From Rhipicephalus microplus (taxonomy: Eukaryota > Arthropoda > Arachnida > Ixodida > Ixodidae), in contig NC_134701.1 in the NCBI RefSeq assembly GCF_043290135.1, forward strand, positions 7,036,001 through 7,100,000: a stretch of DNA of 64,000 nt, in the 5' to 3' direction. Numbering within the stretch: position 1 is the first letter of the stretch; each line of letters begins with the position of its first letter. The translations under genes and the position numbers were made by a program. The notes beneath the pieces were generated by a model, which was given only the letters and a program-made list of their open reading frames with translations, ran no database searches and was not told where the DNA came from. Shown here in pieces: positions 1-64,000 of the stretch.

Positions 1-1
1 T

Positions 2-544
2 GCTGCACCACTTCAGGCGTTCGCAACTTCAAGTGAACCTCTAGGGGTGACCTACGCAGACGTATTGAGACGCACCGTTCCGTCGTCCACGACACCATCC
101 CCAGTGAGTGGTTTCCAGCGCACCACTTATACCGACACGTTCGAACACAACGCACCTGCACCAGTCCCACTACCAGCCGCAACCCCGTACGCCACACTGC
201 AGTCCGCACAGGTGGTCCCTTATTTTGCAGACACTCGACCCGTCATGCGTAAATCCGACATATGGCGCATGCCCGACCGACGACCGCTTTGCTACCACTG
301 CGGTGAAGCGGGTCACCTCTACCGAGACTGCCAGTACCGCCGACTTGGGCTGCAGGGTTTTCCTGCCAATTCACCCCGCCCCCGGTTTGGACAGAGACCA
401 CCAGAAATTGAAGATTTTATCGCTCGGCAGAACGTCCCACTCAGGCGTCAGTCGCGCTCACCGTCACCGCGGTCGTCATCTTATTCAGGCAACGGAAATC
501 GAAGGCCGCAAGGACGGTCTCCGAGCCCTCGCCTGGAAAACTAA
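2..544 (+). CDS. gag: gag C-terminal part with CCHC zinc knuckle (partial)
   Basis: This is the C-terminal part of the Gag (nucleocapsid) protein of the LTR element. The frame is open from base 2 to a TAA at 542-544, with no credible ATG near its left end, so the start lies outside the window. A single CX2CX4HX4C knuckle is encoded at 290-331 (C-Y-H-C...G-H...C), the usual RNA-binding motif of Ty3-type Gag. It is followed by a basic Arg/Ser/Pro-rich tail with repeated RSPSPR, also typical of nucleocapsid. The last codons before the stop read G-GAA-AAC. The pol frame is -1 relative to gag and overlaps it over 412-544. Assignment as gag rests on the knuckle, the basic tail and the position upstream of pol; the capsid region cannot be seen. 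Confidence 0.88.
   Translation, partial: AAPLQAFATSSEPLGVTYADVLRRTVPSSTTPSPVSGFQRTTYTDTFEHNAPAPVPLPAATPYATLQSAQVVPYFADTRPVMRKSDIWRMPDRRPLCYHCGEAGHLYRDCQYRRLGLQGFPANSPRPRFGQRPPEIEDFIARQNVPLRRQSRSPSPRSSSYSGNGNRRPQGRSPSPRLEN
535..541 (+). promoter_or_regulatory. candidate -1 ribosomal frameshift site between gag and pol
   Basis: The heptamer GGAAAAC is read G-GAA-AAC in the gag frame directly before the gag stop at 542. The pol frame is -1 relative to gag and is open from 412, so a -1 slip anywhere in 412-544 would fuse the two. The A-site part (AAC to AAA) is canonical; the P-site part (GAA to GGA) is imperfect. I did not demonstrate a downstream stem or pseudoknot, so this is a candidate only. 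Confidence 0.35.
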
Positions 545-675
545 CGCCAGCGACCTTTCGAGGCGAGGCCGCTGATTCTCGACGTGATGAAGACCTCGCC
601 CTCCAATCGACGCGACATCGGACCAACGGAAATTCGACTACGCCGGCGCCTGTATCCCAGCTGAGCGACTTTTCA

Positions 676-3600
676 ATGGACATACCTGTGCTGCTCGACG
701 GTCGCAATTTAACTGCCTTAATAGACACTGGTGCTGACTACTCGATTATTAGCGGACAATTGGCACGTACCTTGAAGAAAGTGATAATGCCTTGGACAGG
801 ATCGCATGTACGTACAGCTGGCGGACATGTTGTAACGCCGGTTGGTTTGTGCACGTCCAGGCTACAAATACGAGGCTGCACGTTTTTGGTCAGCTCCATC
901 GTGCTACGTGACTGCTCCCGCGAATTAATTCTCGGCCTCGATTTTCTTCGGGAATATGGCGCCGTAATCGACCTACGGCGACGCTGCATTTCCTTTTCGA
1001 CAGTCAACGCTACGTCAAGGGACTCCAACCGCCGTACAACCGCCCTCCGTGTTTCCGACGACAGTGTCACAATACCACCTCGTGCAAGTATCCTAATTCA
1101 GGTGACTTCCGAAGGAACCAGTGACGGTGAAACAGTGGCAGAGTGCAACGTCTCCCTGCTGCTGGCGCTTGGAATTTCTGTGGCACGAGGCATCATTGAC
1201 ATTCGGAACGGTACAGCCGAGGTCATGATTACAAATTTCACCAATGAGCATCGTCACCTTTTCCGGGGCACTGCGGTCGCCTACGCTGAAGCCTTGGAGG
1301 ACGTCATTGAGTGTTTTGCCTGTGAAGACAGTAGCCGCAATGGACAAACCGTAATAGATGTTGACATGAACAGTGCACTGCCAGAAGAGAACCAGAGGGC
1401 CTTGCGAGAGCTATTGTTTGAATTCAGGGCGTGCTTTGCTCAGTCGTCTAAAGTGAGTCAGACGCCAATTACACAGCACAGGATAATCACTTACGACGAC
1501 GCAAGACCTATTCACCAACAGCCATACCGCGTCTCGCCGACAGAACGCGCAGCTATCAAGCAGCAAGTGAAAGAAATGATCGACGACGGCGTTATCCAGC
1601 CTTCGAACAGTCCCTGGTCCTCACCGGTCGTTCTGGTTAAGAAGAAGGACGGTACGCTTCGCTTCTGTGTAGATTACAGAAAGCTCAACAACGTCACAAA
1701 AAAAGATGTTTATCCGCTGCCGCGTATTGATGACTCGCTTGACCGACTACGACGAGCGAAGTATTTTTCTTCCCTGGATTTAAAGAGTGGCTACTGGCAA
1801 ATTGAGGTTGATGAGCGCGACCGCGAAAAAACCGCCTTTGTCACGCCGGATGGCCTCTACGAATTTCGGGTGCTACCGTTCGGACTCTGCTCTGCGCCAG
1901 CTACCTTCCAACGCATGATGGACACTGTGTTGACTGACTTAAAATGGCAAAGCTGCCTTGTGTACTTGGATGATGTGGTCGTGTTTTCAACCAGCTTCTC
2001 CGAACATCTGAAGCGACTACGACAAGTACTTGAGGCGATTCGGACGGCTAACCTTACGTTAAAGCCGCAAAAATGCCATTTCGGTTACGAAGAACTAAAG
2101 TTCCTTGGACATGTCGTAAGTGCAGAAGGCGTCCGTCCTGACCCTGAGAAAACCGCCGCTGTCGCAGCCTTCCCGACTCCTGCCGATAAGAAAAGTGTGC
2201 GGCGGTTTCTTGGTCTATGCGCGTACTACCGGCGCTTTATAGGCAATTTTTCGAAAATTGCCGAACCATTAACTAGACTCACTAGAGACGATACGCCGTT
2301 CGTTTGGAGTGCTGAACAAGAATCAGCATTCACAGAGCTTCGGCTTCGCCTGGCATCACCACCTGTTCTTGGACATTTCGACGAGGAAGCCGAAACAGAA
2401 ATTCATACCGACGCCAGTAACGTCGGTCTGGGCGCGGTACTCGTCCAACGGCAGGAGGGAATTGAAAAGGTCATCGCCTACGCAAGCCGAACCCTAACAC
2501 GCCCGGAGTCAAACTACAGTACCACGGAGAAGGAGTGCCTTGCTGTCGTGTGGGCAATTGCTAAGTTTCGACCTTACCTTTACGGCCGTCCATTCAGAGT
2601 AGTGACGGATCATCACTCACTGTGCTGGCTTGCGAACCTCAGAGACCCCTCCGGACGACTGGCAAGGTGGAGCCTACGTCTGCAGGAGTACGACGTCACT
2701 ATCGTGTACAAGTCCGGTCGTGCACACGAAGATGCGGACACGTTGTCACGCGCGCCAGTTGAGCCTGCCGCTCAGAGCTTCGAAGAGGACTGCCCTTTCC
2801 TTGGCTCCGTAAGCGTAACAGACTTGGCTTTACGGCAGCGAGCAGATGCTCAATTGCGACCTATCATTGAACATCTAGAGGGCCGCAACGTATCACTGCC
2901 CCAGCATATAACTCGCGGATTGTCATCCTTCTGCTTACGACAGGGCGTGTTGTACAAGAAGAACGCAGCCGCCAGCAACAAAACTTACCTGTTGGTCGTC
3001 CCCGCAGAGCTGCGTGAGGAAATTCTATTCGCCTGCCACAACGAGCCTCCATCGGGCCATGTGGGCATCACCCGAACCATCGCTAGGGTACGAAAGTCTT
3101 ACTACTGGCCGAAACTTGCCGCTTGCGTTAAACAGTACGTTCAAGCCTGCCGCGAATGCCAGCGCCGAAAATCCCCATCTGTTAAGCCTGCGGGATTACT
3201 TCACCCTATCGAGCCACCCAGAACACCCTTCGATCAAGTCGGCATGGACCTCCTGGGTCCGTTTCCCTTGTCATCTTCCGGCAACAAGTGGATAATCGTC
3301 GCTACAGATTATCTAACCCGCTATGCTGAAACTAAGGCGCTTCCTAAAAGCACGGCTTGTGAAGTTGCTCAGTTTTTCATCGAGAGAATTGTATTACGCC
3401 ACGGTGCTCCATCCTGTGTCATCACAGACCGAGGAACAGCGTTTACAGCAAGGCTCCTTGAACAAGTTTTTCAGTTAAGTTACTCCACGCATCGCAAGAC
3501 AACAGCGTATCACCCTCAGACAAATGGACTGACCGAGCGGCTTAACAAAACGATGACTGATATGCTGTCTATGTACATAGACGTACAGCACAAGACGTGG

Positions 3601-4092
3601 GATGAAATACTGCCTTACGTAACATTCGCGTATAATACCGCTACGCAAGAGACCACACGATTCACTCCGTTTCGTCTTCTATACGGTCGGGACGTTCAGA
3701 CGATGTTGGACGCAATGCTCCCATGCGACATTGACAACATCGAGAATCTCGACGAAGATGCTGAGTGTTTCGTGCAACGAGCCGAGGAAGCACGTCAACT
3801 AGCCCGCGTAAACATCAAGAAACAACAAGGCGTCGATGCACAGCGCTACAACCGCTGCCACAGACAAGTCGATTATAAACCAGGTGACCAGGTGTTGGTT
3901 TGGACCCCTGTGCGCTGCAAAGGTCTCTCTGAGAAGCTTCTCAGTCGGTATTTTGGCCCGTACAAAGTGCTACGACAAGTGAGCGACGTCAATTACGAAG
4001 TCCTTCCGGACGGAAGCCAACCACCCCGACGCCGACAGCTACGACCCGAGATTGTGCACGTGGTGCGGTTAAAACCGTACCACACACTGTGA
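676..4092 (+). CDS. pol: Ty3/gypsy Pol polyprotein (PR-RT-RNaseH-IN)
   Basis: This polyprotein copies the element RNA into DNA and integrates it. The first ATG in frame is at 676, but the frame is open from 412, so translation probably enters by -1 frameshift from gag and the Met is nominal. From that Met: aspartic protease with DTGA at residues 17-20; reverse transcriptase with the YLDD catalytic box at 430-433; RNase H with the first acidic residue at D579 (HTDAS) and later EKE and TDHH motifs; integrase zinc domain with H788, H795, C825 and C828; integrase core D858, D918, E954, a canonical DD35E spacing; and a GPY/F-type module with GPY at 1094-1096. No internal stop or frameshift is seen and all the catalytic residues checked are present. 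I see no clear chromodomain after the GPY module. Family assignment is very secure; the precise clade is not determined. Confidence 0.96.
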   Translation: MDIPVLLDGRNLTALIDTGADYSIISGQLARTLKKVIMPWTGSHVRTAGGHVVTPVGLCTSRLQIRGCTFLVSSIVLRDCSRELILGLDFLREYGAVIDLRRRCISFSTVNATSRDSNRRTTALRVSDDSVTIPPRASILIQVTSEGTSDGETVAECNVSLLLALGISVARGIIDIRNGTAEVMITNFTNEHRHLFRGTAVAYAEALEDVIECFACEDSSRNGQTVIDVDMNSALPEENQRALRELLFEFRACFAQSSKVSQTPITQHRIITYDDARPIHQQPYRVSPTERAAIKQQVKEMIDDGVIQPSNSPWSSPVVLVKKKDGTLRFCVDYRKLNNVTKKDVYPLPRIDDSLDRLRRAKYFSSLDLKSGYWQIEVDERDREKTAFVTPDGLYEFRVLPFGLCSAPATFQRMMDTVLTDLKWQSCLVYLDDVVVFSTSFSEHLKRLRQVLEAIRTANLTLKPQKCHFGYEELKFLGHVVSAEGVRPDPEKTAAVAAFPTPADKKSVRRFLGLCAYYRRFIGNFSKIAEPLTRLTRDDTPFVWSAEQESAFTELRLRLASPPVLGHFDEEAETEIHTDASNVGLGAVLVQRQEGIEKVIAYASRTLTRPESNYSTTEKECLAVVWAIAKFRPYLYGRPFRVVTDHHSLCWLANLRDPSGRLARWSLRLQEYDVTIVYKSGRAHEDADTLSRAPVEPAAQSFEEDCPFLGSVSVTDLALRQRADAQLRPIIEHLEGRNVSLPQHITRGLSSFCLRQGVLYKKNAAASNKTYLLVVPAELREEILFACHNEPPSGHVGITRTIARVRKSYYWPKLAACVKQYVQACRECQRRKSPSVKPAGLLHPIEPPRTPFDQVGMDLLGPFPLSSSGNKWIIVATDYLTRYAETKALPKSTACEVAQFFIERIVLRHGAPSCVITDRGTAFTARLLEQVFQLSYSTHRKTTAYHPQTNGLTERLNKTMTDMLSMYIDVQHKTWDEILPYVTFAYNTATQETTRFTPFRLLYGRDVQTMLDAMLPCDIDNIENLDEDAECFVQRAEEARQLARVNIKKQQGVDAQRYNRCHRQVDYKPGDQVLVWTPVRCKGLSEKLLSRYFGPYKVLRQVSDVNYEVLPDGSQPPRRRQLRPEIVHVVRLKPYHTL

Positions 4093-4149
4093 CAATGTTT
4101 TTTTTTTTTTACGATACACGCTTCGTTTAGCATCGAGGCGATGCTCTTC
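4093..4149. other. short region between pol and the purine tract
   Basis: These 57 bases follow the pol stop. They hold a 13-T run (4098-4110) and unremarkable sequence. I see no gene here. Confidence 0.6.
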
Positions 4150-4161
4150 AGGGAGGAGGGG
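4150..4161 (+). promoter_or_regulatory. polypurine tract for plus-strand priming
   Basis: The 12-base all-purine stretch AGGGAGGAGGGG lies 57 bases after the pol stop and just before the inferred 3' LTR. In LTR retrotransposons this position holds the RNase H-resistant primer for plus-strand DNA synthesis. Assigned from composition and location; the LTR start is a few bases downstream. Confidence 0.6.
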
Positions 4162-4164
4162 CAG

Positions 4165-4315
4165 TGCCGCGCGCTTGAGCTGCCAGCGCAAAAGAGGCAG
4201 ACGAAGTGGCAGTCCCCCTCGTGCCATTGTTCTGTTTTTGGCTGCGCTGAGCCGACCGCTCTTCGGACTTTTGTGAGGACGCCTTAAAAACGTCTCCTGT
4301 CTCTTTAACGTGACA
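4165..4315 (+). repeat. probable 3' LTR (about 151 bp)
   Basis: The segment begins TGCCGC just after the purine tract and ends TGACA at 4315, where array homology starts with ATATG. That gives the TG...CA termini expected of an LTR. It contains a TTAAAA motif (near 4284) that could be a weak TATA-like element; I see no AATAAA. The 5' LTR is outside the window, so the left limit could be off by a few bases and the identity of the two LTRs cannot be tested. It is short for a Ty3/gypsy LTR but within the known range. Confidence 0.5.
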
Positions 4316-4350
4316 ATATGTTCTGATGGTGGCAAGAGTAGAGCAGGACT

Positions 4351-4424
4351 GTCTACGTGGCGCAATTGGCTTGCGCGATCGGCTGTTAACCGAAAGGTTG
4401 GAGGTTCGAGCCCACCCGGTGGTG
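4351..4424 (+). pseudogene. first array unit, tRNA-Asn(GTT)-like
   Basis: First complete tRNA-like unit after the LTR element. The anticodon loop CTGTTAA gives GTT at 4385-4387. The acceptor 5' strand is GTCTACG and the D arm reads GGCTTGCGCG instead of GGCTAGCGCG. The acceptor pairs poorly with CGGTGGT at 4417-4423. The T loop TTCGAGC is intact. The same variant unit recurs at 5384 and in later left-array blocks. Confidence 0.75.
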
Positions 4425-4943
4425 GTGCAGCGCTTTTTTTTCTTTGCGCTGAAAGCTTTGAAGATATGTTCTGATGGTGGTGAGAGTGGAGCAAGACTGT
4501 TCTCGTGGCGCAATGAGCTAGCGCGATCGGCTGTTAACCGAAAGGTTGGAGGTTCGAGCCCACCCGGCGGTGGTGCGCCGCATTTTTTTCTGTGGGCTGA
4601 TAGCTTGGAAGATATGTTCTGATGGTGGTGAGAGTAGAGCAGGACTGTCTCCGTGACGCAATTGGCTAGCATGATCGGCTGTTAACCGAAAAGTTGGAGG
4701 TTCGAGCCCACCCGGTGGTGGTGCGGCGCTTTTTTTTCTTTGGGCTGATAGCTTTGAAGATATGTTCTGATGGTGGTGAGAGTAGAGCAGGACTGTCTCC
4801 GTGGCGCAATTGGCTAGCGCGATCGGCTGTTAACCGAAAGGTTGGAGGTTCGAGCCCACCCGGTGAAGGTGTGGCGCTTTTTTTTTCTTTGTGCTGAAAG
4901 CTTTGAAGATATGTTCTGATGGTGGTGAGAGTGGAGCAAGACT

Positions 4944-5017
4944 GTTCTCGTGGCGCAATGAGCTAGCGCGATCGGCTATTAACCGAAAGGTTGGAGTTTC
5001 GAGCCCTCCCGGGAGTG
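4944..5017 (+). pseudogene. tRNA-like unit with ATT in the anticodon position
   Basis: The loop reads CTATTAA, so the anticodon triplet is ATT (4978-4980) instead of GTT. The acceptor begins GTTCTCG and the 3' part is CCCTCCCGGGAGTGG. The T stem GGAGT/CCTCC keeps 51:63 pairing but loses 53:61. ATT units are numerous from 4.9 to 12.7 kb. A34 would normally be edited to inosine, which is not standard for tRNA-Asn, so decoding by this form is unlikely. Confidence 0.65.
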
Positions 5018-5254
5018 GTGTGTTGCTTTTTTCTTTGCGCTGATAGCTTTGAAGATATGTTCTGATGGTGGTGAGAGTGGAGCACCACTGTCCCCGTGGC
5101 GCAATGAGCTAGCGCGATCGGCTATTAACCGAAAGGTTGGAGTTTCGAGCCCTCCCGGGAGTGGTGTGTTGCTTTTTTCTTTGCACTGATAGCTTTGAAG
5201 ATATGTTCCGATGGTGGTGAGAGTGGAGCAGGACTGTCTCCGTGGCGCAATTCG

Positions 5255-8200
5255 CTAGCGCGATTGGCTGTTAACCGAAAAGTTGGAGGTTCGAGCCCAC
5301 CCGGTGGTGGTGCGGCGCTTTTTTTTCTTTGGGCTGATAGCTTTGAAGATATGTTCTGATGGTGGCAAGAGTAGAGCAGGACTGTCTACGTGGCGCAATT
5401 GGCTTGCGCGATCGGCTGTTAACCGAAAGGTTGGAGGTTCGAGCCCACCCGGTGGTGGTGCAGCGCTTTTTTTTCTTTGCGCTGAAAGCTTTGAAGATAT
5501 GTTCTGATGGTGGTGAGAGTGGAGCAAGACTGTTCTCGTGGCGCAATGAGCTAGCGCGATCGGCTGTTAACCGAAAGGTTGGAGGTTCGAGCCCACCCGG
5601 TGGTGGTGCGCCGCATTTTTTTCTGTGGGCTGATAGCTTGGAAGATATGTTCTGATGGTGGTGAGAGTAGAGCAGGACTGTCTCTGTGACGCAATTGGCT
5701 AGCATGATCGGCTGTTAACCGAAAAGTTGGAGGTTCGAGCCCACCCGGTGGTGGTGCGGCGCTTTTTTTTCTTTGGGCTGATAGCTTTGAAGATATGTTC
5801 TGATGGTGGTGAGAGTAGAGCAGGACTGTCTCCGTGGCGCAATTGGCTAGCGCGATCGGCTGTTAACCGAAAGGTTGGAGGTTCGAGCCCACCCGGTGAA
5901 GGTGTGGCGCTTTTTTTTTCTTTGTGCTGATAGCTTTGAAGATATGTTCTGATGGTGGGGAGAGTGGAGCAGGACTGTCTCCGTGGCGCAATTGGCTAGC
6001 GCGATTGGCTGTTAACCGAAAAGTTGGGGGTTCGAGCCCACCCGGTGGTGGTGCGGCGCTTTTTTTTCTTTGTGCTGATAGCTTTGAAGATATGTTCTGA
6101 TGGTGGTGAGAGTGGAGCAGGACTGTCTCCGTGGCGCAATTGGCTAGCGCGATTGGCTGTTAACCGAAAAGTTGGAGGTTCGAGCCCACCCGGTGGTGGT
6201 GCGGCGCTTTTTTTTCTTTGGGCTGATAGCTTTGAAGATATGTTCTGATGGTGGCAAGAGTAGAGCAGGACTGTCTACGTGGCGCAATTGGCTTGCGCGA
6301 TCGGCTGTTAACCGAAAGGTTGGCGGTTCGAGCCCACCCGGTGGTGGTGCAGCGCTTTTTTTTCTTTGCGCTGAAAGCTTTGAAGATATGTTCTGATGGT
6401 GGTGAGAGTGGAGCAAGACTGTTCTCGTGGCGCAATGAGCTAGCGCGATCGGCTATTAACCGAAAGGTTGGAGTTTCGAGCCCTCCCGGGAGTAGTGTGT
6501 TGCTTTTTTCTTTGCGCTGATAGCTTTGAAGATATGTTCTGATGGTGGTGAGAGTGGAGCACCACTGTCCCCGTGGCGCAATGAGCTAGCGCGATCGGCT
6601 ATTAACCGAAAGGTTGGAGATTCGAGCCCACCCGGTGGTGGTGCAGCGCTTTTATTTCTTTGGGCTGATAGCTTTGAAGATATGTTCTGATGGTGGTGAG
6701 AGTGGAGCAGGACTGTCTCCGTGGCGCAATTGGCTAGCGCGATTGGCTGTTAACCGAAAAGTTGGAGGTTCGAGCCCACCCGGTGGTGGTGCGGCGCTTT
6801 TTTTTCTTTGGGCTGATAGCTTTGAAGATATGTTCTGATGGTGGCAAGAGTAGAGCAGGACTGTCTACGTGGCGCAATTGGCTTGCGCGATCGGCTGTTA
6901 ACCGAAAGGTTGGAGGTTCGAGCCCACCCGGTGGTGGTGCAGCGCTTTTTTTTCTTTGCGCTGAAAGCTTTGAAGATATGTTCTGATGGTGGTGAGAGTG
7001 GAGCAAGACTGTTCTCGTGGCGCAATGAGCTAGCGCGATCGGCTGTTAACCGAAAGGTTGGAGGTTCGAGCCCACCCGGCGGTGGTGCGCCGCATTTTTT
7101 TCTGTGGGCTGATAGCTTGGAAGATATGTTCTGATGGTGGTGAGAGTAGAGCAGGACTGTCTCCGTGACGCAATTGGCTAGCATGATCGGCTGTTAACCG
7201 AAAAGTTGGAGGTTCGAGCCCACCCGGTGGTGGTGCGGCGCTTTTTTTTCTTTGGGCTGATAGCTTTGAAGATATGTTCTGATGGTGGTGAGAGTAGAGC
7301 AGGACTGTCTCCGTGGCGCAATTGGCTAGCGCGATCGGCTGTTAACCGAAAGGTTGGAGGTTCGAGCCCACCCGGTGAAGGTGTGGCGCTTTTTTTTTCT
7401 TTGTGCTGATAGCTTTGAAGATATGTTCTGATGGTGGTGAGAGTAGAGCAGGACTCTCTCCGTTGCGCAATCGGCTAGCGTGATCGGCTGTTAACCGAAA
7501 AGTTGGAGGTTCGAGCCCACCCGGTGCTGGTGCGGCGCTTTTTTTTCTTTGGGCTCATAGCTTTGAAGATATGTTCTGATGGTGGTGAGAGTAGAGCAGG
7601 ACTGTCTCCGTGGCGCAATCGGCTAGCGCGATCGGCTGTTAACCGAAAGGTTGGAATTTCGAGCCCTCCCGGGAGTGGTGTGTTGCTTTTTTCTTTGCGG
7701 TAATAGCTTTGAAAATATGTTCTGATGGTGGTGAGAGTGCAGCAGGACTGTCTTCGTGGCACAATTGGCTAGCGCGATCGGCTGGTAACCGAAAGGTTGG
7801 AGGTTCGAGCCCACCCAGTGGTGGTGCGGCGCTTTTTTTTCTTTGCGCTGAAAGCTTTGAAGATATGTTCTGATGGTGGTGAGAGTGGAGCAAGACTGTT
7901 CTCGTGGCGCAATGAGCAAGCGCGATCGGCTATTAACCGAAAGGTTGGAGTTTCGAGCCCTCCCGGGAGTGGTGTGTTGCTTTTTTCTTTGCGCTGATAG
8001 CTTTGAAGATATGTTCTGATGGTGGTGAGAGTGGAGCAAGACTGTTCTCGTGGCGCAATGAGCAAGCGCGATCGGCTATTAACCGAAAGGTTGGAGTTTC
8101 GAGCCCTCCCGGGAGTGGTGTGTTGCTTTTTTCTTTGCGCTGATAGCTTTGAAGATATGTTCTGATGGTGGTGAGAGTGGAGCACGACTGTCCCCGTGGC

Positions 8201-10400
8201 GCAATGAGCTAGCGCGATCGGCTATTAACCGAAAGGTTGGAGTTTCGAGCCCTCCCGGGAGTGGTGTGTTGCTTTTTTCTTTGCGCTGATAGCTTTGAAG
8301 ATATGTTCTGATGGTGGTGAGAGTGGAGCACCACTGTCCCCGTGGCGCAATGAGCTAGCGCGATCGGCTATTAACCGAAAGGTTGGAGATTCGAGCCCAC
8401 CCGGTGGTGGTGCAGCGCTTTTATTTCTTTGGGCTGATAGCTTTGAAGATATGTTCTGATGGTGGTGAGAGTGGAGCAGGACTGTCTCCGTGGCGCAATT
8501 GGCTAGCGCGATTGGCTGTTAACCGAAAAGTTGGAGGTTCGAGCCCACCCGGTGGTGGTGCGGCGCTTTTTTTTCTTTGGGCTGATAGCTTTGAAGATAT
8601 GTTCTGATGGTGGCAAGAGTAGAGCAGGACTGTCTACGTGGCGCAATTGGCTTGCGCGATCGGCTGTTAACCGAAAGGTTGGAGGTTCGAGCCCACCCGG
8701 TTGTGGTGCAGCGCTTTTTTTTCTTTGCGCTGAAAGCTTTGAAGATATGTTCTGATGGTGGTGAGAGTGGAGCAAGACTGTTCTCGTGGCGCAATGAGCT
8801 AGCGCGATCGGCTGTTAACCGAAAGGTTGGAGGTTCGAGCCCACCCGGTGGTGGTGCGCCGCATTTTTTTCTGTGGGCTGATAGCTTGGAAGATATGTTC
8901 TGATGGTGGTGAGAGTAGAGCAGGACTGTCTCCGTGACGCAATTGGCTAGCATGATCGGCTGTTAACCGAAAAGTTGGAGGTTCGAGCCCACCCGGTGGT
9001 GGTGCGGCGCTTTTTTTTCTTTGGGCTGATAGCTTTGAAGATATGTTCTGATGGTGGTGAGAGTAGAGCAGGACTGTCTCCGTGGCGCAATTGGCTAGCG
9101 CGATCGGCTGTTAACCGAAAGGTTGGAGGTTCGAGCCCACCCGGTGAAGGTGTGGCGCTTTTTTTTTCTTTGTGCTGATAGCTTTGAAGATATGTTCTGA
9201 TGGTGGTGAGAGTGGAGCAGGACTGTCTCCGTGGCGCAATTGGCTAGCGCGATTGGCTGTTAACCGAAAAGTTGGAGGTTTGAGCCCACCCGGTGGTGGT
9301 GCGGCGCTTTTTTTTCTTTGTGCTGATAGCTTTGAAGATATGTTCTGATGGTGGTGAGAGTGGAGCAGGACTGTCTCCGTGGCGCAATTGGCTAGCGCGA
9401 TTGGCTGTTAACCGAAAAGTTGGAGGTTCGAGCCCACCCGGTGGTGGTGCGGCGCTTTTTTTTCTTTGGGCTGATTGCTTTGAAGATATGTTCTGATGGT
9501 GGCAAGAGTAGAGCAGGACTGTCTACGTGGCGCAATTGGCTTGCGCGATCGGCTGTTAACCGAAAGGTTGGAGGTTCGAGCCCACCCGGTGGTGGTGCAG
9601 CGCTTTTTTTTCTTTGCGCTGAAAGCTTTGAAGATATGTTCTGATGGTGGTGAGAGTGGAGCAAGACTGTTCTCGTGGCGCAATGAGCAAGCGCGATCGG
9701 CTATTAACCGAAAGGTTGGAGTTTCGAGCCCTCCCGGGAGTGGTGTGTTGCTTTTTTCTTTGCGCTGATAGCTTTGAAGATATGTTCTGATGGTGGTGAG
9801 AGTAGAGCACGACTGTCCCCGTGGCGCAATGAGCTAGCGCGATCGGCTATTAACCGAAAGGTTGGAGTTTCGAGCCCTCCCGGGAGTGGTGTGTTGCTTT
9901 TTTCTTTGCACTGATAGCTTTGAAGATATGTTCCGATGGTGGTGAGAGTGGAGCAGGACTGTCTCCGTGGCGCAATTGGCTAGCGCGATCGGCTGTTAAC
10001 CGAAAGGTTGGAGATTCGAGCCCACCCGGTGGTGGTGCAGCGCTTTTATTTCTTTGGGCTGATAGCTTTGAAGATATGTTCTGATGGTGGTGAGAGTGGA
10101 GCAGGACTGTCTCCGTGGCGCAATTGGCTAGCGCGATTGGCTGTTAACCGAAAAGTTGGAGGTTCGAGCCCACCCGGTGGTGGTGCGGCGCTTTTTTTTC
10201 TTTGGGCTGATAGCTTTGAAGATATGTTCTGATGGTGGCAAGAGTAGAGCAGGACTGTCTACGTGGCGCAATTGGCTTGCGCGATCGGCTGTTAACCGAA
10301 AGGTTGGAGGTTCGAGCCCACCCGGTGGTGGTGCAGCGCTTTTTTTTCTTTGCGCTGAAAGCTTTGAAGATATGTTCTGATGGTGGTGAGAGTGGAGCAA
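5255..10400 (+). repeat. higher-order repeats in the left array
   Basis: A multi-unit block beginning near 5255 recurs near 6734 (offset 1,479 bp, about 10 units) and near 8503 (a further 1,769 bp, about 12 units). Shorter partial copies start near 6144, 9392 and 10128. Diagnostic shared features include the GGTGGCAAGAGTAGAG spacer with GGCTTGCGCG D arm, the GACGCAATTGGCTAGCATG unit, and the GGTGAAGGTG 3' end. The offsets are near multiples of the unit length, so blocks of several units were duplicated together. Confidence 0.85.
7750..7823 (+). pseudogene. tRNA-like unit with GGT (Thr) in the anticodon position
   Basis: The loop CTGGTAA puts GGT at 7784-7786, formally a Thr anticodon in a tRNA-Asn body. 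The acceptor strand is GTCTTCG and the D stem begins GCAC. A relative lies at 13203-13276. Confidence 0.6.
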
Positions 10401-13202
10401 GACTGTTCTCGTGGCGCAATGAGCTAGCGCGATCGGCTGTTAACCGAAAGGTTGGAGGTTCGAGCCCACCCGGTGGTGGTGCGCCGCTTTTTTTCTGTGG
10501 GCTGATAGCTTGGAAGATATGTTCTGATGGTGGTGAGAGTAGAGCAGGACTGTCTCCGTGACGCAATTGGCTAGCGTGATCGGCTGTTAACCGAAAAGTT
10601 GGAGGTTCGAGCCCACCCGGTGGTGGTGCGGCGCTTTTTTTTCTTTGGGCTGATAGCTTTGAAGATATGTTCTGATGGTGGTGAGAGCAGAGCAGGACTG
10701 TCTCCGTGGCGCAATTGGCTAGCGCGATCGGCTGTCAACCGAAAAGTTGGAGTTTCGAGCCCTCCCGTGAGTGGTGTGTTGCTTTTTTCTTTGCGCTGAT
10801 AGCTTTGAAGATATGTTCTGATGGTGGTGAGAGTGGAGCACGACTGTCTTCGTGGCGCAGTTGGCTAGCGCGATCGGCTGTTAACCGAAAGGTTGGAGGT
10901 TCGAGCCCACCCGGTGATGGTGTGGCGCTTTTTTTTCTTTGTGCTGATAGCTTTGAAGATATGTTCTGATGGTGGTGAGAGTGGAGCAGGACTGTCTCCG
11001 TTGTGCAATTGGCTAGCGCGATTGGCTGTTAACCGAAAGGTTGGAGGTTCGAGCCCATCCGGTGGTGGTGCGGTGCTTTTCTTTCTTTGGGCTGATAGCT
11101 TTGAAGATATGTTCTGATCGTGGTGAGAGTGGAGCAGGACTGTCTCTGTGGCGCAATTGGCTTGCGCGATCGGCTGTTAACCGAAAAGTTGGAGGTTCGA
11201 GCCCACCCGGTGGTGGTGCGGCGCTTTTTTTTCTTTGCGCTGATAGCTTTGAAGATATGTTCTGATGGTGGTGAGAGTGGAGCAAGACTATCCCCGTGGC
11301 GCAATGGGCAAGCGCGATCGGCTGTTAACCGAAACGTTGGAGTTTCGAGCCCACCCGGTGGTGATGCGGCGCTTTTATTTCTTTGCGCTGATAGTTTGAA
11401 GATATGTTCTGATGCTGGTGAGAGTAGAGAAAGACTGTCTCCGTGGCGCAATAGGCTAGCGCGATCGGCTGTTAACCGAAAGGTTGGAATTTCGAGCCCT
11501 CCCGGCAGTGGTGTGTTGCTTTTTTCTTTGCGGTAATAGCTTTGAAAATATGTTCTGATGGTGGTGAGAGTGCAGCAAGACTGTCTCCGTGGCGCAATGG
11601 GCTAGCGCGATCGGCTGTTAACCGAAAGGTTGTAGTTTTGAGCCCTCCTCGGAGTGGTGTGTTGCTTTTTTCTTTGTGGTAATAGCTTTGAAGATATGTT
11701 CTGATGGTGGTGAGAGTGGAGCAGGACTGTCTCCATGGCGCAATTGGCTAGCGCGATTGGCTGTTAACCGAAAGGTTGGAGTTTCGAGCCCACCCGGTGG
11801 TGGTGCGGCGCTTTTTTTTTCTTTGGGCTGATAGCTCTGAAGAAATGTTCTGACGGTGGTGAGAGTTGAGCAGGACTGTCTCCGTGGCGCAATTGGCTAG
11901 CGCGATCGGCTATTAACCGAAAAGTTGGAGGTTCGAGCCCACCCGGTAATGGTGCGGCGCTTTTTTTTTCTTTGGGGCGATAGCTCTGAAGAAATGGTCT
12001 GACGGTGGTGAGAGTGGCGCACGATTGTCTCGGTGGCGCAGTTGGCTAGCGCGATCGGCTGTTAACCGAAAGGTTGGAGGTTCGAGCCCACCCGGTGATG
12101 GTGTAGCGCTTTTTTTTCTTTGTGCTGATAGCTTTGAAGATATGTTCTGATGGTGGTGAGAGTGGAGCAGGACTGTCTCCGTGGCGCAATTGGCTAGCGC
12201 GATTGGCTGTTAACCGAAAAGTTGGAGGTTCGAGCCCACCCGGTGGTGGTGCGGCGCTTTTTTTTCTTTGGGCTGATAGCTTTGAAGATATGTTCTGATG
12301 GTGGCGAGAGTAGAGCAGGACTGTCTTCGTGGCGCAATTGGCTAGTGCGATCGGCTGTTAACCGAAAGGTTGGAGGTTCGAGCCCACCCGGTGGTGGTGC
12401 AGCGCTTTTTTTTCTTTGCGCTGAAAGCTTTGAAGATATGTTCTGATGGTGGTGAGAGTGGAGCAAGACTGTCCTCGTGGCGCATTGAGCTAGCGCGATC
12501 GGCTATTGACCGAAAGGTTGGAGTTTCGAGCCCTCCCGGGAGTGGTGTGTTGCTTTTTTTTGCGCTGATAGCTTTGAAGATATGTTCTGATGGTGGTGAG
12601 AGTGGAGCACGACTGTCCCCGTGGCGCAATGAGCTAGCGCGATCGGCTATTAACCGAAAGGTTGGAGTTTCGAGCCCTCCCGGGAGTGGTGTGTTGCTTT
12701 TTTCTTTGCACTGATAGCTTTGAAGATATGTTCCGATGGTGGTGAGAGTGGAGCAAGACTGTCTCCGTGGCGCAATTGGCTAGCGCGATCGGCTGTTAAC
12801 CGAAAGGTTGGAGATTCGAGCCCACCCGGTGGTGGTGCAGCGCTTTTATTTCTTTTGGGCTGATAGCTTTGAAGATATGTTCTGATGGTGGTGAGAGTGG
12901 AGCAGGACTGTCTCCGTGGCACAATCGGCTAGCGCGATCGGCTGTTAACCGAAAGGTTGGAGGTTCGAGCCCACCCGGTGGTGGTGCGCCGCTTTTTTTC
13001 TGTGGGCTGATAGCTTGGAAGATATGTTCTGATGGTGGTGAGAGTAGAGCAGGACTGTCTCCGTGACGCAATTGGCTAGCGTAATCGGCTGTTAACCGAA
13101 AGGTTGGAAATTCGAGCCCTCCCGGCAGTGGTGTGTTGCTTTTTTCTTTGCGGTAATAGCTTTGAAAATATGTTCTGATGGTGGTGAGAGTGCAGCAGGA
13201 CT

Positions 13203-13276
13203 GTCTTCGTGGCGCAATTGGCTAGCGCGATCGGCTGGTAACCGAAAGGTTGGAGGTTCGAGCCCACCCAGTGGTG
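13203..13276 (+). pseudogene. second tRNA-like unit with GGT (Thr) anticodon triplet
   Basis: The anticodon triplet GGT is at 13237-13239. The D stem here is GCGC, unlike GCAC in its relative at 7750, and the 3' part CCACCCAGTGGTGG is shared. The two are members of one subtype carried in different blocks. Confidence 0.6.
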
Positions 13277-14674
13277 GTGCGGCGCTTTTTTTTCTTTGGG
13301 GTGATAGCTCTGAAGAAATGTTCTGACGGTGGTGAGAGTGGAGCACGACTGTCTCCGTGGGGCAATGGGCTAGCGCGATCGGCTGTTAACCGAAAGGTGG
13401 GAGGTTCGAGCTCTCCCGGTGGTGGTGCGGCGCTTTTTTTCTGTGGGCTGATAGCTTTGAAGATATGTTCTGATGGTGGTGAGAGTAGAGCAGGACTCTC
13501 TCCGTTGCGCAATCGGCTAGCGTGATCGGCTGTTAACCGAAAAGTTGGAGGTTCGAGCCCACCCGGTGCTGGTGCGGCGCTTTTTTTTCTTTGGGCTCAT
13601 AGCTTTGAAGATATGTTCTGATGGTGGTGAGAGTAGAGCAGGACTGTCTCCGTGGCGCAATCGGCTAGCGCGATCGGCTGTTAACCGAAAGGTTGGAGTT
13701 TCGAGCCCTCCCGGGAGTGGTGTGTTGCTTTTTTCTTTGCGCTGATAGCTTTGAAGATATGGTCTGATGGTGGTGAGAGTGGAGCACGACTGTCTCCGTG
13801 GCGCAGTTGGCTAGCGCGATCGGCTGTTAACCGAAAGGTTGGAGGTTCGAGCCCACCCAGTGATGGTGTGGCGCTTTTTTTTCTTTGTGCTGATAGCTTT
13901 GAAGATATGTTCTGATGGTGGTGAGAGTGGAGCAGGACTGTCTCTGTGGCGCAATTGGCTAGCGCGATTGGCTGTTAACCGAAAGGTTGGAGGTTCGAGC
14001 CTACCCGGTGGTGGTGCGGTGCTTTTTTTTCTTTGGGCTGTTAGCTTTGAAGATATGTTCTGAAAGTGGTGAGAGTGGAGCAAGACTGTCCCCGTGGCGC
14101 AATGGGCTAGCGCGATCGCCTGTAAACCGAAAGGTTGGAGTTTCGAGCTCTCCCGGAAGTGGTGTGTTGCTTTTTTCTTTGCACTGACAGCTTTGAAGAT
14201 ATGTTCTGATGGTGGTGAGAGTGCAGCTGGACTGTCTCCGTGGCGCAATCGGCTAGAGCGATCGGCTGTTAAACGAAAGGTTGGAGGTTCGAGCCCACCC
14301 GGTGGTGGTGCGGCGCTTTTTTTCCTTTGCGCTAATAGCTTTGAAGATATGTCATGATGGTGTTGAGAGTGGAGCAAGACTGTCTCCGTGGCGCAATGGG
14401 CTAGCGCGATCGGCTGTTAACCGAAAGGTTGGAGTTTCGAGCCCTCCCGGGAGTGGTGTGTTGCTTTTTTCTTTGTGGTAATAGCTTTGAAGATATGTTC
14501 TGATGGTGGTGAGAGTGGAGCAGGACTGTCTCCTTGGCGCAATTGGCTAGCGCGATCGCCTGTTAACCGAAAGGTTGGAGGTTCGAGCCCACCCGGTGGT
14601 GGTGCGGCGCTTTTTTTCTTTGGGCTGATAGCTTTGAAGATATAATCTGATGGTGGTGAGAGTAGAGCAGGACT

Positions 14675-14748
14675 GTCTCCGTGGCGCAATTGGCTAGCGC
14701 GATCGGCTTTTAACCGAAAGGTTGGAGGTTCCAGCCCACCCGGTGGTG
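14675..14748 (+). pseudogene. tRNA-like unit with TTT (Lys) in the anticodon position
   Basis: The loop CTTTTAA gives TTT at 14709-14711, formally a Lys anticodon. The T loop is TTCCAGC (G57 to C), further evidence of decay. I saw this anticodon only once. Confidence 0.55.
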
Positions 14749-15273
14749 GTGCGACGCTTTTTTTTTTCTTTGGGGCGATAGCTCTGAAGAAATGGTCTGA
14801 CGGTGGTGAGAGTGGAGCACGATTGTCTCGGTGGCGCAGTTGGCTAGCGCGATCGGCTGTTAACCGAAAGGTTGGAGGTTCGAGCCCACCCGGTGATGGT
14901 GTGGCGCTTTTTTTTCTTTGTGCTGATAGCTTTGAAGATATGTTCTGATGATGGTTAGAGTGGAGCAGGACTGTCTCCGTGGCGCAATTGGCTAGCGCGA
15001 TCGGCTGTAAACCGAAAGTTTGGAGTTTCGAGCTCTCCCGGGAGTGGTGTGTTGCTTTTTTCTTTGCACTGACAGCTTTGAAGATATGTTCTGATGGTGG
15101 TGAGAGTGGAGCAGGACTGTCTCCGTGGCGCTATTGGCTAGCGCGATCGGCTGTTAACCGAAAGGTTGGAGGTTCGAGCCCACCCGGTGGTGGTGCGGCG
15201 CTTTTTTTTCTTTGCGCTAATAGCTTTGAAGATATGTCCTGATGGTGTTGAGAGTGGAGCAAGACTGTCTCCG

Positions 15274-15286
15274 TGGCGCAATTGGC
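15274..15286 (+). promoter_or_regulatory. A box (internal Pol III promoter) of a representative unit
   Basis: TGGCGCAATTGGC fits the eukaryotic A-box pattern (TGGCNNAGTGG-like, with the invariant GG). Most units keep this. Subtypes with GGCTATGCG or GGCTATTCG lose a base just 3' of it. Confidence 0.6.
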
Positions 15287-15318
15287 TAGCGCGATCGGCT
15301 GTTAACCGAAAGGTTGGA

Positions 15319-15329
15319 GGTTCGAGCCC
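15319..15329 (+). promoter_or_regulatory. B box (internal Pol III promoter) of a representative unit
   Basis: GGTTCGAGCCC is the B-box form found in genuine eukaryotic tRNA-Asn genes. In the TACGAGC units the fourth base is A, which removes a key TFIIIC contact. Confidence 0.65.
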
Positions 15330-15349
15330 ACCCGGTGGTGGTGTGGCGC

Positions 15350-15358
15350 TTTTTTTTT
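15350..15358 (+). terminator. Pol III terminator-like T-run of a representative unit
   Basis: Nine consecutive T follow the tRNA-like 3' end by about ten bases. Nearly every unit has 6-9 T here, usually followed by CTTTGGGCTGATAG, or else a TTTTTTATTTTGG form. Four or more T suffice for animal Pol III, so each unit carries its own potential stop. Confidence 0.6.
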
Positions 15359-16448
15359 CTTTGGGGCAATAGCTCTGAAGAAATGGTCTGACGGTGGTGA
15401 GAGCGGAGCGCGATTGTCTCGGTGGCGCAGTTGGCTAGTGCGATCGGCTGTTAACCGAAAGGTTGGAGGTTCGAGCCCACCCGGTGATGGTGTGGCGCTT
15501 TTTTTTCTTTGTGCTGATAGCTTTGAAGATATGTTCTGATGGTGGTGAGAGTGGAGCAGGACTGTCTCCGTGGCGCAATTGGCTAGCGCGATTGGCTGTT
15601 AACCGAAAAGTTGGAGGTTCGAGCCCACCCGGTGGTGGTGCGGCGCTTTTTTTTCTTTGGGTGATAGCTTTGAAGATATGTTCTGATGGTGTTGAGAGTG
15701 GAGCAGGACTGTCTCCGTGGCGCAATGGGCTAGCGCGATCGGCTGTTAACCGAAAGGTTGGAAGTACGAGCCTACCCGGTGGAGGTGCGGCGCTTTTTTT
15801 TCTTTGGGCTGATAGCTTTGAAGATATGTCCTGATGGTGGTGACAGTGGAGCACGACTGTCTCCGTGGCGCAATCGGCTAACGCGATCGGCTGTTAACCG
15901 AAAGGTTGGAGGTACGAGCCCTCCCGGGAGTGGTGTGTTGCTTTTTTATTTTGGGCTGATAGCTTTGAAGATATGTTCTGATGGTGGTGAGAGTGGAGCA
16001 CGACTGTCTCCGTGGCGCAATTGGCTAGCGCGATCGGCTGTTAACCGAAAGGTTGGAGGTACTGGCCCACCCGGTGGTGGTGCGGCGCTTTTTTTTGTTT
16101 GGGCTGATAGCTTTGAAGGTATGTTCTGATGGTGGTGAGAGTGGAGCACGACTGTCTCCATGGCGCAATTGGCTATTCGATCGGCTGTTCACTGAAAGGT
16201 TTGAGGTTCGAGCCCTTCCGGGAGTGGTGTGTTGCTTATTTTATTTTGGGCTGATAGCTTTGAAGATATGTTCTGATGGTGGTGAGAGTGGAGCACGACT
16301 GTCTCCGTGGCGCAATTGGCTAGCGCGATCGGCTGTTAACCGAAAGGTTGGAGGTACGAGCCCACCCGGTGGTGGTGCGGCGCTTGTTTTTCTTTGGGCT
16401 GATAGCTTTGAAGATATGTTCTGATGGTGGTGAGAGTGGGGCACGACT

Positions 16449-16522
16449 GTCTCCGTGGCGCAATTGGCTAGCGCGATCGGCTGTAAACCGAAAGGTTGGA
16501 GGTACGAGCCTACCCGGTGGAG
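16449..16522 (+). pseudogene. tRNA-like unit with GTA (Tyr) in the anticodon position
   Basis: The loop CTGTAAA gives GTA at 16483-16485, formally a Tyr anticodon. The T loop is TACGAGC and the 3' part CTACCCGGTGGAGG. The same subtype recurs at about 19433, 20027, 25514, 28023, 29503, 30981, 35861 and 59079, largely through higher-order duplication; a related unit near 55979 reads GGCCGTAAACC. Confidence 0.65.
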
Positions 16523-18078
16523 GTGCGGCGCTTTTTTTTCTTTGGGCTGATAGCTTTGAAGATATGTTCTGATGGTGGTGAGAGTGGAGCACGACTGTCT
16601 CCGTGGCGCAATTGGCTAGCGCGATCGGCTGTTAATCGAAAGGTTGGAGGTACGAGCCCACCCGGTGGTGGTGCGGCGCTTTTTTTTCTTTGGGCTGATA
16701 GCTTTGAAGATATGTTCTGATGGTGGTGAGAGTGGAGCAGGACTGTCTCCGTGGCGCAATCGGCTAACACGATCGGCTGTTAACCGAAAGGTTGGAGGTA
16801 CGAGCTCTCCCGGGAGTGGTGTGTTGATTTTTTTTATTTTGGGCTGATAGCTTTGAAGATATGTTCTGATGGTGGTGAGAGTGGAGCACGACTGTCTCCG
16901 TGGCGCAATTGGCTAGCGCGATCGGCTGTTAACTGAAAGGTTGGAGGTACGAGCCCACCCGGTGGTGGTGCGGCTCTTTTTTTCTTTGGGCTGATAGCTT
17001 TGAAGTTATGTTCTGATGGTGGTGAGAGTGGAGCACGACTGTCGTCTCCATGGCGCAATTGGCTATTCGATCGGCTGTTAACCGAAAGGTTTGAGGTTCG
17101 AGCCCTTCCGGGAATGGTGTGTTGCTTTTTTTATTTTGGGCTGATAGCTTTGAAGATATGTTCTGATGGTGGTGATAGTGGAGCACGACTGTCTCCGTGG
17201 CGCAATTGTCTAGCGCGATCGGCTGTTAACCGAAAGGTTGGAGGTACGAGCCCACCCGGTGGTGGTGCGGCGCTTTTTTTTCTTTGGGCTGATAGCTTTG
17301 AAGATATGTTCTGATGGTGGTGAGAGTGGAGCAGGACTGTCTCCGTGGCGCAATGGGCTAGCGCGATCGGCTGTTAACCGAAAGGTTGGAGGTACGAGCC
17401 CACCCGGTGGTGGTGCGGCGCTTGTTTTTCTTTGGGCTGATAGCTTTGAAGATATGTTCTGATGGTGGTGAGAGTGGAGCACGACTGTCTCCGTGGCGCA
17501 ATTGGCTAGCGCGATCAGCTGTTAACCGAAAGGTTAGAGGTACGAGCCCACCCGCTGGTGGTGCGGCGCTTTTTTATCTTTGCGCTGATAGCTCTGAAGA
17601 AATGTTCTGACGGTGGTGTGAGTGGAGCACGACTGTCTCCGTGGCGCAATAGGCTAGCGCGATCGGCTGTTAACCGAAAGGTTGAAGGTTCGAGCCCTCC
17701 CGGGAGTGGTGTAATGCTTTTTTTATTTTGAGCTGATGGCTTTGAAAATATGTTGTGATGGTGGTGAGTGTGGAGCAGGACTGTCTCCGTGGCACAATTG
17801 GCTAGCGCGATCGGCTGTTAACCGAAAGGTTGGAGGTACGAGCCTACCCGGTGGAGGTGCGGCGCTTTTTTTTCTTTGGGCTGATAGCTTTGAAGATATG
17901 TTCTGATGGTGGTGAGAGTGGAGCACGACTGTCTCCGTGGCGCAATTGGCTAGCGCGATCGGCTGTTAACCGAGAGGTTGGAAGTTGGAGCCCACCCGGT
18001 GGTGGTGCGGCGATTTTTTTCCTTTTGGCTGATAGCTCTTAATAAATGTTCTGATGGTGGTGAGAGTGGAGCATGACT

Positions 18079-18150
18079 GTCTCCATGGCGCAATTGGCTA
18101 TGCGATCGGCTGTCAACTGAAAGGTTGGAGGTTCGAGTCGCGCGGGAGTG
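18079..18150 (+). pseudogene. tRNA-like unit with GTC (Asp) anticodon triplet and shortened D and T arms
   Basis: The loop CTGTCAA gives GTC at 18112-18114, formally an Asp anticodon. The D arm reads GGCTATGCG, one base short, breaking the 3' side of the D stem. The T arm TTCGAGTCGCGCGGGAG is also one base short. Copies recur near 21822, 22403, 26995, 28471, 29948, 33207, 34528, 41191, 43408, 47250, 54508, 57607 and 60707. Confidence 0.65.
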
Positions 18151-18224
18151 GTGTATTGCTTTTTTGTCTTTGGGCTGATAGCTTTGAAGATATGTTCTGA
18201 TGGTGGTGTGAGTGGAGCACGACT

Positions 18225-18298
18225 GTCTCCGTGGCGCAATTGGCTAGCGCGATCGACTAATAACCGAGAGGTTAGAGGTTCGAGCCCACCCGGTGGTG
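18225..18298 (+). pseudogene. tRNA-like unit with AAT (Ile) in the anticodon position
   Basis: The loop CTAATAA gives AAT at 18259-18261, formally an Ile anticodon. The anticodon stem becomes ATCGA/CCGAG, losing the closing pair. Copies recur near 21962, 22547, 41339, 43549, 47396, 54651, 57751 and 60853, usually directly after a GTC unit. Confidence 0.65.
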
Positions 18299-21200
18299 GT
18301 GCGGCGATTTTTTTCCTTAGGGCTGATAGCTCTGAAGAAATGTTCTGACGGTGGTGAGAGTGGAGCATGACTGTCTCCATGGCGCAATTGGCTATGCGAT
18401 CGGCTGTTAACTGAAAGGTTGGAGGCTCAAGCCCTCGCGGGAGTGGTGTGTTGCTTTTTTTCGGGGCTGATAGCTTTGAAGATATGTTCTGATGGTGGTG
18501 AGAGTGGAGCAGGACTGTCTCCGTGGCGTAATTGGCTAGCGCGATCGGCTGTTAACCGAAAGGTTTGAGGTTCGGGCCCTCCTGGTGGTGGTGCGGCGCT
18601 TTTTCTCTTTGGGCTGATAGCTTTGAAGATATGTTCTGATGGTGGTGAGAGTGGAGCATGACTGTCTCCGTGGCGCAATTGGCTAGCGCGATCGGCTGTT
18701 AACCGAAAGGTTGGAGGTACGAGCCCACCCGGTGGTGGTGCGGCGCTTTTTTTTCTTTGGGCTGATAGCTTTGAAGATATGTTCTGATGGTGTTGAGAGG
18801 GGAGCATGACTGTCTCCGTGGCGCAATGGGCTAGCGCGATCGGCTGTTAACCGAAAGGTTGGAGGTACGAGCCTACCCGGTGGAGGTGCGGCGCTTTTTT
18901 TTCTTTGGGCTGATAGCTTTGAAGATATGTCCTGATGGTGGTGACAGTGGAGCACGACTGTCTCCGTGGCGCAATCGGCTAACGCGATCGGCTGTTAACC
19001 GAAAGGTTGGAGGTACGAGCCCTCCCGGGAGTGGTGTGTTGCTTTTTTAATTTTGGGCTGATAGCTTTGAAGATATGTTCTGATGGTGGTGAGAGTGGAG
19101 CACGACTGTCTCCGTGGCGCAATTGGCTAGCGCGATCGGCTGTTAACCGAAAGGTTGGAGGTACTGGCCCACCCGGTGGTGGTGCGGCGCTTTTTTTTGT
19201 TTGGGCTGATAGCTTTGAAGGTATGTTCTGATGGTGGTGAGAGTGGAGCACGACTGTCTCCATGGCGCAATTGGCTATTCGATCGGCTGTTCACTGAAAG
19301 TATTGAGGTTCGAGCCCTTCCGGGAGTGGTGTGTTGCTTTTTTTATTTTGGGCTGATAGCTTTGAAGATATGTAATGATGGTGGTGAGAGTGGAGCACGA
19401 CTGTCTCCGTGGCGCAATTGGCTAGCGCGAACGGCTGTAAACCGAAAGGTTGGAGGTACGAGCCTACCCGGTGAAGGTGCGGCGCTTTTTTTTTTGGGCT
19501 GATAGCTTTGAAGATATGTTCTGATGGTGGTGAGAGTGGAGCACGACTGTGTCCGTGGCGCAATTGGCTAGCGCGATCGGCTGTTAACCGAAAGGTTGGA
19601 GGTACGAGCCCACCCGGTGGTGGTGCGGCGCTTGTTTTTCTTTGGGCTGATAGCTTTGAAGATATGTTCTGATGGTGGTGACAGTGGAGCACGACTGTCT
19701 CCGTGGCGCAATTGGCTAGCGCGATCAGCTGTTAACCGAAAGGTTAGAGGTACGAGCCCAACCGGTGGTGGTGCGGCGCTTTTTTTTTCTTTGGGCTGAT
19801 AGCTCTGAAGAAATGTTCTGACGGTGGTGTGAGTGGAGCACGACTGTCTCCGTGCCGCAATTGGCTAGCGCGATCGGCTGTTAACCGAAAGGTTGGAGGT
19901 TCGAGCCCTCCCGGGAGTGGTGTGTTGCTTTTTTTATTTTGGGTTGATAGCTTTGAAAATATGTTCTGATGATGGTGAGTGTGGAGCAGGACTGTCTCCG
20001 TGGCGCAATTGGCTAGCGTGATCGGCTGTAAACCGAAAGGTTGGAGGTACGAGCCTACCCGGTGGAGGTGCGGCGCTTTTTTTCTTTGGGCTGATAGCTT
20101 TGAAGATATGTTCTGATGGTGGTGAGAGTGGAGCACGACAGTCTCCGTGGCGCAATTGGCTAGCGCGATCGGCTGTTAATCGAAAGGTTGGAGGTACGAG
20201 CCCACCCGGTGGTGGTGCGGCGCTTTTTTTTCTTTGGGCTGATAGCTTTGAAGATATGTTCTGATGGTGGTGAGATAGGAGCAGGACTGTCTCCGTGGCG
20301 CAATCGGCTAACACGATCGGCTGTTAACCGAAAGGTTGGAGGTACGAGCCCTCCCGGGAGTGGTGTGTTGCTTTTTTTTATTTTGGGCTGATAGCTTTGA
20401 AGATATGTTCTGATGGTGGTGAGAGTGGGGCACGACTGTCTCCGTGGCGCAATTGGCTAGCGCGATCGGCTGTTAACCGAAAGGTTGGAAGTACGAGCCC
20501 ACCCGGTGGTGGTGCAGCTCTTTTTTTCTTTGGGCTGATAGCTTTGAAGATATGTTCTGATGGTGGTGAGAGTGGAGCACGACTGTCGTCTCCATGGCGC
20601 AATTGGCTATTCGATCGGCTGTTAACTGAAAGGTTTGAGGTTCGAGCCCTTCCGGGAATGGTGTGTTGCTTTTTTTTATATTGGGCTGATAGCTTTGAAG
20701 ATATGTGAAGATATAGCTTTGAATGATGGTGGTGAGAGTGGAGCACGACTGTCTCCGTGGCGCAATTGGCTAGCGCGATCGGCTGTTAACCGAAAGGTTG
20801 GAGGTACGAGCCCACCCGTTGGTGGTGCGGCGCTTTTTTTTCTTTGGGCTGATAGCTTTGAAGATATGTTCTGATGGTGTTGAGAGTGGAGCAGGATTGT
20901 CTCCGTGGCGCTATTGGCTAGCGCGATCGGCTGTTAACCGAAAGGTTGGAGGTACGAGCCCACCCGGTGGTAGTGCGGCGCTTGTTTTTCTTTCGGCTGA
21001 TAGCTTTGAAGATATGTTCTGATGGTGGTGAGAGTGGAGCACGACTGTCTCCGTGGCGCAATCGGCTAACGCGATCGGCTGTTAACCGAAAGGTTGGAGG
21101 TACGAGCTATCCCGGGAGTGGTGTGTTGCTTTTTTTATTTTGGGCTGATAGCTTTGAAGATATGTTCTGATGGTGGTGATAGTGGAGCACGACTGTCTCC

Positions 21201-24200
21201 GTGGCGCAATTGTCTAGCGCGATCGGCTGTTAACCGAAAGGTTGGAGGTACGAGCCCACCCGGTGGTGGTGCGGCGCTTTTTTTTCTTTGGGCTGATAGC
21301 TTTGAAGATATGTTCTGACGGTGGTGTGAGTGGAGCACGACTGTCTCCGTGGCGCAATAGGCTAGCACGATCAGCTGTTAACCGAAAGGTTGAAGGCTCG
21401 AGCCCTCCCGGGAGTGGTGTAATGCTTTTTTTATTTTGAGCTGATGGCTTTGAAAATATGTTGTGATGGTGGTGAGTGTGGAGCAGGACTGTCTCCGTGG
21501 CACAATTGGCTAGCGCGATCGGCTGTTAACCGAAAGGTTGGAGGTACGAGCCTACCCGGTGGAGGTGCGGCGCTTTTTTTTCTTTGGGCTGATAGCTTTG
21601 AAGATATGTTCTGATGGTGGTGAGAGTGGAGCACGACTGTCTCCGTGGCGCAATTGGCTAGCGCGATTTGGCTGTTAACCGAGAGGTCGGAAGTTGGAGC
21701 CCACCCGGTGGTGGTGCGGCGATTTTTTTCCTTTTGGCTAATAGCTCTGAATAAATGTTCTGATGGTGGTGAGAGTGGAGCATGACTGTCTCCATGGCGC
21801 AATTGGCTATGCGATCGGCTGTCAACTGAAAGGTTGGAGGTTCGAGTCGCGCGGGAGTGGTGTATTGCTTTTTTGTCTTTGGGCTGATAGCTTTGAAGAT
21901 ATGTTCTGATGGTGGTGTGAGTGGAGCACGACTGTCTCCGTGGCGCAATTGGCTAGCGCGATCGACTAATAACCGAGAGGTTGGAGGTTCGAGCCCACCC
22001 GGTGGTGGTGCGGCGATTTTTTCCTTAGGGCTGATAGCTCTCAAGAAATGTTCTGACGGTGGTGAGAGTGGAGCATGACTGTCTCCATGGCGCAATTGGC
22101 TATGCGATCGGCTGTTAACTGAAAGGTTGGAGGCTCGAGCCCTCGCGGGAGTGGTGTGTTGCTTTTTTTCGGGGCTGATAGCTTTGAAGATATGTTCTGA
22201 TGGTGGTGAGAGTGGAGCACGACTGTCTCCGTGGCGCAATTGGCTAGCGCGATCGGCTGTTAACCGAGAGGTCGGAAGTTGGAGCCCACCCGGTGGTGGT
22301 GCGGCGATTTTTTCCTTTTGGCTGATAGCTCTGAATAAATGTTCTGATGGTGGTGAGAGTGGAGCATGACTGTCTCCATGGCGCAATTGGCTATGCGATC
22401 GGCTGTCAACTGAAAGGTTGGAGGTTCGAGTCGCGCGGGAGTGGTGTATTGCTTTTTTGTCTTTGGGCTGATAGCTTTGAAGATATGTTCTGATGGTGGT
22501 GTGAGTGGAGCACGACTGTCTCCGTGGCGCAATTGGCTATCGCGATCGACTAATAACCGAGAGGTTGGAGGTTCGAGCCCACCCGGTGGTGGTGCGGCGA
22601 TTTTCTCTTTGGGCTGATAGCTTTGAAGATATGTTCTGATGGTGGTGAGAGTGGAGCACGACTGTCTCCGTGGCGCAATTGGCTAGCGCGATCGGCTGTT
22701 AACCGAAAGGTTGGAGGTACGAGTCCAGCCGGTGGTGGTGCGGCGCTTTTTTTTCTTTGGGCTGATAACTTTGAAGATATGTTCTGATGGTGTTGAGAGT
22801 GGAGCAGGACTGTCTCCGTGGCGCAATGGGCTAGCGCGATCGGCTGTTAACCGAAAGGTTGGAGGTACGAGCCTACCCGGTGGAGGTGCGGCGCTTTTTT
22901 TTCTTTGGGCTGATAGCTTTGAAGATATGTCCTGATGGTGGTGATAGTGGAGCACGACTGTCTCCGTGGCGCAATCGGCTAACGCGATCGGCTGTTAACC
23001 GAAAGGTTGGAGGTACGAGCCCTCCCGGGAGTGGTGTGTTGCTTTTTTAATTTTGGGCTGATAGCTTTGAAGATATGTTCTGATGGGGGTGAGAGTGGAG
23101 CACGACTGTCTCCGTGGCGCAATTGGCTAGCGCGATCGGCTGTTAACCGAAAGGTTGGAGGTACTGGCCCACCCGGTGGTGGTGCGGCGCTTTTTTTTTT
23201 GGGCTGATAGCTTTGAAGGTATGTTCTGATGGTGGTGAGAGTGGAGCACGACTGTCTCCATGGCGCAATTGGCTATTCGATTGGCTGTTCACTGAAAGGT
23301 TTGAGGTTCGAGCCCTTCCGGGAGTGGTGTGTTGCTTTTTTTATTTTGGGCTGATAGCTTTGAAGATATGTAATGATGGTGGTGAGAGTGGAGCACGACT
23401 GTCTCCGTGGCGCAATTGGCTAGCGCGATCGGCTGTTAACCGAAAGGTTGGAGGTACGAGCCCACCCGGTGGTGGTGCGGCGCTTTTTCTTCTTTGGGCT
23501 GATAGCTTTAAAGATATGTTCTGATGGTGTTGAGAGTGGAGCAGGACTGTCTCCGTGGCGCAATGGGCTAGCGCGATCGGCTGTTAACCGAAAGGTTGGA
23601 GGTACGAGCCCACCCGGTGGTGGTGCGGCGCTTGTTTTTCTTTGGGCTGACAGCTTTGAAGATATGTTCTGATGGTGGTGAGAGTGGAGCACGACTGTCT
23701 CCGTGGCGCAATTGGCTAGCGCGATCAGCTGTTAACCGAAAGGTTAGAGGTACGAGCCCAACCGGTGGTGGTGCGGCGCTTTTTTTTCTTTGGGCTGATA
23801 GCTCTGAAGAAATGTTCTGACGGTGGTGTGAGTGGAGCACGACTGTTTCCGTGGCGCAATTGGCTAGCGCGATCGGCTGTTAACCGAAAGGTTGGAGGTT
23901 CGAGCCCTTCCGGGAGTGGTGTGTTGCTTTTTTTATTTTGGGCTGATAGCTTTGAAAATATGTTCTGATGGTGGTGAGTGTGGAGCAGGACTGTCTCCGT
24001 GGCGCAATGGGCTAGCGCAATCGGCTGTTAACCGAAAGGTTGGAGGTACGAGCCCACCCGGTGGTGGTGCGGCGCTTGTTTTTCTTTGGGCTGATAGCTT
24101 TGAAGATATGTTCTGATGGTGGTGAGAGTGGAGCACGACTGTCTCCGTGGCGCAATTGGCTAGCGCGATCAGCTGTTAACCGAAAGGTTAGAGGTACGAG

Positions 24201-25323
24201 CCCACCCGCCGGTAGTGCGGCGCTTTTTTTTCTTTGGGGTGATAGCTCTGAAGAAATGTTCTGACGGTGGTGTGAGTGGAGCACGACTGTCTCCGTGGCG
24301 CAATTGGCTAGCGCGATCGGCTGTTAACCGAAAGGTTTGAGGTTCGAGCCCTCCCGGGAGTGGTGTGTAGCTTTTTTTATTTTGGGCTGATAGCTTTGAA
24401 AATATGTTCTGAGGGTGGTGAGTGTGGAGCAGGACTGCCTCCGTGGCGCAATTGGATAGCGCGATCGGCTGTTAACCGAAAGGTTGGAGGTACGAGCCTA
24501 CCCGGTGGAGGTGCGGCGCTTTTTTTTCTTTGGGCTGATAGCTTTGAAGATATGTTCTGATGGTGGTGAGAGTGGAGCACGACTGTCTCCGTGGCGCAAT
24601 TGGCTAGCGCGATCGGCTGTTAACCGAGAGGTTGGAAGTTGGAGCCCACTCGGTGGTGTATTGCTTTTTTTTTCTTTGGGCTGATAGCTTTGAAGATATG
24701 TTCTGATGGTGGTAAGAGTGGAGCACGACTGTCTCCGTGGCGCAATTGGCTAGCGCTATCGGCTGTTAACCGAAAGGTTGGAGGTTAGGGCCCACCTGGT
24801 GGTGGTGCGGCGCTTTTTTTTTTTTGGGGCTGATAGCTTTGAAGATATGTTCTGATGGTGGTGAGAGTGGAGCACGACTGTCTCCGTGGCGCAATTGGCT
24901 AGCGCGATCGGCTGTTAACCGAAAGTTTGGAGGTACGAGCCCACCCGGTGGTGGTGCGGCGCTTTTTTTTCTTTGGGCTGATAGCTTTGAAGATATGTTC
25001 TGATGGTGTTGAGAGTGAAGCAGGACTGTCTCCGTGGCGCAATGGGCTAGCGCGATCGGCTGTTAACCGAAAGGTTGGAGGTACGAGCCCACCCGGTGGT
25101 GGTGCGGCGCTTGTTTTTCTTTGGGCTGACAGCTTTGAAGATATGTTCTGATGGTGGTGAGAGTGGAGCACGACTGTCTCCGTGGCGCAATTGGCTAGTG
25201 CGATCAGCTGTTAACCGAAAGGTTAGAGGTACGAGCCCAACCGGTGGTGGTGCGGCGCTTTTTTTTCTTTGGGCTGATAGCTCTGAAGAAATGTTCTGAC
25301 GGTGGTGTGAGTGGGGCACGACT

Positions 25324-25410
25324 GTCTCCGTGGCGCAATTGGCTAGCGCAATTGGCTAGCGCAATCGGCTGTTAACCGAAAGGTTGGAGGTTCGAGCCCT
25401 TCCGGGAGTG
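25324..25410 (+). pseudogene. tRNA-like unit with a 13-bp D-arm duplication
   Basis: The motif GCGCAATTGGCTA occurs twice in a row at 25333-25345 and 25346-25358, making the unit 87 bp instead of 74. The copy is perfect, so it looks recent or has been preserved. No tRNA fold accommodates the extra D half-arm. Confidence 0.75.
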
Positions 25411-26639
25411 GTGTGTTGCTTTTTTTATTTTGGGCTGATAGCTTTGAAAATATGTTCTGATGGTGGTGAGTGTGGAGCAGGACTGTCTCCGTGGCGCAAT
25501 TGGCTAGCGCGAACGGCTGTAAACCGAAAGGTTGGAGGTACGAGCCTACCCGGTGAAGGTGCGGCGCTTTTTTTTCTTTGGGCTGATAGCTTTGAAGATA
25601 TGTTCTGATGGTGGTGAGAGTGGAGCACGACTGTCTCCGTGGCGCAATCGGCGAACGCGATCGGCTGTTAACCGAAAGGTTGGAGGTACGAGCCCTCCCG
25701 GGAGTGGTGTGTAGCTTTTTTTATTTTGGGCTGATAGCTTTGAAGATATGTTCTGATGGTGGTGAGAGTGGAGCACGACTGTCTCCGTGGCGCAATTGGC
25801 TAGCGCGATCGGCTGTTAACCGAACAGTTGGAGGTATTAGCCCACCCGGTGGTGGTGCGGCGCTTTTTTTTCTTTGGGCTGATAGCTTTGAAGATATGTT
25901 CTGATGGTGGTGGGAGTGGAGCACGACTGTCTCCATGGCGCAATTGGCTAGCGCGATCGGCTGTTAACCGAGAGGTTGGAAGTTGGAGCCCACTCGGTGG
26001 TGTATTGCTTTTTTTTTCTTTGGGCTGATAGCTTTGAAGATATGTAATGATGGTGGTGAGAGTGGAGCACGACTGTCTCCGTGGCGCAATTGGCTAGCGC
26101 GATCGGCTGTTAACCGAAAGGTTGGAGGTACGAGCCCACCCGGTGGTGGTGCGGCGCTTTTTTTTCTTTGGGCTGATAGCTTTGAAGATATGTTCTGATG
26201 GTGTTGAGAGTGGAGCAGGACTGTCTCCGTGGCGCAATGGGCTAGCGCGATCGGCTGTTAACCGAAAGGTTGGAGGTACGAGCCCACCCGGTGGTGGTGC
26301 GGCGCTTGTTTTTCTTTGGGCTGATAGCTTTGAAGATATGTTCTGATGGTGGAGAGAGTGGAGCACGACTGTCTCCGTGGCGCAATTGGCTAGCGCGATC
26401 AGCTGTTAACCGAAAGGTTAGAGGTACGAGCCCACCCGCCGGTGGTGCGGCGCTTTTTTTTCTTTGGGGTGATACCTCTGAAGAAATGTTCTGACGGTGG
26501 TGTGAGTGGAGCACGACTGTCTCCTTGGCGCAATTGGCTAGCGCGATCGGCTGTTAACCGAAAGGTTGGAGGTTCGAGCCCTCCCGGGAGTGGTGTGTAG
26601 CTTTTTTTATTTTTGGCTGATAGCTTTGAAAATATGTTC

Positions 26640-29600
26640 TGAGGGTGGTGAGTGTGGAGCAGGACTGTCTCCGTGGCGCAATTGGCTAGCGCGATCGGCT
26701 GTTAACCGAAAGGTTGGAGGTACGAGCCTACCCGGTGGAGGTGCGGCGGTTTTTTTTCTTTGGGCTGATAGCTTTGAAGATATGTTCTGATGGTGGTGAG
26801 AGTGGAGCACGACTGTCTCCGTGGCACAATTGGCTAGCGCGATCGGCTGTTAACCGAGAGGTTGGAAGTTGGAGCCCACTCGGTGGTGGTGCGGCGATTT
26901 TTTTCCTTTTGGCTGATAGCTCTGAAGAATTGTTCTGACGGTGGTGAGAGTGGAGCACGACTGTCTCTATGGCGCAATTGGCTATGCGATCGGCTGTCAA
27001 CTGAAAGGTTGGAGTTTCGAGTCCCGCGGGAGTGGTGTATTGCTTTTTTTTCTTTGGGCTGATAGCTTTGAAGATATGTTCTGATGGAGGTAAGAGTGGA
27101 GCACGACTGTCTCTGTGGCGCAATTGGCTAGCGCTATCGGCTGTTAACCGAAAGGTTGGAGGTTAGGGCCCACCTGGTGGTGGTGCGGCGCTTTTTTTTC
27201 TTTGGGCTGATAGCTTTGAAGATATGTTCTGATGGTGGTGAGAGTGGAGCACGACTGTCTCCGTGGCGCAATTGGCTAGCGCGATCGGCTGTTAACCGAA
27301 AGTTTGGAGGTACGAGCCCACCCGGTGGTGGTGCGGCGCTTTTTTTTCTTTGGGCTGATAGCTTTGAAGATATGTTCTGATGGTGGTGAGAGTGGAGCAG
27401 GACTGTCTCCGTGGCGCAGTCGGCTAACGCGATCGGCTGTTAACCGAAAGGTTGGAGGTACGAGCCCTCCCGGGAGTGGTGTGTTGCTTTTTTTATTTTG
27501 GGCTGATAGCTTTGAAGATATGTTCTGATGGTGGTAAGAGTGGAGCACGACTGTCTCCGTGGCGCAATTGGCTAGCGCGATCGGCTGTTAACCGAAAGGT
27601 TGGAGGTACGAGCCCACCTGGTGGTGGTGCGGCGGTTTTTTTCTTTGGGCTGATAGCTTTGAAGATATGTTCTGATGGTACTGAGAGTGGAGCACGACTG
27701 TCTCCATGGCGCAATTGGCTATTCGATCGGCTGTTAACTGAAAGGTTTGAGGTTCGAGCCCTTCCGGGAGTGGTGTGTTGCTTTTTTTATTTTGGGTTGA
27801 TAGCTTTGAAAATATGTTCTGATGGTGGTGAGTGTGGAGCAGGACTGTCTCCGTGCCGCAATTGGCTAGCGCGATCGGCTGTTAACCGAAAGGTTGGAGG
27901 TTCGAGCCCTCCCGGGAGTGGTGTGTTGCTTTTTTTATTTTGGGTTGATAGCTTTGAAAATATGTTCTGATGGTGGTGAGTGTGGAGCAGGACTGTCTCC
28001 GTGGCGCAATTGGCTAGCGCGATCGGCTGTAAACCGAAAGGTTGGAGGTACGAGCCTACCCGGTGGAGGTGCGGCGCTTTTTTTTCTTTGGGCTGATAGC
28101 TTTGAAAATATGTTCTGAGGGTGGTGAGTGTGGAGCAGGACTGTCTCCGTGGCGCAATTGGCTAGCGCGATCGGCTGTTAACCGAAAGGTTGGAGGTACG
28201 AGCCTACCCGGTGGAGGTGCGGCGGTTTTTTTTCTTTGGGCTGATAGCTTTGAAGATATGTTCTGATGGTGGTGAGAGTGGAGCACGACTGTCTCCGTGG
28301 CACAATTGGCTAGCGCGATCGGCTGTTAACCGAGAGGTTGGAAGTTGGAGCCCACTCGGTGGTGGTGCGGCGATTTTTTTCCTTTTGGCTGATAGCTCTG
28401 AAGAATTGTTCTGACGGTGGTGAGAGTGGAGCACGACTGTCTCTATGGCGCAATTGGCTATGCGATCGGCTGTCAACTGAAAGGTTGGAGTTTCGAGTCC
28501 CGCGGGAGTGGTGTATTGCTTTTTTTTCTTTGGGCTGATAGCTTTGAAGATATGTTCTGATGGAGGTAAGAGTGGAGCACGACTGTCTCTGTGGCGCAAT
28601 TGGCTAGCGCTATCGGCTGTTAACCGAAAGGTTGGAGGTTAGGGCCCACCTGGTGGTGGTGCGGCGCTTTTTTTTTCTTTGGGCTGATAGCTTTGAAGAT
28701 ATGTTCTGATGGTGGTGAGAGTGGAGCACGACTGTCTCCGTGGCGCAATTGGCTAGCGCGATCGGCTGTTAACCGAAAGTTTGGAGGTACGAGCCCACCC
28801 GGTGGTGGTGCGGCGCTTTTTTTTCTTTGGGCTGATAGCTTTGAAGATATGTTCTGATGGTGGTGAGAGTGGAGCAGGACTGTCTCCGTGGCGCAGTCGG
28901 CTAACGCGATCGGCTGTTAACCGAAAGGTTGGAGGTACGAGCCCTCCCGGGAGTGGTGTGTTGCTTTTTTTATTTTGGGCTGATAGCTTTGAAGATATGT
29001 TCTGATGGTGGTAAGAGTGGAGCACGACTGTCTCCGTGGCGCAATTGGCTAGCGCGATCGGCTGTTAACCGAAAGGTTGGAGGTACGAGCCCACCTGGTG
29101 GTGGTGCGGCGGTTTTTTTCTTTGGGCTGATAGCTTTGAAGATATGTTCTGATGGTACTGAGAGTGGAGCACGACTGTCTCCATGGCGCAATTGGCTATT
29201 CGATCGGCTGTTAAATGAAAGGTTTGAGGTTCGAGCCCTTCCGGGAGTGGTGTGTTGCTTTTTTTATTTTGGGTTGATAGCTTTGAAAATATGTTCTGAT
29301 GGTGGTGAGTGTGGAGCAGGACTGTCTCCGTGCCGCAATTGGCTAGCGCGATCGGCTGTTAACCGAAAGGTTGGAGGTTCGAGCCCTCCCGGGAGTGGTG
29401 TGTTGCTTTTTTTATTTTGGGTTGATAGCTTTGAAAATATGTTCTGATGGTGGTGAGTGTGGAGCAGGACTGTCTCCGTGGCGCAATTGGCTAGCGCGAT
29501 CGGCTGTAAACCGAAAGGTTGGAGGTACGAGCCTACCCGGTGGAGGTGCGGCGCTTTTTTTTCTTTGGGCTGATAGCTTTGAAGATATGTTCTGATGGTG

Positions 29601-31070
29601 GTGAGAGTGGAGCACGACTGTCTCCGTGGCGCAATTGGCTAGCGCGATCAGCTGTTAATCGAAAGGTTGGAGGTACGAGCCCACCCGGTGGTGGTGCGGC
29701 GCTTTTTTTTCTTTGGGCTGATAGCTTTGAAGATATGTTCTGATGGTGGTGAGAGTGGAGCAGGACTGTCTCCGTGGCGCAATCGGCTAACACGATCGGC
29801 TGTTAACCGAGAGGTTGGAAGTTGGAGCCCACTCGGTGGTGGTGCGGCGATTTTTTTCCTTTTGGCTGATAGCTCTGAAGAAATGTTCTGACGGTGGTGA
29901 GAGTGGAGCACGACTGTCTCCATGGCGCAATTGGCTATGCGATCGGCTGTCAACTGAAAGGTTGCAGTTTCGAGTCCCGCGGGAGTGGTGTATTGCTTTT
30001 TTTTCTTTGGGCTGATAGCTTTGAAGATATGTTCTGATGGAGGTAAGAGTGGAGCACGACTGTCTCCGTGGCGCAATTGGCTAGCGCTATCGGCTGTTAA
30101 CCGAAAGGTTGGAGGTTAGGGCCCACCTGGTGGTGGTGCGGCGCTTTTTTTTCTTTGGGCTGATAGCTTTGAAGATATGTTCTGATGGTGGTGAGAGTGG
30201 AGCACGACTGTCTCCGTGGCGCAATTGGCTAGCGCGATCGGCTGTTAACCGAAAGTTTTGAGGTACGAGCCCACCCGGTGGTGGTGCGGCGCTTTTTTTT
30301 CTTTGGGCTGATAGCTTTGAAGATATGTTCTGATGGTGGTGAGAGTGGAGCAGGACTGTCTCCGTGGCGCAGTCGGCTAACGCGATCGGCTGTTAACCGA
30401 AAGGTTGGAGGTACGAGCCCTCCCGGGAGTGGTGTGTTGCTTTTTTTTATTTTGGGCTGATAGCTTTGAAGATATGTTCTGATGGTGGTAAGAGTGGAGC
30501 ACGACTGTCTCCGTGGCGCAATTGGCTAGCGCGATCGGCTGTTAACCGAAAGGTTGGAGGTACGAGCCCACCTGGTGGTGGTGCGGCGGTTTTTTTCTTT
30601 GGGCTGATAGCTTTGAAGATATGTTCTGATGGTACTGAGAGTGGAGCACGACTGTCTCCATGGCGCAATTGGCTATTCGATCGGCTGTTAACTGAAAGGT
30701 TTGAGGTTCGAGCCCTTCCGGGAGTGGTGTGTTGCTTTTTTTATTTTGGGTTGATAGCTTTGAAAATATGTTCTGATGGTGGTGAGTGTGGAGCAGGACT
30801 GTCTCCGTGCCGCAATTGGCTAGCGCGATCGGCTGTTAACCGAAAGGTTGGAGGTTCGAGCCCTCCCGGGAGTGGTGTGTTGCTTTTTTTATTTTGGGTT
30901 GATAGCTTTGAAAATATGTTCTGATGGTGGTGAGTGTGGAGCAGGACTGTCTCCGTGGCGCAATTGGCTAGCGCGATCGGCTGTAAACCGAAAGGTTGGA
31001 GGTACGAGCCTACCCGGTGGAGGTGCGGCGCTTTTTTTTCTTTGGGCTGATAGCTTTGAAGATATGTTCT
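26640..31070 (+). repeat. three tandem copies of a ~1,477-bp higher-order repeat (10 units)
   Basis: Matching units occur at 27452, 28929 and near 30406, and at 27894, 29371 and 30848, with constant offsets of 1,477. Copy limits are roughly 26640-28115, 28116-29592 and 29593-31070. The copies are near-identical; I noted single differences such as ACTGAAAGG versus ATGAAAGG near 27739 and 29215, and CAGCTGTTAATCG units replacing others in the third copy. This indicates recent local amplification. A related block reappears about 7,537 bp further on (27304 versus 34841). Confidence 0.88.
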
Positions 31071-34000
31071 GATGGTGGTGAGAGTGGAGCACGACTGTCT
31101 CCGTGGCGCAATTGGCTAGCGCGATCAGCTGTTAATCGAAAGGTTGGAGGTACGAGCCCACCCGGTGGTGGTGCGGCGCTTTTTTTTCTTTGGGCTGATA
31201 GCTTTGAAGATATGTTCTGATGGTGGTGAGAGTGGAGCAGGACTGTCTCCGTGGCGCAATCGGCTAACACGATCGGCTGTTAACCGAAAGGTTGGAGGTA
31301 CGAGCCCTCCCGGGAGTGGTGTGTTGCTTTTTTTTATTTTGGGCTGATAGCTTTGAAGATATGTTCTGATGGTGGTGAGAGTGGAGCACGACTGTCTCCG
31401 TGGCGCAATTGGCTAGCGCGATCGGCTGTTAACCGAAAGGTTGGAGGTACGAGCCCACCCAGTGGTGGTGCGGCTCTTTTTTTCTTTGGGCTGATAGCTT
31501 TGAAGATATGTTCTGATGGTGGTGAGAGTGGAGCACGACTGTCGTCTCCATGGCGCAATTGGCTATTCGATCGGCTGTTAACTGAAAGGTTTGAGGTTCG
31601 AGCCCTTCCGGGAATGGTGTGTTGCTTTTTTATTTTGGGCTGATAGCTTTGAAGATATGTAATGATGGTGGTGAGAGTGGAGCACGACTGTCTCCGTGGC
31701 GCAATTGGCTAGCGCGATTGGCTGTTAACCGAAAGGTTGGAGGTACGAGCCCACCCGGTGGTGGTGCGGCGCTTTTTTTTCTTTGGGCTGATAGCTTTCA
31801 AGATATGTTCTGATGGTGTTGAGAGTGGAGCAGGACTGTCTCCGGGGCGCTATTGGCTAGCGCGATCGGCTGTTAACCGAAAGGTTGGAGGTACGAGCCC
31901 ACCCGGTGGTAGTGCGGCGCTTTTTTTTCTTTGGGCTGATAGCTTTGAAGATATGTTCTGATGGTGGTGAGAGTGGAGCACGACTGTCTCCGTGGCGCAA
32001 TTGGCTAGCGCGATCGGCTGTTAACCGAAAGGTTGGAGGTACGAGCCTACCCGGTGGAGGTGCGGCGCTTTTTTTTCTTTGGGCTGATAGCTTTGAAGAT
32101 ATGTTCTGATGGTGGTGAGAGTGGAGCACGACTGTCTCTGTGGCGCAATCGGCTAACGCGATCGGCTGTTAACCGAAAGGTTGGAGGTACGAGCAATCCC
32201 GGGAAAGGTGTGTTGCTTTAATTATTTTGGGCTGATAGCTTTGAAGATATGTTCTGTAGGTGGTGATAGTGGAGCACGACTGTCTCCGTGGCGCAATTGG
32301 CTAGCGCGATCGGGTGTTAACCGAAAGGTTGGAGGTACGAGCCCACCCGGTGGTGGTGCGGCGCTTTTTTTTCTTTGGGCTGATAGCTTTGAAGATATGT
32401 TCTGATGGTGGTGAGAGTGGAGCAGGACTGTCTCCGTGGCGCAATGGGCTAGCGCGATCGGCTGTTAACCGAAAGGTTGGAGGTACGAGCCCACCCGGTG
32501 GTGGTGCGGCGCATGTTTTTCTTTGGGCTGTTAGCTTTGAAGATATGTTCTGATGGTGGTGAGAGTGGAGAACGACTGTCTCCGTGGCGCAATTGGCTAG
32601 CGCGATCAGCTGTTAACCGAAAGGTTAGAGGTACGAGCCCCTCGCTGGTGGTGCGGCGCTTTTTTATCTTTGGGCTGATAGCTCTGAAGAAATGTTCTGA
32701 CGGTGTTGTGAGTGGAGCACGACTGTTTCCGTGGCGCAATAGGCTAGCGCGATCGGCTGTTAACCGAAAGGTTGAAGGTTCGAGCCCGCCCGGGAGTGGT
32801 GTAATGCTTTTTTTATTTTGGGCTGATGGCTTTGAAAATATGTTCTGAGGGTGGTGAGTGTGGAGCAGGACTGTCTCCGTGGCGCAATTGGCTAGCGCGA
32901 TCGGCTGTTAACCGAAAGGTTGGAGGTACGAGCCTACCCGGTGGAGGTGCGGCGCTTTTTTTTCTTTGGGCTGATAGCTTTGAAGATATGTTCTGATGGT
33001 GGTGAGAGTGGAGCACGACTGTCTCCGTGGCGCAATTGGCTAGCGCGATCGGCTGTTAACCGAGAGGTTGGAAGTTGGAGCCCACTCGGTGGTGGTGCGG
33101 CGATTTTTTTCCTTTTGGCTGATAGCTCTGAAGAAATGTTCTGACGGTGGTGAGAGTGGAGCACGACTGTCTCCATGGCGCAATTGGCTATGCGATCGGC
33201 TGTCAACTGAAAGGTTGGAGTTTCGAGTCCCGCGGGAGTGGTGTATTGCTTTTTTTTCTTTGGGCTGATAGCTTTGAAGATATGTTCTGATGGAGGTAAG
33301 AGTGGAGCACGACTGTCTCCGTGGCGCAATTGGCTAGCGCTATCGGCTGTTAACCGAAAGGTTGGAGGTTAGGGCCCACCTGGTGGTGGTGCGGCGCTTT
33401 TTTTTCTTTGGGCTGATAGCTTTGAAGATATGTTCTGATGGTGGTGAGAGTGGAGCACGACTGTCTCCGTGGCGCAATTGGCTATTCGATCGGCTGTTCA
33501 CTGAAAGGTTTGAGGTTCGAGCCCTTCCGGGAGTGGTTTGTTGCTTTTTTTATTATGGGCTGATAGCTTTGAAGATATGTAATGATGGTGGTGAGAGTGG
33601 AGCACGACTGTCTCCGTGGCGCAATTGGCTAGCGCGATCGGCGGTTAACCGAAAGGTTGGAGGTACGAGCCCACCCGGTGGTGGTGCGGCGCTTTTTTTT
33701 TCTTTGGGCTGATAGCTTTGAAGATATGTTCTGATGGTGTTGAGAGTGGAGCAGGACTGTCTCCGTGGCGCAATGGGCTAGCGCGATCGGCTGTTAACCG
33801 AAAGGTTGGAGGTACGAGCCCACCCGGTGGTGGTGCGGCGCTTGTTTTTCTTTGGGCTGATAGCTTTGAAGATATGTTCTGATGGTGGAGAGAGTGGAGC
33901 ACGACTGTCTCCGTGGCGCAATTGGCTAGCGCGATCAGCTGTTAACCGAAAGGTTAGAGGTACGAGCCCACCCGCCGGTGGTGCGGCGCTTTTTTTTTCT

Positions 34001-36319
34001 TTGGGGTGATAGCTCTGAAGAAATGTTCTGACGGTGGTGTGAGTGGAGCACGACGGTCTCCTTGGCGCAATTGGCTAGCGCGATCGGCTGTTAACCGAAA
34101 GGTTGGAGGTTCGAGCCCTCCCGGGAGTGGTGTGTAGCTTTTTTTATTTTGGGCTGATAGCTTTGAAAATATGTTCTGAGGGTGGTGAGTGTGGAGCAGG
34201 ACTGTCTCCGTGGCGCAATTGGCTAGCGCGATCGGCTGTTTACCGAAAGGTTGGAGGTACGAGCCTACCCGGTGGAGGTGCGGCGCTTTTTTTTCTTTGG
34301 GCTGATAGCTTTGAAGATATGTTCTGATGGTGGTGAGAGTGGAGCACGACTGTCTCCGTGGCGCAATTGGCTAGCGCGATCGGCTGTTAGCCGAGAGGTT
34401 GGAAGTTGGAGCCCACTCGGTGGTGGTGCGGCGATTTTTTTCCTTTTGGCTGATAGCTCTGAAGAAATGTTCTGACGGTGGTGAGAGTGGAGCACGACTG
34501 TCTCCATGGCGCAATTGGCTATGCGATCGGCTGTCAACTGAAAGGTTGGAGTGTCGAGTCCCGCGGGAGTGGTGTATTGCTTTTTTTTCTTTGGGCTGAT
34601 AGCTTTGAAGATATGTTCTGATGGAGGTAAGAGTGGAGCACGACTGTCTCCGTAGCGCAATTGGCTAGCGCTATCGGCTGTTAACCGAAAGGTTGGAGGT
34701 TAGGGTCCACCTGGTGGTGGTGCGGCGCTTTTTTTTCTTTGGGCTGATAGCTTTGAAGATATGTTCTGATGGTGGTGAGAGTGGAGCACGACTGTCTCCG
34801 TGGCGCAATTGGCTAGCGCGATCGGCTGTTAACCGAAAGTTTGGAGGTACGAGCCCACCCGGTGGTGGTGCGGCGCTTTTTTTTCTTTGGGCTGATAGCT
34901 TTGAAGATATGTTCTGATGGTGGTGAGAGTGGAGCAGGACTGTCTCCGTGGCGCAGTCGGCTAACGCGATCGGCTGTTAACCGAAAGGTTGGAGGTACGA
35001 GCCCTCCCGGGAGTGGTGTGTTGCTTTTTTTATTTTGGGCTGATAGCTTAGAAGATATGTTCTGATGGTGGTAAGAGTGGAGCACGACTGTCTCCGTGGC
35101 GCAATTGGCTAGCGCGATCGGCTGTTAACCGAAAGGTTGGAGGTACGAGCCCACCTGGTGGTGGTGCGGCGGTTTTTTTCTTTGGGCTGATAGCTTTGAA
35201 GATATGTTCTGATGGTAGTGAGAGTGGAGCACGACTGTCTCCATGGCGCAATTGGCTATTCGATCGGCTGTTAACTGAAAGGTTTGAGGTTCGAGCCCTT
35301 CCGGGAGTGGTGTGTTGCTTATTTTATTTTGGGCTGAAAGCTTTGAAGATATGTAATGATGGTGGTGAGAGTGGAGCACGACTGTGTCCGTGGCGCAATT
35401 GGCTTGCGCGATCGGCTGTTAACCGAAAGGTTGGAGGTACGAGCCCACCCGGTGGTGGTGCGGCGCTTGTTTTTCTTTGGGCTGATAGCTTTGAAGATAT
35501 GTTCTGATGGTGGTTAGAGTGGAGCACGACTGTCTCCGTGGCGCAATTGGCTAGCGCGATCAGCTGTTAACCGAAAGGTTAGAGGTACGAGCCCAACCGG
35601 TGGTGGTGCGGTGCTTTTTTTCTTTGGGCTGATAGCTCTGAAGAAATGTTCTGACGGTGGTGTGAGTGGAGCAGGACTGTCTCCGTGCCGCAATTGGCTA
35701 GCGCGATCGGCTGTTAACCGATAGGTTGGAGGTTCGAGCCCTCCCGGGAGTGGTGTGTTGCTTTTTTTATTTTGGGTTGATAGCTTTGAAAATATGTTCT
35801 GATGGTGGTGAGTGTGGAGCAGGACTGTCTCCGTGGCGCAATTGGCTAGCGCGATCGGCTGTAAACCGAAAGGTTGGAGGTACGAGCCTACCCGGTGGAG
35901 GTGCGGCGCTTTTTTTTCTTTTGGCTGATAGCTTTGAAGATATGTTCTGATGGTGTTGAGAGTGGAGCACGACTGTCTCCGTGGCGCAATTGGCTAGCGC
36001 GATCGGCTGTTAACCGAAAGTTTGGAGGTACGAGCCCACCCGGTGGTGGTGCGGCGCTTTTTTTTCTTTGGGCTGATAGCTTTGAAGATATGTTCTGATG
36101 GTGGTGAGAGTGGAGCAGGACTGTCTCCGTGGCGCAATCGGCTAACACGAACGGCTGTTAACCGAAAGGTTGGAGGTACGAGCCCTCCCGGGAGTGGTGT
36201 GTTGCTTTTTTTTATTTTGGGCTGATAGCTTTGAAGATATGTTCTGATGGTGGTGAGAGTGGAGCACGACTGTCTCCGTGGCGCAATTGGCTAGCGCGAT
36301 CGGCTGTTAACCGAAAGGT

Positions 36320-39300
36320 TGGAGGTACGAGCCCACCCAGTGGTGGTGCGGCTCTTTTTTTCTTTGGGCTGATAGCTTTGAAGATATGTTCTGATGGTGG
36401 TGAGAGTGGAGCACGACTGTCGTCTCCATGGCGCAATTGGCTATTCGATCGGCTGTTAACTGAAAGGTTTGAGGTTCGAGCCCTTCCGGGAATGGTGTGT
36501 TGCTTTTTTATTTTGGGCTGATAGCTTTGAAGATATGTAATGATGGTGGTGAGAGTGGAGCACGACTGTCTCCGTGGCGCAATTGGCTAGCGCGATTGGC
36601 TGTTAACCGAAAGGTTGGAGGTACGAGCCCACCCGGTGGTGGTGCGGCGCTTTTTGTTCTTTGGGCTGATAGCTTTCAAGATATGTTCTGATGGTGTTGA
36701 GAGTGGAGCAGGACTGTCTCCGTGGCGCTATTGGCTAGCGCGGTCGGCTGTTAACCGAAAGGTTGGAGGTACGAGCCCACCCGGTGGTAGTGCGGCGCTT
36801 TTTTTTCTTTGGGCTGATAGCTTTGAAGATATGTTCTGATGGTGGTGAGAGTGGAGCACGACTGTCTCCGTGGCGCAATTGGCTAGCGCGATCGGCTGTT
36901 AACCGAAAGGTTGGAGGTACGAGCCTACCCGGTGGAGGTGCGGCGCTTTTTTTTCTTTGGGCTGATAGCTTTGAAGATATGTTCTGATGGTGGTGAGAGT
37001 GGAGCACGACTGTCTCCGTGGCGCAATTGGCTAGCGCGATCAGCTGTTAATCGAAAGGTTGGAGGTACGAGCCCACCCGGTGGTGGTGCGGCGCTTTTTT
37101 TTCTTTGGGCTGATAGCTTTGAAGATATGTTCTGATGGTGGTGAGAGTGGAGCAGGACTGTCTCCGTGGCGCAATCGGCTAACACGGACGGCTGTTAACC
37201 GAAAGGTTGGAGGTACGAGCCCTCCCGGGAGTGGTGTGTTGCTTTTTTTTTATTTTGGGCTGATAGCTTTGAAGATATGTTCTGATGGTGGTGAGAGTGG
37301 AGCACGACTGTCTCCGTGGCGCAATTGGCTAGCGCGATCGGCTGTTAACCGAAAGGTTGGAGGTACAAGCCCACGCAGTGGTGGTGCGGCTCTTTTTTTC
37401 TTTGGGCTGATAGCTTTGAAGATATGTTTTGATGGTGGTGAGAGTGGAGCACGACTGTCGTCTCCATGGCGCAATTGGCTATTCGATCGGCTGTTAACTG
37501 AAAGGTTTGAGGTTCGAGCCCTTCCGGGAATGGTGTGTTGCTTTTTTATTTTGGGCTGATAGCTTTGAAGATATGTAATGATGGTGGTGAGAGTGGAGCA
37601 CGACTGTCTCCGTGGCGCAATTGGCTAGCGCGATTGGCTGTTAACCGAAAGGTTGGAGGTACGAGCCCATTCGGTGGTGGTGCGGCGCTTTTTTTTCTTT
37701 GGGCTGATAGCTTTCAAGATATGTTCTGATGGTGTTGAGAGTGGAGCAGGACTGTCTCCGTGGCGCTATTGGCTAGCGCGATCGGCTGTTAACCGAAAGG
37801 TTGGAGGTACGAGCCCACCCGGTGGTAGTGCGGCGCTTTTTTTTCTTTGGGCTGATAGCTTTGAAGATATGTTCTGATGGTGGTGAGAGTGGAGCACGAC
37901 TGTCTCCGTGGCGCAATTGGCTAGCGCGATCGGCTGTTAACCGAAAGCTTGGAGGTACGAGCCTACCCGGTGGAGGTGCGGCGCTTTTTTTTCTTTGGGC
38001 TGATAGCTTTGAAAATATGTTCTGATGGTGGTGAGAGTGGAGCACGACTGTCTCCGTGGCGCAATCGGCTAACGCGATCGGCTGTTAACCGAAAGGTTGG
38101 AGGTACGAGCAATCCCGGGAAAGGTGTGTTGCTTTTTTTATTTTGGGCTGATAGCTTTGAAGATATGTTCTGTAGGTGGTGATAGTGGAGCACGACTGTC
38201 TCCGTGGCGCAATTGGCTAGCGCGATCGGCTGTTAACCGAAAGGTTGGAGGTACGAGCCCACCCGGTGGTGGTGCGGCGCTTTTTTTTCTTTGGGCTGAT
38301 AGCTTTGAAGATATGTTCTGATGGTGGTGAGAGTGGAGCAGGACTGTCTCCGTGGCGCAATGGGCTGGCGCGATCGGCTGTTAACCGAAAGGTTGGAGGT
38401 ACGAGCCCACCCGGTGGTGGTGCGGCGCATGTTTTTCTTTGGGCTGATAGCTTTGAAGATATGTTCTGATGGTGGTGAGAGTGGAGCACGACTGTCTCCG
38501 TGGCGCAATTGGCTAGCGCGATCAGCTGTTAACCGAAAGGTTAGAGGTACGAGCCCACCCGCTGGTGGTGCGGCGCTTTTTTATCTTTGGGCTGATAGCT
38601 TTGAAGATATGTTCTGATGGTGGTGAGAGTGGAGCACGACTGTCTCCGTGGCGCAATTGGCTAGCGCGATCGGCTGTTAACCGAGAGGTTGGAGGTACGA
38701 GCCCACCCAGTGGTGGTGCGGCTCTTTTTTTCTTTGGGCTGATAGCTTTGAAGATATGTTCTGATGGTGGTGAGAGTGGAGCACGACTGTCGTCTCCATG
38801 GCGCAATTGGCTATTCGATCGGCTGTTAACTGAAAGGTTTGAGGTTCGAGCCCTTCCGGGAATGGTGTGTTGCTTTTTTATTTTGGGCTGATAGCTTTGA
38901 AGATATGTAATGATGGTGGTGAGAGTGGAGCACGACTGTCTCCGTGGCGCAATTGGCTAGCGCGATTGGCTGTTAACCGAAAGGTTGGAGGTACGAGCCC
39001 ACCCGGTGGTGGTGCGGCGCTTTTTGTTCTTTGGGCTGATAGCTTTCAAGATATGTTCTGATGGTGTTGAGAGTGGAGCAGGACTGTCTCCGTGGCGCTA
39101 TTGGCTAGCGCGATCGGCTGTTAACCGAAAGGTTGGAGGTACGAGCCCACCCGGTGGTAGTGCGGCGCTTTTTTTTCTTTGGGCTGATAGCTTTGAAGAT
39201 ATGTTCTGATGGTGGTGAGAGTGGAGCACGACTGTCTCCGTGGCGCAATTGGCTAGCGCGATCGGCTGTTAACCGAAAGGTTGGAGGTACGAGCCTACCC

Positions 39301-41030
39301 GGTGGAGGTGCGGCGCTTTTTTTTCTTTGGGCTGATAGCTTTGAAGATATGTTCTGATGGTGGTGAGAGTGGAGCACGACTGTCTCCGTGGCGCAATTGG
39401 CTAGCGCGATCAGCTGTTAATCGAAAGGTTGGAGGTACGAGCCCACCCGGTGGTGGTGCGGCGCTTTTTTTTCTTTGGGCTGATAGCTTTGAAGATATGT
39501 TCTGATGGTGGTGAGAGTGGAGCAGGACTGTCTCCGTGGCGCAATCGGCTAACACGGACGGCTGTTAACCGAAAGGTTGGAGGTACGAGCCCTCCCGGGA
39601 GTGGTGTGTTGCTTTTTTTTTATTTTGGGCTGATAGCTTTGAAGATATGTTCTGATGGTGGTGAGAGTGGAGCACGACTGTCTCCGTGGCGCAATTGGCT
39701 AGCGCGATCGGCTGTTAACCGAAAGGTTGGAGGTACAAGCCCACGCAGTGGTGGTGCGGCTCTTTTTTTCTTTGGGCTGATAGCTTTGAAGATATGTTTT
39801 GATGGTGGTGAGAGTGGAGCACGACTGTCGTCTCCATGGCGCAATTGGCTATTCGATCGGCTGTTAACTGAAAGGTTTGAGGTTCGAGCCCTTCCGGGAA
39901 TGGTGTGTTGCTTTTTTATTTTGGGCTGATAGCTTTGAAGATATGTAATGATGGTGGTGAGAGTGGAGCACGACTGTCTCCGTGGCGCAATTGGCTAGCG
40001 CGATTGGCTGTTAACCGAAAGGTTGGAGGTACGAGCCCATTCGGTGGTGGTGCGGCGCTTTTTTTTCTTTGGGCTGATAGCTTTCAAGATATGTTCTGAT
40101 GGTGTTGAGAGTGGAGCAGGACTGTCTCCGTGGCGCTATTGGCTAGCGCGATCGGCTGTTAACCGAAAGGTTGGAGGTACGAGCCCACCCGGTGGTAGTG
40201 CGGCGCTTTTTTTTCTTTGGGCTGATAGCTTTGAAGATATGTTCTGATGGTGGTGAGAGTGGAGCACGACTGTCTCCGTGGCGCAATTGGCTAGCGCGAT
40301 CGGCTGTTAACCGAAAGCTTGGAGGTACGAGCCTACCCGGTGGAGGTGCGGCGCTTTTTTTTCTTTGGGCTGATAGCTTTGAAAATATGTTCTGATGGTG
40401 GTGAGAGTGGAGCACGACTGTCTCCGTGGCGCAATCGGCTAACGCGATCGGCTGTTAACCGAAAGGTTGGAGGTACGAGCAATCCCGGGAAAGGTGTGTT
40501 GCTTTTTTTATTTTGGGCTGATAGCTTTGAAGATATGTTCTGTAGGTGGTGATAGTGGAGCACGACTGTCTCCGTGGCGCAATTGGCTAGCGCGATCGGC
40601 TGTTAACCGAAAGGTTGGAGGTACGAGCCCACCCGGTGGTGGTGCGGCGCTTTTTTTTCTTTGGGCTGATAGCTTTGAAGATATGTTCTGATGGTGGTGA
40701 GAGTGGAGCAGGACTGTCTCCGTGGCGCAATGGGCTGGCGCGATCGGCTGTTAACCGAAAGGTTGGAGGTACGAGCCCACCCGGTGGTGGTGCGGCGCAT
40801 GTTTTTCTTTGGGCTGATAGCTTTGAAGATATGTTCTGATGGCGGTGAGAGTGGAGCACGACTGTCTCCGTGGCGCAATTGGCTAGCGCGATCAGCTGTT
40901 AACCGAAAGGTTAGAGGTACGAGCCCACCCGCTGGTGGTGCGGCGCTTTTTTATCTTTGGGCTGATAGCTTTGAAGATATGTTCTGATGGTGGTGAGAGT
41001 GGAGCACGACTGTCTCCGTGGCGCAATTGG
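36320..41030 (+). repeat. two tandem copies of a ~2,370-bp higher-order repeat (16 units)
   Basis: Units at 36615, 36763, 37059, 37653, 37949 and 38245 match those at 38985, 39133, 39429, 40023, 40319 and 40615, always offset by 2,370. Rare signatures are shared, including TACAAGCCCACGCAGTGG, GCAATCCCGGGAAAGG, CATTCGGTGG and the GATATGTAATG spacer. The exact ends are approximate because flanking units are similar. Confidence 0.88.
38198..38271 (+). pseudogene. consensus-like tRNA-Asn(GTT) unit, TAC type
   Basis: Identical to the clean TTC-type unit except for TACGAGC in the T loop (the altered B box lies at 38250-38260). The anticodon GTT is at 38232-38234. This is the commonest form in the central array. 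Loss of T55 abolishes the G18-pseudouridine 55 tertiary contact and weakens TFIIIC binding, so I class it as a tRNA-derived satellite unit, not a functional tRNA gene. Confidence 0.7.
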
Positions 41031-43660
41031 CTAGCGCGATTGGCTGTTAACCGAGAGGTTGGAAGTTGGAGCCCACCCGGTGGTGGTGCGGCGATTTTTT
41101 TCCTCTTGGCTGATAGCTCTGAATAAATGTTCTGATGGTGGTGAGAGTGGAGCATGACTGTCTCCATGGCGCAATTGGCTATGCGATCGGCTGTCAACTG
41201 AAAGGTTGGAGGTTCGAGTCGCGCGGGAGTGGTGTATTGCTTTTTTTTCTTTGGGCTGATAGCTTTGAAGATATGTTCTGATGGTGGTGAGAGTGGAGCA
41301 CGACTGTCTCCGTGGCGCAATTGGCTAGCGCGATCGACTAATAACCGAGAGGTTGGAGGTTCGAGCCCACCCGGTGGTGGTGCGGAGATTTTTTTCCTTA
41401 GGGCTGATAGCTCTGAAGAAATGTTCTGACGGTGATGAGAGTGGAGCATGACTGTCTCCATGGCGCAATTGGCTATGCGATCGGCTGTTAACTGAAAGGT
41501 TGGAGGCTCGAGCCCTCGCGGGAGTGGTGTGTTGCTTTTTTTCGGGGCTGATAGCTTTGAAGATATTTTCTGATGGTGGTGAGAGTGGAGCACGACTGTC
41601 TCCGTGGCGCAATTGGCTAGCGCGATCGGCTGTTAACCGAAAGGTTGGAGGTACGAGCCCACCCAGTGGTGGTGCGGCTCTTTTTTTCTTTGGGCTGATA
41701 GCTTTGAAGATATGTTCTGATGGTGGTGAGAGTGGAGCACGACTGTCGTCTCCATGGCGCAATTGGCTATTCGATCGGCTGTTAACTGAAAGGTTTGAGG
41801 TTCGAGCCCTTCCGGGAATGGTGTGTTGCTTTTTTATTTTGGGCTGATAGCTTTGAAGATATGTAATGATGGTGGTGAGAGTGGAGCACGACTGTCTCCG
41901 TGGCGCAATTGGCTAGCGCGATCGGCTGTTAACCGAAAGGTTGGAGGTACGAGCCCACCCGGTGGTGGTGCGGCGCTTTTTTTTCTTTGGGCTGATAGCT
42001 TTCAAGATATGTTCTGATGGTGTTGAGAGTGGAGCAGGACTGTCTCCGTGGCGCTTTTGGCTAGCGCGATCGGCTGTTAACCGAAAGGTTGGAGGTACGA
42101 GCCCACCCGGTGGTAGTGCGGCGCTTTTTTTTCTTTGGGCTGATAGCTTTGAAGATATGTTCTGATGGTGGTGAGAGTGGAGCACGACTGTCTCCGTGGC
42201 GCAATTGGCTAGCGCGATCGGCTGTTAACCGAAAGGTTGGAGGTACGAGCCTACCCGGTGGAGGTGCAGCGCTTTTTTTTCTTTGGGCTGATAGCTTTGA
42301 AGATATGTTCTGATGGTGGTGAGAGTGGAGCACGACTGTCTCCGTGGCGCAATCGGCTAACGCGATCGGCTGTTAACCGAAAGGTTGGAGGTACGAGCAA
42401 TCCCGGGAGTGGTGTGTTGCTTTTTTTATTTTGGGCTGATAGCTTTGAAGATATGTTCTGATGGTGGTGATAGTGGGGCACGACTGTCTCCGTGGCGCAA
42501 TTGGCTCGCGCGATCGGCTGTTAACCGAAAGGTTGGAGGTACGAGCCCACCCGGTGGTGGTGCGGCGCTTTTTTTTCTTTGGGCTGATAGCTTTGAAGAT
42601 ATGTTCTGATGGAGGTGAGAGTGGAGCAGGACTGTCTCCGTGGCGCAATGGGCTGGCGCGATCGGCTGTTAACCGAAAGGTTGGAGGTACGAGCCCACCC
42701 GGTGGTGGTGCGGCGCATGTTTTTCTTTGGGCTGATAGCTTTGAAGATATGTTCTGATGGTGGTGAGAGTGGAGCACGACTGTCTCCGTGGCGCAATTGG
42801 CTAGCGCGATCAGCTGTTAACCGAAAGGTTAGAGGTACGAGCCCACCCGCTGGTGGTGCGGCGCTTTTTTATCTTTGGGCTGATAGCTCTGAATAAATGT
42901 TCTGACGCTGGTGAGAGTGGAGCACGACTGTCTCCGTGGCGCATTAGGCTAGCGCGATCGGCTGTTAACCGAAAGGTTGAAGGTTCGAGCCCTCCCGGGA
43001 GTGGTGTAATGCTTTTTTTATTTTGGGCTGATGGCTTTGAAAATATGTTTTGATGGTGGTGAGTGTGGAGCAGGACTGTCTCCGTGGCACAATTGGCTAG
43101 CGCGTCGGCTGTTAACCGAAAGGTTGGAGGTACGAGCCTACCCGGTGGAGGTGCGGCGCTTTTTTTTCTTTGGGCTGATAGCTGTGAAGATATGTTCTGA
43201 TGGTGGTGAGAGTGGAGCACGACTGTCTCCGTGGCGCAATTGGCTAGCGCGATCGGCTGTGAACCGAGAGGTTGGAAGTTGGAGCCCACCCGGTGGTGGT
43301 GCGGCGATTTTTTTCCTTTTGGCTGATAGCTCTGAATAAATGTTCTGATGGTGGTGAGAGTGGAGCATGACTGTCTCCATGGCGCAATTGGCTATGCGAT
43401 TGGCTGTCAACTGAAAGGTTGGAGGTTCGAGTCGCGCGGGAGTGGTGTATTGCTTTTTTTTCTTTGGGCTGATAGCTTTGAAGATATTTTCTGATGGTGG
43501 TGAGAGTGGAGCACGACTGTCCCCGTGGCGCAATTGGCTAGCGCGATCGACTAATAACCGAGAGGTTGGAGGTTCGAGCCCACCCGGTGGTGGTGCGGCG
43601 ATTTTTTTCCTTAGGGCTGATAGCTCTGAAGAAATGTTCTGACGGTGATGAGAGTGGAGC
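38330..43660 (+). repeat. ~6,058-bp higher-order repeat, copy 1
   Basis: This block matches 44390-48806 plus 53844-54760, the second copy being split by the LINE. Offsets are 6,059 at 38321, 6,058 at 40615 and 6,057 at 42609, then 11,100 for 42853 versus 53953. The jump of 5,043 equals the inserted LINE plus one copy of its target duplication. About 41 units are involved, and the block includes one copy of the 2,370-bp repeat. The AAGATA at 42744-42749 is the unoccupied counterpart of the LINE site. Confidence 0.88.
43225..43298 (+). pseudogene. tRNA-like unit with GTG (His) in the anticodon position
   Basis: The loop CTGTGAA gives GTG at 43259-43261, formally a His anticodon. The T arm reads GGAAGTTGGAGCCC, so the T loop is lost. 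The only other copy I saw is its higher-order paralog at 54325-54398. Confidence 0.6.
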
Positions 43661-44389
43661 ATGACTGTCTCCGTGGCGCAATTGGCTAGCGCGATCAGCT
43701 GTTAACCGAAAGGTTAGAGGTACGAGCCCACCCGCTGGTGGTGCGGCGCTTTTTTATCTTTGGGCTGATAGCTTTGAAGATATGTTCTGATGGTGGTGAG
43801 AGTGGAGCACGACTGTCTCCGTGGCGCAATTGGCTAGCGCGATCGGCTGTTAACCGAGAGGTTGGAGGTTCGAGCCCACCCGGTGGTGGTGCGGCGATTT
43901 TTTTCCTTAGGGCTGATAGCTCTGAAGAAATGTTCTGACGGTGATGAGAGTGGAGCATGACTGTCTCCGTGGCGCAATTGGCTAGCGCGATCAGCTGTTA
44001 ACCGAAAGGTTAGAGGTACGAGCCCACCCAGTGGTGGTGCGGCTCTTTTTTTCTTTGGGCTGATAGCTTTGAAGATATGTTCTGATGGTGGTGAGAGTGG
44101 AGCACGACTGTCGTCTCCATGGCGCAATTGGCTATTCGATCGGCTGTTAACTGAAAGGTTTGAGGTTCGAGCCCTTCCGGGAATGGTGTGTTGCTTTTTT
44201 ATTTTGGGCTGATAGCTTTGAAGATATGTAATGATGGTGGTGAGAGTGGAGCATGACTGTCTCCATGGCGCAATTGGCTATGCGATTGGCTGTCAACTGA
44301 AAGGTTGGAGGTTCGAGTCGCGCGGGAGTGGTGTATTGCTTTTTTTTCTTTGGGCTGATAGCTTTGAAGATATTTTCTGATGGTGGTGA

Positions 44390-47300
44390 GAGTGGAGCAC
44401 GACTGTCTCCGTGGCGCAATGGGCTGGCGCGATCGGCTGTTAACCGAAAGGTTGGAGGTACGAGCCCACCCGGTGGTGGTGCGGCGCATGTTTTTCTTTG
44501 GGCTGATAGCTTTGAAGATATGTTCTGATGGTGGTGAGAGTGGAGCACGACTGTCTCCGTGGCGCAATTGGCTAGCGCGATCAGCTGTTAACCGAAAGGT
44601 TAGAGGTACGAGCCCACCCGCTGGTGGTGCGGCGCTTTTTTATCTTTGGGCTGATAGCTTTGAAGATATGTTCTGATGGTGGTGAGAGTGGAGCACGACT
44701 GTCTCCGTGGCGCAATTGGCTAGCGCGATCGGCTGTTAACCGAGAGGTTGGAGGTACGAGCCCACCCAGTGGTGGTGCGGCTCTTTTTTTCTTTGGGCTG
44801 ATAGCTTTGAAGATATGTTCTGATGGTGGTGAGAGTGGAGCACGACTGTCGTCTCCATGGCGCAATTGGCTATTCGATCGGCTGTTAACTGAAAGGTTTG
44901 AGGTTCGAGCCCTTCCGGGAATGGTGTGTTGCTTTTTTATTTTGGGCTGATAGCTTTGAAGATATGTAATGATGGTGGTGAGAGTGGAGCACGACTGTCT
45001 CCGTGGCGCAATTGGCTAGCGCGATTGGCTGTTAACCGAAAGGTTGGAGGTACGAGCCCACCCGGTGGTGGTGCGGCGCTTTTTGTTCTTTGGGCTGATA
45101 GCTTTCAAGATATGTTCTGATGGTGTTGAGAATGGAGCAGGACTGTCTCCGTGGCGCTATTGGCTAGCGCGATCGGCTGTTAACCGAAAGGTTGGAGGTA
45201 CCAGCCCACCCGGTGGTAGTGCGGCGCTTTTTTTTCTTTGGGCTGATAGCTTTGAAGATATGTTCTGATGGTGGTGAGAGTGGAGCACGACTGTCTCCGT
45301 GGCGCAATTGGCTAGCGCGATCGGCTGTTAACCGAAAGGTTGGAGGTACGAGCCTACCCGGTGGAGGTGCGGCGCTTTTTTTTCTTTGGGCTGATAGCTT
45401 TGAAGATATGTTCTGATGGTGGTGAGAGTGGAGCACGACTGTCTCCGTGGCGCAATTGGCTAGCGCGATCAGCTGTTAATCGAAAGGTTGGAGGTACGAG
45501 CCCACCCGGTGGTGGTGCGGCGCTTTTTTTTCTTTGGGCTGATAGCTTTGAAGATATGTTCTGATGGTGGTGAGAGTGGAGCAGGACTGTCTCCGTGGCG
45601 CAATCGGCTAACACGGACGGCTGTTAACCGAAAGGTTGGAGGTACGAGCCCTCCCGGGAGTGGTGTGTTGCTTTTTTTTTATTTTGGGCTGATAGCTTTG
45701 AAGATATGTTCTGATGGTGGTGAGAGTGGAGCACGACTGTCTCCGTGGCGCAATTGGCTAGCGCGATCGGCTGTTAACCGAAAGGTTGGAGGTACAAGCC
45801 CACGCAGTGGTGGTGCGGCTCTTTTTTTCTTTGGGCTGATAGCTTTGAAGATATGTTTTGATGGTGGTGAGAGTGGAGCACGACTGTCGTCTCCATGGCG
45901 CAATTGGCTATTCGATCGGCTGTTAACTGAAAGGTTTGAGGTTCGAGCCCTTCCGGGAATGGTGTGTTGCTTTTTTATTTTGGGCTGATAGCTTTGAAGA
46001 TATGTAATGATGGTGGTGAGAGTGGAGCACGACTGTCTCCGTGGCGCAATTGGCTAGCGCGATTGGCTGTTAACCGAAAGGTTGGAGGTACGAGCCCATT
46101 CGGTGGTGGTGCGGCGCTTTTTTTTCTTTCGGCTGATAGCTTTCAAGATATGTTCTGATGGTGTTGAGAGTGGAGCAGGACTGTCTCCGTGGCGCTATTG
46201 GCTAGCGCGATCGGCTGTTAACCGAAAGGTTGGAGGTACGAGCCCACCCGGTGGTAGTGCGGCGCTTTTTTTTCTTTGGGCTGATAGCTTTGAAGATATG
46301 TTCTGATGGTGGTGAGAGTGGAGCACGACTGTCTCCGTGGCGCAATTGGCTAGCGCGATCGGCTGTTAACCGAAAGCTTGGAGGTACGAGCCTACCCGGT
46401 GGAGGTGCGGCGCTTTTTTTTCTTTGGGCTGATAGCTTTGAAAATATGTTCTGATGGTGGTGAGAGTGGAGCACGACTGTCTCCGTGGCGCAATCGGCTA
46501 ACGCGATCGGCTGTTAACCGAAAGGTTGGAGGTACGAGCAATCCCGGGAAAGGTGTGTTGCTTTTTTATTTTGGGCTGATAGCTTTGAAGATATGTTCTG
46601 TAGGTGGTGATAGTGGAGCACGACTGTCTCCGTGGCGCAATTGGCTAGCGCGATCGGCTGTTAACCGAAAGGTTGGAGGTACGAGCCCACCCGGTGGTGG
46701 TGCGGCGCTTTTTTTTCTTTGGGCTGATAGCTTTGAAGATATGTTCTGATGGTGGTGAGAGTGGAGCAGGACTGTCTCCGTGGCGCAATGGGCTGGCGCG
46801 ATCGGCTGTTAACCGAAAGGTTGGAGGTACGAGCCCACCCGGTGGTGGTGCGGCGCATGTTTTTCTTTGGGCTGATAGCTTTGAAGATATGTTCTGATGG
46901 TGGTGAGAGTGGAGCACGACTGTCTCCGTGGCGCAATTGGCTAGCGCGATCAGCTGTTAACCGAAAGGTTAGAGGTACGAGCCCACCCGCTGGTGGTGCG
47001 GCGCTTTTTTATCTTTGGGCTGATAGCTTTGAAGATATGTTCTGATGGTGGTGAGAGTGGAGCACGACTGTCTCCGTGGCGCAATTGGCTAGCGCGATCG
47101 GCTGTTAACCGAGAGGTTGGAAGTTGGAGCCCACCCGGTGGTGGTGCGGCGATTTTTTTCCTCTTGGCTGATAGCTCTGAATAAATGTTCTGATGGTGGT
47201 GAGAGTGGAGCATGACTGTCTCCATGGCGCAATTGGCTATGCGATCGGCTGTCAACTGAAAGGTTGGAGGTTCGAGTCGCGCGGGAGTGGTGTATTGCTT

Positions 47301-48806
47301 TTTTTTCTTTGGGCTGATAGCTTTGAAGATATGTTCTGATGGTGGTGAGAGTGGAGCACGACTGTCTCCGTGGCGCAATTGGCTAGCGCGATCGACTAAT
47401 AACCGAGAGGTTGGAGGTTCGAGCCCACCCGGTGGTGGTGCGGAGATTTTTTTCCTTAGGGCTGATAGCTCTGAAGAAATGTTCTGACGGTGATGAGAGT
47501 GGAGCATGACTGTCTCCATGGCGCAATTGGCTATGCGATCGGCTGTTAACTGAAAGGTTGGAGGCTCGAGCCCTCGCGGGAGTGGTGTGTTGCTTTTTTT
47601 CGGGGCTGATAGCTTTGAAGATATGTTCTGATGGTGGTGAGAGTGGAGCACGACTGTCTCCGTGGCGCAATTGGCTAGCGCGATCGGCTGTTAACCGAAA
47701 GGTTGGAGGTACGAGCCCACCCAGTGGTGGTGCGGCTCTTTTTTTCTTTGGGCTGATAGCTTTGAAGATATGTTCTGATGGTGGTGAGAGTGGAGCACGA
47801 CTGTCGTCTCCATGGCGCAATTGGCTATTCGATCGGCTGTTAACTGAAAGGTTTGAGGTTCGAGCCCTTCCGGGAATGGTGTGTTGCTTTTTTATTTTGG
47901 GCTGATAGTTTGAAGATATGTAATGATGGTGGTGAGAGTGGAGCACGACTGTCTCCGTGGCGCAATTGGCTAGCGCGATCGGCTGTTAACCGAAAGGTTG
48001 GAGGTACGAGCCCACCCGGTGGTGGTGCGGCGCTTTTTTTTCTTTGGGCTGATAGCTTTCAAGATATGTTCTGATGGTGTTGAGAGTGGAGCAGGACTGT
48101 CTCCGTGGCGCTTTTGGCTAGCGCGATCGGCTGTTAACCGAAAGGTTGGAGGTACGAGCCCACCCGGTGGTAGTGCGGCGCTTTTTTTTCTTTGGGCTGA
48201 TAGCTTTGAAGATATGTTCTGATGGTGGTGAGAGTGGAGCACGACTGTCTCCGTGGCGCAATTGGCTAGCGCGATCGGCTGTTAACCGAAAGGTTGGAGG
48301 TACGAGCCTACCCGGTGGAGGTGCAGCGCTTTTTTTTCTTTGGGCTGATAGCTTTGAAGATATGTTCTGATGGTGGTGAGAGTGGAGCACGACTGTCTCC
48401 GTGGCGCAATCGGCTAACGCGATCGGCTGTTAACCGAAAGGTTGGAGGTACGAGCAATCCCGGGAGTGGTGTGTTGCTTTTTTTATTTTGGGCTGATAGC
48501 TTTGAAGATATGTTCTGATGGTGGTGATAGTGGAGCACGACTGTCTCCGTGGCGCAATTGGCTCGCGCGATCGGCTGTTAACCGAAAGGTTGGAGGTACG
48601 AGCCCACCCGGTGGTGGTGCGGCGCTTTTTTTTCTTTGGGCTGATAGCTTTGAAGATATGTTCTGATGGAGGTGAGAGTGGAGCAGGACTGTCTCCGTGG
48701 CGCAATGGGCTGGCGCGATCGGCTGTTAACCGAAAGGTTGGAGGTACGAGCCCACCCGGTGGTGGTGCGGCGCATGTTTTTCTTTGGGCTGATAGCTTTG
48801 AAGATA
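44390..48806 (+). repeat. ~6,058-bp higher-order repeat, copy 2 (left portion)
   Basis: This is the left part of the second 6-kb block; it continues at 53844 after the LINE. Its left end is a chimeric unit. The part up to about 44375 has the GATATTTTCTGATGG spacer seen at 43488, while from about 44418 it has the GGGCTGGCGCG D arm seen at 38362. The exchange point therefore lies within about 45 bases around 44375-44418. Confidence 0.85.
48801..48806. repeat. target-site duplication, left copy (AAGATA)
   Basis: AAGATA ends the left array just before GCTGGACAC of the LINE. The same bases restart the array at 53844. Empty-site paralogs at 42744-42749 and 56944-56949 carry a single copy. Confidence 0.8.
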
Positions 48807-48916
48807 GCTGGACACACGGGTGGCGGCGGCGGCGGTGAAAGGACGTTCGCCTAATCAGCTCTTTTTGCTTACCCAGACTACCTGAAAACGGTTGCCGTGG
48901 CTACGGAATCACATCT

Positions 48917-48924
48917 TGACGTCA
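48917..48924. promoter_or_regulatory. CRE palindrome TGACGTCA in 5' UTR monomer 1
   Basis: A perfect CREB/ATF consensus. The same octamer is at 49080-49087, 49243-49250 and 49528-49535, once per complete monomer at the same internal position. Confidence 0.6.
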
Positions 48925-49365
48925 CTGAGCCTGCGGAAGTGTTTACGTGTTTCCGGCGTCGACATCGTACCTGGACACACGGGTGGCGGCGGCGGCGGTG
49001 AAAGGACGTTCGCCTAATCAGCTCTTTTTGCTTACCCAGACTACCTGAAAACGGTTGCCGTGGCTACGGAATCACATCTTGACGTCACTGAGCCTGCGGA
49101 AGTGTTTACGTGTTTCCGGCGTCGACATCGTACCTGGACACACGGGTGGCGGCGGCGGCGGTGAAAGGACGTTCGCCTAATCAGCTCTTTTTGCTTACCC
49201 AGACTACCTGAAAACGGTTGCCGTGGCTACGGAATCACATCTTGACGTCACTGAGCCTGCGGAAGTGTTTACGTGTTTCCGGCGTCGACATCGTACCTGG
49301 ACACACTGGTGGCGGCGGCGGCGGTGAAAGGACGTTCGCCTAATCAGCTCTTTTTGCTTACCCAG

Positions 49366-49487
49366 GTTGGTGTCCTGCATTTCGGCGGCCGGTGCTTTAG
49401 GGTTCCTGCCTTGTTGGAATCGTTGCGCTGGAGCCATTTATCAAAGCGGCGCTCCTTTACAACGTTCAAATTTCCTCCATTTATTAG
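49366..49487 (+). other. 122-bp intron-like segment in LINE 5' UTR monomer 4
   Basis: The segment is present in monomer 4 and absent from monomers 1-3 at the same point. It begins GTTGGT directly after CCCAG and ends TTTATTAG after a pyrimidine-rich stretch (TTTCCTCC), so it has GT...AG ends and an acceptor-like tract. Monomer 5 also reads CCCAG-GTTGGT before diverging. Either monomers 1-3 descend from a spliced copy, or a deletion happened to use AG microhomology. Confidence 0.55.
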
Positions 49488-49798
49488 ACTACCTGAAAAC
49501 GGTTGCCGTGGCTACGGAATCACATCTTGACGTCACTGAGCCTGCGGAAGTGTTTACGTGTTTCCGGCGTCGACATCGTACCTGGACACACGGGTGGCGG
49601 CGGCGGCGGTGAAAGGACGTTCGCCTAATCAGCTCTTTTTGCTTACCCAGGTTGGTAAATTCGCTTATTTCTCAATACCGCCTTACCGCCACCGCCGTTG
49701 CCACCGTGTTTCAGTGCTTTGCTGAGTTCTCTGTGCATAATGTGCCTTTTTCCTAATTGAATGCTCCCGAATTGAGTGCGAACTGAGTGCTACTGTGA

Positions 49799-50704
49799 AT
49801 GCCTGGACAACGTACCATGACAAGCACGTGCCAGTCTTGTGATGAGCCCCTCCCCTGTGATGGGCGTGTCCTGAAGTGCAACGAATGTGAGTCCTCTTAC
49901 CATGTTGGCAGTTGTTCTGGCTGGTCGGAGACGACATTTAAGACTAAAGGAGAGAGCGGTCGCAGGGCATGGCGATGTGCTGCTTGCCGTTCATCTAAAG
50001 CGAAAAGTGGGGAGAAAACTAGCGTGGACTCTGAGTTAACCATTTGCCTGGCAGATATAACTAGGAGGCTTGATGCTTTAGCAGGGCTGCCGGCTCAGGT
50101 TGGTGAGATTAAGGTCTCAATCCAGCTGTTGTCACAAAAGTACGATGACATCTTGAACTGTCAAGCTAAGCAGGAAAAGGACATTAGTAGCTTAAACAGA
50201 CGCGTTGGGAAATTAGAGGCGGACTGCACCTCAAGTGATATTCAACAACTGAAAGCTACGGTGAATGATCTCGAGTTTCGTAGTCGGAGACTAAACATAG
50301 AAGTTCACGGCATCCGGGTTACGCCAGACGAGAATTTGCTGTGTAAGTTGAATGATGTGGCCAAGATTGCTAACCTGCCAGAGCTGACTGGGAATGACAT
50401 CGCCGCTATCCACAGACTTCCGGCAAAGCCAAACAAAACACCCGGAATTATAGTTCGATTTGCCCAGCAATCAATTCGTGATAAGTGGCTAGGAAGGCGG
50501 AAAGCCCTAAGAGATGCTTCGAATGTTTCGATCACTGAAAACATGACCCAGCAAAACAGAGAGCTGCTGCGCAACGCAAAAGACTGGGCACAGAACAATG
50601 GCTATCGTTTTTCATGGCACTGCAACGGCAAGATTCTCGTTAGGAAAAGAGAGGGTGATAGCGCGGTTGTCATTCGTCGTTTGGGTGACCTTGATAAGCT
50701 GTGA
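49799..50704 (+). CDS. LINE ORF1 protein: PHD-type zinc finger, coiled coil, RNA-binding domain
   Basis: A 301-residue protein expected to bind element RNA in a ribonucleoprotein. Residues 11-63 form a PHD-like finger with C11, C14, C27, C30, H35, C39, C60 and C63, plus the conserved W58 two residues before the last Cys pair; the H-x3-C spacing is one longer than usual. Residues about 80-165 are heptad-like and likely coiled coil (trimerisation in related proteins). From about 160 the stretch LEFRSRRLNIEVHGI begins a domain like those in many LINE ORF1s, related to the baculovirus FP25K/Baculo_FP family. The frame is intact. The ATG at 49799 opens the frame, and an in-frame ATG six codons on is an alternative. 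ORF2 lies 59 bases downstream in another frame. Confidence 0.85.
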   Translation: MPGQRTMTSTCQSCDEPLPCDGRVLKCNECESSYHVGSCSGWSETTFKTKGESGRRAWRCAACRSSKAKSGEKTSVDSELTICLADITRRLDALAGLPAQVGEIKVSIQLLSQKYDDILNCQAKQEKDISSLNRRVGKLEADCTSSDIQQLKATVNDLEFRSRRLNIEVHGIRVTPDENLLCKLNDVAKIANLPELTGNDIAAIHRLPAKPNKTPGIIVRFAQQSIRDKWLGRRKALRDASNVSITENMTQQNRELLRNAKDWAQNNGYRFSWHCNGKILVRKREGDSAVVIRRLGDLDKL

Positions 50705-50763
50705 TACTGTTACCCCGCATTGCATTGTTTACTTCCTGATATTCTTTTGATACTCGTCTTAAC

Positions 50764-53607
50764 ATGTTTCCCTTAACCGCACCTATAGACCTTATTAATC
50801 TTAAAAACTTGTATGACACTTGTTGTGAAAGAAGCCTCAGTTGCGTTCATTTCAACCTTAGATCGGGAAAGAATAAACAGGATGAGCTCGAATATTTTTT
50901 TAGTGAAGCACAAGTAAATTTTGACGTTGTGATGTTTTCGGAAACGTGGTTTGCTTCGGAAGATGATGTATTTACGTTTCCAACTTATAAATCATACTAC
51001 ATGAACCGCACAGGCAAAAGGGGTGGTGGCGTAGCTATGCTAATCTCAAGTAAAATAGACTGTGAATTGATGTCTGAATTCTCCTGCATTTCTCCTCTAT
51101 ATGAAATACTCACTGTTAGATGTGGTACATCAGTGTTTTGTGTATGTTACCGCCCTCCATCAAATAATGTCCGTTTGTTTTTTTCTTTTTTAGACTCACT
51201 GTTAGAATTTGTGAGTGAAAAAAAATATGCCTTGATTTTAGGTGGTGACCTCAACATCAACATGTTAGCTGAGAGCAGTGTTAAATTAGAACTTGAATCA
51301 ATGTTAAGCTCGCATTATTGTCAAAATGTTATAACGGCTCCTACGCGAATCACTTCACAGTCATCAACATTCTTAGATCTTTTTATAACAAACTTTGATA
51401 CTTCCCTTGTTACGGCTGGCACTTTGATTCACAATATTAGTGACCACATGCCTATATTTATGTCTGTTAACCAACTCAATAACGTACCCAAACAAGTGCG
51501 TGCAGAATTTTCCTATAGACTTATAAATCCTGAAACACTAACCCTCTTTAGAGAGCGCTTAGGCAGAACCGACTGGAGCAATGTGTTCGCAGCGAGTGCC
51601 GCCAATTTGGCATACGATTTATTTATGAACAAGTTCACCGAAATATACCTTCAATGTTTTCCCCTAAAGTCATTTAAAACATTTAAAAAAAGTCGGAAAC
51701 CTTGGGTAAATAAAGAATGCCTTAAGCTTATAAGAAAGCGGGACCAATTGTTCAAGGCATTTATTGTGAGTAAGTCCCCTGAAGCCCTCAAAGCATTTAA
51801 AAAGCACCGAAACTTTGTCACCAAACGCCTTCGTGATGAAAAGAAACTATATTATTCGAACCTGTTTAACTCAACGCAAGGGCGTACAGAAAACGTTTGG
51901 AAGGCAATTAACAGTACGCTTAATAATCCACCGGAGGAATTAACCAAAATTGTGAAAGATGGTACAGAAATTCAAGGGCCTGATTTAGCTGATGCATTTA
52001 ACGACTTCTTTTTGTCAGTTGGCGGCCCTACAACCAGTAGTACTTCTTTAAAATATATGAATATTCGAAATAACCAAACAATATTTCTAGAACCAATTTC
52101 AGAGAGTGAATTAGTAGCGACATTTTTGACACTCAGTAATAGCAAAGCCACTGACGCGGACAATATTCAGATGAAACCTGTTAAGTATGTTATTGACATA
52201 CTAGCACCCTGTCTTGCCTACATTTTTAACATATGTTTGTCCACAGGACATTTCCCGCGAAACATGCAGATAGCAAAAGTGACAGTTATCTATAAAAAGG
52301 GTCCCAGAAATGACATGTCCAACTACCGCCCTATATCGATTCTACCTGTATTCTCTAAGGGTCTGGAAAAAATAATTTTGAAACGTTTGAACTCTTTTAC
52401 TGACAAGTTCAACTTGATTACTTCAGCGCAGTATGGCTTCCGGAAAAATAAATCTACTGAGCTCGCGCTACTGGCACAAAAAGAATACATTCTAGAGAAT
52501 TTTGAATCCCGAAATATGGTACTCGGTCTTTTTCTTGATTTCTCAAAAGCCTTTGACCTCATTAATCATAAAATTCTCCTACAAAAGTTGGACCATTACG
52601 GTATAAGAGGCGTTGCACACAAATTAATCACTTCATACTTGCAACACCGAACTCAATTCGTCGTAATTCAAGGCAAACATTCCGCAACAAAATCCATTAA
52701 AACAGGCGTCCCGCAGGGAAGCATTTTGGGACCGTTTCTCTTTATACTTTACGTTAATGAGATAGTTCGTATTGATGAATCTGCCCATTACATTATATAT
52801 GCTGACGACACAAGTTTGTTTTTTTCAAGCAGATGTAGCAGCGATCTAGGTAGCCGAGCGAATAACGCACTGTCTAAAATTAACACATGGGCCCAAGAAA
52901 ACTCTCTAAAACTAAACATAAAAAAAACAAAAGCTGTTTTATTTCACCCCCGCCACACGCAAGTTCAGTTTCCCATCATTTCGTTAAATAATTTAGAAAT
53001 TGAAGTCGTCAAAAGTTTTAAATCATTAGGCGTGTACTTTTCACAAAACATGACATGGGATGACCACGTGAACCATATTATTACTAAACTATCTCGTATA
53101 ATCGGCGTCATGCGCCGTCATTGCTACTATTTTCCTGTTTCTGTAAACATGCTCATATATAACTCGTTGTTTTCTTCATTATTGAATTATGCCTTTCTTG
53201 TATGGTCCACAACGACAACTGTAAACGTTTGCAAACTTACCATCTTGCAAAAGAAAGCTTTGCGTCTTGCCTCTAAATTACCACATCGCAGCCACACAGC
53301 AGAATTGTTTAAAAAACACTACATCATTCAGGTTGCATCAATATATGATTATAAACTAAGCCGTTTATATAAGTTCGGTTTATTGAAAAATAATGATACG
53401 ATTGCTAGAATAGCCAGGTTAGAGAAAAATTTTCCTGCTTATAATGTACGTCAACCTGAAGTGTGGCACATATCAAAATGTAGAACGAAATACGGTAATC
53501 AAATGTTAAAGTTTCAACTGCCTGCACTTCTAAACCGCATAATTAGGGAACATAACATTGATATATCTAGCATATCACCAAAAAAATTGCGATTAGTGTT
53601 TATATAA
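50764..53607 (+). CDS. LINE ORF2: APE-type endonuclease and reverse transcriptase
   Basis: A 947-residue enzyme for target-primed reverse transcription: its endonuclease nicks the target and its RT copies element RNA from the nick. The N-terminal endonuclease/exonuclease/phosphatase domain shows FNLRS (about 30), SETW with E60, GGDLN (160-164, D162 and N164) and SDH (226-228, catalytic D and H). The RT domain follows, with NYRPIS, QYGFRKNKST, DFSKAFD, GVPQGSILGP and the catalytic YADD at 679-682. The C terminus has LLNYAFLVW, then RSHTAELFKK, typical of the CR1/L2 group; no RNase H is seen. All motifs checked are intact. The upstream frame is closed by a TGA at 50737, supporting ATG 50764. 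Base composition is notably more AT-rich than ORF1 and the array. Confidence 0.95.
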   Translation: MFPLTAPIDLINLKNLYDTCCERSLSCVHFNLRSGKNKQDELEYFFSEAQVNFDVVMFSETWFASEDDVFTFPTYKSYYMNRTGKRGGGVAMLISSKIDCELMSEFSCISPLYEILTVRCGTSVFCVCYRPPSNNVRLFFSFLDSLLEFVSEKKYALILGGDLNINMLAESSVKLELESMLSSHYCQNVITAPTRITSQSSTFLDLFITNFDTSLVTAGTLIHNISDHMPIFMSVNQLNNVPKQVRAEFSYRLINPETLTLFRERLGRTDWSNVFAASAANLAYDLFMNKFTEIYLQCFPLKSFKTFKKSRKPWVNKECLKLIRKRDQLFKAFIVSKSPEALKAFKKHRNFVTKRLRDEKKLYYSNLFNSTQGRTENVWKAINSTLNNPPEELTKIVKDGTEIQGPDLADAFNDFFLSVGGPTTSSTSLKYMNIRNNQTIFLEPISESELVATFLTLSNSKATDADNIQMKPVKYVIDILAPCLAYIFNICLSTGHFPRNMQIAKVTVIYKKGPRNDMSNYRPISILPVFSKGLEKIILKRLNSFTDKFNLITSAQYGFRKNKSTELALLAQKEYILENFESRNMVLGLFLDFSKAFDLINHKILLQKLDHYGIRGVAHKLITSYLQHRTQFVVIQGKHSATKSIKTGVPQGSILGPFLFILYVNEIVRIDESAHYIIYADDTSLFFSSRCSSDLGSRANNALSKINTWAQENSLKLNIKKTKAVLFHPRHTQVQFPIISLNNLEIEVVKSFKSLGVYFSQNMTWDDHVNHIITKLSRIIGVMRRHCYYFPVSVNMLIYNSLFSSLLNYAFLVWSTTTTVNVCKLTILQKKALRLASKLPHRSHTAELFKKHYIIQVASIYDYKLSRLYKFGLLKNNDTIARIARLEKNFPAYNVRQPEVWHISKCRTKYGNQMLKFQLPALLNRIIREHNIDISSISPKKLRLVFI

Positions 53608-53843
53608 TAATGTGATCTAGCGACTACCTCGGTGATCTTTCATTGTAATCTTTCATTGTTTCTTTTTTTAGTGCACATTGTGAAACACTTTTATTTTGGT
53701 TGTCCTTAGCCGCACGTCTTTCTGTGCTACCCTGTGTACTAGGGGGTCAGGGCTTCTCAAGCTGTTCTCACAGCTTTTACCTGCCCTCCTCGTAACATGT
53801 ATTTTGTTGTTGCGGAATAAATTTCAATTTCAATTTCAATTTC
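53608..53843 (+). other. LINE 3' UTR with AATAAA and (TTTCAA)n tail
   Basis: Non-coding 236 bases. AATAAA is at 53816-53821. Four TTTCAA repeats (53822-53845, the last overlapping the target duplication by AA) end the element, a simple-repeat tail instead of poly(A). I see no other gene. Confidence 0.8.
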
Positions 53844-53849
53844 AAGATA
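53844..53849. repeat. target-site duplication, right copy (AAGATA)
   Basis: The array resumes with AAGATATGTTCTG. The leading AA could also belong to the TTTCAA tail, so the certain duplication is GATA and the likely one AAGATA. Confidence 0.75.
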
Positions 53850-53899
53850 TGTTCTGATGGTGGTGAGAGTGGAGCACGACTGTCTCCGTGGCGCAATTG

Positions 53900-56800
53900 G
53901 CTAGCGCGATCAGCTGTTAACCGAAAGGTTAGAGGTACGAGCCCACCCGCTGGTGGTGCGGCGCTTTTTTACCTTTGGGCTGATAGCTCTGAATAAATGT
54001 TCTGACGCTGGTGAGAGTGGAGCACGACTGTCTCCGTGGCGCATTAGGCTAGCGCGATCGGCTGTTAACCGAAAGGTTGAAGGTTCGAGCCCTCCCGGGA
54101 GTGGTGTAATGCTTTTTTTATTTTGGGCTGATGGCTTTGAAAATATGTTTTGATGGTGGTGAGTGTGGAGCAGGACTGTCTCCGTGGCACAATTGGCTAG
54201 CGCGTCGGCTGTTAACCGAAAGGTTGGAGGTACGAGCCTACCCGGTGGAGGTGCGGCGCTTTTTTTTCTTTGGGCTGATAGCTGTGAAGATATGTTCTGA
54301 TGGTGGTGAGAGTGGAGCACGACTGTCTCCGTGGCGCAATTGGCTAGCGCGATCGGCTGTGAACCGAGAGGTTGGAAGTTGGAGCCCACCCGGTGGTGGT
54401 GCGGCGATTTTTTTCCTTTTGGCTGATAGCTCTGAATAAATGTTCTGATGGTGGTGAGAGTGGAGCATGACTGTCTCCATGGCGCAATTGGCTATGCGAT
54501 TGGCTGTCAACTGAAAGGTTGGAGGTTCGAGTCGCGCGGGAGTGGTGTATTGCTTTTTTTTTCTTTGGGCTGATAGCTTTGAAGATATTTTCTGATGGTG
54601 GTGAGAGTGGAGCACGACTGTCCCCGTGGCGCAATTGGCTAGCGCGATCGACTAATAACCGAGAGGTTGGAGGTTCGAGCCCACCCGGTGGTGGTGCGGC
54701 GATTTTTTTCCTTAGGGCTGATAGCTCTGAAGAAATGTTCTGACGGTGATGAGAGTGGAGCATGACTGTCTCCATGGCGCAATTGGCTATGCGATCGGCT
54801 GTTAACTGAAAGGTTGGAGGCTCGAGCCCTCGCGGGAGTGGTGTGTTGCTTTTTTTCGGGGCTGATAGCTTTGAAGATATGTTCTGATGGTGGTGAGAGT
54901 GGAGCAGGACTGTCTCCGTGGCGTAATTGGCTAACGCGATCGGCTGTTAACCGAAAGGTTTGAGGTTCGGGCCCTCCTGGTGGTGGTGCGGCGCTTTTTC
55001 TCTTTGGGCTGATAGCTTTGAAGATATGTTCTGATGGTGGTGAGAGTGGAGCACGACTGTCTCCGTGGCGCAATTGGCTAGCGCGATCGGCTGTTAACCG
55101 AAAGGTTGGAGGTACGAGCCCACCCGGTGGTGGTGCGGTGCTTTCTTTTTTTTGGGCTGATAGCTTTGAAGATATGTTGTGATGGTGGTGAGAGTGGAGC
55201 AGGACTGTCTTCGTGGCGCAATCGGCTAACGCGATCGGCTGTTAACCGAAAGGTTGGAGGTACGAGCCCTCCCGGGAGCGGTGTGTTGCTTTTTTTATTT
55301 TGGGCTTATAGCTTTGAAGATATGTTCTGATGGTTTTGAGAGTGGAGCACGACTGTCTCCATGGCGCAATTGGCTAGCGCGATCGGCTGTTAACCGAAAG
55401 ATTGGAGGTACGAGCCCACCCGGTGGTGGTGCGGCGCTTTTTTTCTTTGGGCTGATAGCTTTGAAGATATGTTCTGATGGTGTTGAGAGTGGAGCAGGAC
55501 TGTCTCCGTGGCGCAATGGGCTAGCGCGATTGGCTGTTAACCGAAAGGTTGGAGGTACGAGCCCACCCGGTGGTGGTGCGGCGCTTGTTTTTCTTTGGGC
55601 TGATAGCTTTGAAGATATGTTCTGATGGTGGTGAGAGTGGAGCACGACTGTCTCCGTGGCGCAATTGGCTAGCGCGATCAGCTGTTAACCGAAAGGTTAG
55701 AGGTACGAGCCCAACCGGTGGTGGTGCGGTGCTTTTTTTTCTTTGGGCTGATAGCTCTGAAGAAATGTTCTGACGGTGGTGTGAGTGGAGCACGACTGTC
55801 TCCGTGCCGCAATTGGCTAGCGCGATCGGCTGTTAACCGAAAGGTTGGAGGTTCGAGCCCTCCCGGGAGTGGTGTGTTGCTTTTTTTATTTTGGGTTGAT
55901 AGCTTTGAAAATATGTTCTGATGGTGGTGAGTGTGGAGCAGGACTGTCTCCGTGGCGCAATTGGCTAGCGCGATCGGCCGTAAACCGAAAGGTTGGAGGT
56001 ACGAGCCTACCCGGTGGAGCTGCGGCGCTTTTTTTTCTTTGGGCTGATAGCTTTGAAGATATGTTCTGATGGTGGTGAGAGTGGAGCACGACTGTCTCCG
56101 TGGCGCAATTGGCTAGCGCGATCAGCTGTTAATCGAAAGGTTGGAGGTACGAGCCCACCCGGTGGTGGTGCGGCGCTTTTTTTTCTTTGGGCTGATAGCT
56201 TTGAAGATATGTTCTGATGGTGGTGAGAGTGGAGCAGGACTGTCTCTGTGGCGCCATCGGCTAACACGATCGGCTGTTAACCGAAAGGTTGGAGGTACGA
56301 GCCCACCCGGTGGTGGTGCGGCGCTTTTTTTTCTTTGGGCTGATAGCTTTGAAGATATGTTCTGATGGTGGTGAGAGTGGAGCACGACTGTCTCCGTGGC
56401 GCAATTGGCTAGCGCGATCGGCTGTTAACCGAAAGGTTGGAGGTACGAGCCTACCCGGTGGAGGTGCAGCGCTTTTTTTTCTTTGGGCTGATAGCTTTGA
56501 AGATATGTTCTGATGGTGGTGAGAGTGGAGCACGACTGTCTCCGTGGCGCAATCGGCTAACGCGATCGGCTGTTAACCGAAAGGTTGGAGGTACGAGCAA
56601 TCCCGGGAGTGGTGTGTTGCTTTTTTTATTTTGGGCTGATAGCTTTGAAGATATGTTCTGATGGTGGTGATAGTGGAGCACGACTGTCTCCGTGGCGCAA
56701 TTGGCTAGCGCGATCGGCTGTTAACCGAAAGGTTGGAGGTACGAGCCCACCCGGTGGTGGTGCGGCGCTTTTTTTTCTTTGGGCAGATAGCTTTGAAGAT

Positions 56801-59800
56801 ATGTTCTGATGGAGGTGAGAGTGGAGCAGGACTGTCTCCGTGGCGCAATGGGCTGGCGCGATCGGCTGTTAACCGAAAGGTTGGAGGTACGAGCCCACCC
56901 GGTGGTGGTGCGGCGCATGTTTTTCTTTGGGCTGATAGCTTTGAAGATATGTTCTGATGGTGGTGAGAGTGGAGCACGACTGTCTCCGTGGCGCAATTGG
57001 CTAGCGCGATCAGCTGTTAACCGAAAGGTTAGAGGTACGAGCCCACCCGCTGGTGGTGCGGCGCTTTTTTATCTTTGGGCTGATAGCTCTGAAGAAATGT
57101 TCTGACGGTGGTGTGAGTGGAGCACGACTGTCTCCGTGGCGCAATAGGCTAGCGCGATCGGCTGTTAACCGAAAGGTTGAAGGTTCGAGCCCTCCCGGGA
57201 GTGGTGTAATGCTTTTTTTATTTTGGGCTGATGGCTTTGAAAATATGTTGTGATTGTGGTGAGTGTGGAGCAGGACTGTCTCCGTGGCACAATTGGCTAG
57301 CGCGATCGGCTGTTAACCGAAAGGTTGGAGGTACGAGCCTACCCGGTGGAGGTGCGGCGCTTTTTTTTCTTTGGGCTGATAGCTTTGAAGATATGTTCTG
57401 ATGGTGGTGAGAGTGGAGCACGACTGTCTCCGTGGCGCAATTGGCTAGCGCGATCGGCTGTTAACCGAGAGGTTGGAAGTTGGAGCCCACCCGGTGGTGG
57501 TGCGGCGATTTTTTTCCTTTTGGCTGATAGCTCTGAATAAATGTTCTGATGGTGGTGAGAGTGGAGCATGACTGTCTCCATGGCGCAATTGGCTATGCGA
57601 TCGGCTGTCAACTGAAAGGTTGGAGGTTCGAGTCGCGCGGGAGTGGTGTATTGCTTTTTTTTCTTTGGGCTGATAGCTTTGAAGATATGTTCTGATGGTG
57701 GTGAGAGTGGAGCACGACTGTCCCCGTGGCGCAATTGGCTAGCGCGATCGACTAATAACCGAGAGGTTGGAGGTTCGAGCCCACCCGGTGGTGGTGCCGC
57801 GATTTTTTTCCTTAGGGCTGATAGCTCTGAAGAAATGTTCTGATGGTGATGAGAGTGGAGCATGACTGTCTCCATGGCGCAATTGGCTATGCGATCGGCT
57901 GTTAACTGAAAGGTTGGAGGCTCAAGCCCTCGCGGGAGTGGTGTGTTGCTTTTTTTCGGGGCTGATAGCTTTGAAGATATGTTCTGATGGTGGTGAGAGT
58001 GGAGCAGGACTGTCTCCGTGGCGTAATTGGCTAGCGCGATCGGCTGTTAACCGAAAGGTTTGAGGTTCGGGCCCTCCTGGTGGTGGTGCGGCGCTTTTTC
58101 TCTTTGGGCTGATAGCTTTGAAGATATGTTCCGATGGTGGTGAGAGTGGAGCACGACTGTCTCCGTGGCGCAATTGGCTAGCGCGATCGGCTGTTAACCG
58201 AAAGGTTGGAGGTACGAGCCCACCCGGTGGTGGTGCGGTGCTTTCTTTTCTTAGGGCTGATAGCTTTGAAGATATGTTGTGATGGCGGTGAGAGTGGAGC
58301 AGGACTGTCTCCGTGGCGCAATCGGCTAACGCGATCGGCTGTTAACCGAAAGGTTGGAGGTACGAGCCCTCCCGGGAGCGGTGTGTTGCTTTTTTTATTT
58401 TGGGCTTATAGCTTTGAAGATATGTTCTGATGGTTTTGAGAGTGGAGCACGACTGTCTCCATGGCGCAATTGGCTAGCGCGATCGGCTGTTAACCGAAAG
58501 ATTGGAGGTACGAGCCCACCCGGTGGTGGTGCGGCGCTTTTTTTCTTTGGGCTGATAGCTTTGAAGATATGTTCTGATGGTGTTGAGAGTGGAGCAGGAC
58601 TGTCTCCGTGGCGCAATGGGCTAGCGCGATTGGCTGTTAACCGAAAGGTTGGAGGTACGAGCCCACCCGGTGGTGGTGCGGCGCTTGTTTTTCTTTGGGC
58701 TGATAGCTTTGAAGATATGTTCTGATGGTGGTGAGAGTGGAGCACGACTGTCTCCGTGGCGCAATTGGCTAGCGCGATCAGCTGTTAACCGAAAGGTTAG
58801 AGGTACGAGCCCAACCGGTGGTGGTGCGGTGCTTTTTTTTCTTTGGGCTGATAGCTCTGAAGAAATGTTCTGACGGTGGTGTGAGTGGAGCACGACTGTC
58901 TCCGTGCCGCAATTGGCTAGCGCGATCGGCTGTTAACCGAAAGGTTGGAGGTTCGAGCCCTCCCGGGAGTGGTGTGTTGCTTTTTTTATTTTGGGTTGAT
59001 AGCTTTGAAAATATGTTCTGATGGTGGTGAGTGTGGAGCAGGACTGTCTCCGTGGCGCAATTGGCTAGCGCGATCGGCTGTAAACCGAAAGGTTGGAGGT
59101 ACGAGCCTACCCGGTGGAGGTGCGGCGCTTTTTTTTCTTTGGGCTGATAGCTTTGAAGATATGTTCTGATGGTGGTGAGAGTGGAGCACGACTGTCTCCG
59201 TGGCGCAATTGGCTAGCGCGATCAGCTGTTAATCGAAAGGTTGGAGGTACGAGCCCACCCGGTGGTGGTGCGGTGCTTTTTTTTCTTTGGGCTGATAGCT
59301 TTGAAGATATGTTCTGATGGTGGTGAGAGTGGAGCAGGACTGTCTCCGTGGCGCAATCGGCTAACACGATCGGCTGTTAACCGAAAGGTTGGAGGTACGA
59401 GCCTTCCCGGGAGTGGTGTGTTGCTTTTTTTTATTTTGGGCTGATAGCTTTGAAGATATGTTCTGATGGTGGTGAGAGTGGAGCACGACTGTCTCCGTGG
59501 CGCAATTGGCTAGCGCGATCGGCTGTTAACCGAAAGGTTGGAGGTACGAGCCCACCTGGTGGTGGTGCGGCTCTTTTTTTCTTTGGGCTGATAGCTTTGA
59601 AGATATGTTCTGATGGTGGTGAGAGTGGAGCACGACTGTCGTCTCCATGGCGCAATTGGCTATTCGATTGGCTGTTAACTGAAAGGTTTGAGGTTCGAGC
59701 CCTTCCGGGAATGGTGTGTTGCTTTTTTTATTTTGGGCTGATAGCTTTGAAAATATGTAATGATGGTGGTGAGAGTGGAGCACGACTGTCTCTGTGGCGC

Positions 59801-61580
59801 AATTGGCTAGCGCGATCGGCTGTTAACCGAAAGGTTGGAGGTACGAGCCCACCCGGTGGTGGTGCGGCGCTTTTTTTTCTTTGGGCTGATAGCTTTGAAG
59901 ATATGTTCTGATGGTGGTGAGAGTGGAGCAGGAATGTCTCCGTGGCGCAATGGGCTGGCGCGATCGGCTGTTAACCGAAAGGTTGGAGGTACGAGCCCAC
60001 CCGTTGGTGGTGCGGCGCTTGTTTTTCTTTGGGCTGATAGCTTTGAAGATATGTTCTGATGGTGGTGAGAGTGGAGCACGACTGTCTCCGTGGCGCAATT
60101 GGCTAGCGCGATCAGCTGTTAACCGAAAGGTTAGAGGTACGAGCCCACCGGCTGGTGGTGCGGCGCTTTTTTATCTTTGGGCTGATAGCTCTGAAGAAAT
60201 GCTCTGACGGTGGTGTGAGTGGAGCACGACTGTCTCCGTGGCGCAATAGGCTAGCGCGATCGGCTGTTAACCGAAAGGTTGAAGGTTCGAGCCCTCCCAG
60301 GAGTGGTGTAATGCTTTTTTTATTTTGGGCTGATGGCTTTGAAAATATGTTGTGATGGTGGTGAGTGTGGAGCAGGACTGTCTCCGTGGCACAATTGGCT
60401 AGCGCGATCGGCTGTTAACCGAAAGGTTGGAGGTACGAGCCTACCCGGTGGAGGTGCGGCGCTTTTTTTTCTTTGGACTGATAGCTTTGAAGATATGTTC
60501 TGATGGTGGTGAGAGTGGAGCATGACTGTCTCCGTGGCGCAATTGGCTAGCGCGATCGCCTGTTAACCGAGAGGTTGGAAGTTGGAGCCCACCCGGTGGT
60601 GGTGCGGCGATTTTTTCCTTTTGGCTGATAGCTCTGAATAAATGTTCTGATGGTGGTGAGAGTGGAGCATGACTGTCTCCATGGCGCAATTGGCTATGCG
60701 ATCGGCTGTCAACTGAAAGGTTGGAGGTTCGAGTCGCGCGGGAGTGGTGTATTGCTTTTTTTTCTTTGGGCTGATAGCTTTGAAGATATCTTCTGATGGT
60801 GGTGAGAGTGGAGCACGACTGTCTCCGTGGCGCAATTGGCTAGCGCGATCGACTAATAACCGAGAAGTTGGAGGTTCGAGCCCACCCGGTGGTGGTGCGG
60901 CGATTTTTTTCCTTAGGGCTGATAGCTCTGAAGAAATGTTCTGACGGTGGTGAGAGTGAAGCATGACTGTCTCCATGGCGCAATTGGCTATGCGATCGGC
61001 TGTTAACTGAAAGGTTGGAGGCTCGAGCCCTCGCGGGAGTGGTGTGTTGCTTTTTTTCGGGGCTGATAGCTCTAAAGATATGTTCTGATGGTGGTGAGAG
61101 TGGAGCAGGACTGTCTCCGTGGCGTAATTGGCTAGCGCTATCGGCTGTTAACCGAAAGGTTTGAGGTTCGGGCCCTCCTGGTGGTGGTGCGGCGCTTTTT
61201 CTCTTTGGGCTGATAGCTTTGAAGATATGTTCTGATGGTGGTGAGAGTGGAGCACGACTGTCTCCGTGGCGCAATTGGCTAGCGCGATCGGCTGTTAACC
61301 GAAAGGTTGGAGGTACGAGCCCACCCGGTGGCGGTGCGGTGCTTTCTTTTCTTTGGGCTGATAGCTTTGAAGATATGTTCTGATGGTGGTGAGAGTGGAG
61401 CAGGACTGTCTCCGTGGCGCAATCGGCTAACGCGATCGGCTGTTAACCGAAAGGTTGGAGGTACGAGCCCTCCCGGGAGCGGTGTGTTGCTTTTTTTATT
61501 TTGGGCTTATAGCTTTGAAGATATGTTCTGATGGTTTTGAGAGTGGAGCACGACTGTCTCCATGGCGCAATTGGCTAGCG
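53900..61580 (+). repeat. three tandem copies of a ~3,100-bp higher-order repeat (21 units)
   Basis: Units at 55106, 58206 and 61307 match, as do 55254, 58354 and 61455, with offsets of 3,100-3,101; 57053 and 60155 are 3,102 apart. The copies share GTAATTGGCTAGCGCG with CGGGCCCTCCTGG and the CCCGGGAGCGG signature. Copies differ inside, for example 56.2-56.7 kb versus 59.35-59.8 kb. The middle copy also matches the array left of the LINE (48294 versus 56437, offset 8,143 = 3,100 + 5,043), so the LINE lies within one member of this series. Homology fades after about 61.7 kb. Confidence 0.87.
56944..56949. other. unoccupied paralog of the LINE insertion site
   Basis: AAGATA here is flanked by the same units that flank the LINE, offset 3,100 from 53844. 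With 42744-42749 it shows the pre-insertion sequence directly. Confidence 0.8.
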
Positions 61581-63469
61581 CTATCGGCTGTTAACCGAAA
61601 GATTGGAGGTACGAGCCCACCTGGTGGTGGTGCGGCGCTTTTTTTTCTTTGGGCTGATAGCTTTGAAGATATGTTCTGATGGTGGTGAGAGTGGAGCACG
61701 ACTGTCTCCGTGGCGCAATCGGCTAGCGCGATCGGCTGTTAACCGAAAGGTTGGAGGTACGAGCCCACGAAGTGGTGGTGCGGCGCTTTTTTTTCTTTGG
61801 GCTGATAGCTTTGAAGAAATGTTCTGGCGGTGGTGAGAGTGGAGCACGACTGTCTCCGTAGCGCAATTGGCTATGCGAAAGGCTGTTAACCGGAAGGTTG
61901 GAGGTTCGAGCCCTCCCAGGAGTGGTGTGTTGCTTTTTTTTCTTTGGGCTGATAGCCTTGAAGAAATGTTCTGATGGTGGTGAGAGTGGAGCAGGACTGT
62001 CTCCGTGGCGCAATTGGCTAGCGCGATCGGCTGTTAACCGAAAGGTTGGAGGTACGAGCCCACCCGGTGGTGGTGCGGCGCTTTTATTCTTTGGGCTGAT
62101 AGCTCTGAAGAAATGTTCTGACGGTGGTGAGAGTGGAGCACGACTGTCTCCGTGGCGCATTTGGCTAGCCCGATCGGCTGTTAACCGAAAGGTTCGAGGT
62201 ACGAGCCCTCCCAGGAGTGGTGTGTTGCTTTTTATTCTTTGGGCTGATAGCTTTGAAGATATGTTCTGATGGTGGTGAGAGTGGAGCAGGACTGTCTCCA
62301 TGGCGCAATTGGCTAACGCGATCGGCTGTTAACCGAAAGGTTGGAGCTACGAGCCCTCCCGGGAGTGGTGTGATGCTTTTTTTATTTCGGGCTGATAGCT
62401 ATGAAGATATGTTGTGATGGTGGTGAGAGTGGAGCAGGACTGTCTCCGTGGCGCAATTGGCTAGGGCGATCGGCTGTTAACCGAAAGGTTTGAGGTTCGG
62501 GCCCACCAGGTGGTGGTGCGGCGCTTTCTTTTCTTTGGGCTGATAGCTTTGAAGATATGTTCTGATGGTGGTGAGAGTGTAGCACGACTGTCTCCGTGGC
62601 GCAATAGGCTAGCGCGATCGGCTGTTAACCGAAAGGTTGGAGGTTTGAGCCCTCCCGGGAGTGGTGTGTTGTTTTTTTTATTTTGGGCTGATAGCTTTGA
62701 AGATATGTTCTGGTGGTGGTGAGTGTGGAGCAGGACTGTCTCCGTGGCGCAATTGGCTAGCGCGATCGGCTGTTAACCGAAAGGTTGGACGTACGAGCCC
62801 TCCTGGGAGTGGTGCGCTGCTTTTTTTTGGGCTGATAGCTTTGAAGATATGTTCTCATGGTGGTGAGAGTGGAGCACGACTATCTCCGTGGCGCTATTGG
62901 CTAGTGCGATCAGCTGTTAACCGAAAGGTTGGAGGTTCGAGCCCACCCGGTGGTGGTGCGATCTTTTTTTTTCTTTGGGCTGATAGCTTTGAAGATGTGT
63001 TCTGATGGTGGTAAGAGTGGAGCACGACTGTCTCCGTGGCGCAATTGGCTAGCGCTATCGGCTGTTAACTAAAAGGTTGGAGGTTCGGGCCCACCTGGTG
63101 GCGGTGCGGCGCTTTTTTTCTTTGGGCAGATAGCTTTGAAGATATGTTCTGATGGTGGTGAGAGTGGAGCACGACTGTCTCCGTGGCGCAATTGGCTAGT
63201 GCGATCGGCTGTTAACCGAGAGGTTGGAGGTTGGAGCCCACCCGGTGGTGGTGCGGCGATTTTTTTCCTTTTGGCTGATAGCTCTGAAGAAATGTTCTGA
63301 CGGTGGTGAGAGTGGAGCACGACTGTCTCTATGGCGCAATTGGCTATGCGATCGGCTGTTAACCGAAAGGTTGGAGGTAGAGCCCACCCGGTTTAGGTGC
63401 GGCGCTTTTTTTCTTTAGGCTGATAGCTTTGAAGATATGTTCTGATGGTGGTGAGAGTGGAGCACGACT

Positions 63470-63543
63470 GTCTCCGTGGCGCAATTGGCTAGCGCGATCG
63501 GCTGTTAACCGAAAGGTTGGAGGTTCGAGCCCACCCGGTGGTG
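63470..63543 (+). tRNA. consensus-like tRNA-Asn(GTT) unit near the right end, TTC type
   Basis: Same sequence as the clean unit at 15267: GTCTCCG acceptor, GTT anticodon at 63504-63506, TTCGAGC T loop, CGGTGGT 3' strand. It keeps both internal promoter boxes and is followed by TTTTTT after the GCGGCGC stretch. The 27:43 and 51:63 mismatches remain, so function is uncertain. Confidence 0.55.
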
Positions 63544-64000
63544 GTGCGGCGCTTTTTTGTCTTTGGGCTGATAGCTCTGAAGAAATCTTCTGACGGTGGT
63601 GAGAGTGGAGCACGACTGTCTTCGTGGCGCAATTGGCTATGCGATCGGCTGTTAACTCAAAGGTTGGAGGTTCGAGCCCTCCCGGGAGTGGTGTGTTGCT
63701 TTTTTTTCTTTGGGCTGATAGCTTTGAAAATATGTTCTGATGGTGGTGAGTGTGGAGCAGGACTGTCTCCGTGACGCAATTGGCTAGCGCGATCGGCTGT
63801 TAACCGAAAGGTTGGAGGTACGAGCCCACCCGGTGGAGGTGCGGCGCTTTTTTTTTCTTTGGATTGATAGCTTTGAAGATATGTTCTGTTGGTGGTGAGA
63901 GTGGAGCACGACTGTCTCCGTGGCGCAATCGGCTAGCGCGATCGGCTGTTAACCGAGAGGTTGGAGGTTCGAGCCCACCCGGTAGCGGTGCGGCGAATTT

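What the first reader, a model, noticed from the sequence alone, without database searches (positions are those of the whole stretch)
4316..64000. A ~370-unit tandem array built from one tRNA (Asn)
The sequence shows one orientation, one isoacceptor body, a ~148-bp period, internal A/B boxes and a T-run per unit over about 55 kb. Large tRNA arrays are known (for example in Entamoeba, with mixed tRNAs), but a monotypic tRNA-Asn satellite with higher-order structure in an animal is unusual. It could be a decayed gene cluster, a new class of tRNA-derived satellite, or a Pol III-bound chromatin domain.
Basis: partly seen in the sequence, partly recalled or inferred. Interest (0 to 1): 0.85.

Follow-up and report, generated by a model that had tools for sequence, protein, structure and literature searches.

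The report
Tick satellite DNA from tRNA-Asn gene
A tick genome carries hundreds of thousands of head-to-tail copies of a worn-out asparagine tRNA gene as satellite DNA, a clear case of an ordinary housekeeping gene turning into bulk repeat DNA.

Summary
The array is real: 370 same-strand units of ~148 bp (4316-64000), interrupted by a LINE at 48804-53846. ARAGORN tRNAs there (213 Asn), against 0 in 10 shuffles. The window is a slice of something far larger. It is C2:7.04-7.10 Mb of a Rhipicephalus tick genome; the C2 array runs from about 5.11 to at least 9.87 Mb, and word counts imply very roughly 0.4-0.9 million units genome-wide. The units do not look like working tRNA genes: 0 of 1,266 aligned units has all 21 cloverleaf pairs, and the best of those scored reach 47-50 bits in Rfam against 68-70 for two dispersed tRNA-Asn genes. 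The tRNA half is not significantly better conserved than the spacer. Best explanation: a satellite grown by tandem amplification of a tRNA-Asn gene with its flanks. Most B boxes genome-wide look intact, so Pol III/TFIIIC binding stays open. It may be the published ~149-bp subtelomeric repeat RMR-1 (recalled; sequence not available). tRNA-like satellites are already known in amphibians.

The parts
4316..48803 (+). first stretch of the tRNA-Asn-derived 148-bp tandem array in the window
   Evidence: TRF; segmentation; unit ends at the LINE
53847..64000 (+). second stretch of the same array, running off the window
4351..4424 (+). tRNA-Asn-like body of the first unit (anticodon GTT at 4385-4387)
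   Evidence: Rfam RF00005 36.6 bits; ARAGORN; sequence
4358..4369 (+). A-box-like stretch TGGCGCAATTGG of the first unit
   Evidence: sequence; box consensus recalled
4403..4413 (+). B-box-like stretch GGTTCGAGCCC of the first unit (intact form)
   Evidence: sequence; box consensus recalled
4434..4441 (+). T-run (Pol III-type terminator) of the first unit
   Evidence: sequence; 367 of 367 aligned units have at least 4 T here
48804..53846 (+). LINE inserted in the array: 5' 163-bp tandem repeats (48808-49365), ORF1 49799-50704, ORF2 50764-53607 with endonuclease and reverse transcriptase, (AATTTC)n end
1..4315 (+). 3' part of a Ty3/gypsy-like element inserted in the array: long pol frame 676-4092, 3' LTR 4165-4315
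   Evidence: ORF (naming from its motifs, no family search of it was run); LTRs 151 bp and 100% identical

Best explanation
A satellite DNA whose 148-bp unit is a tRNA-Asn gene with about 35 bp of 5' and 39 bp of 3' flank, T-run included. A tRNA-Asn gene was duplicated head to tail (inferred). Unequal exchange and duplication of multi-unit blocks grew it into megabase arrays (block duplications shown; the exchange mechanism inferred). Arrays lie in the outer megabases of chromosomes C2, C3 and C4, beside other satellites and telomere-repeat-rich DNA, at some interior places and on unplaced contigs (shown). The units no longer make tRNA-Asn, which dispersed intact genes can supply (inferred from stem decay and scores; expression not tested). 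What the array does is most likely what other bulk satellites near chromosome ends do: passive, heterochromatic, structural DNA (inferred from class and place). Its Pol III boxes look like inherited relics kept by homogenisation, not by selection on the boxes.
For: Unit layout: 35 bp spacer, 74-bp tRNA body, 39 bp with the T-run about 10 bp after the body. Locus consensus bodies match the dispersed C8:10.75 Mb tRNA-Asn gene at 66-69 of 74 positions. 0 of 1,266 units fully paired, mean 4.04 mispairs; two dispersed genes have 0 mispairs; observed pairing equals that of shuffled columns (4.03 +/- 0.008), so no covariation. Scores: best unit 46.9 bits of 94 hits in 4200-20000 and 49.7 in the C8:125 Mb array, against 69.6 and 67.7 for the dispersed genes. 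Mean divergence of tRNA body and spacer alike, p 0.91. A disabling-looking B-box change sits in about half of the window's units and is as common as the intact form in the C2 samples. Block duplications. Eleven of eleven C2 samples between 5.5 and 9.5 Mb are array; exact words number 109,890, 167,925 and 179,671 with 0 in reversed-pattern controls.
Against: Genome-wide the intact B-box word far outnumbers the broken one (167,925 against 12,284), which selection could also produce. Rare variants are somewhat fewer in the tRNA body than in the spacer (2.42 per site, difference -0.72, p 0.21), and A+B boxes outside C2 come close to being better kept than spacer (p 0.09). No chromatin, RNA or read data could be examined, so silence and heterochromatin are inferred. 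CpG sites show more C>T than other C (mean 0.121 against 0.031; Mann-Whitney p 0.0002 for C>T and G>A together), but CpG is not depleted (obs/exp 1.01), so methylation is neither shown nor excluded.
Confidence: 0.82

Rival explanations
1. Pol III/TFIIIC platform: the arrays bind TFIIIC through more than 100,000 intact B boxes and act as boundary, clustering site or transcribed chromatin domain near chromosome ends.
For: Exact intact B-box word 167,925 times against 12,284 for the broken form; A-box pattern in 1,043 of 1,266 units, T-run in 1,262, A box + strict B box + T-run together in 392.
Against: No significant excess conservation of the boxes in four subsets of units; about half of the window's B boxes are changed. 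Binding itself untested.
Confidence: 0.1
2. Centromeric or pericentromeric satellite of one-armed chromosomes: a ~148-bp, nucleosome-sized unit in megabase arrays near one end. Compatible with the tRNA origin.
For: Array in the outer 10 Mb of C2 and C4 and outer 4-5 Mb of C3, beside other satellites; two samples 3 and 8 Mb from the other end of C2 are not array.
Against: Interior arrays at C4:175 and 180 Mb, C8:125 Mb and C9:116 Mb; C1 had no place in capped lists of the spacer words, which start on C2; telomere-rich DNA and other satellites are equal candidates. I recall that R. microplus was proposed to be holocentric.
Confidence: 0.15
3. Satellite derived from a tRNA-type SINE rather than directly from a tRNA gene.
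For: SINE-derived satellites are documented in reptiles (passages of PMC10702118); a tRNA-Ser-like SINE, Ruka, is reported in Rhipicephalus (passage of PMC3160391).
Against: The unit is a whole tRNA body with gene-like flanks and terminator, with no SINE body or LINE-type tail seen in it; its closest relatives here are tRNA-Asn genes. Solo dispersed copies of the spacer were not searched for specifically.
Confidence: 0.06
4. Working tRNA-Asn gene cluster that meets a high demand for the tRNA.
For: GTT anticodon in 1,130 of 1,266 units and G73 in 95%; a preprint reports large tRNA numbers in ticks (passages of PMC13105059).
Against: 0 of 1,266 units fully paired; scores about 20 bits below dispersed genes for those scored; body no better kept than spacer.
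Confidence: 0.03
5. Assembly artefact: the array is inflated or collapsed by the assembler.
For: Tandem arrays are hard to assemble; read depth could not be checked.
Against: Arrays on many contigs with different mixtures of units; 267 distinct units among 367; insertions flanked by units on both sides. Copy number may still be off.
Confidence: 0.02

Closest known systems
RMR-1, ~149-bp tandem repeat of Rhipicephalus microplus (Hill et al. 2009, PMID 19221885; content recalled; paper not held, seen only as a reference entry or citation)
   Same: As recalled: same species or genus, same unit length, subtelomeric on most autosomes by FISH.
   Different: Sequence not available to compare; I do not recall whether its tRNA origin was noted. 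If identical, the repeat is known and only its origin, scale and structure are added here.
tRNA-like tandem repeats of amphibians: Rana/polIII (~250 nt, up to 10% of some genomes), PolIII/TAN of Cynops (~360 nt), OAX or satellite I of Xenopus, Hy/polIII of Hydromantes (passages of PMC10702118)
   Same: Abundant tandem repeat with a tRNA-related stretch.
   Different: There the tRNA likeness is partial or disputed (64% over 64 nt in Rana) and units are longer; here the unit is a whole tRNA-Asn gene with flanks, 66-69 of 74 positions like a dispersed gene.
tRNA gene arrays and clusters of eukaryotes (Entamoeba, zebrafish, stickleback, Nematostella; passages of PMC2888827)
   Same: Tandem, mostly parallel tDNAs.
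   Different: Those are mixed or far fewer (for example over 17,000 tRNA genes and pseudogenes in Nematostella; 45,225 in bushbaby with 5.6% clustered); this is one tRNA type at 10^5-10^6 copies and without intact cloverleaves in the units examined.
tRNA gene expansion in ticks (preprint PMC13105059; passages)
   Same: Reports 20-30-fold more tRNA genes in ticks than in other Acari and insects.
   Different: Described as uniform across isotypes, after a score cut of 50 and a filter against tRNA-derived repeats, which would hide an array like this.

Membership tests
satellite DNA | long head-to-tail array of similar units | tested here: met
   370 units in the window; eleven of eleven C2 samples between 5.5 and 9.5 Mb
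satellite DNA | concerted evolution: units homogenised, recent block duplications | tested here: met
   29-unit block at 99.7%; identity within and between places alike
satellite DNA | place in subtelomeric or pericentromeric heterochromatin | tested here: inconclusive
   outer megabases of C2, C3, C4 beside other satellites, but also interior arrays; chromatin state not testable
functional tRNA-Asn gene family | complete cloverleaf pairing | tested here: not met
   0 of 1,266 units with 21 of 21 pairs; two dispersed genes have all
functional tRNA-Asn gene family | tRNA body under stronger constraint than spacer | tested here: not met
   divergence p 0.91; rare variants p 0.21
functional tRNA-Asn gene family | transcription and aminoacylation | not testable with these tools
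   no RNA data
Pol III-type internal promoter unit | A box, B box and T-run together | tested here: inconclusive
   392 of 1,266 units have all three by strict B box, 1,091 of the 1,266 from C2; the intact B-box word dominates genome-wide
SINE-derived satellite | unit carries SINE body or LINE-derived tail, with dispersed SINE relatives | tested here: inconclusive
   no such part seen in the unit; dispersed spacer relatives not searched for specifically
RMR-1 of R. microplus | sequence identity to the published repeat | not testable with these tools
   paper and sequence not held
centromeric satellite | CENP-A or kinetochore association | not testable with these tools
   no chromatin data

The most novel reading that the evidence does not exclude
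The arrays are an active TFIIIC/Pol III domain: well over 100,000 intact B boxes, many near chromosome ends, recruit TFIIIC and perhaps Pol III and form a boundary, clustering domain or sink for the factor, on a scale beyond any tDNA array I know of.
Probability: 0.1. Interest if true: 0.85.

Novelty: new member of a known kind. Interest (0 to 1): 0.5.

Why it matters
It is a clean case of a housekeeping tRNA gene turned into megabase satellite DNA. Intact dispersed genes, an apparently older diverged array (C8:125 Mb) and the main arrays lie in one genome, so the path from gene to satellite could be ordered. It warns that raw tRNA counts in tick genomes need filtering, and it offers a natural test of what more than 10^5 Pol III boxes do to chromatin.

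Tried and rejected
A single regular higher-order repeat: block duplications occur at many offsets (41, 252, 57, 21, 16, 10 units), not one period; a first BLAST attempt at this printed nothing.

Selection on the tRNA or its boxes: not detected, with the near-misses told in the Against line. Methylation decay: C>T at CpG is raised (mean 0.121 against 0.031; about 0.065 without the two most extreme sites) but CpG is not depleted: undecided.

Presence in other ticks, through mispredicted proteins of the array: 7 weak hits, none named; uninformative. A rule that arrays read inward from the nearer telomere: C2, C3 and C4 samples fit, but C9:136.27 Mb (+, near the right end) does not, and one C3 place at 289.18 Mb is +.

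Gypsy targeting of Pol III genes: 7 elements sit at the same unit site in the same orientation among 398 exact LTR ends, but their target duplication ATAT occurs only once in the unit consensus, so a plain ATAT preference or copying along with the array explains it; the opposite orientation was not tested.

Papers: searches. No title or abstract start listed there is about a tRNA-Asn satellite in ticks. Limits: listings were capped, most subscription papers are not held, and Hill et al. 2009 could not be read. Eight papers were seen as passages only.
Full report
Observation. The array is in the sequence as described. TRF reports one 148-bp array from 4316 to 63995; segmentation gives 370 units, 231 of 369 spacings exactly 148. 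ARAGORN tRNAs, all on the + strand, 213 of them Asn, and none in 10 dinucleotide shuffles. In 4200-20000 the only Rfam family reaching its gathering score is RF00005, with 94 hits over about 106 whole units. Unit order is not random: 81 runs of 5 or more units recur at >=96.5% identity, the longest 29 units at 99.7%, against a longest run of 4 in 50 shuffles of unit order.

Where it lies. The window is C2:7036001-7100000 of a 3.26-Gb genome of 1,202 contigs. Of the 18 contigs whose lengths I saw (C1-C17, C79), eleven exceed 100 Mb. The LINE ORF1 in the window is 100% identical over its length to a protein named from Rhipicephalus microplus, so this is R. microplus or a near relative. Position 4316 is not where the array starts: a Ty3/gypsy-like element with identical 151-bp LTRs and an ATAT target duplication sits in the array, and units continue on its far side. 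A LINE with endonuclease and reverse transcriptase occupies 48804-53846.

Scale. Of twenty 10-kb samples of C2, the eleven between 5.5 and 9.5 Mb are 93-100% array on the + strand; the six at 0-5 Mb and the three at 10, 12 and 15 Mb hold none. The first words on C2 lie at about 5.11 Mb and + core words continue to 9.87 Mb, with one on the - strand at 10.02 Mb. Of 60 further 400-base spot samples, 4 are array (C3 3 Mb from its right end, C12 once, C13 twice); C12, C13 and C16 were sampled because one search had hits there. Of 16 contig starts none is array, but 4 of them are only N. Four places chosen from hits (C4 twice, C16, C79) are all array. Exact words: spacer 40-mer 109,890, intact B-box 18-mer 167,925, spacer 29-mer 179,671, with 0 matches to the reversed patterns. 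Per-unit rates measured on 1,103 unit-equivalents from C2 and 238 from elsewhere turn these into about 0.40-0.88 million units, or 59-130 Mb. The rates differ from place to place, so this is rough; the 29-mer count alone gives a floor of about 180,000 units (about 27 Mb). All of this is as assembled; read depth was not available.

Neighbours. On C2, toward the end, lie a 193-bp satellite and telomere-repeat-rich (TAACC) DNA, and on the inner side a 130-bp satellite. C4 shows the same series toward its right end: 193-bp at 240 Mb, telomere-rich at 235 Mb, array at 234 Mb. Interior arrays exist at C4:175 and 180 Mb, C8:125 Mb and C9:116 Mb (the last from one 151-base stretch).

What the unit is. 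Each unit is 35 bp of 5' spacer, a 74-bp tRNA-Asn-like body and 39 bp of 3' spacer with a T-run about 10 bp after the body. Two dispersed genes with unrelated flanks, at C8:10.75 Mb and C1:249.48 Mb, have perfect stems and score 69.6 and 67.7 bits; a further close match at C293:72511 was not examined. Units score at most 46.9 bits in the window stretch and 49.7 in the C8:125 Mb array; other arrays were not scored. Locus consensus bodies match the C8 gene at 66-69 of 74 positions. For the pair counts, 1,357 matches were found; two overlapping loci (42 matches) and 49 partial matches were dropped, leaving 1,266 units, 1,091 of them from C2. None is fully paired; three pairs (4-69, 27-43, 51-63) fail in most units; stem columns pair no better than shuffled columns.

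Selection. Mean divergence of the tRNA body and of the spacer is alike (p 0.91); rare variants are somewhat fewer in the body (p 0.21). A and B boxes are not significantly better kept than spacer in any of four subsets, the closest being A+B outside C2 with p 0.09. The B-box change GGTTCGA to GGTACGA is in about half of the window's units; in the C2 samples the two 18-mers are equally common (211 and 223), elsewhere 67 and 20, and genome-wide 167,925 against 12,284. Within the window the first 77 units all have T there, and then A and T mix. The spread of the change on C2 argues against strong selection there; elsewhere the question is open.

History. Units from different places are about as similar as units within one place (mostly 85-92%), except the C8:125 Mb array, which is 80-82% from the rest, only 82.6% within itself, and keeps T at position 27 like the dispersed genes. 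I read it as an older layer (inference).

How it most likely works. Tandem duplication of a tRNA-Asn gene, then growth by unequal exchange and block duplication; tRNA function lost; bulk satellite DNA, probably heterochromatic. Shown: unit anatomy, decay of the cloverleaf, block duplication, scale, places. Inferred: mechanism of growth, silence, chromatin state. The rival that matters most is a TFIIIC/Pol III platform, because intact B boxes still number well over 100,000.

Comparison. tRNA-like tandem satellites are known in amphibians (passages of PMC10702118), and tDNA clusters are common (passages of PMC2888827). A 2026 preprint reports many tRNA genes in ticks after filtering out tRNA-derived repeats (passages of PMC13105059). 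From memory, Hill et al. 2009 described RMR-1, a ~149-bp subtelomeric repeat of R. microplus; the sequence could not be compared. I file this as a new member of a known kind; its origin from a whole tRNA gene, its purity and its scale are the interesting parts.

Noticed in passing
window 1-4315; C2:7034867-7040315: Ty3/gypsy-like element inserted in the array, LTRs 151 bp and 100% identical (a young insertion), target duplication ATAT; 7 copies genome-wide sit at this same unit site in this orientation, among 398 exact LTR ends.
   Followed up: partly
window 48804-53846: LINE with both frames open, 5' end made of 163-bp tandem repeats and an (AATTTC)n 3' end, inserted at nearly the same spacer spot of the unit as the gypsy element.
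   Followed up: partly
L016 6438-7150 and L020 7261-7973 (C2 about 6.006 and 7.257 Mb): A 713-bp insert with the same junctions in the T-run of a unit at two places 1.25 Mb apart, which suggests that array blocks are copied over megabase distances.
   Followed up: no
window 4316 to about 15700: The first 77 units all carry T at unit position 91 (B box); beyond them A and T mix: a sharp domain boundary inside the array.
   Followed up: no
C2:1-5 Mb and C2:10 Mb (L009-L014, L026): Other satellites beside the array: 193-bp, telomere-repeat-rich blocks with TAACC runs spaced about 1.3 kb, and 130-bp; they recur on C4 and C13.
   Followed up: no
C8:125.05-125.12 Mb (L111-L115): A diverged, interior version of the tRNA-Asn array that keeps more of the gene's bases, perhaps an older layer.
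   Followed up: partly
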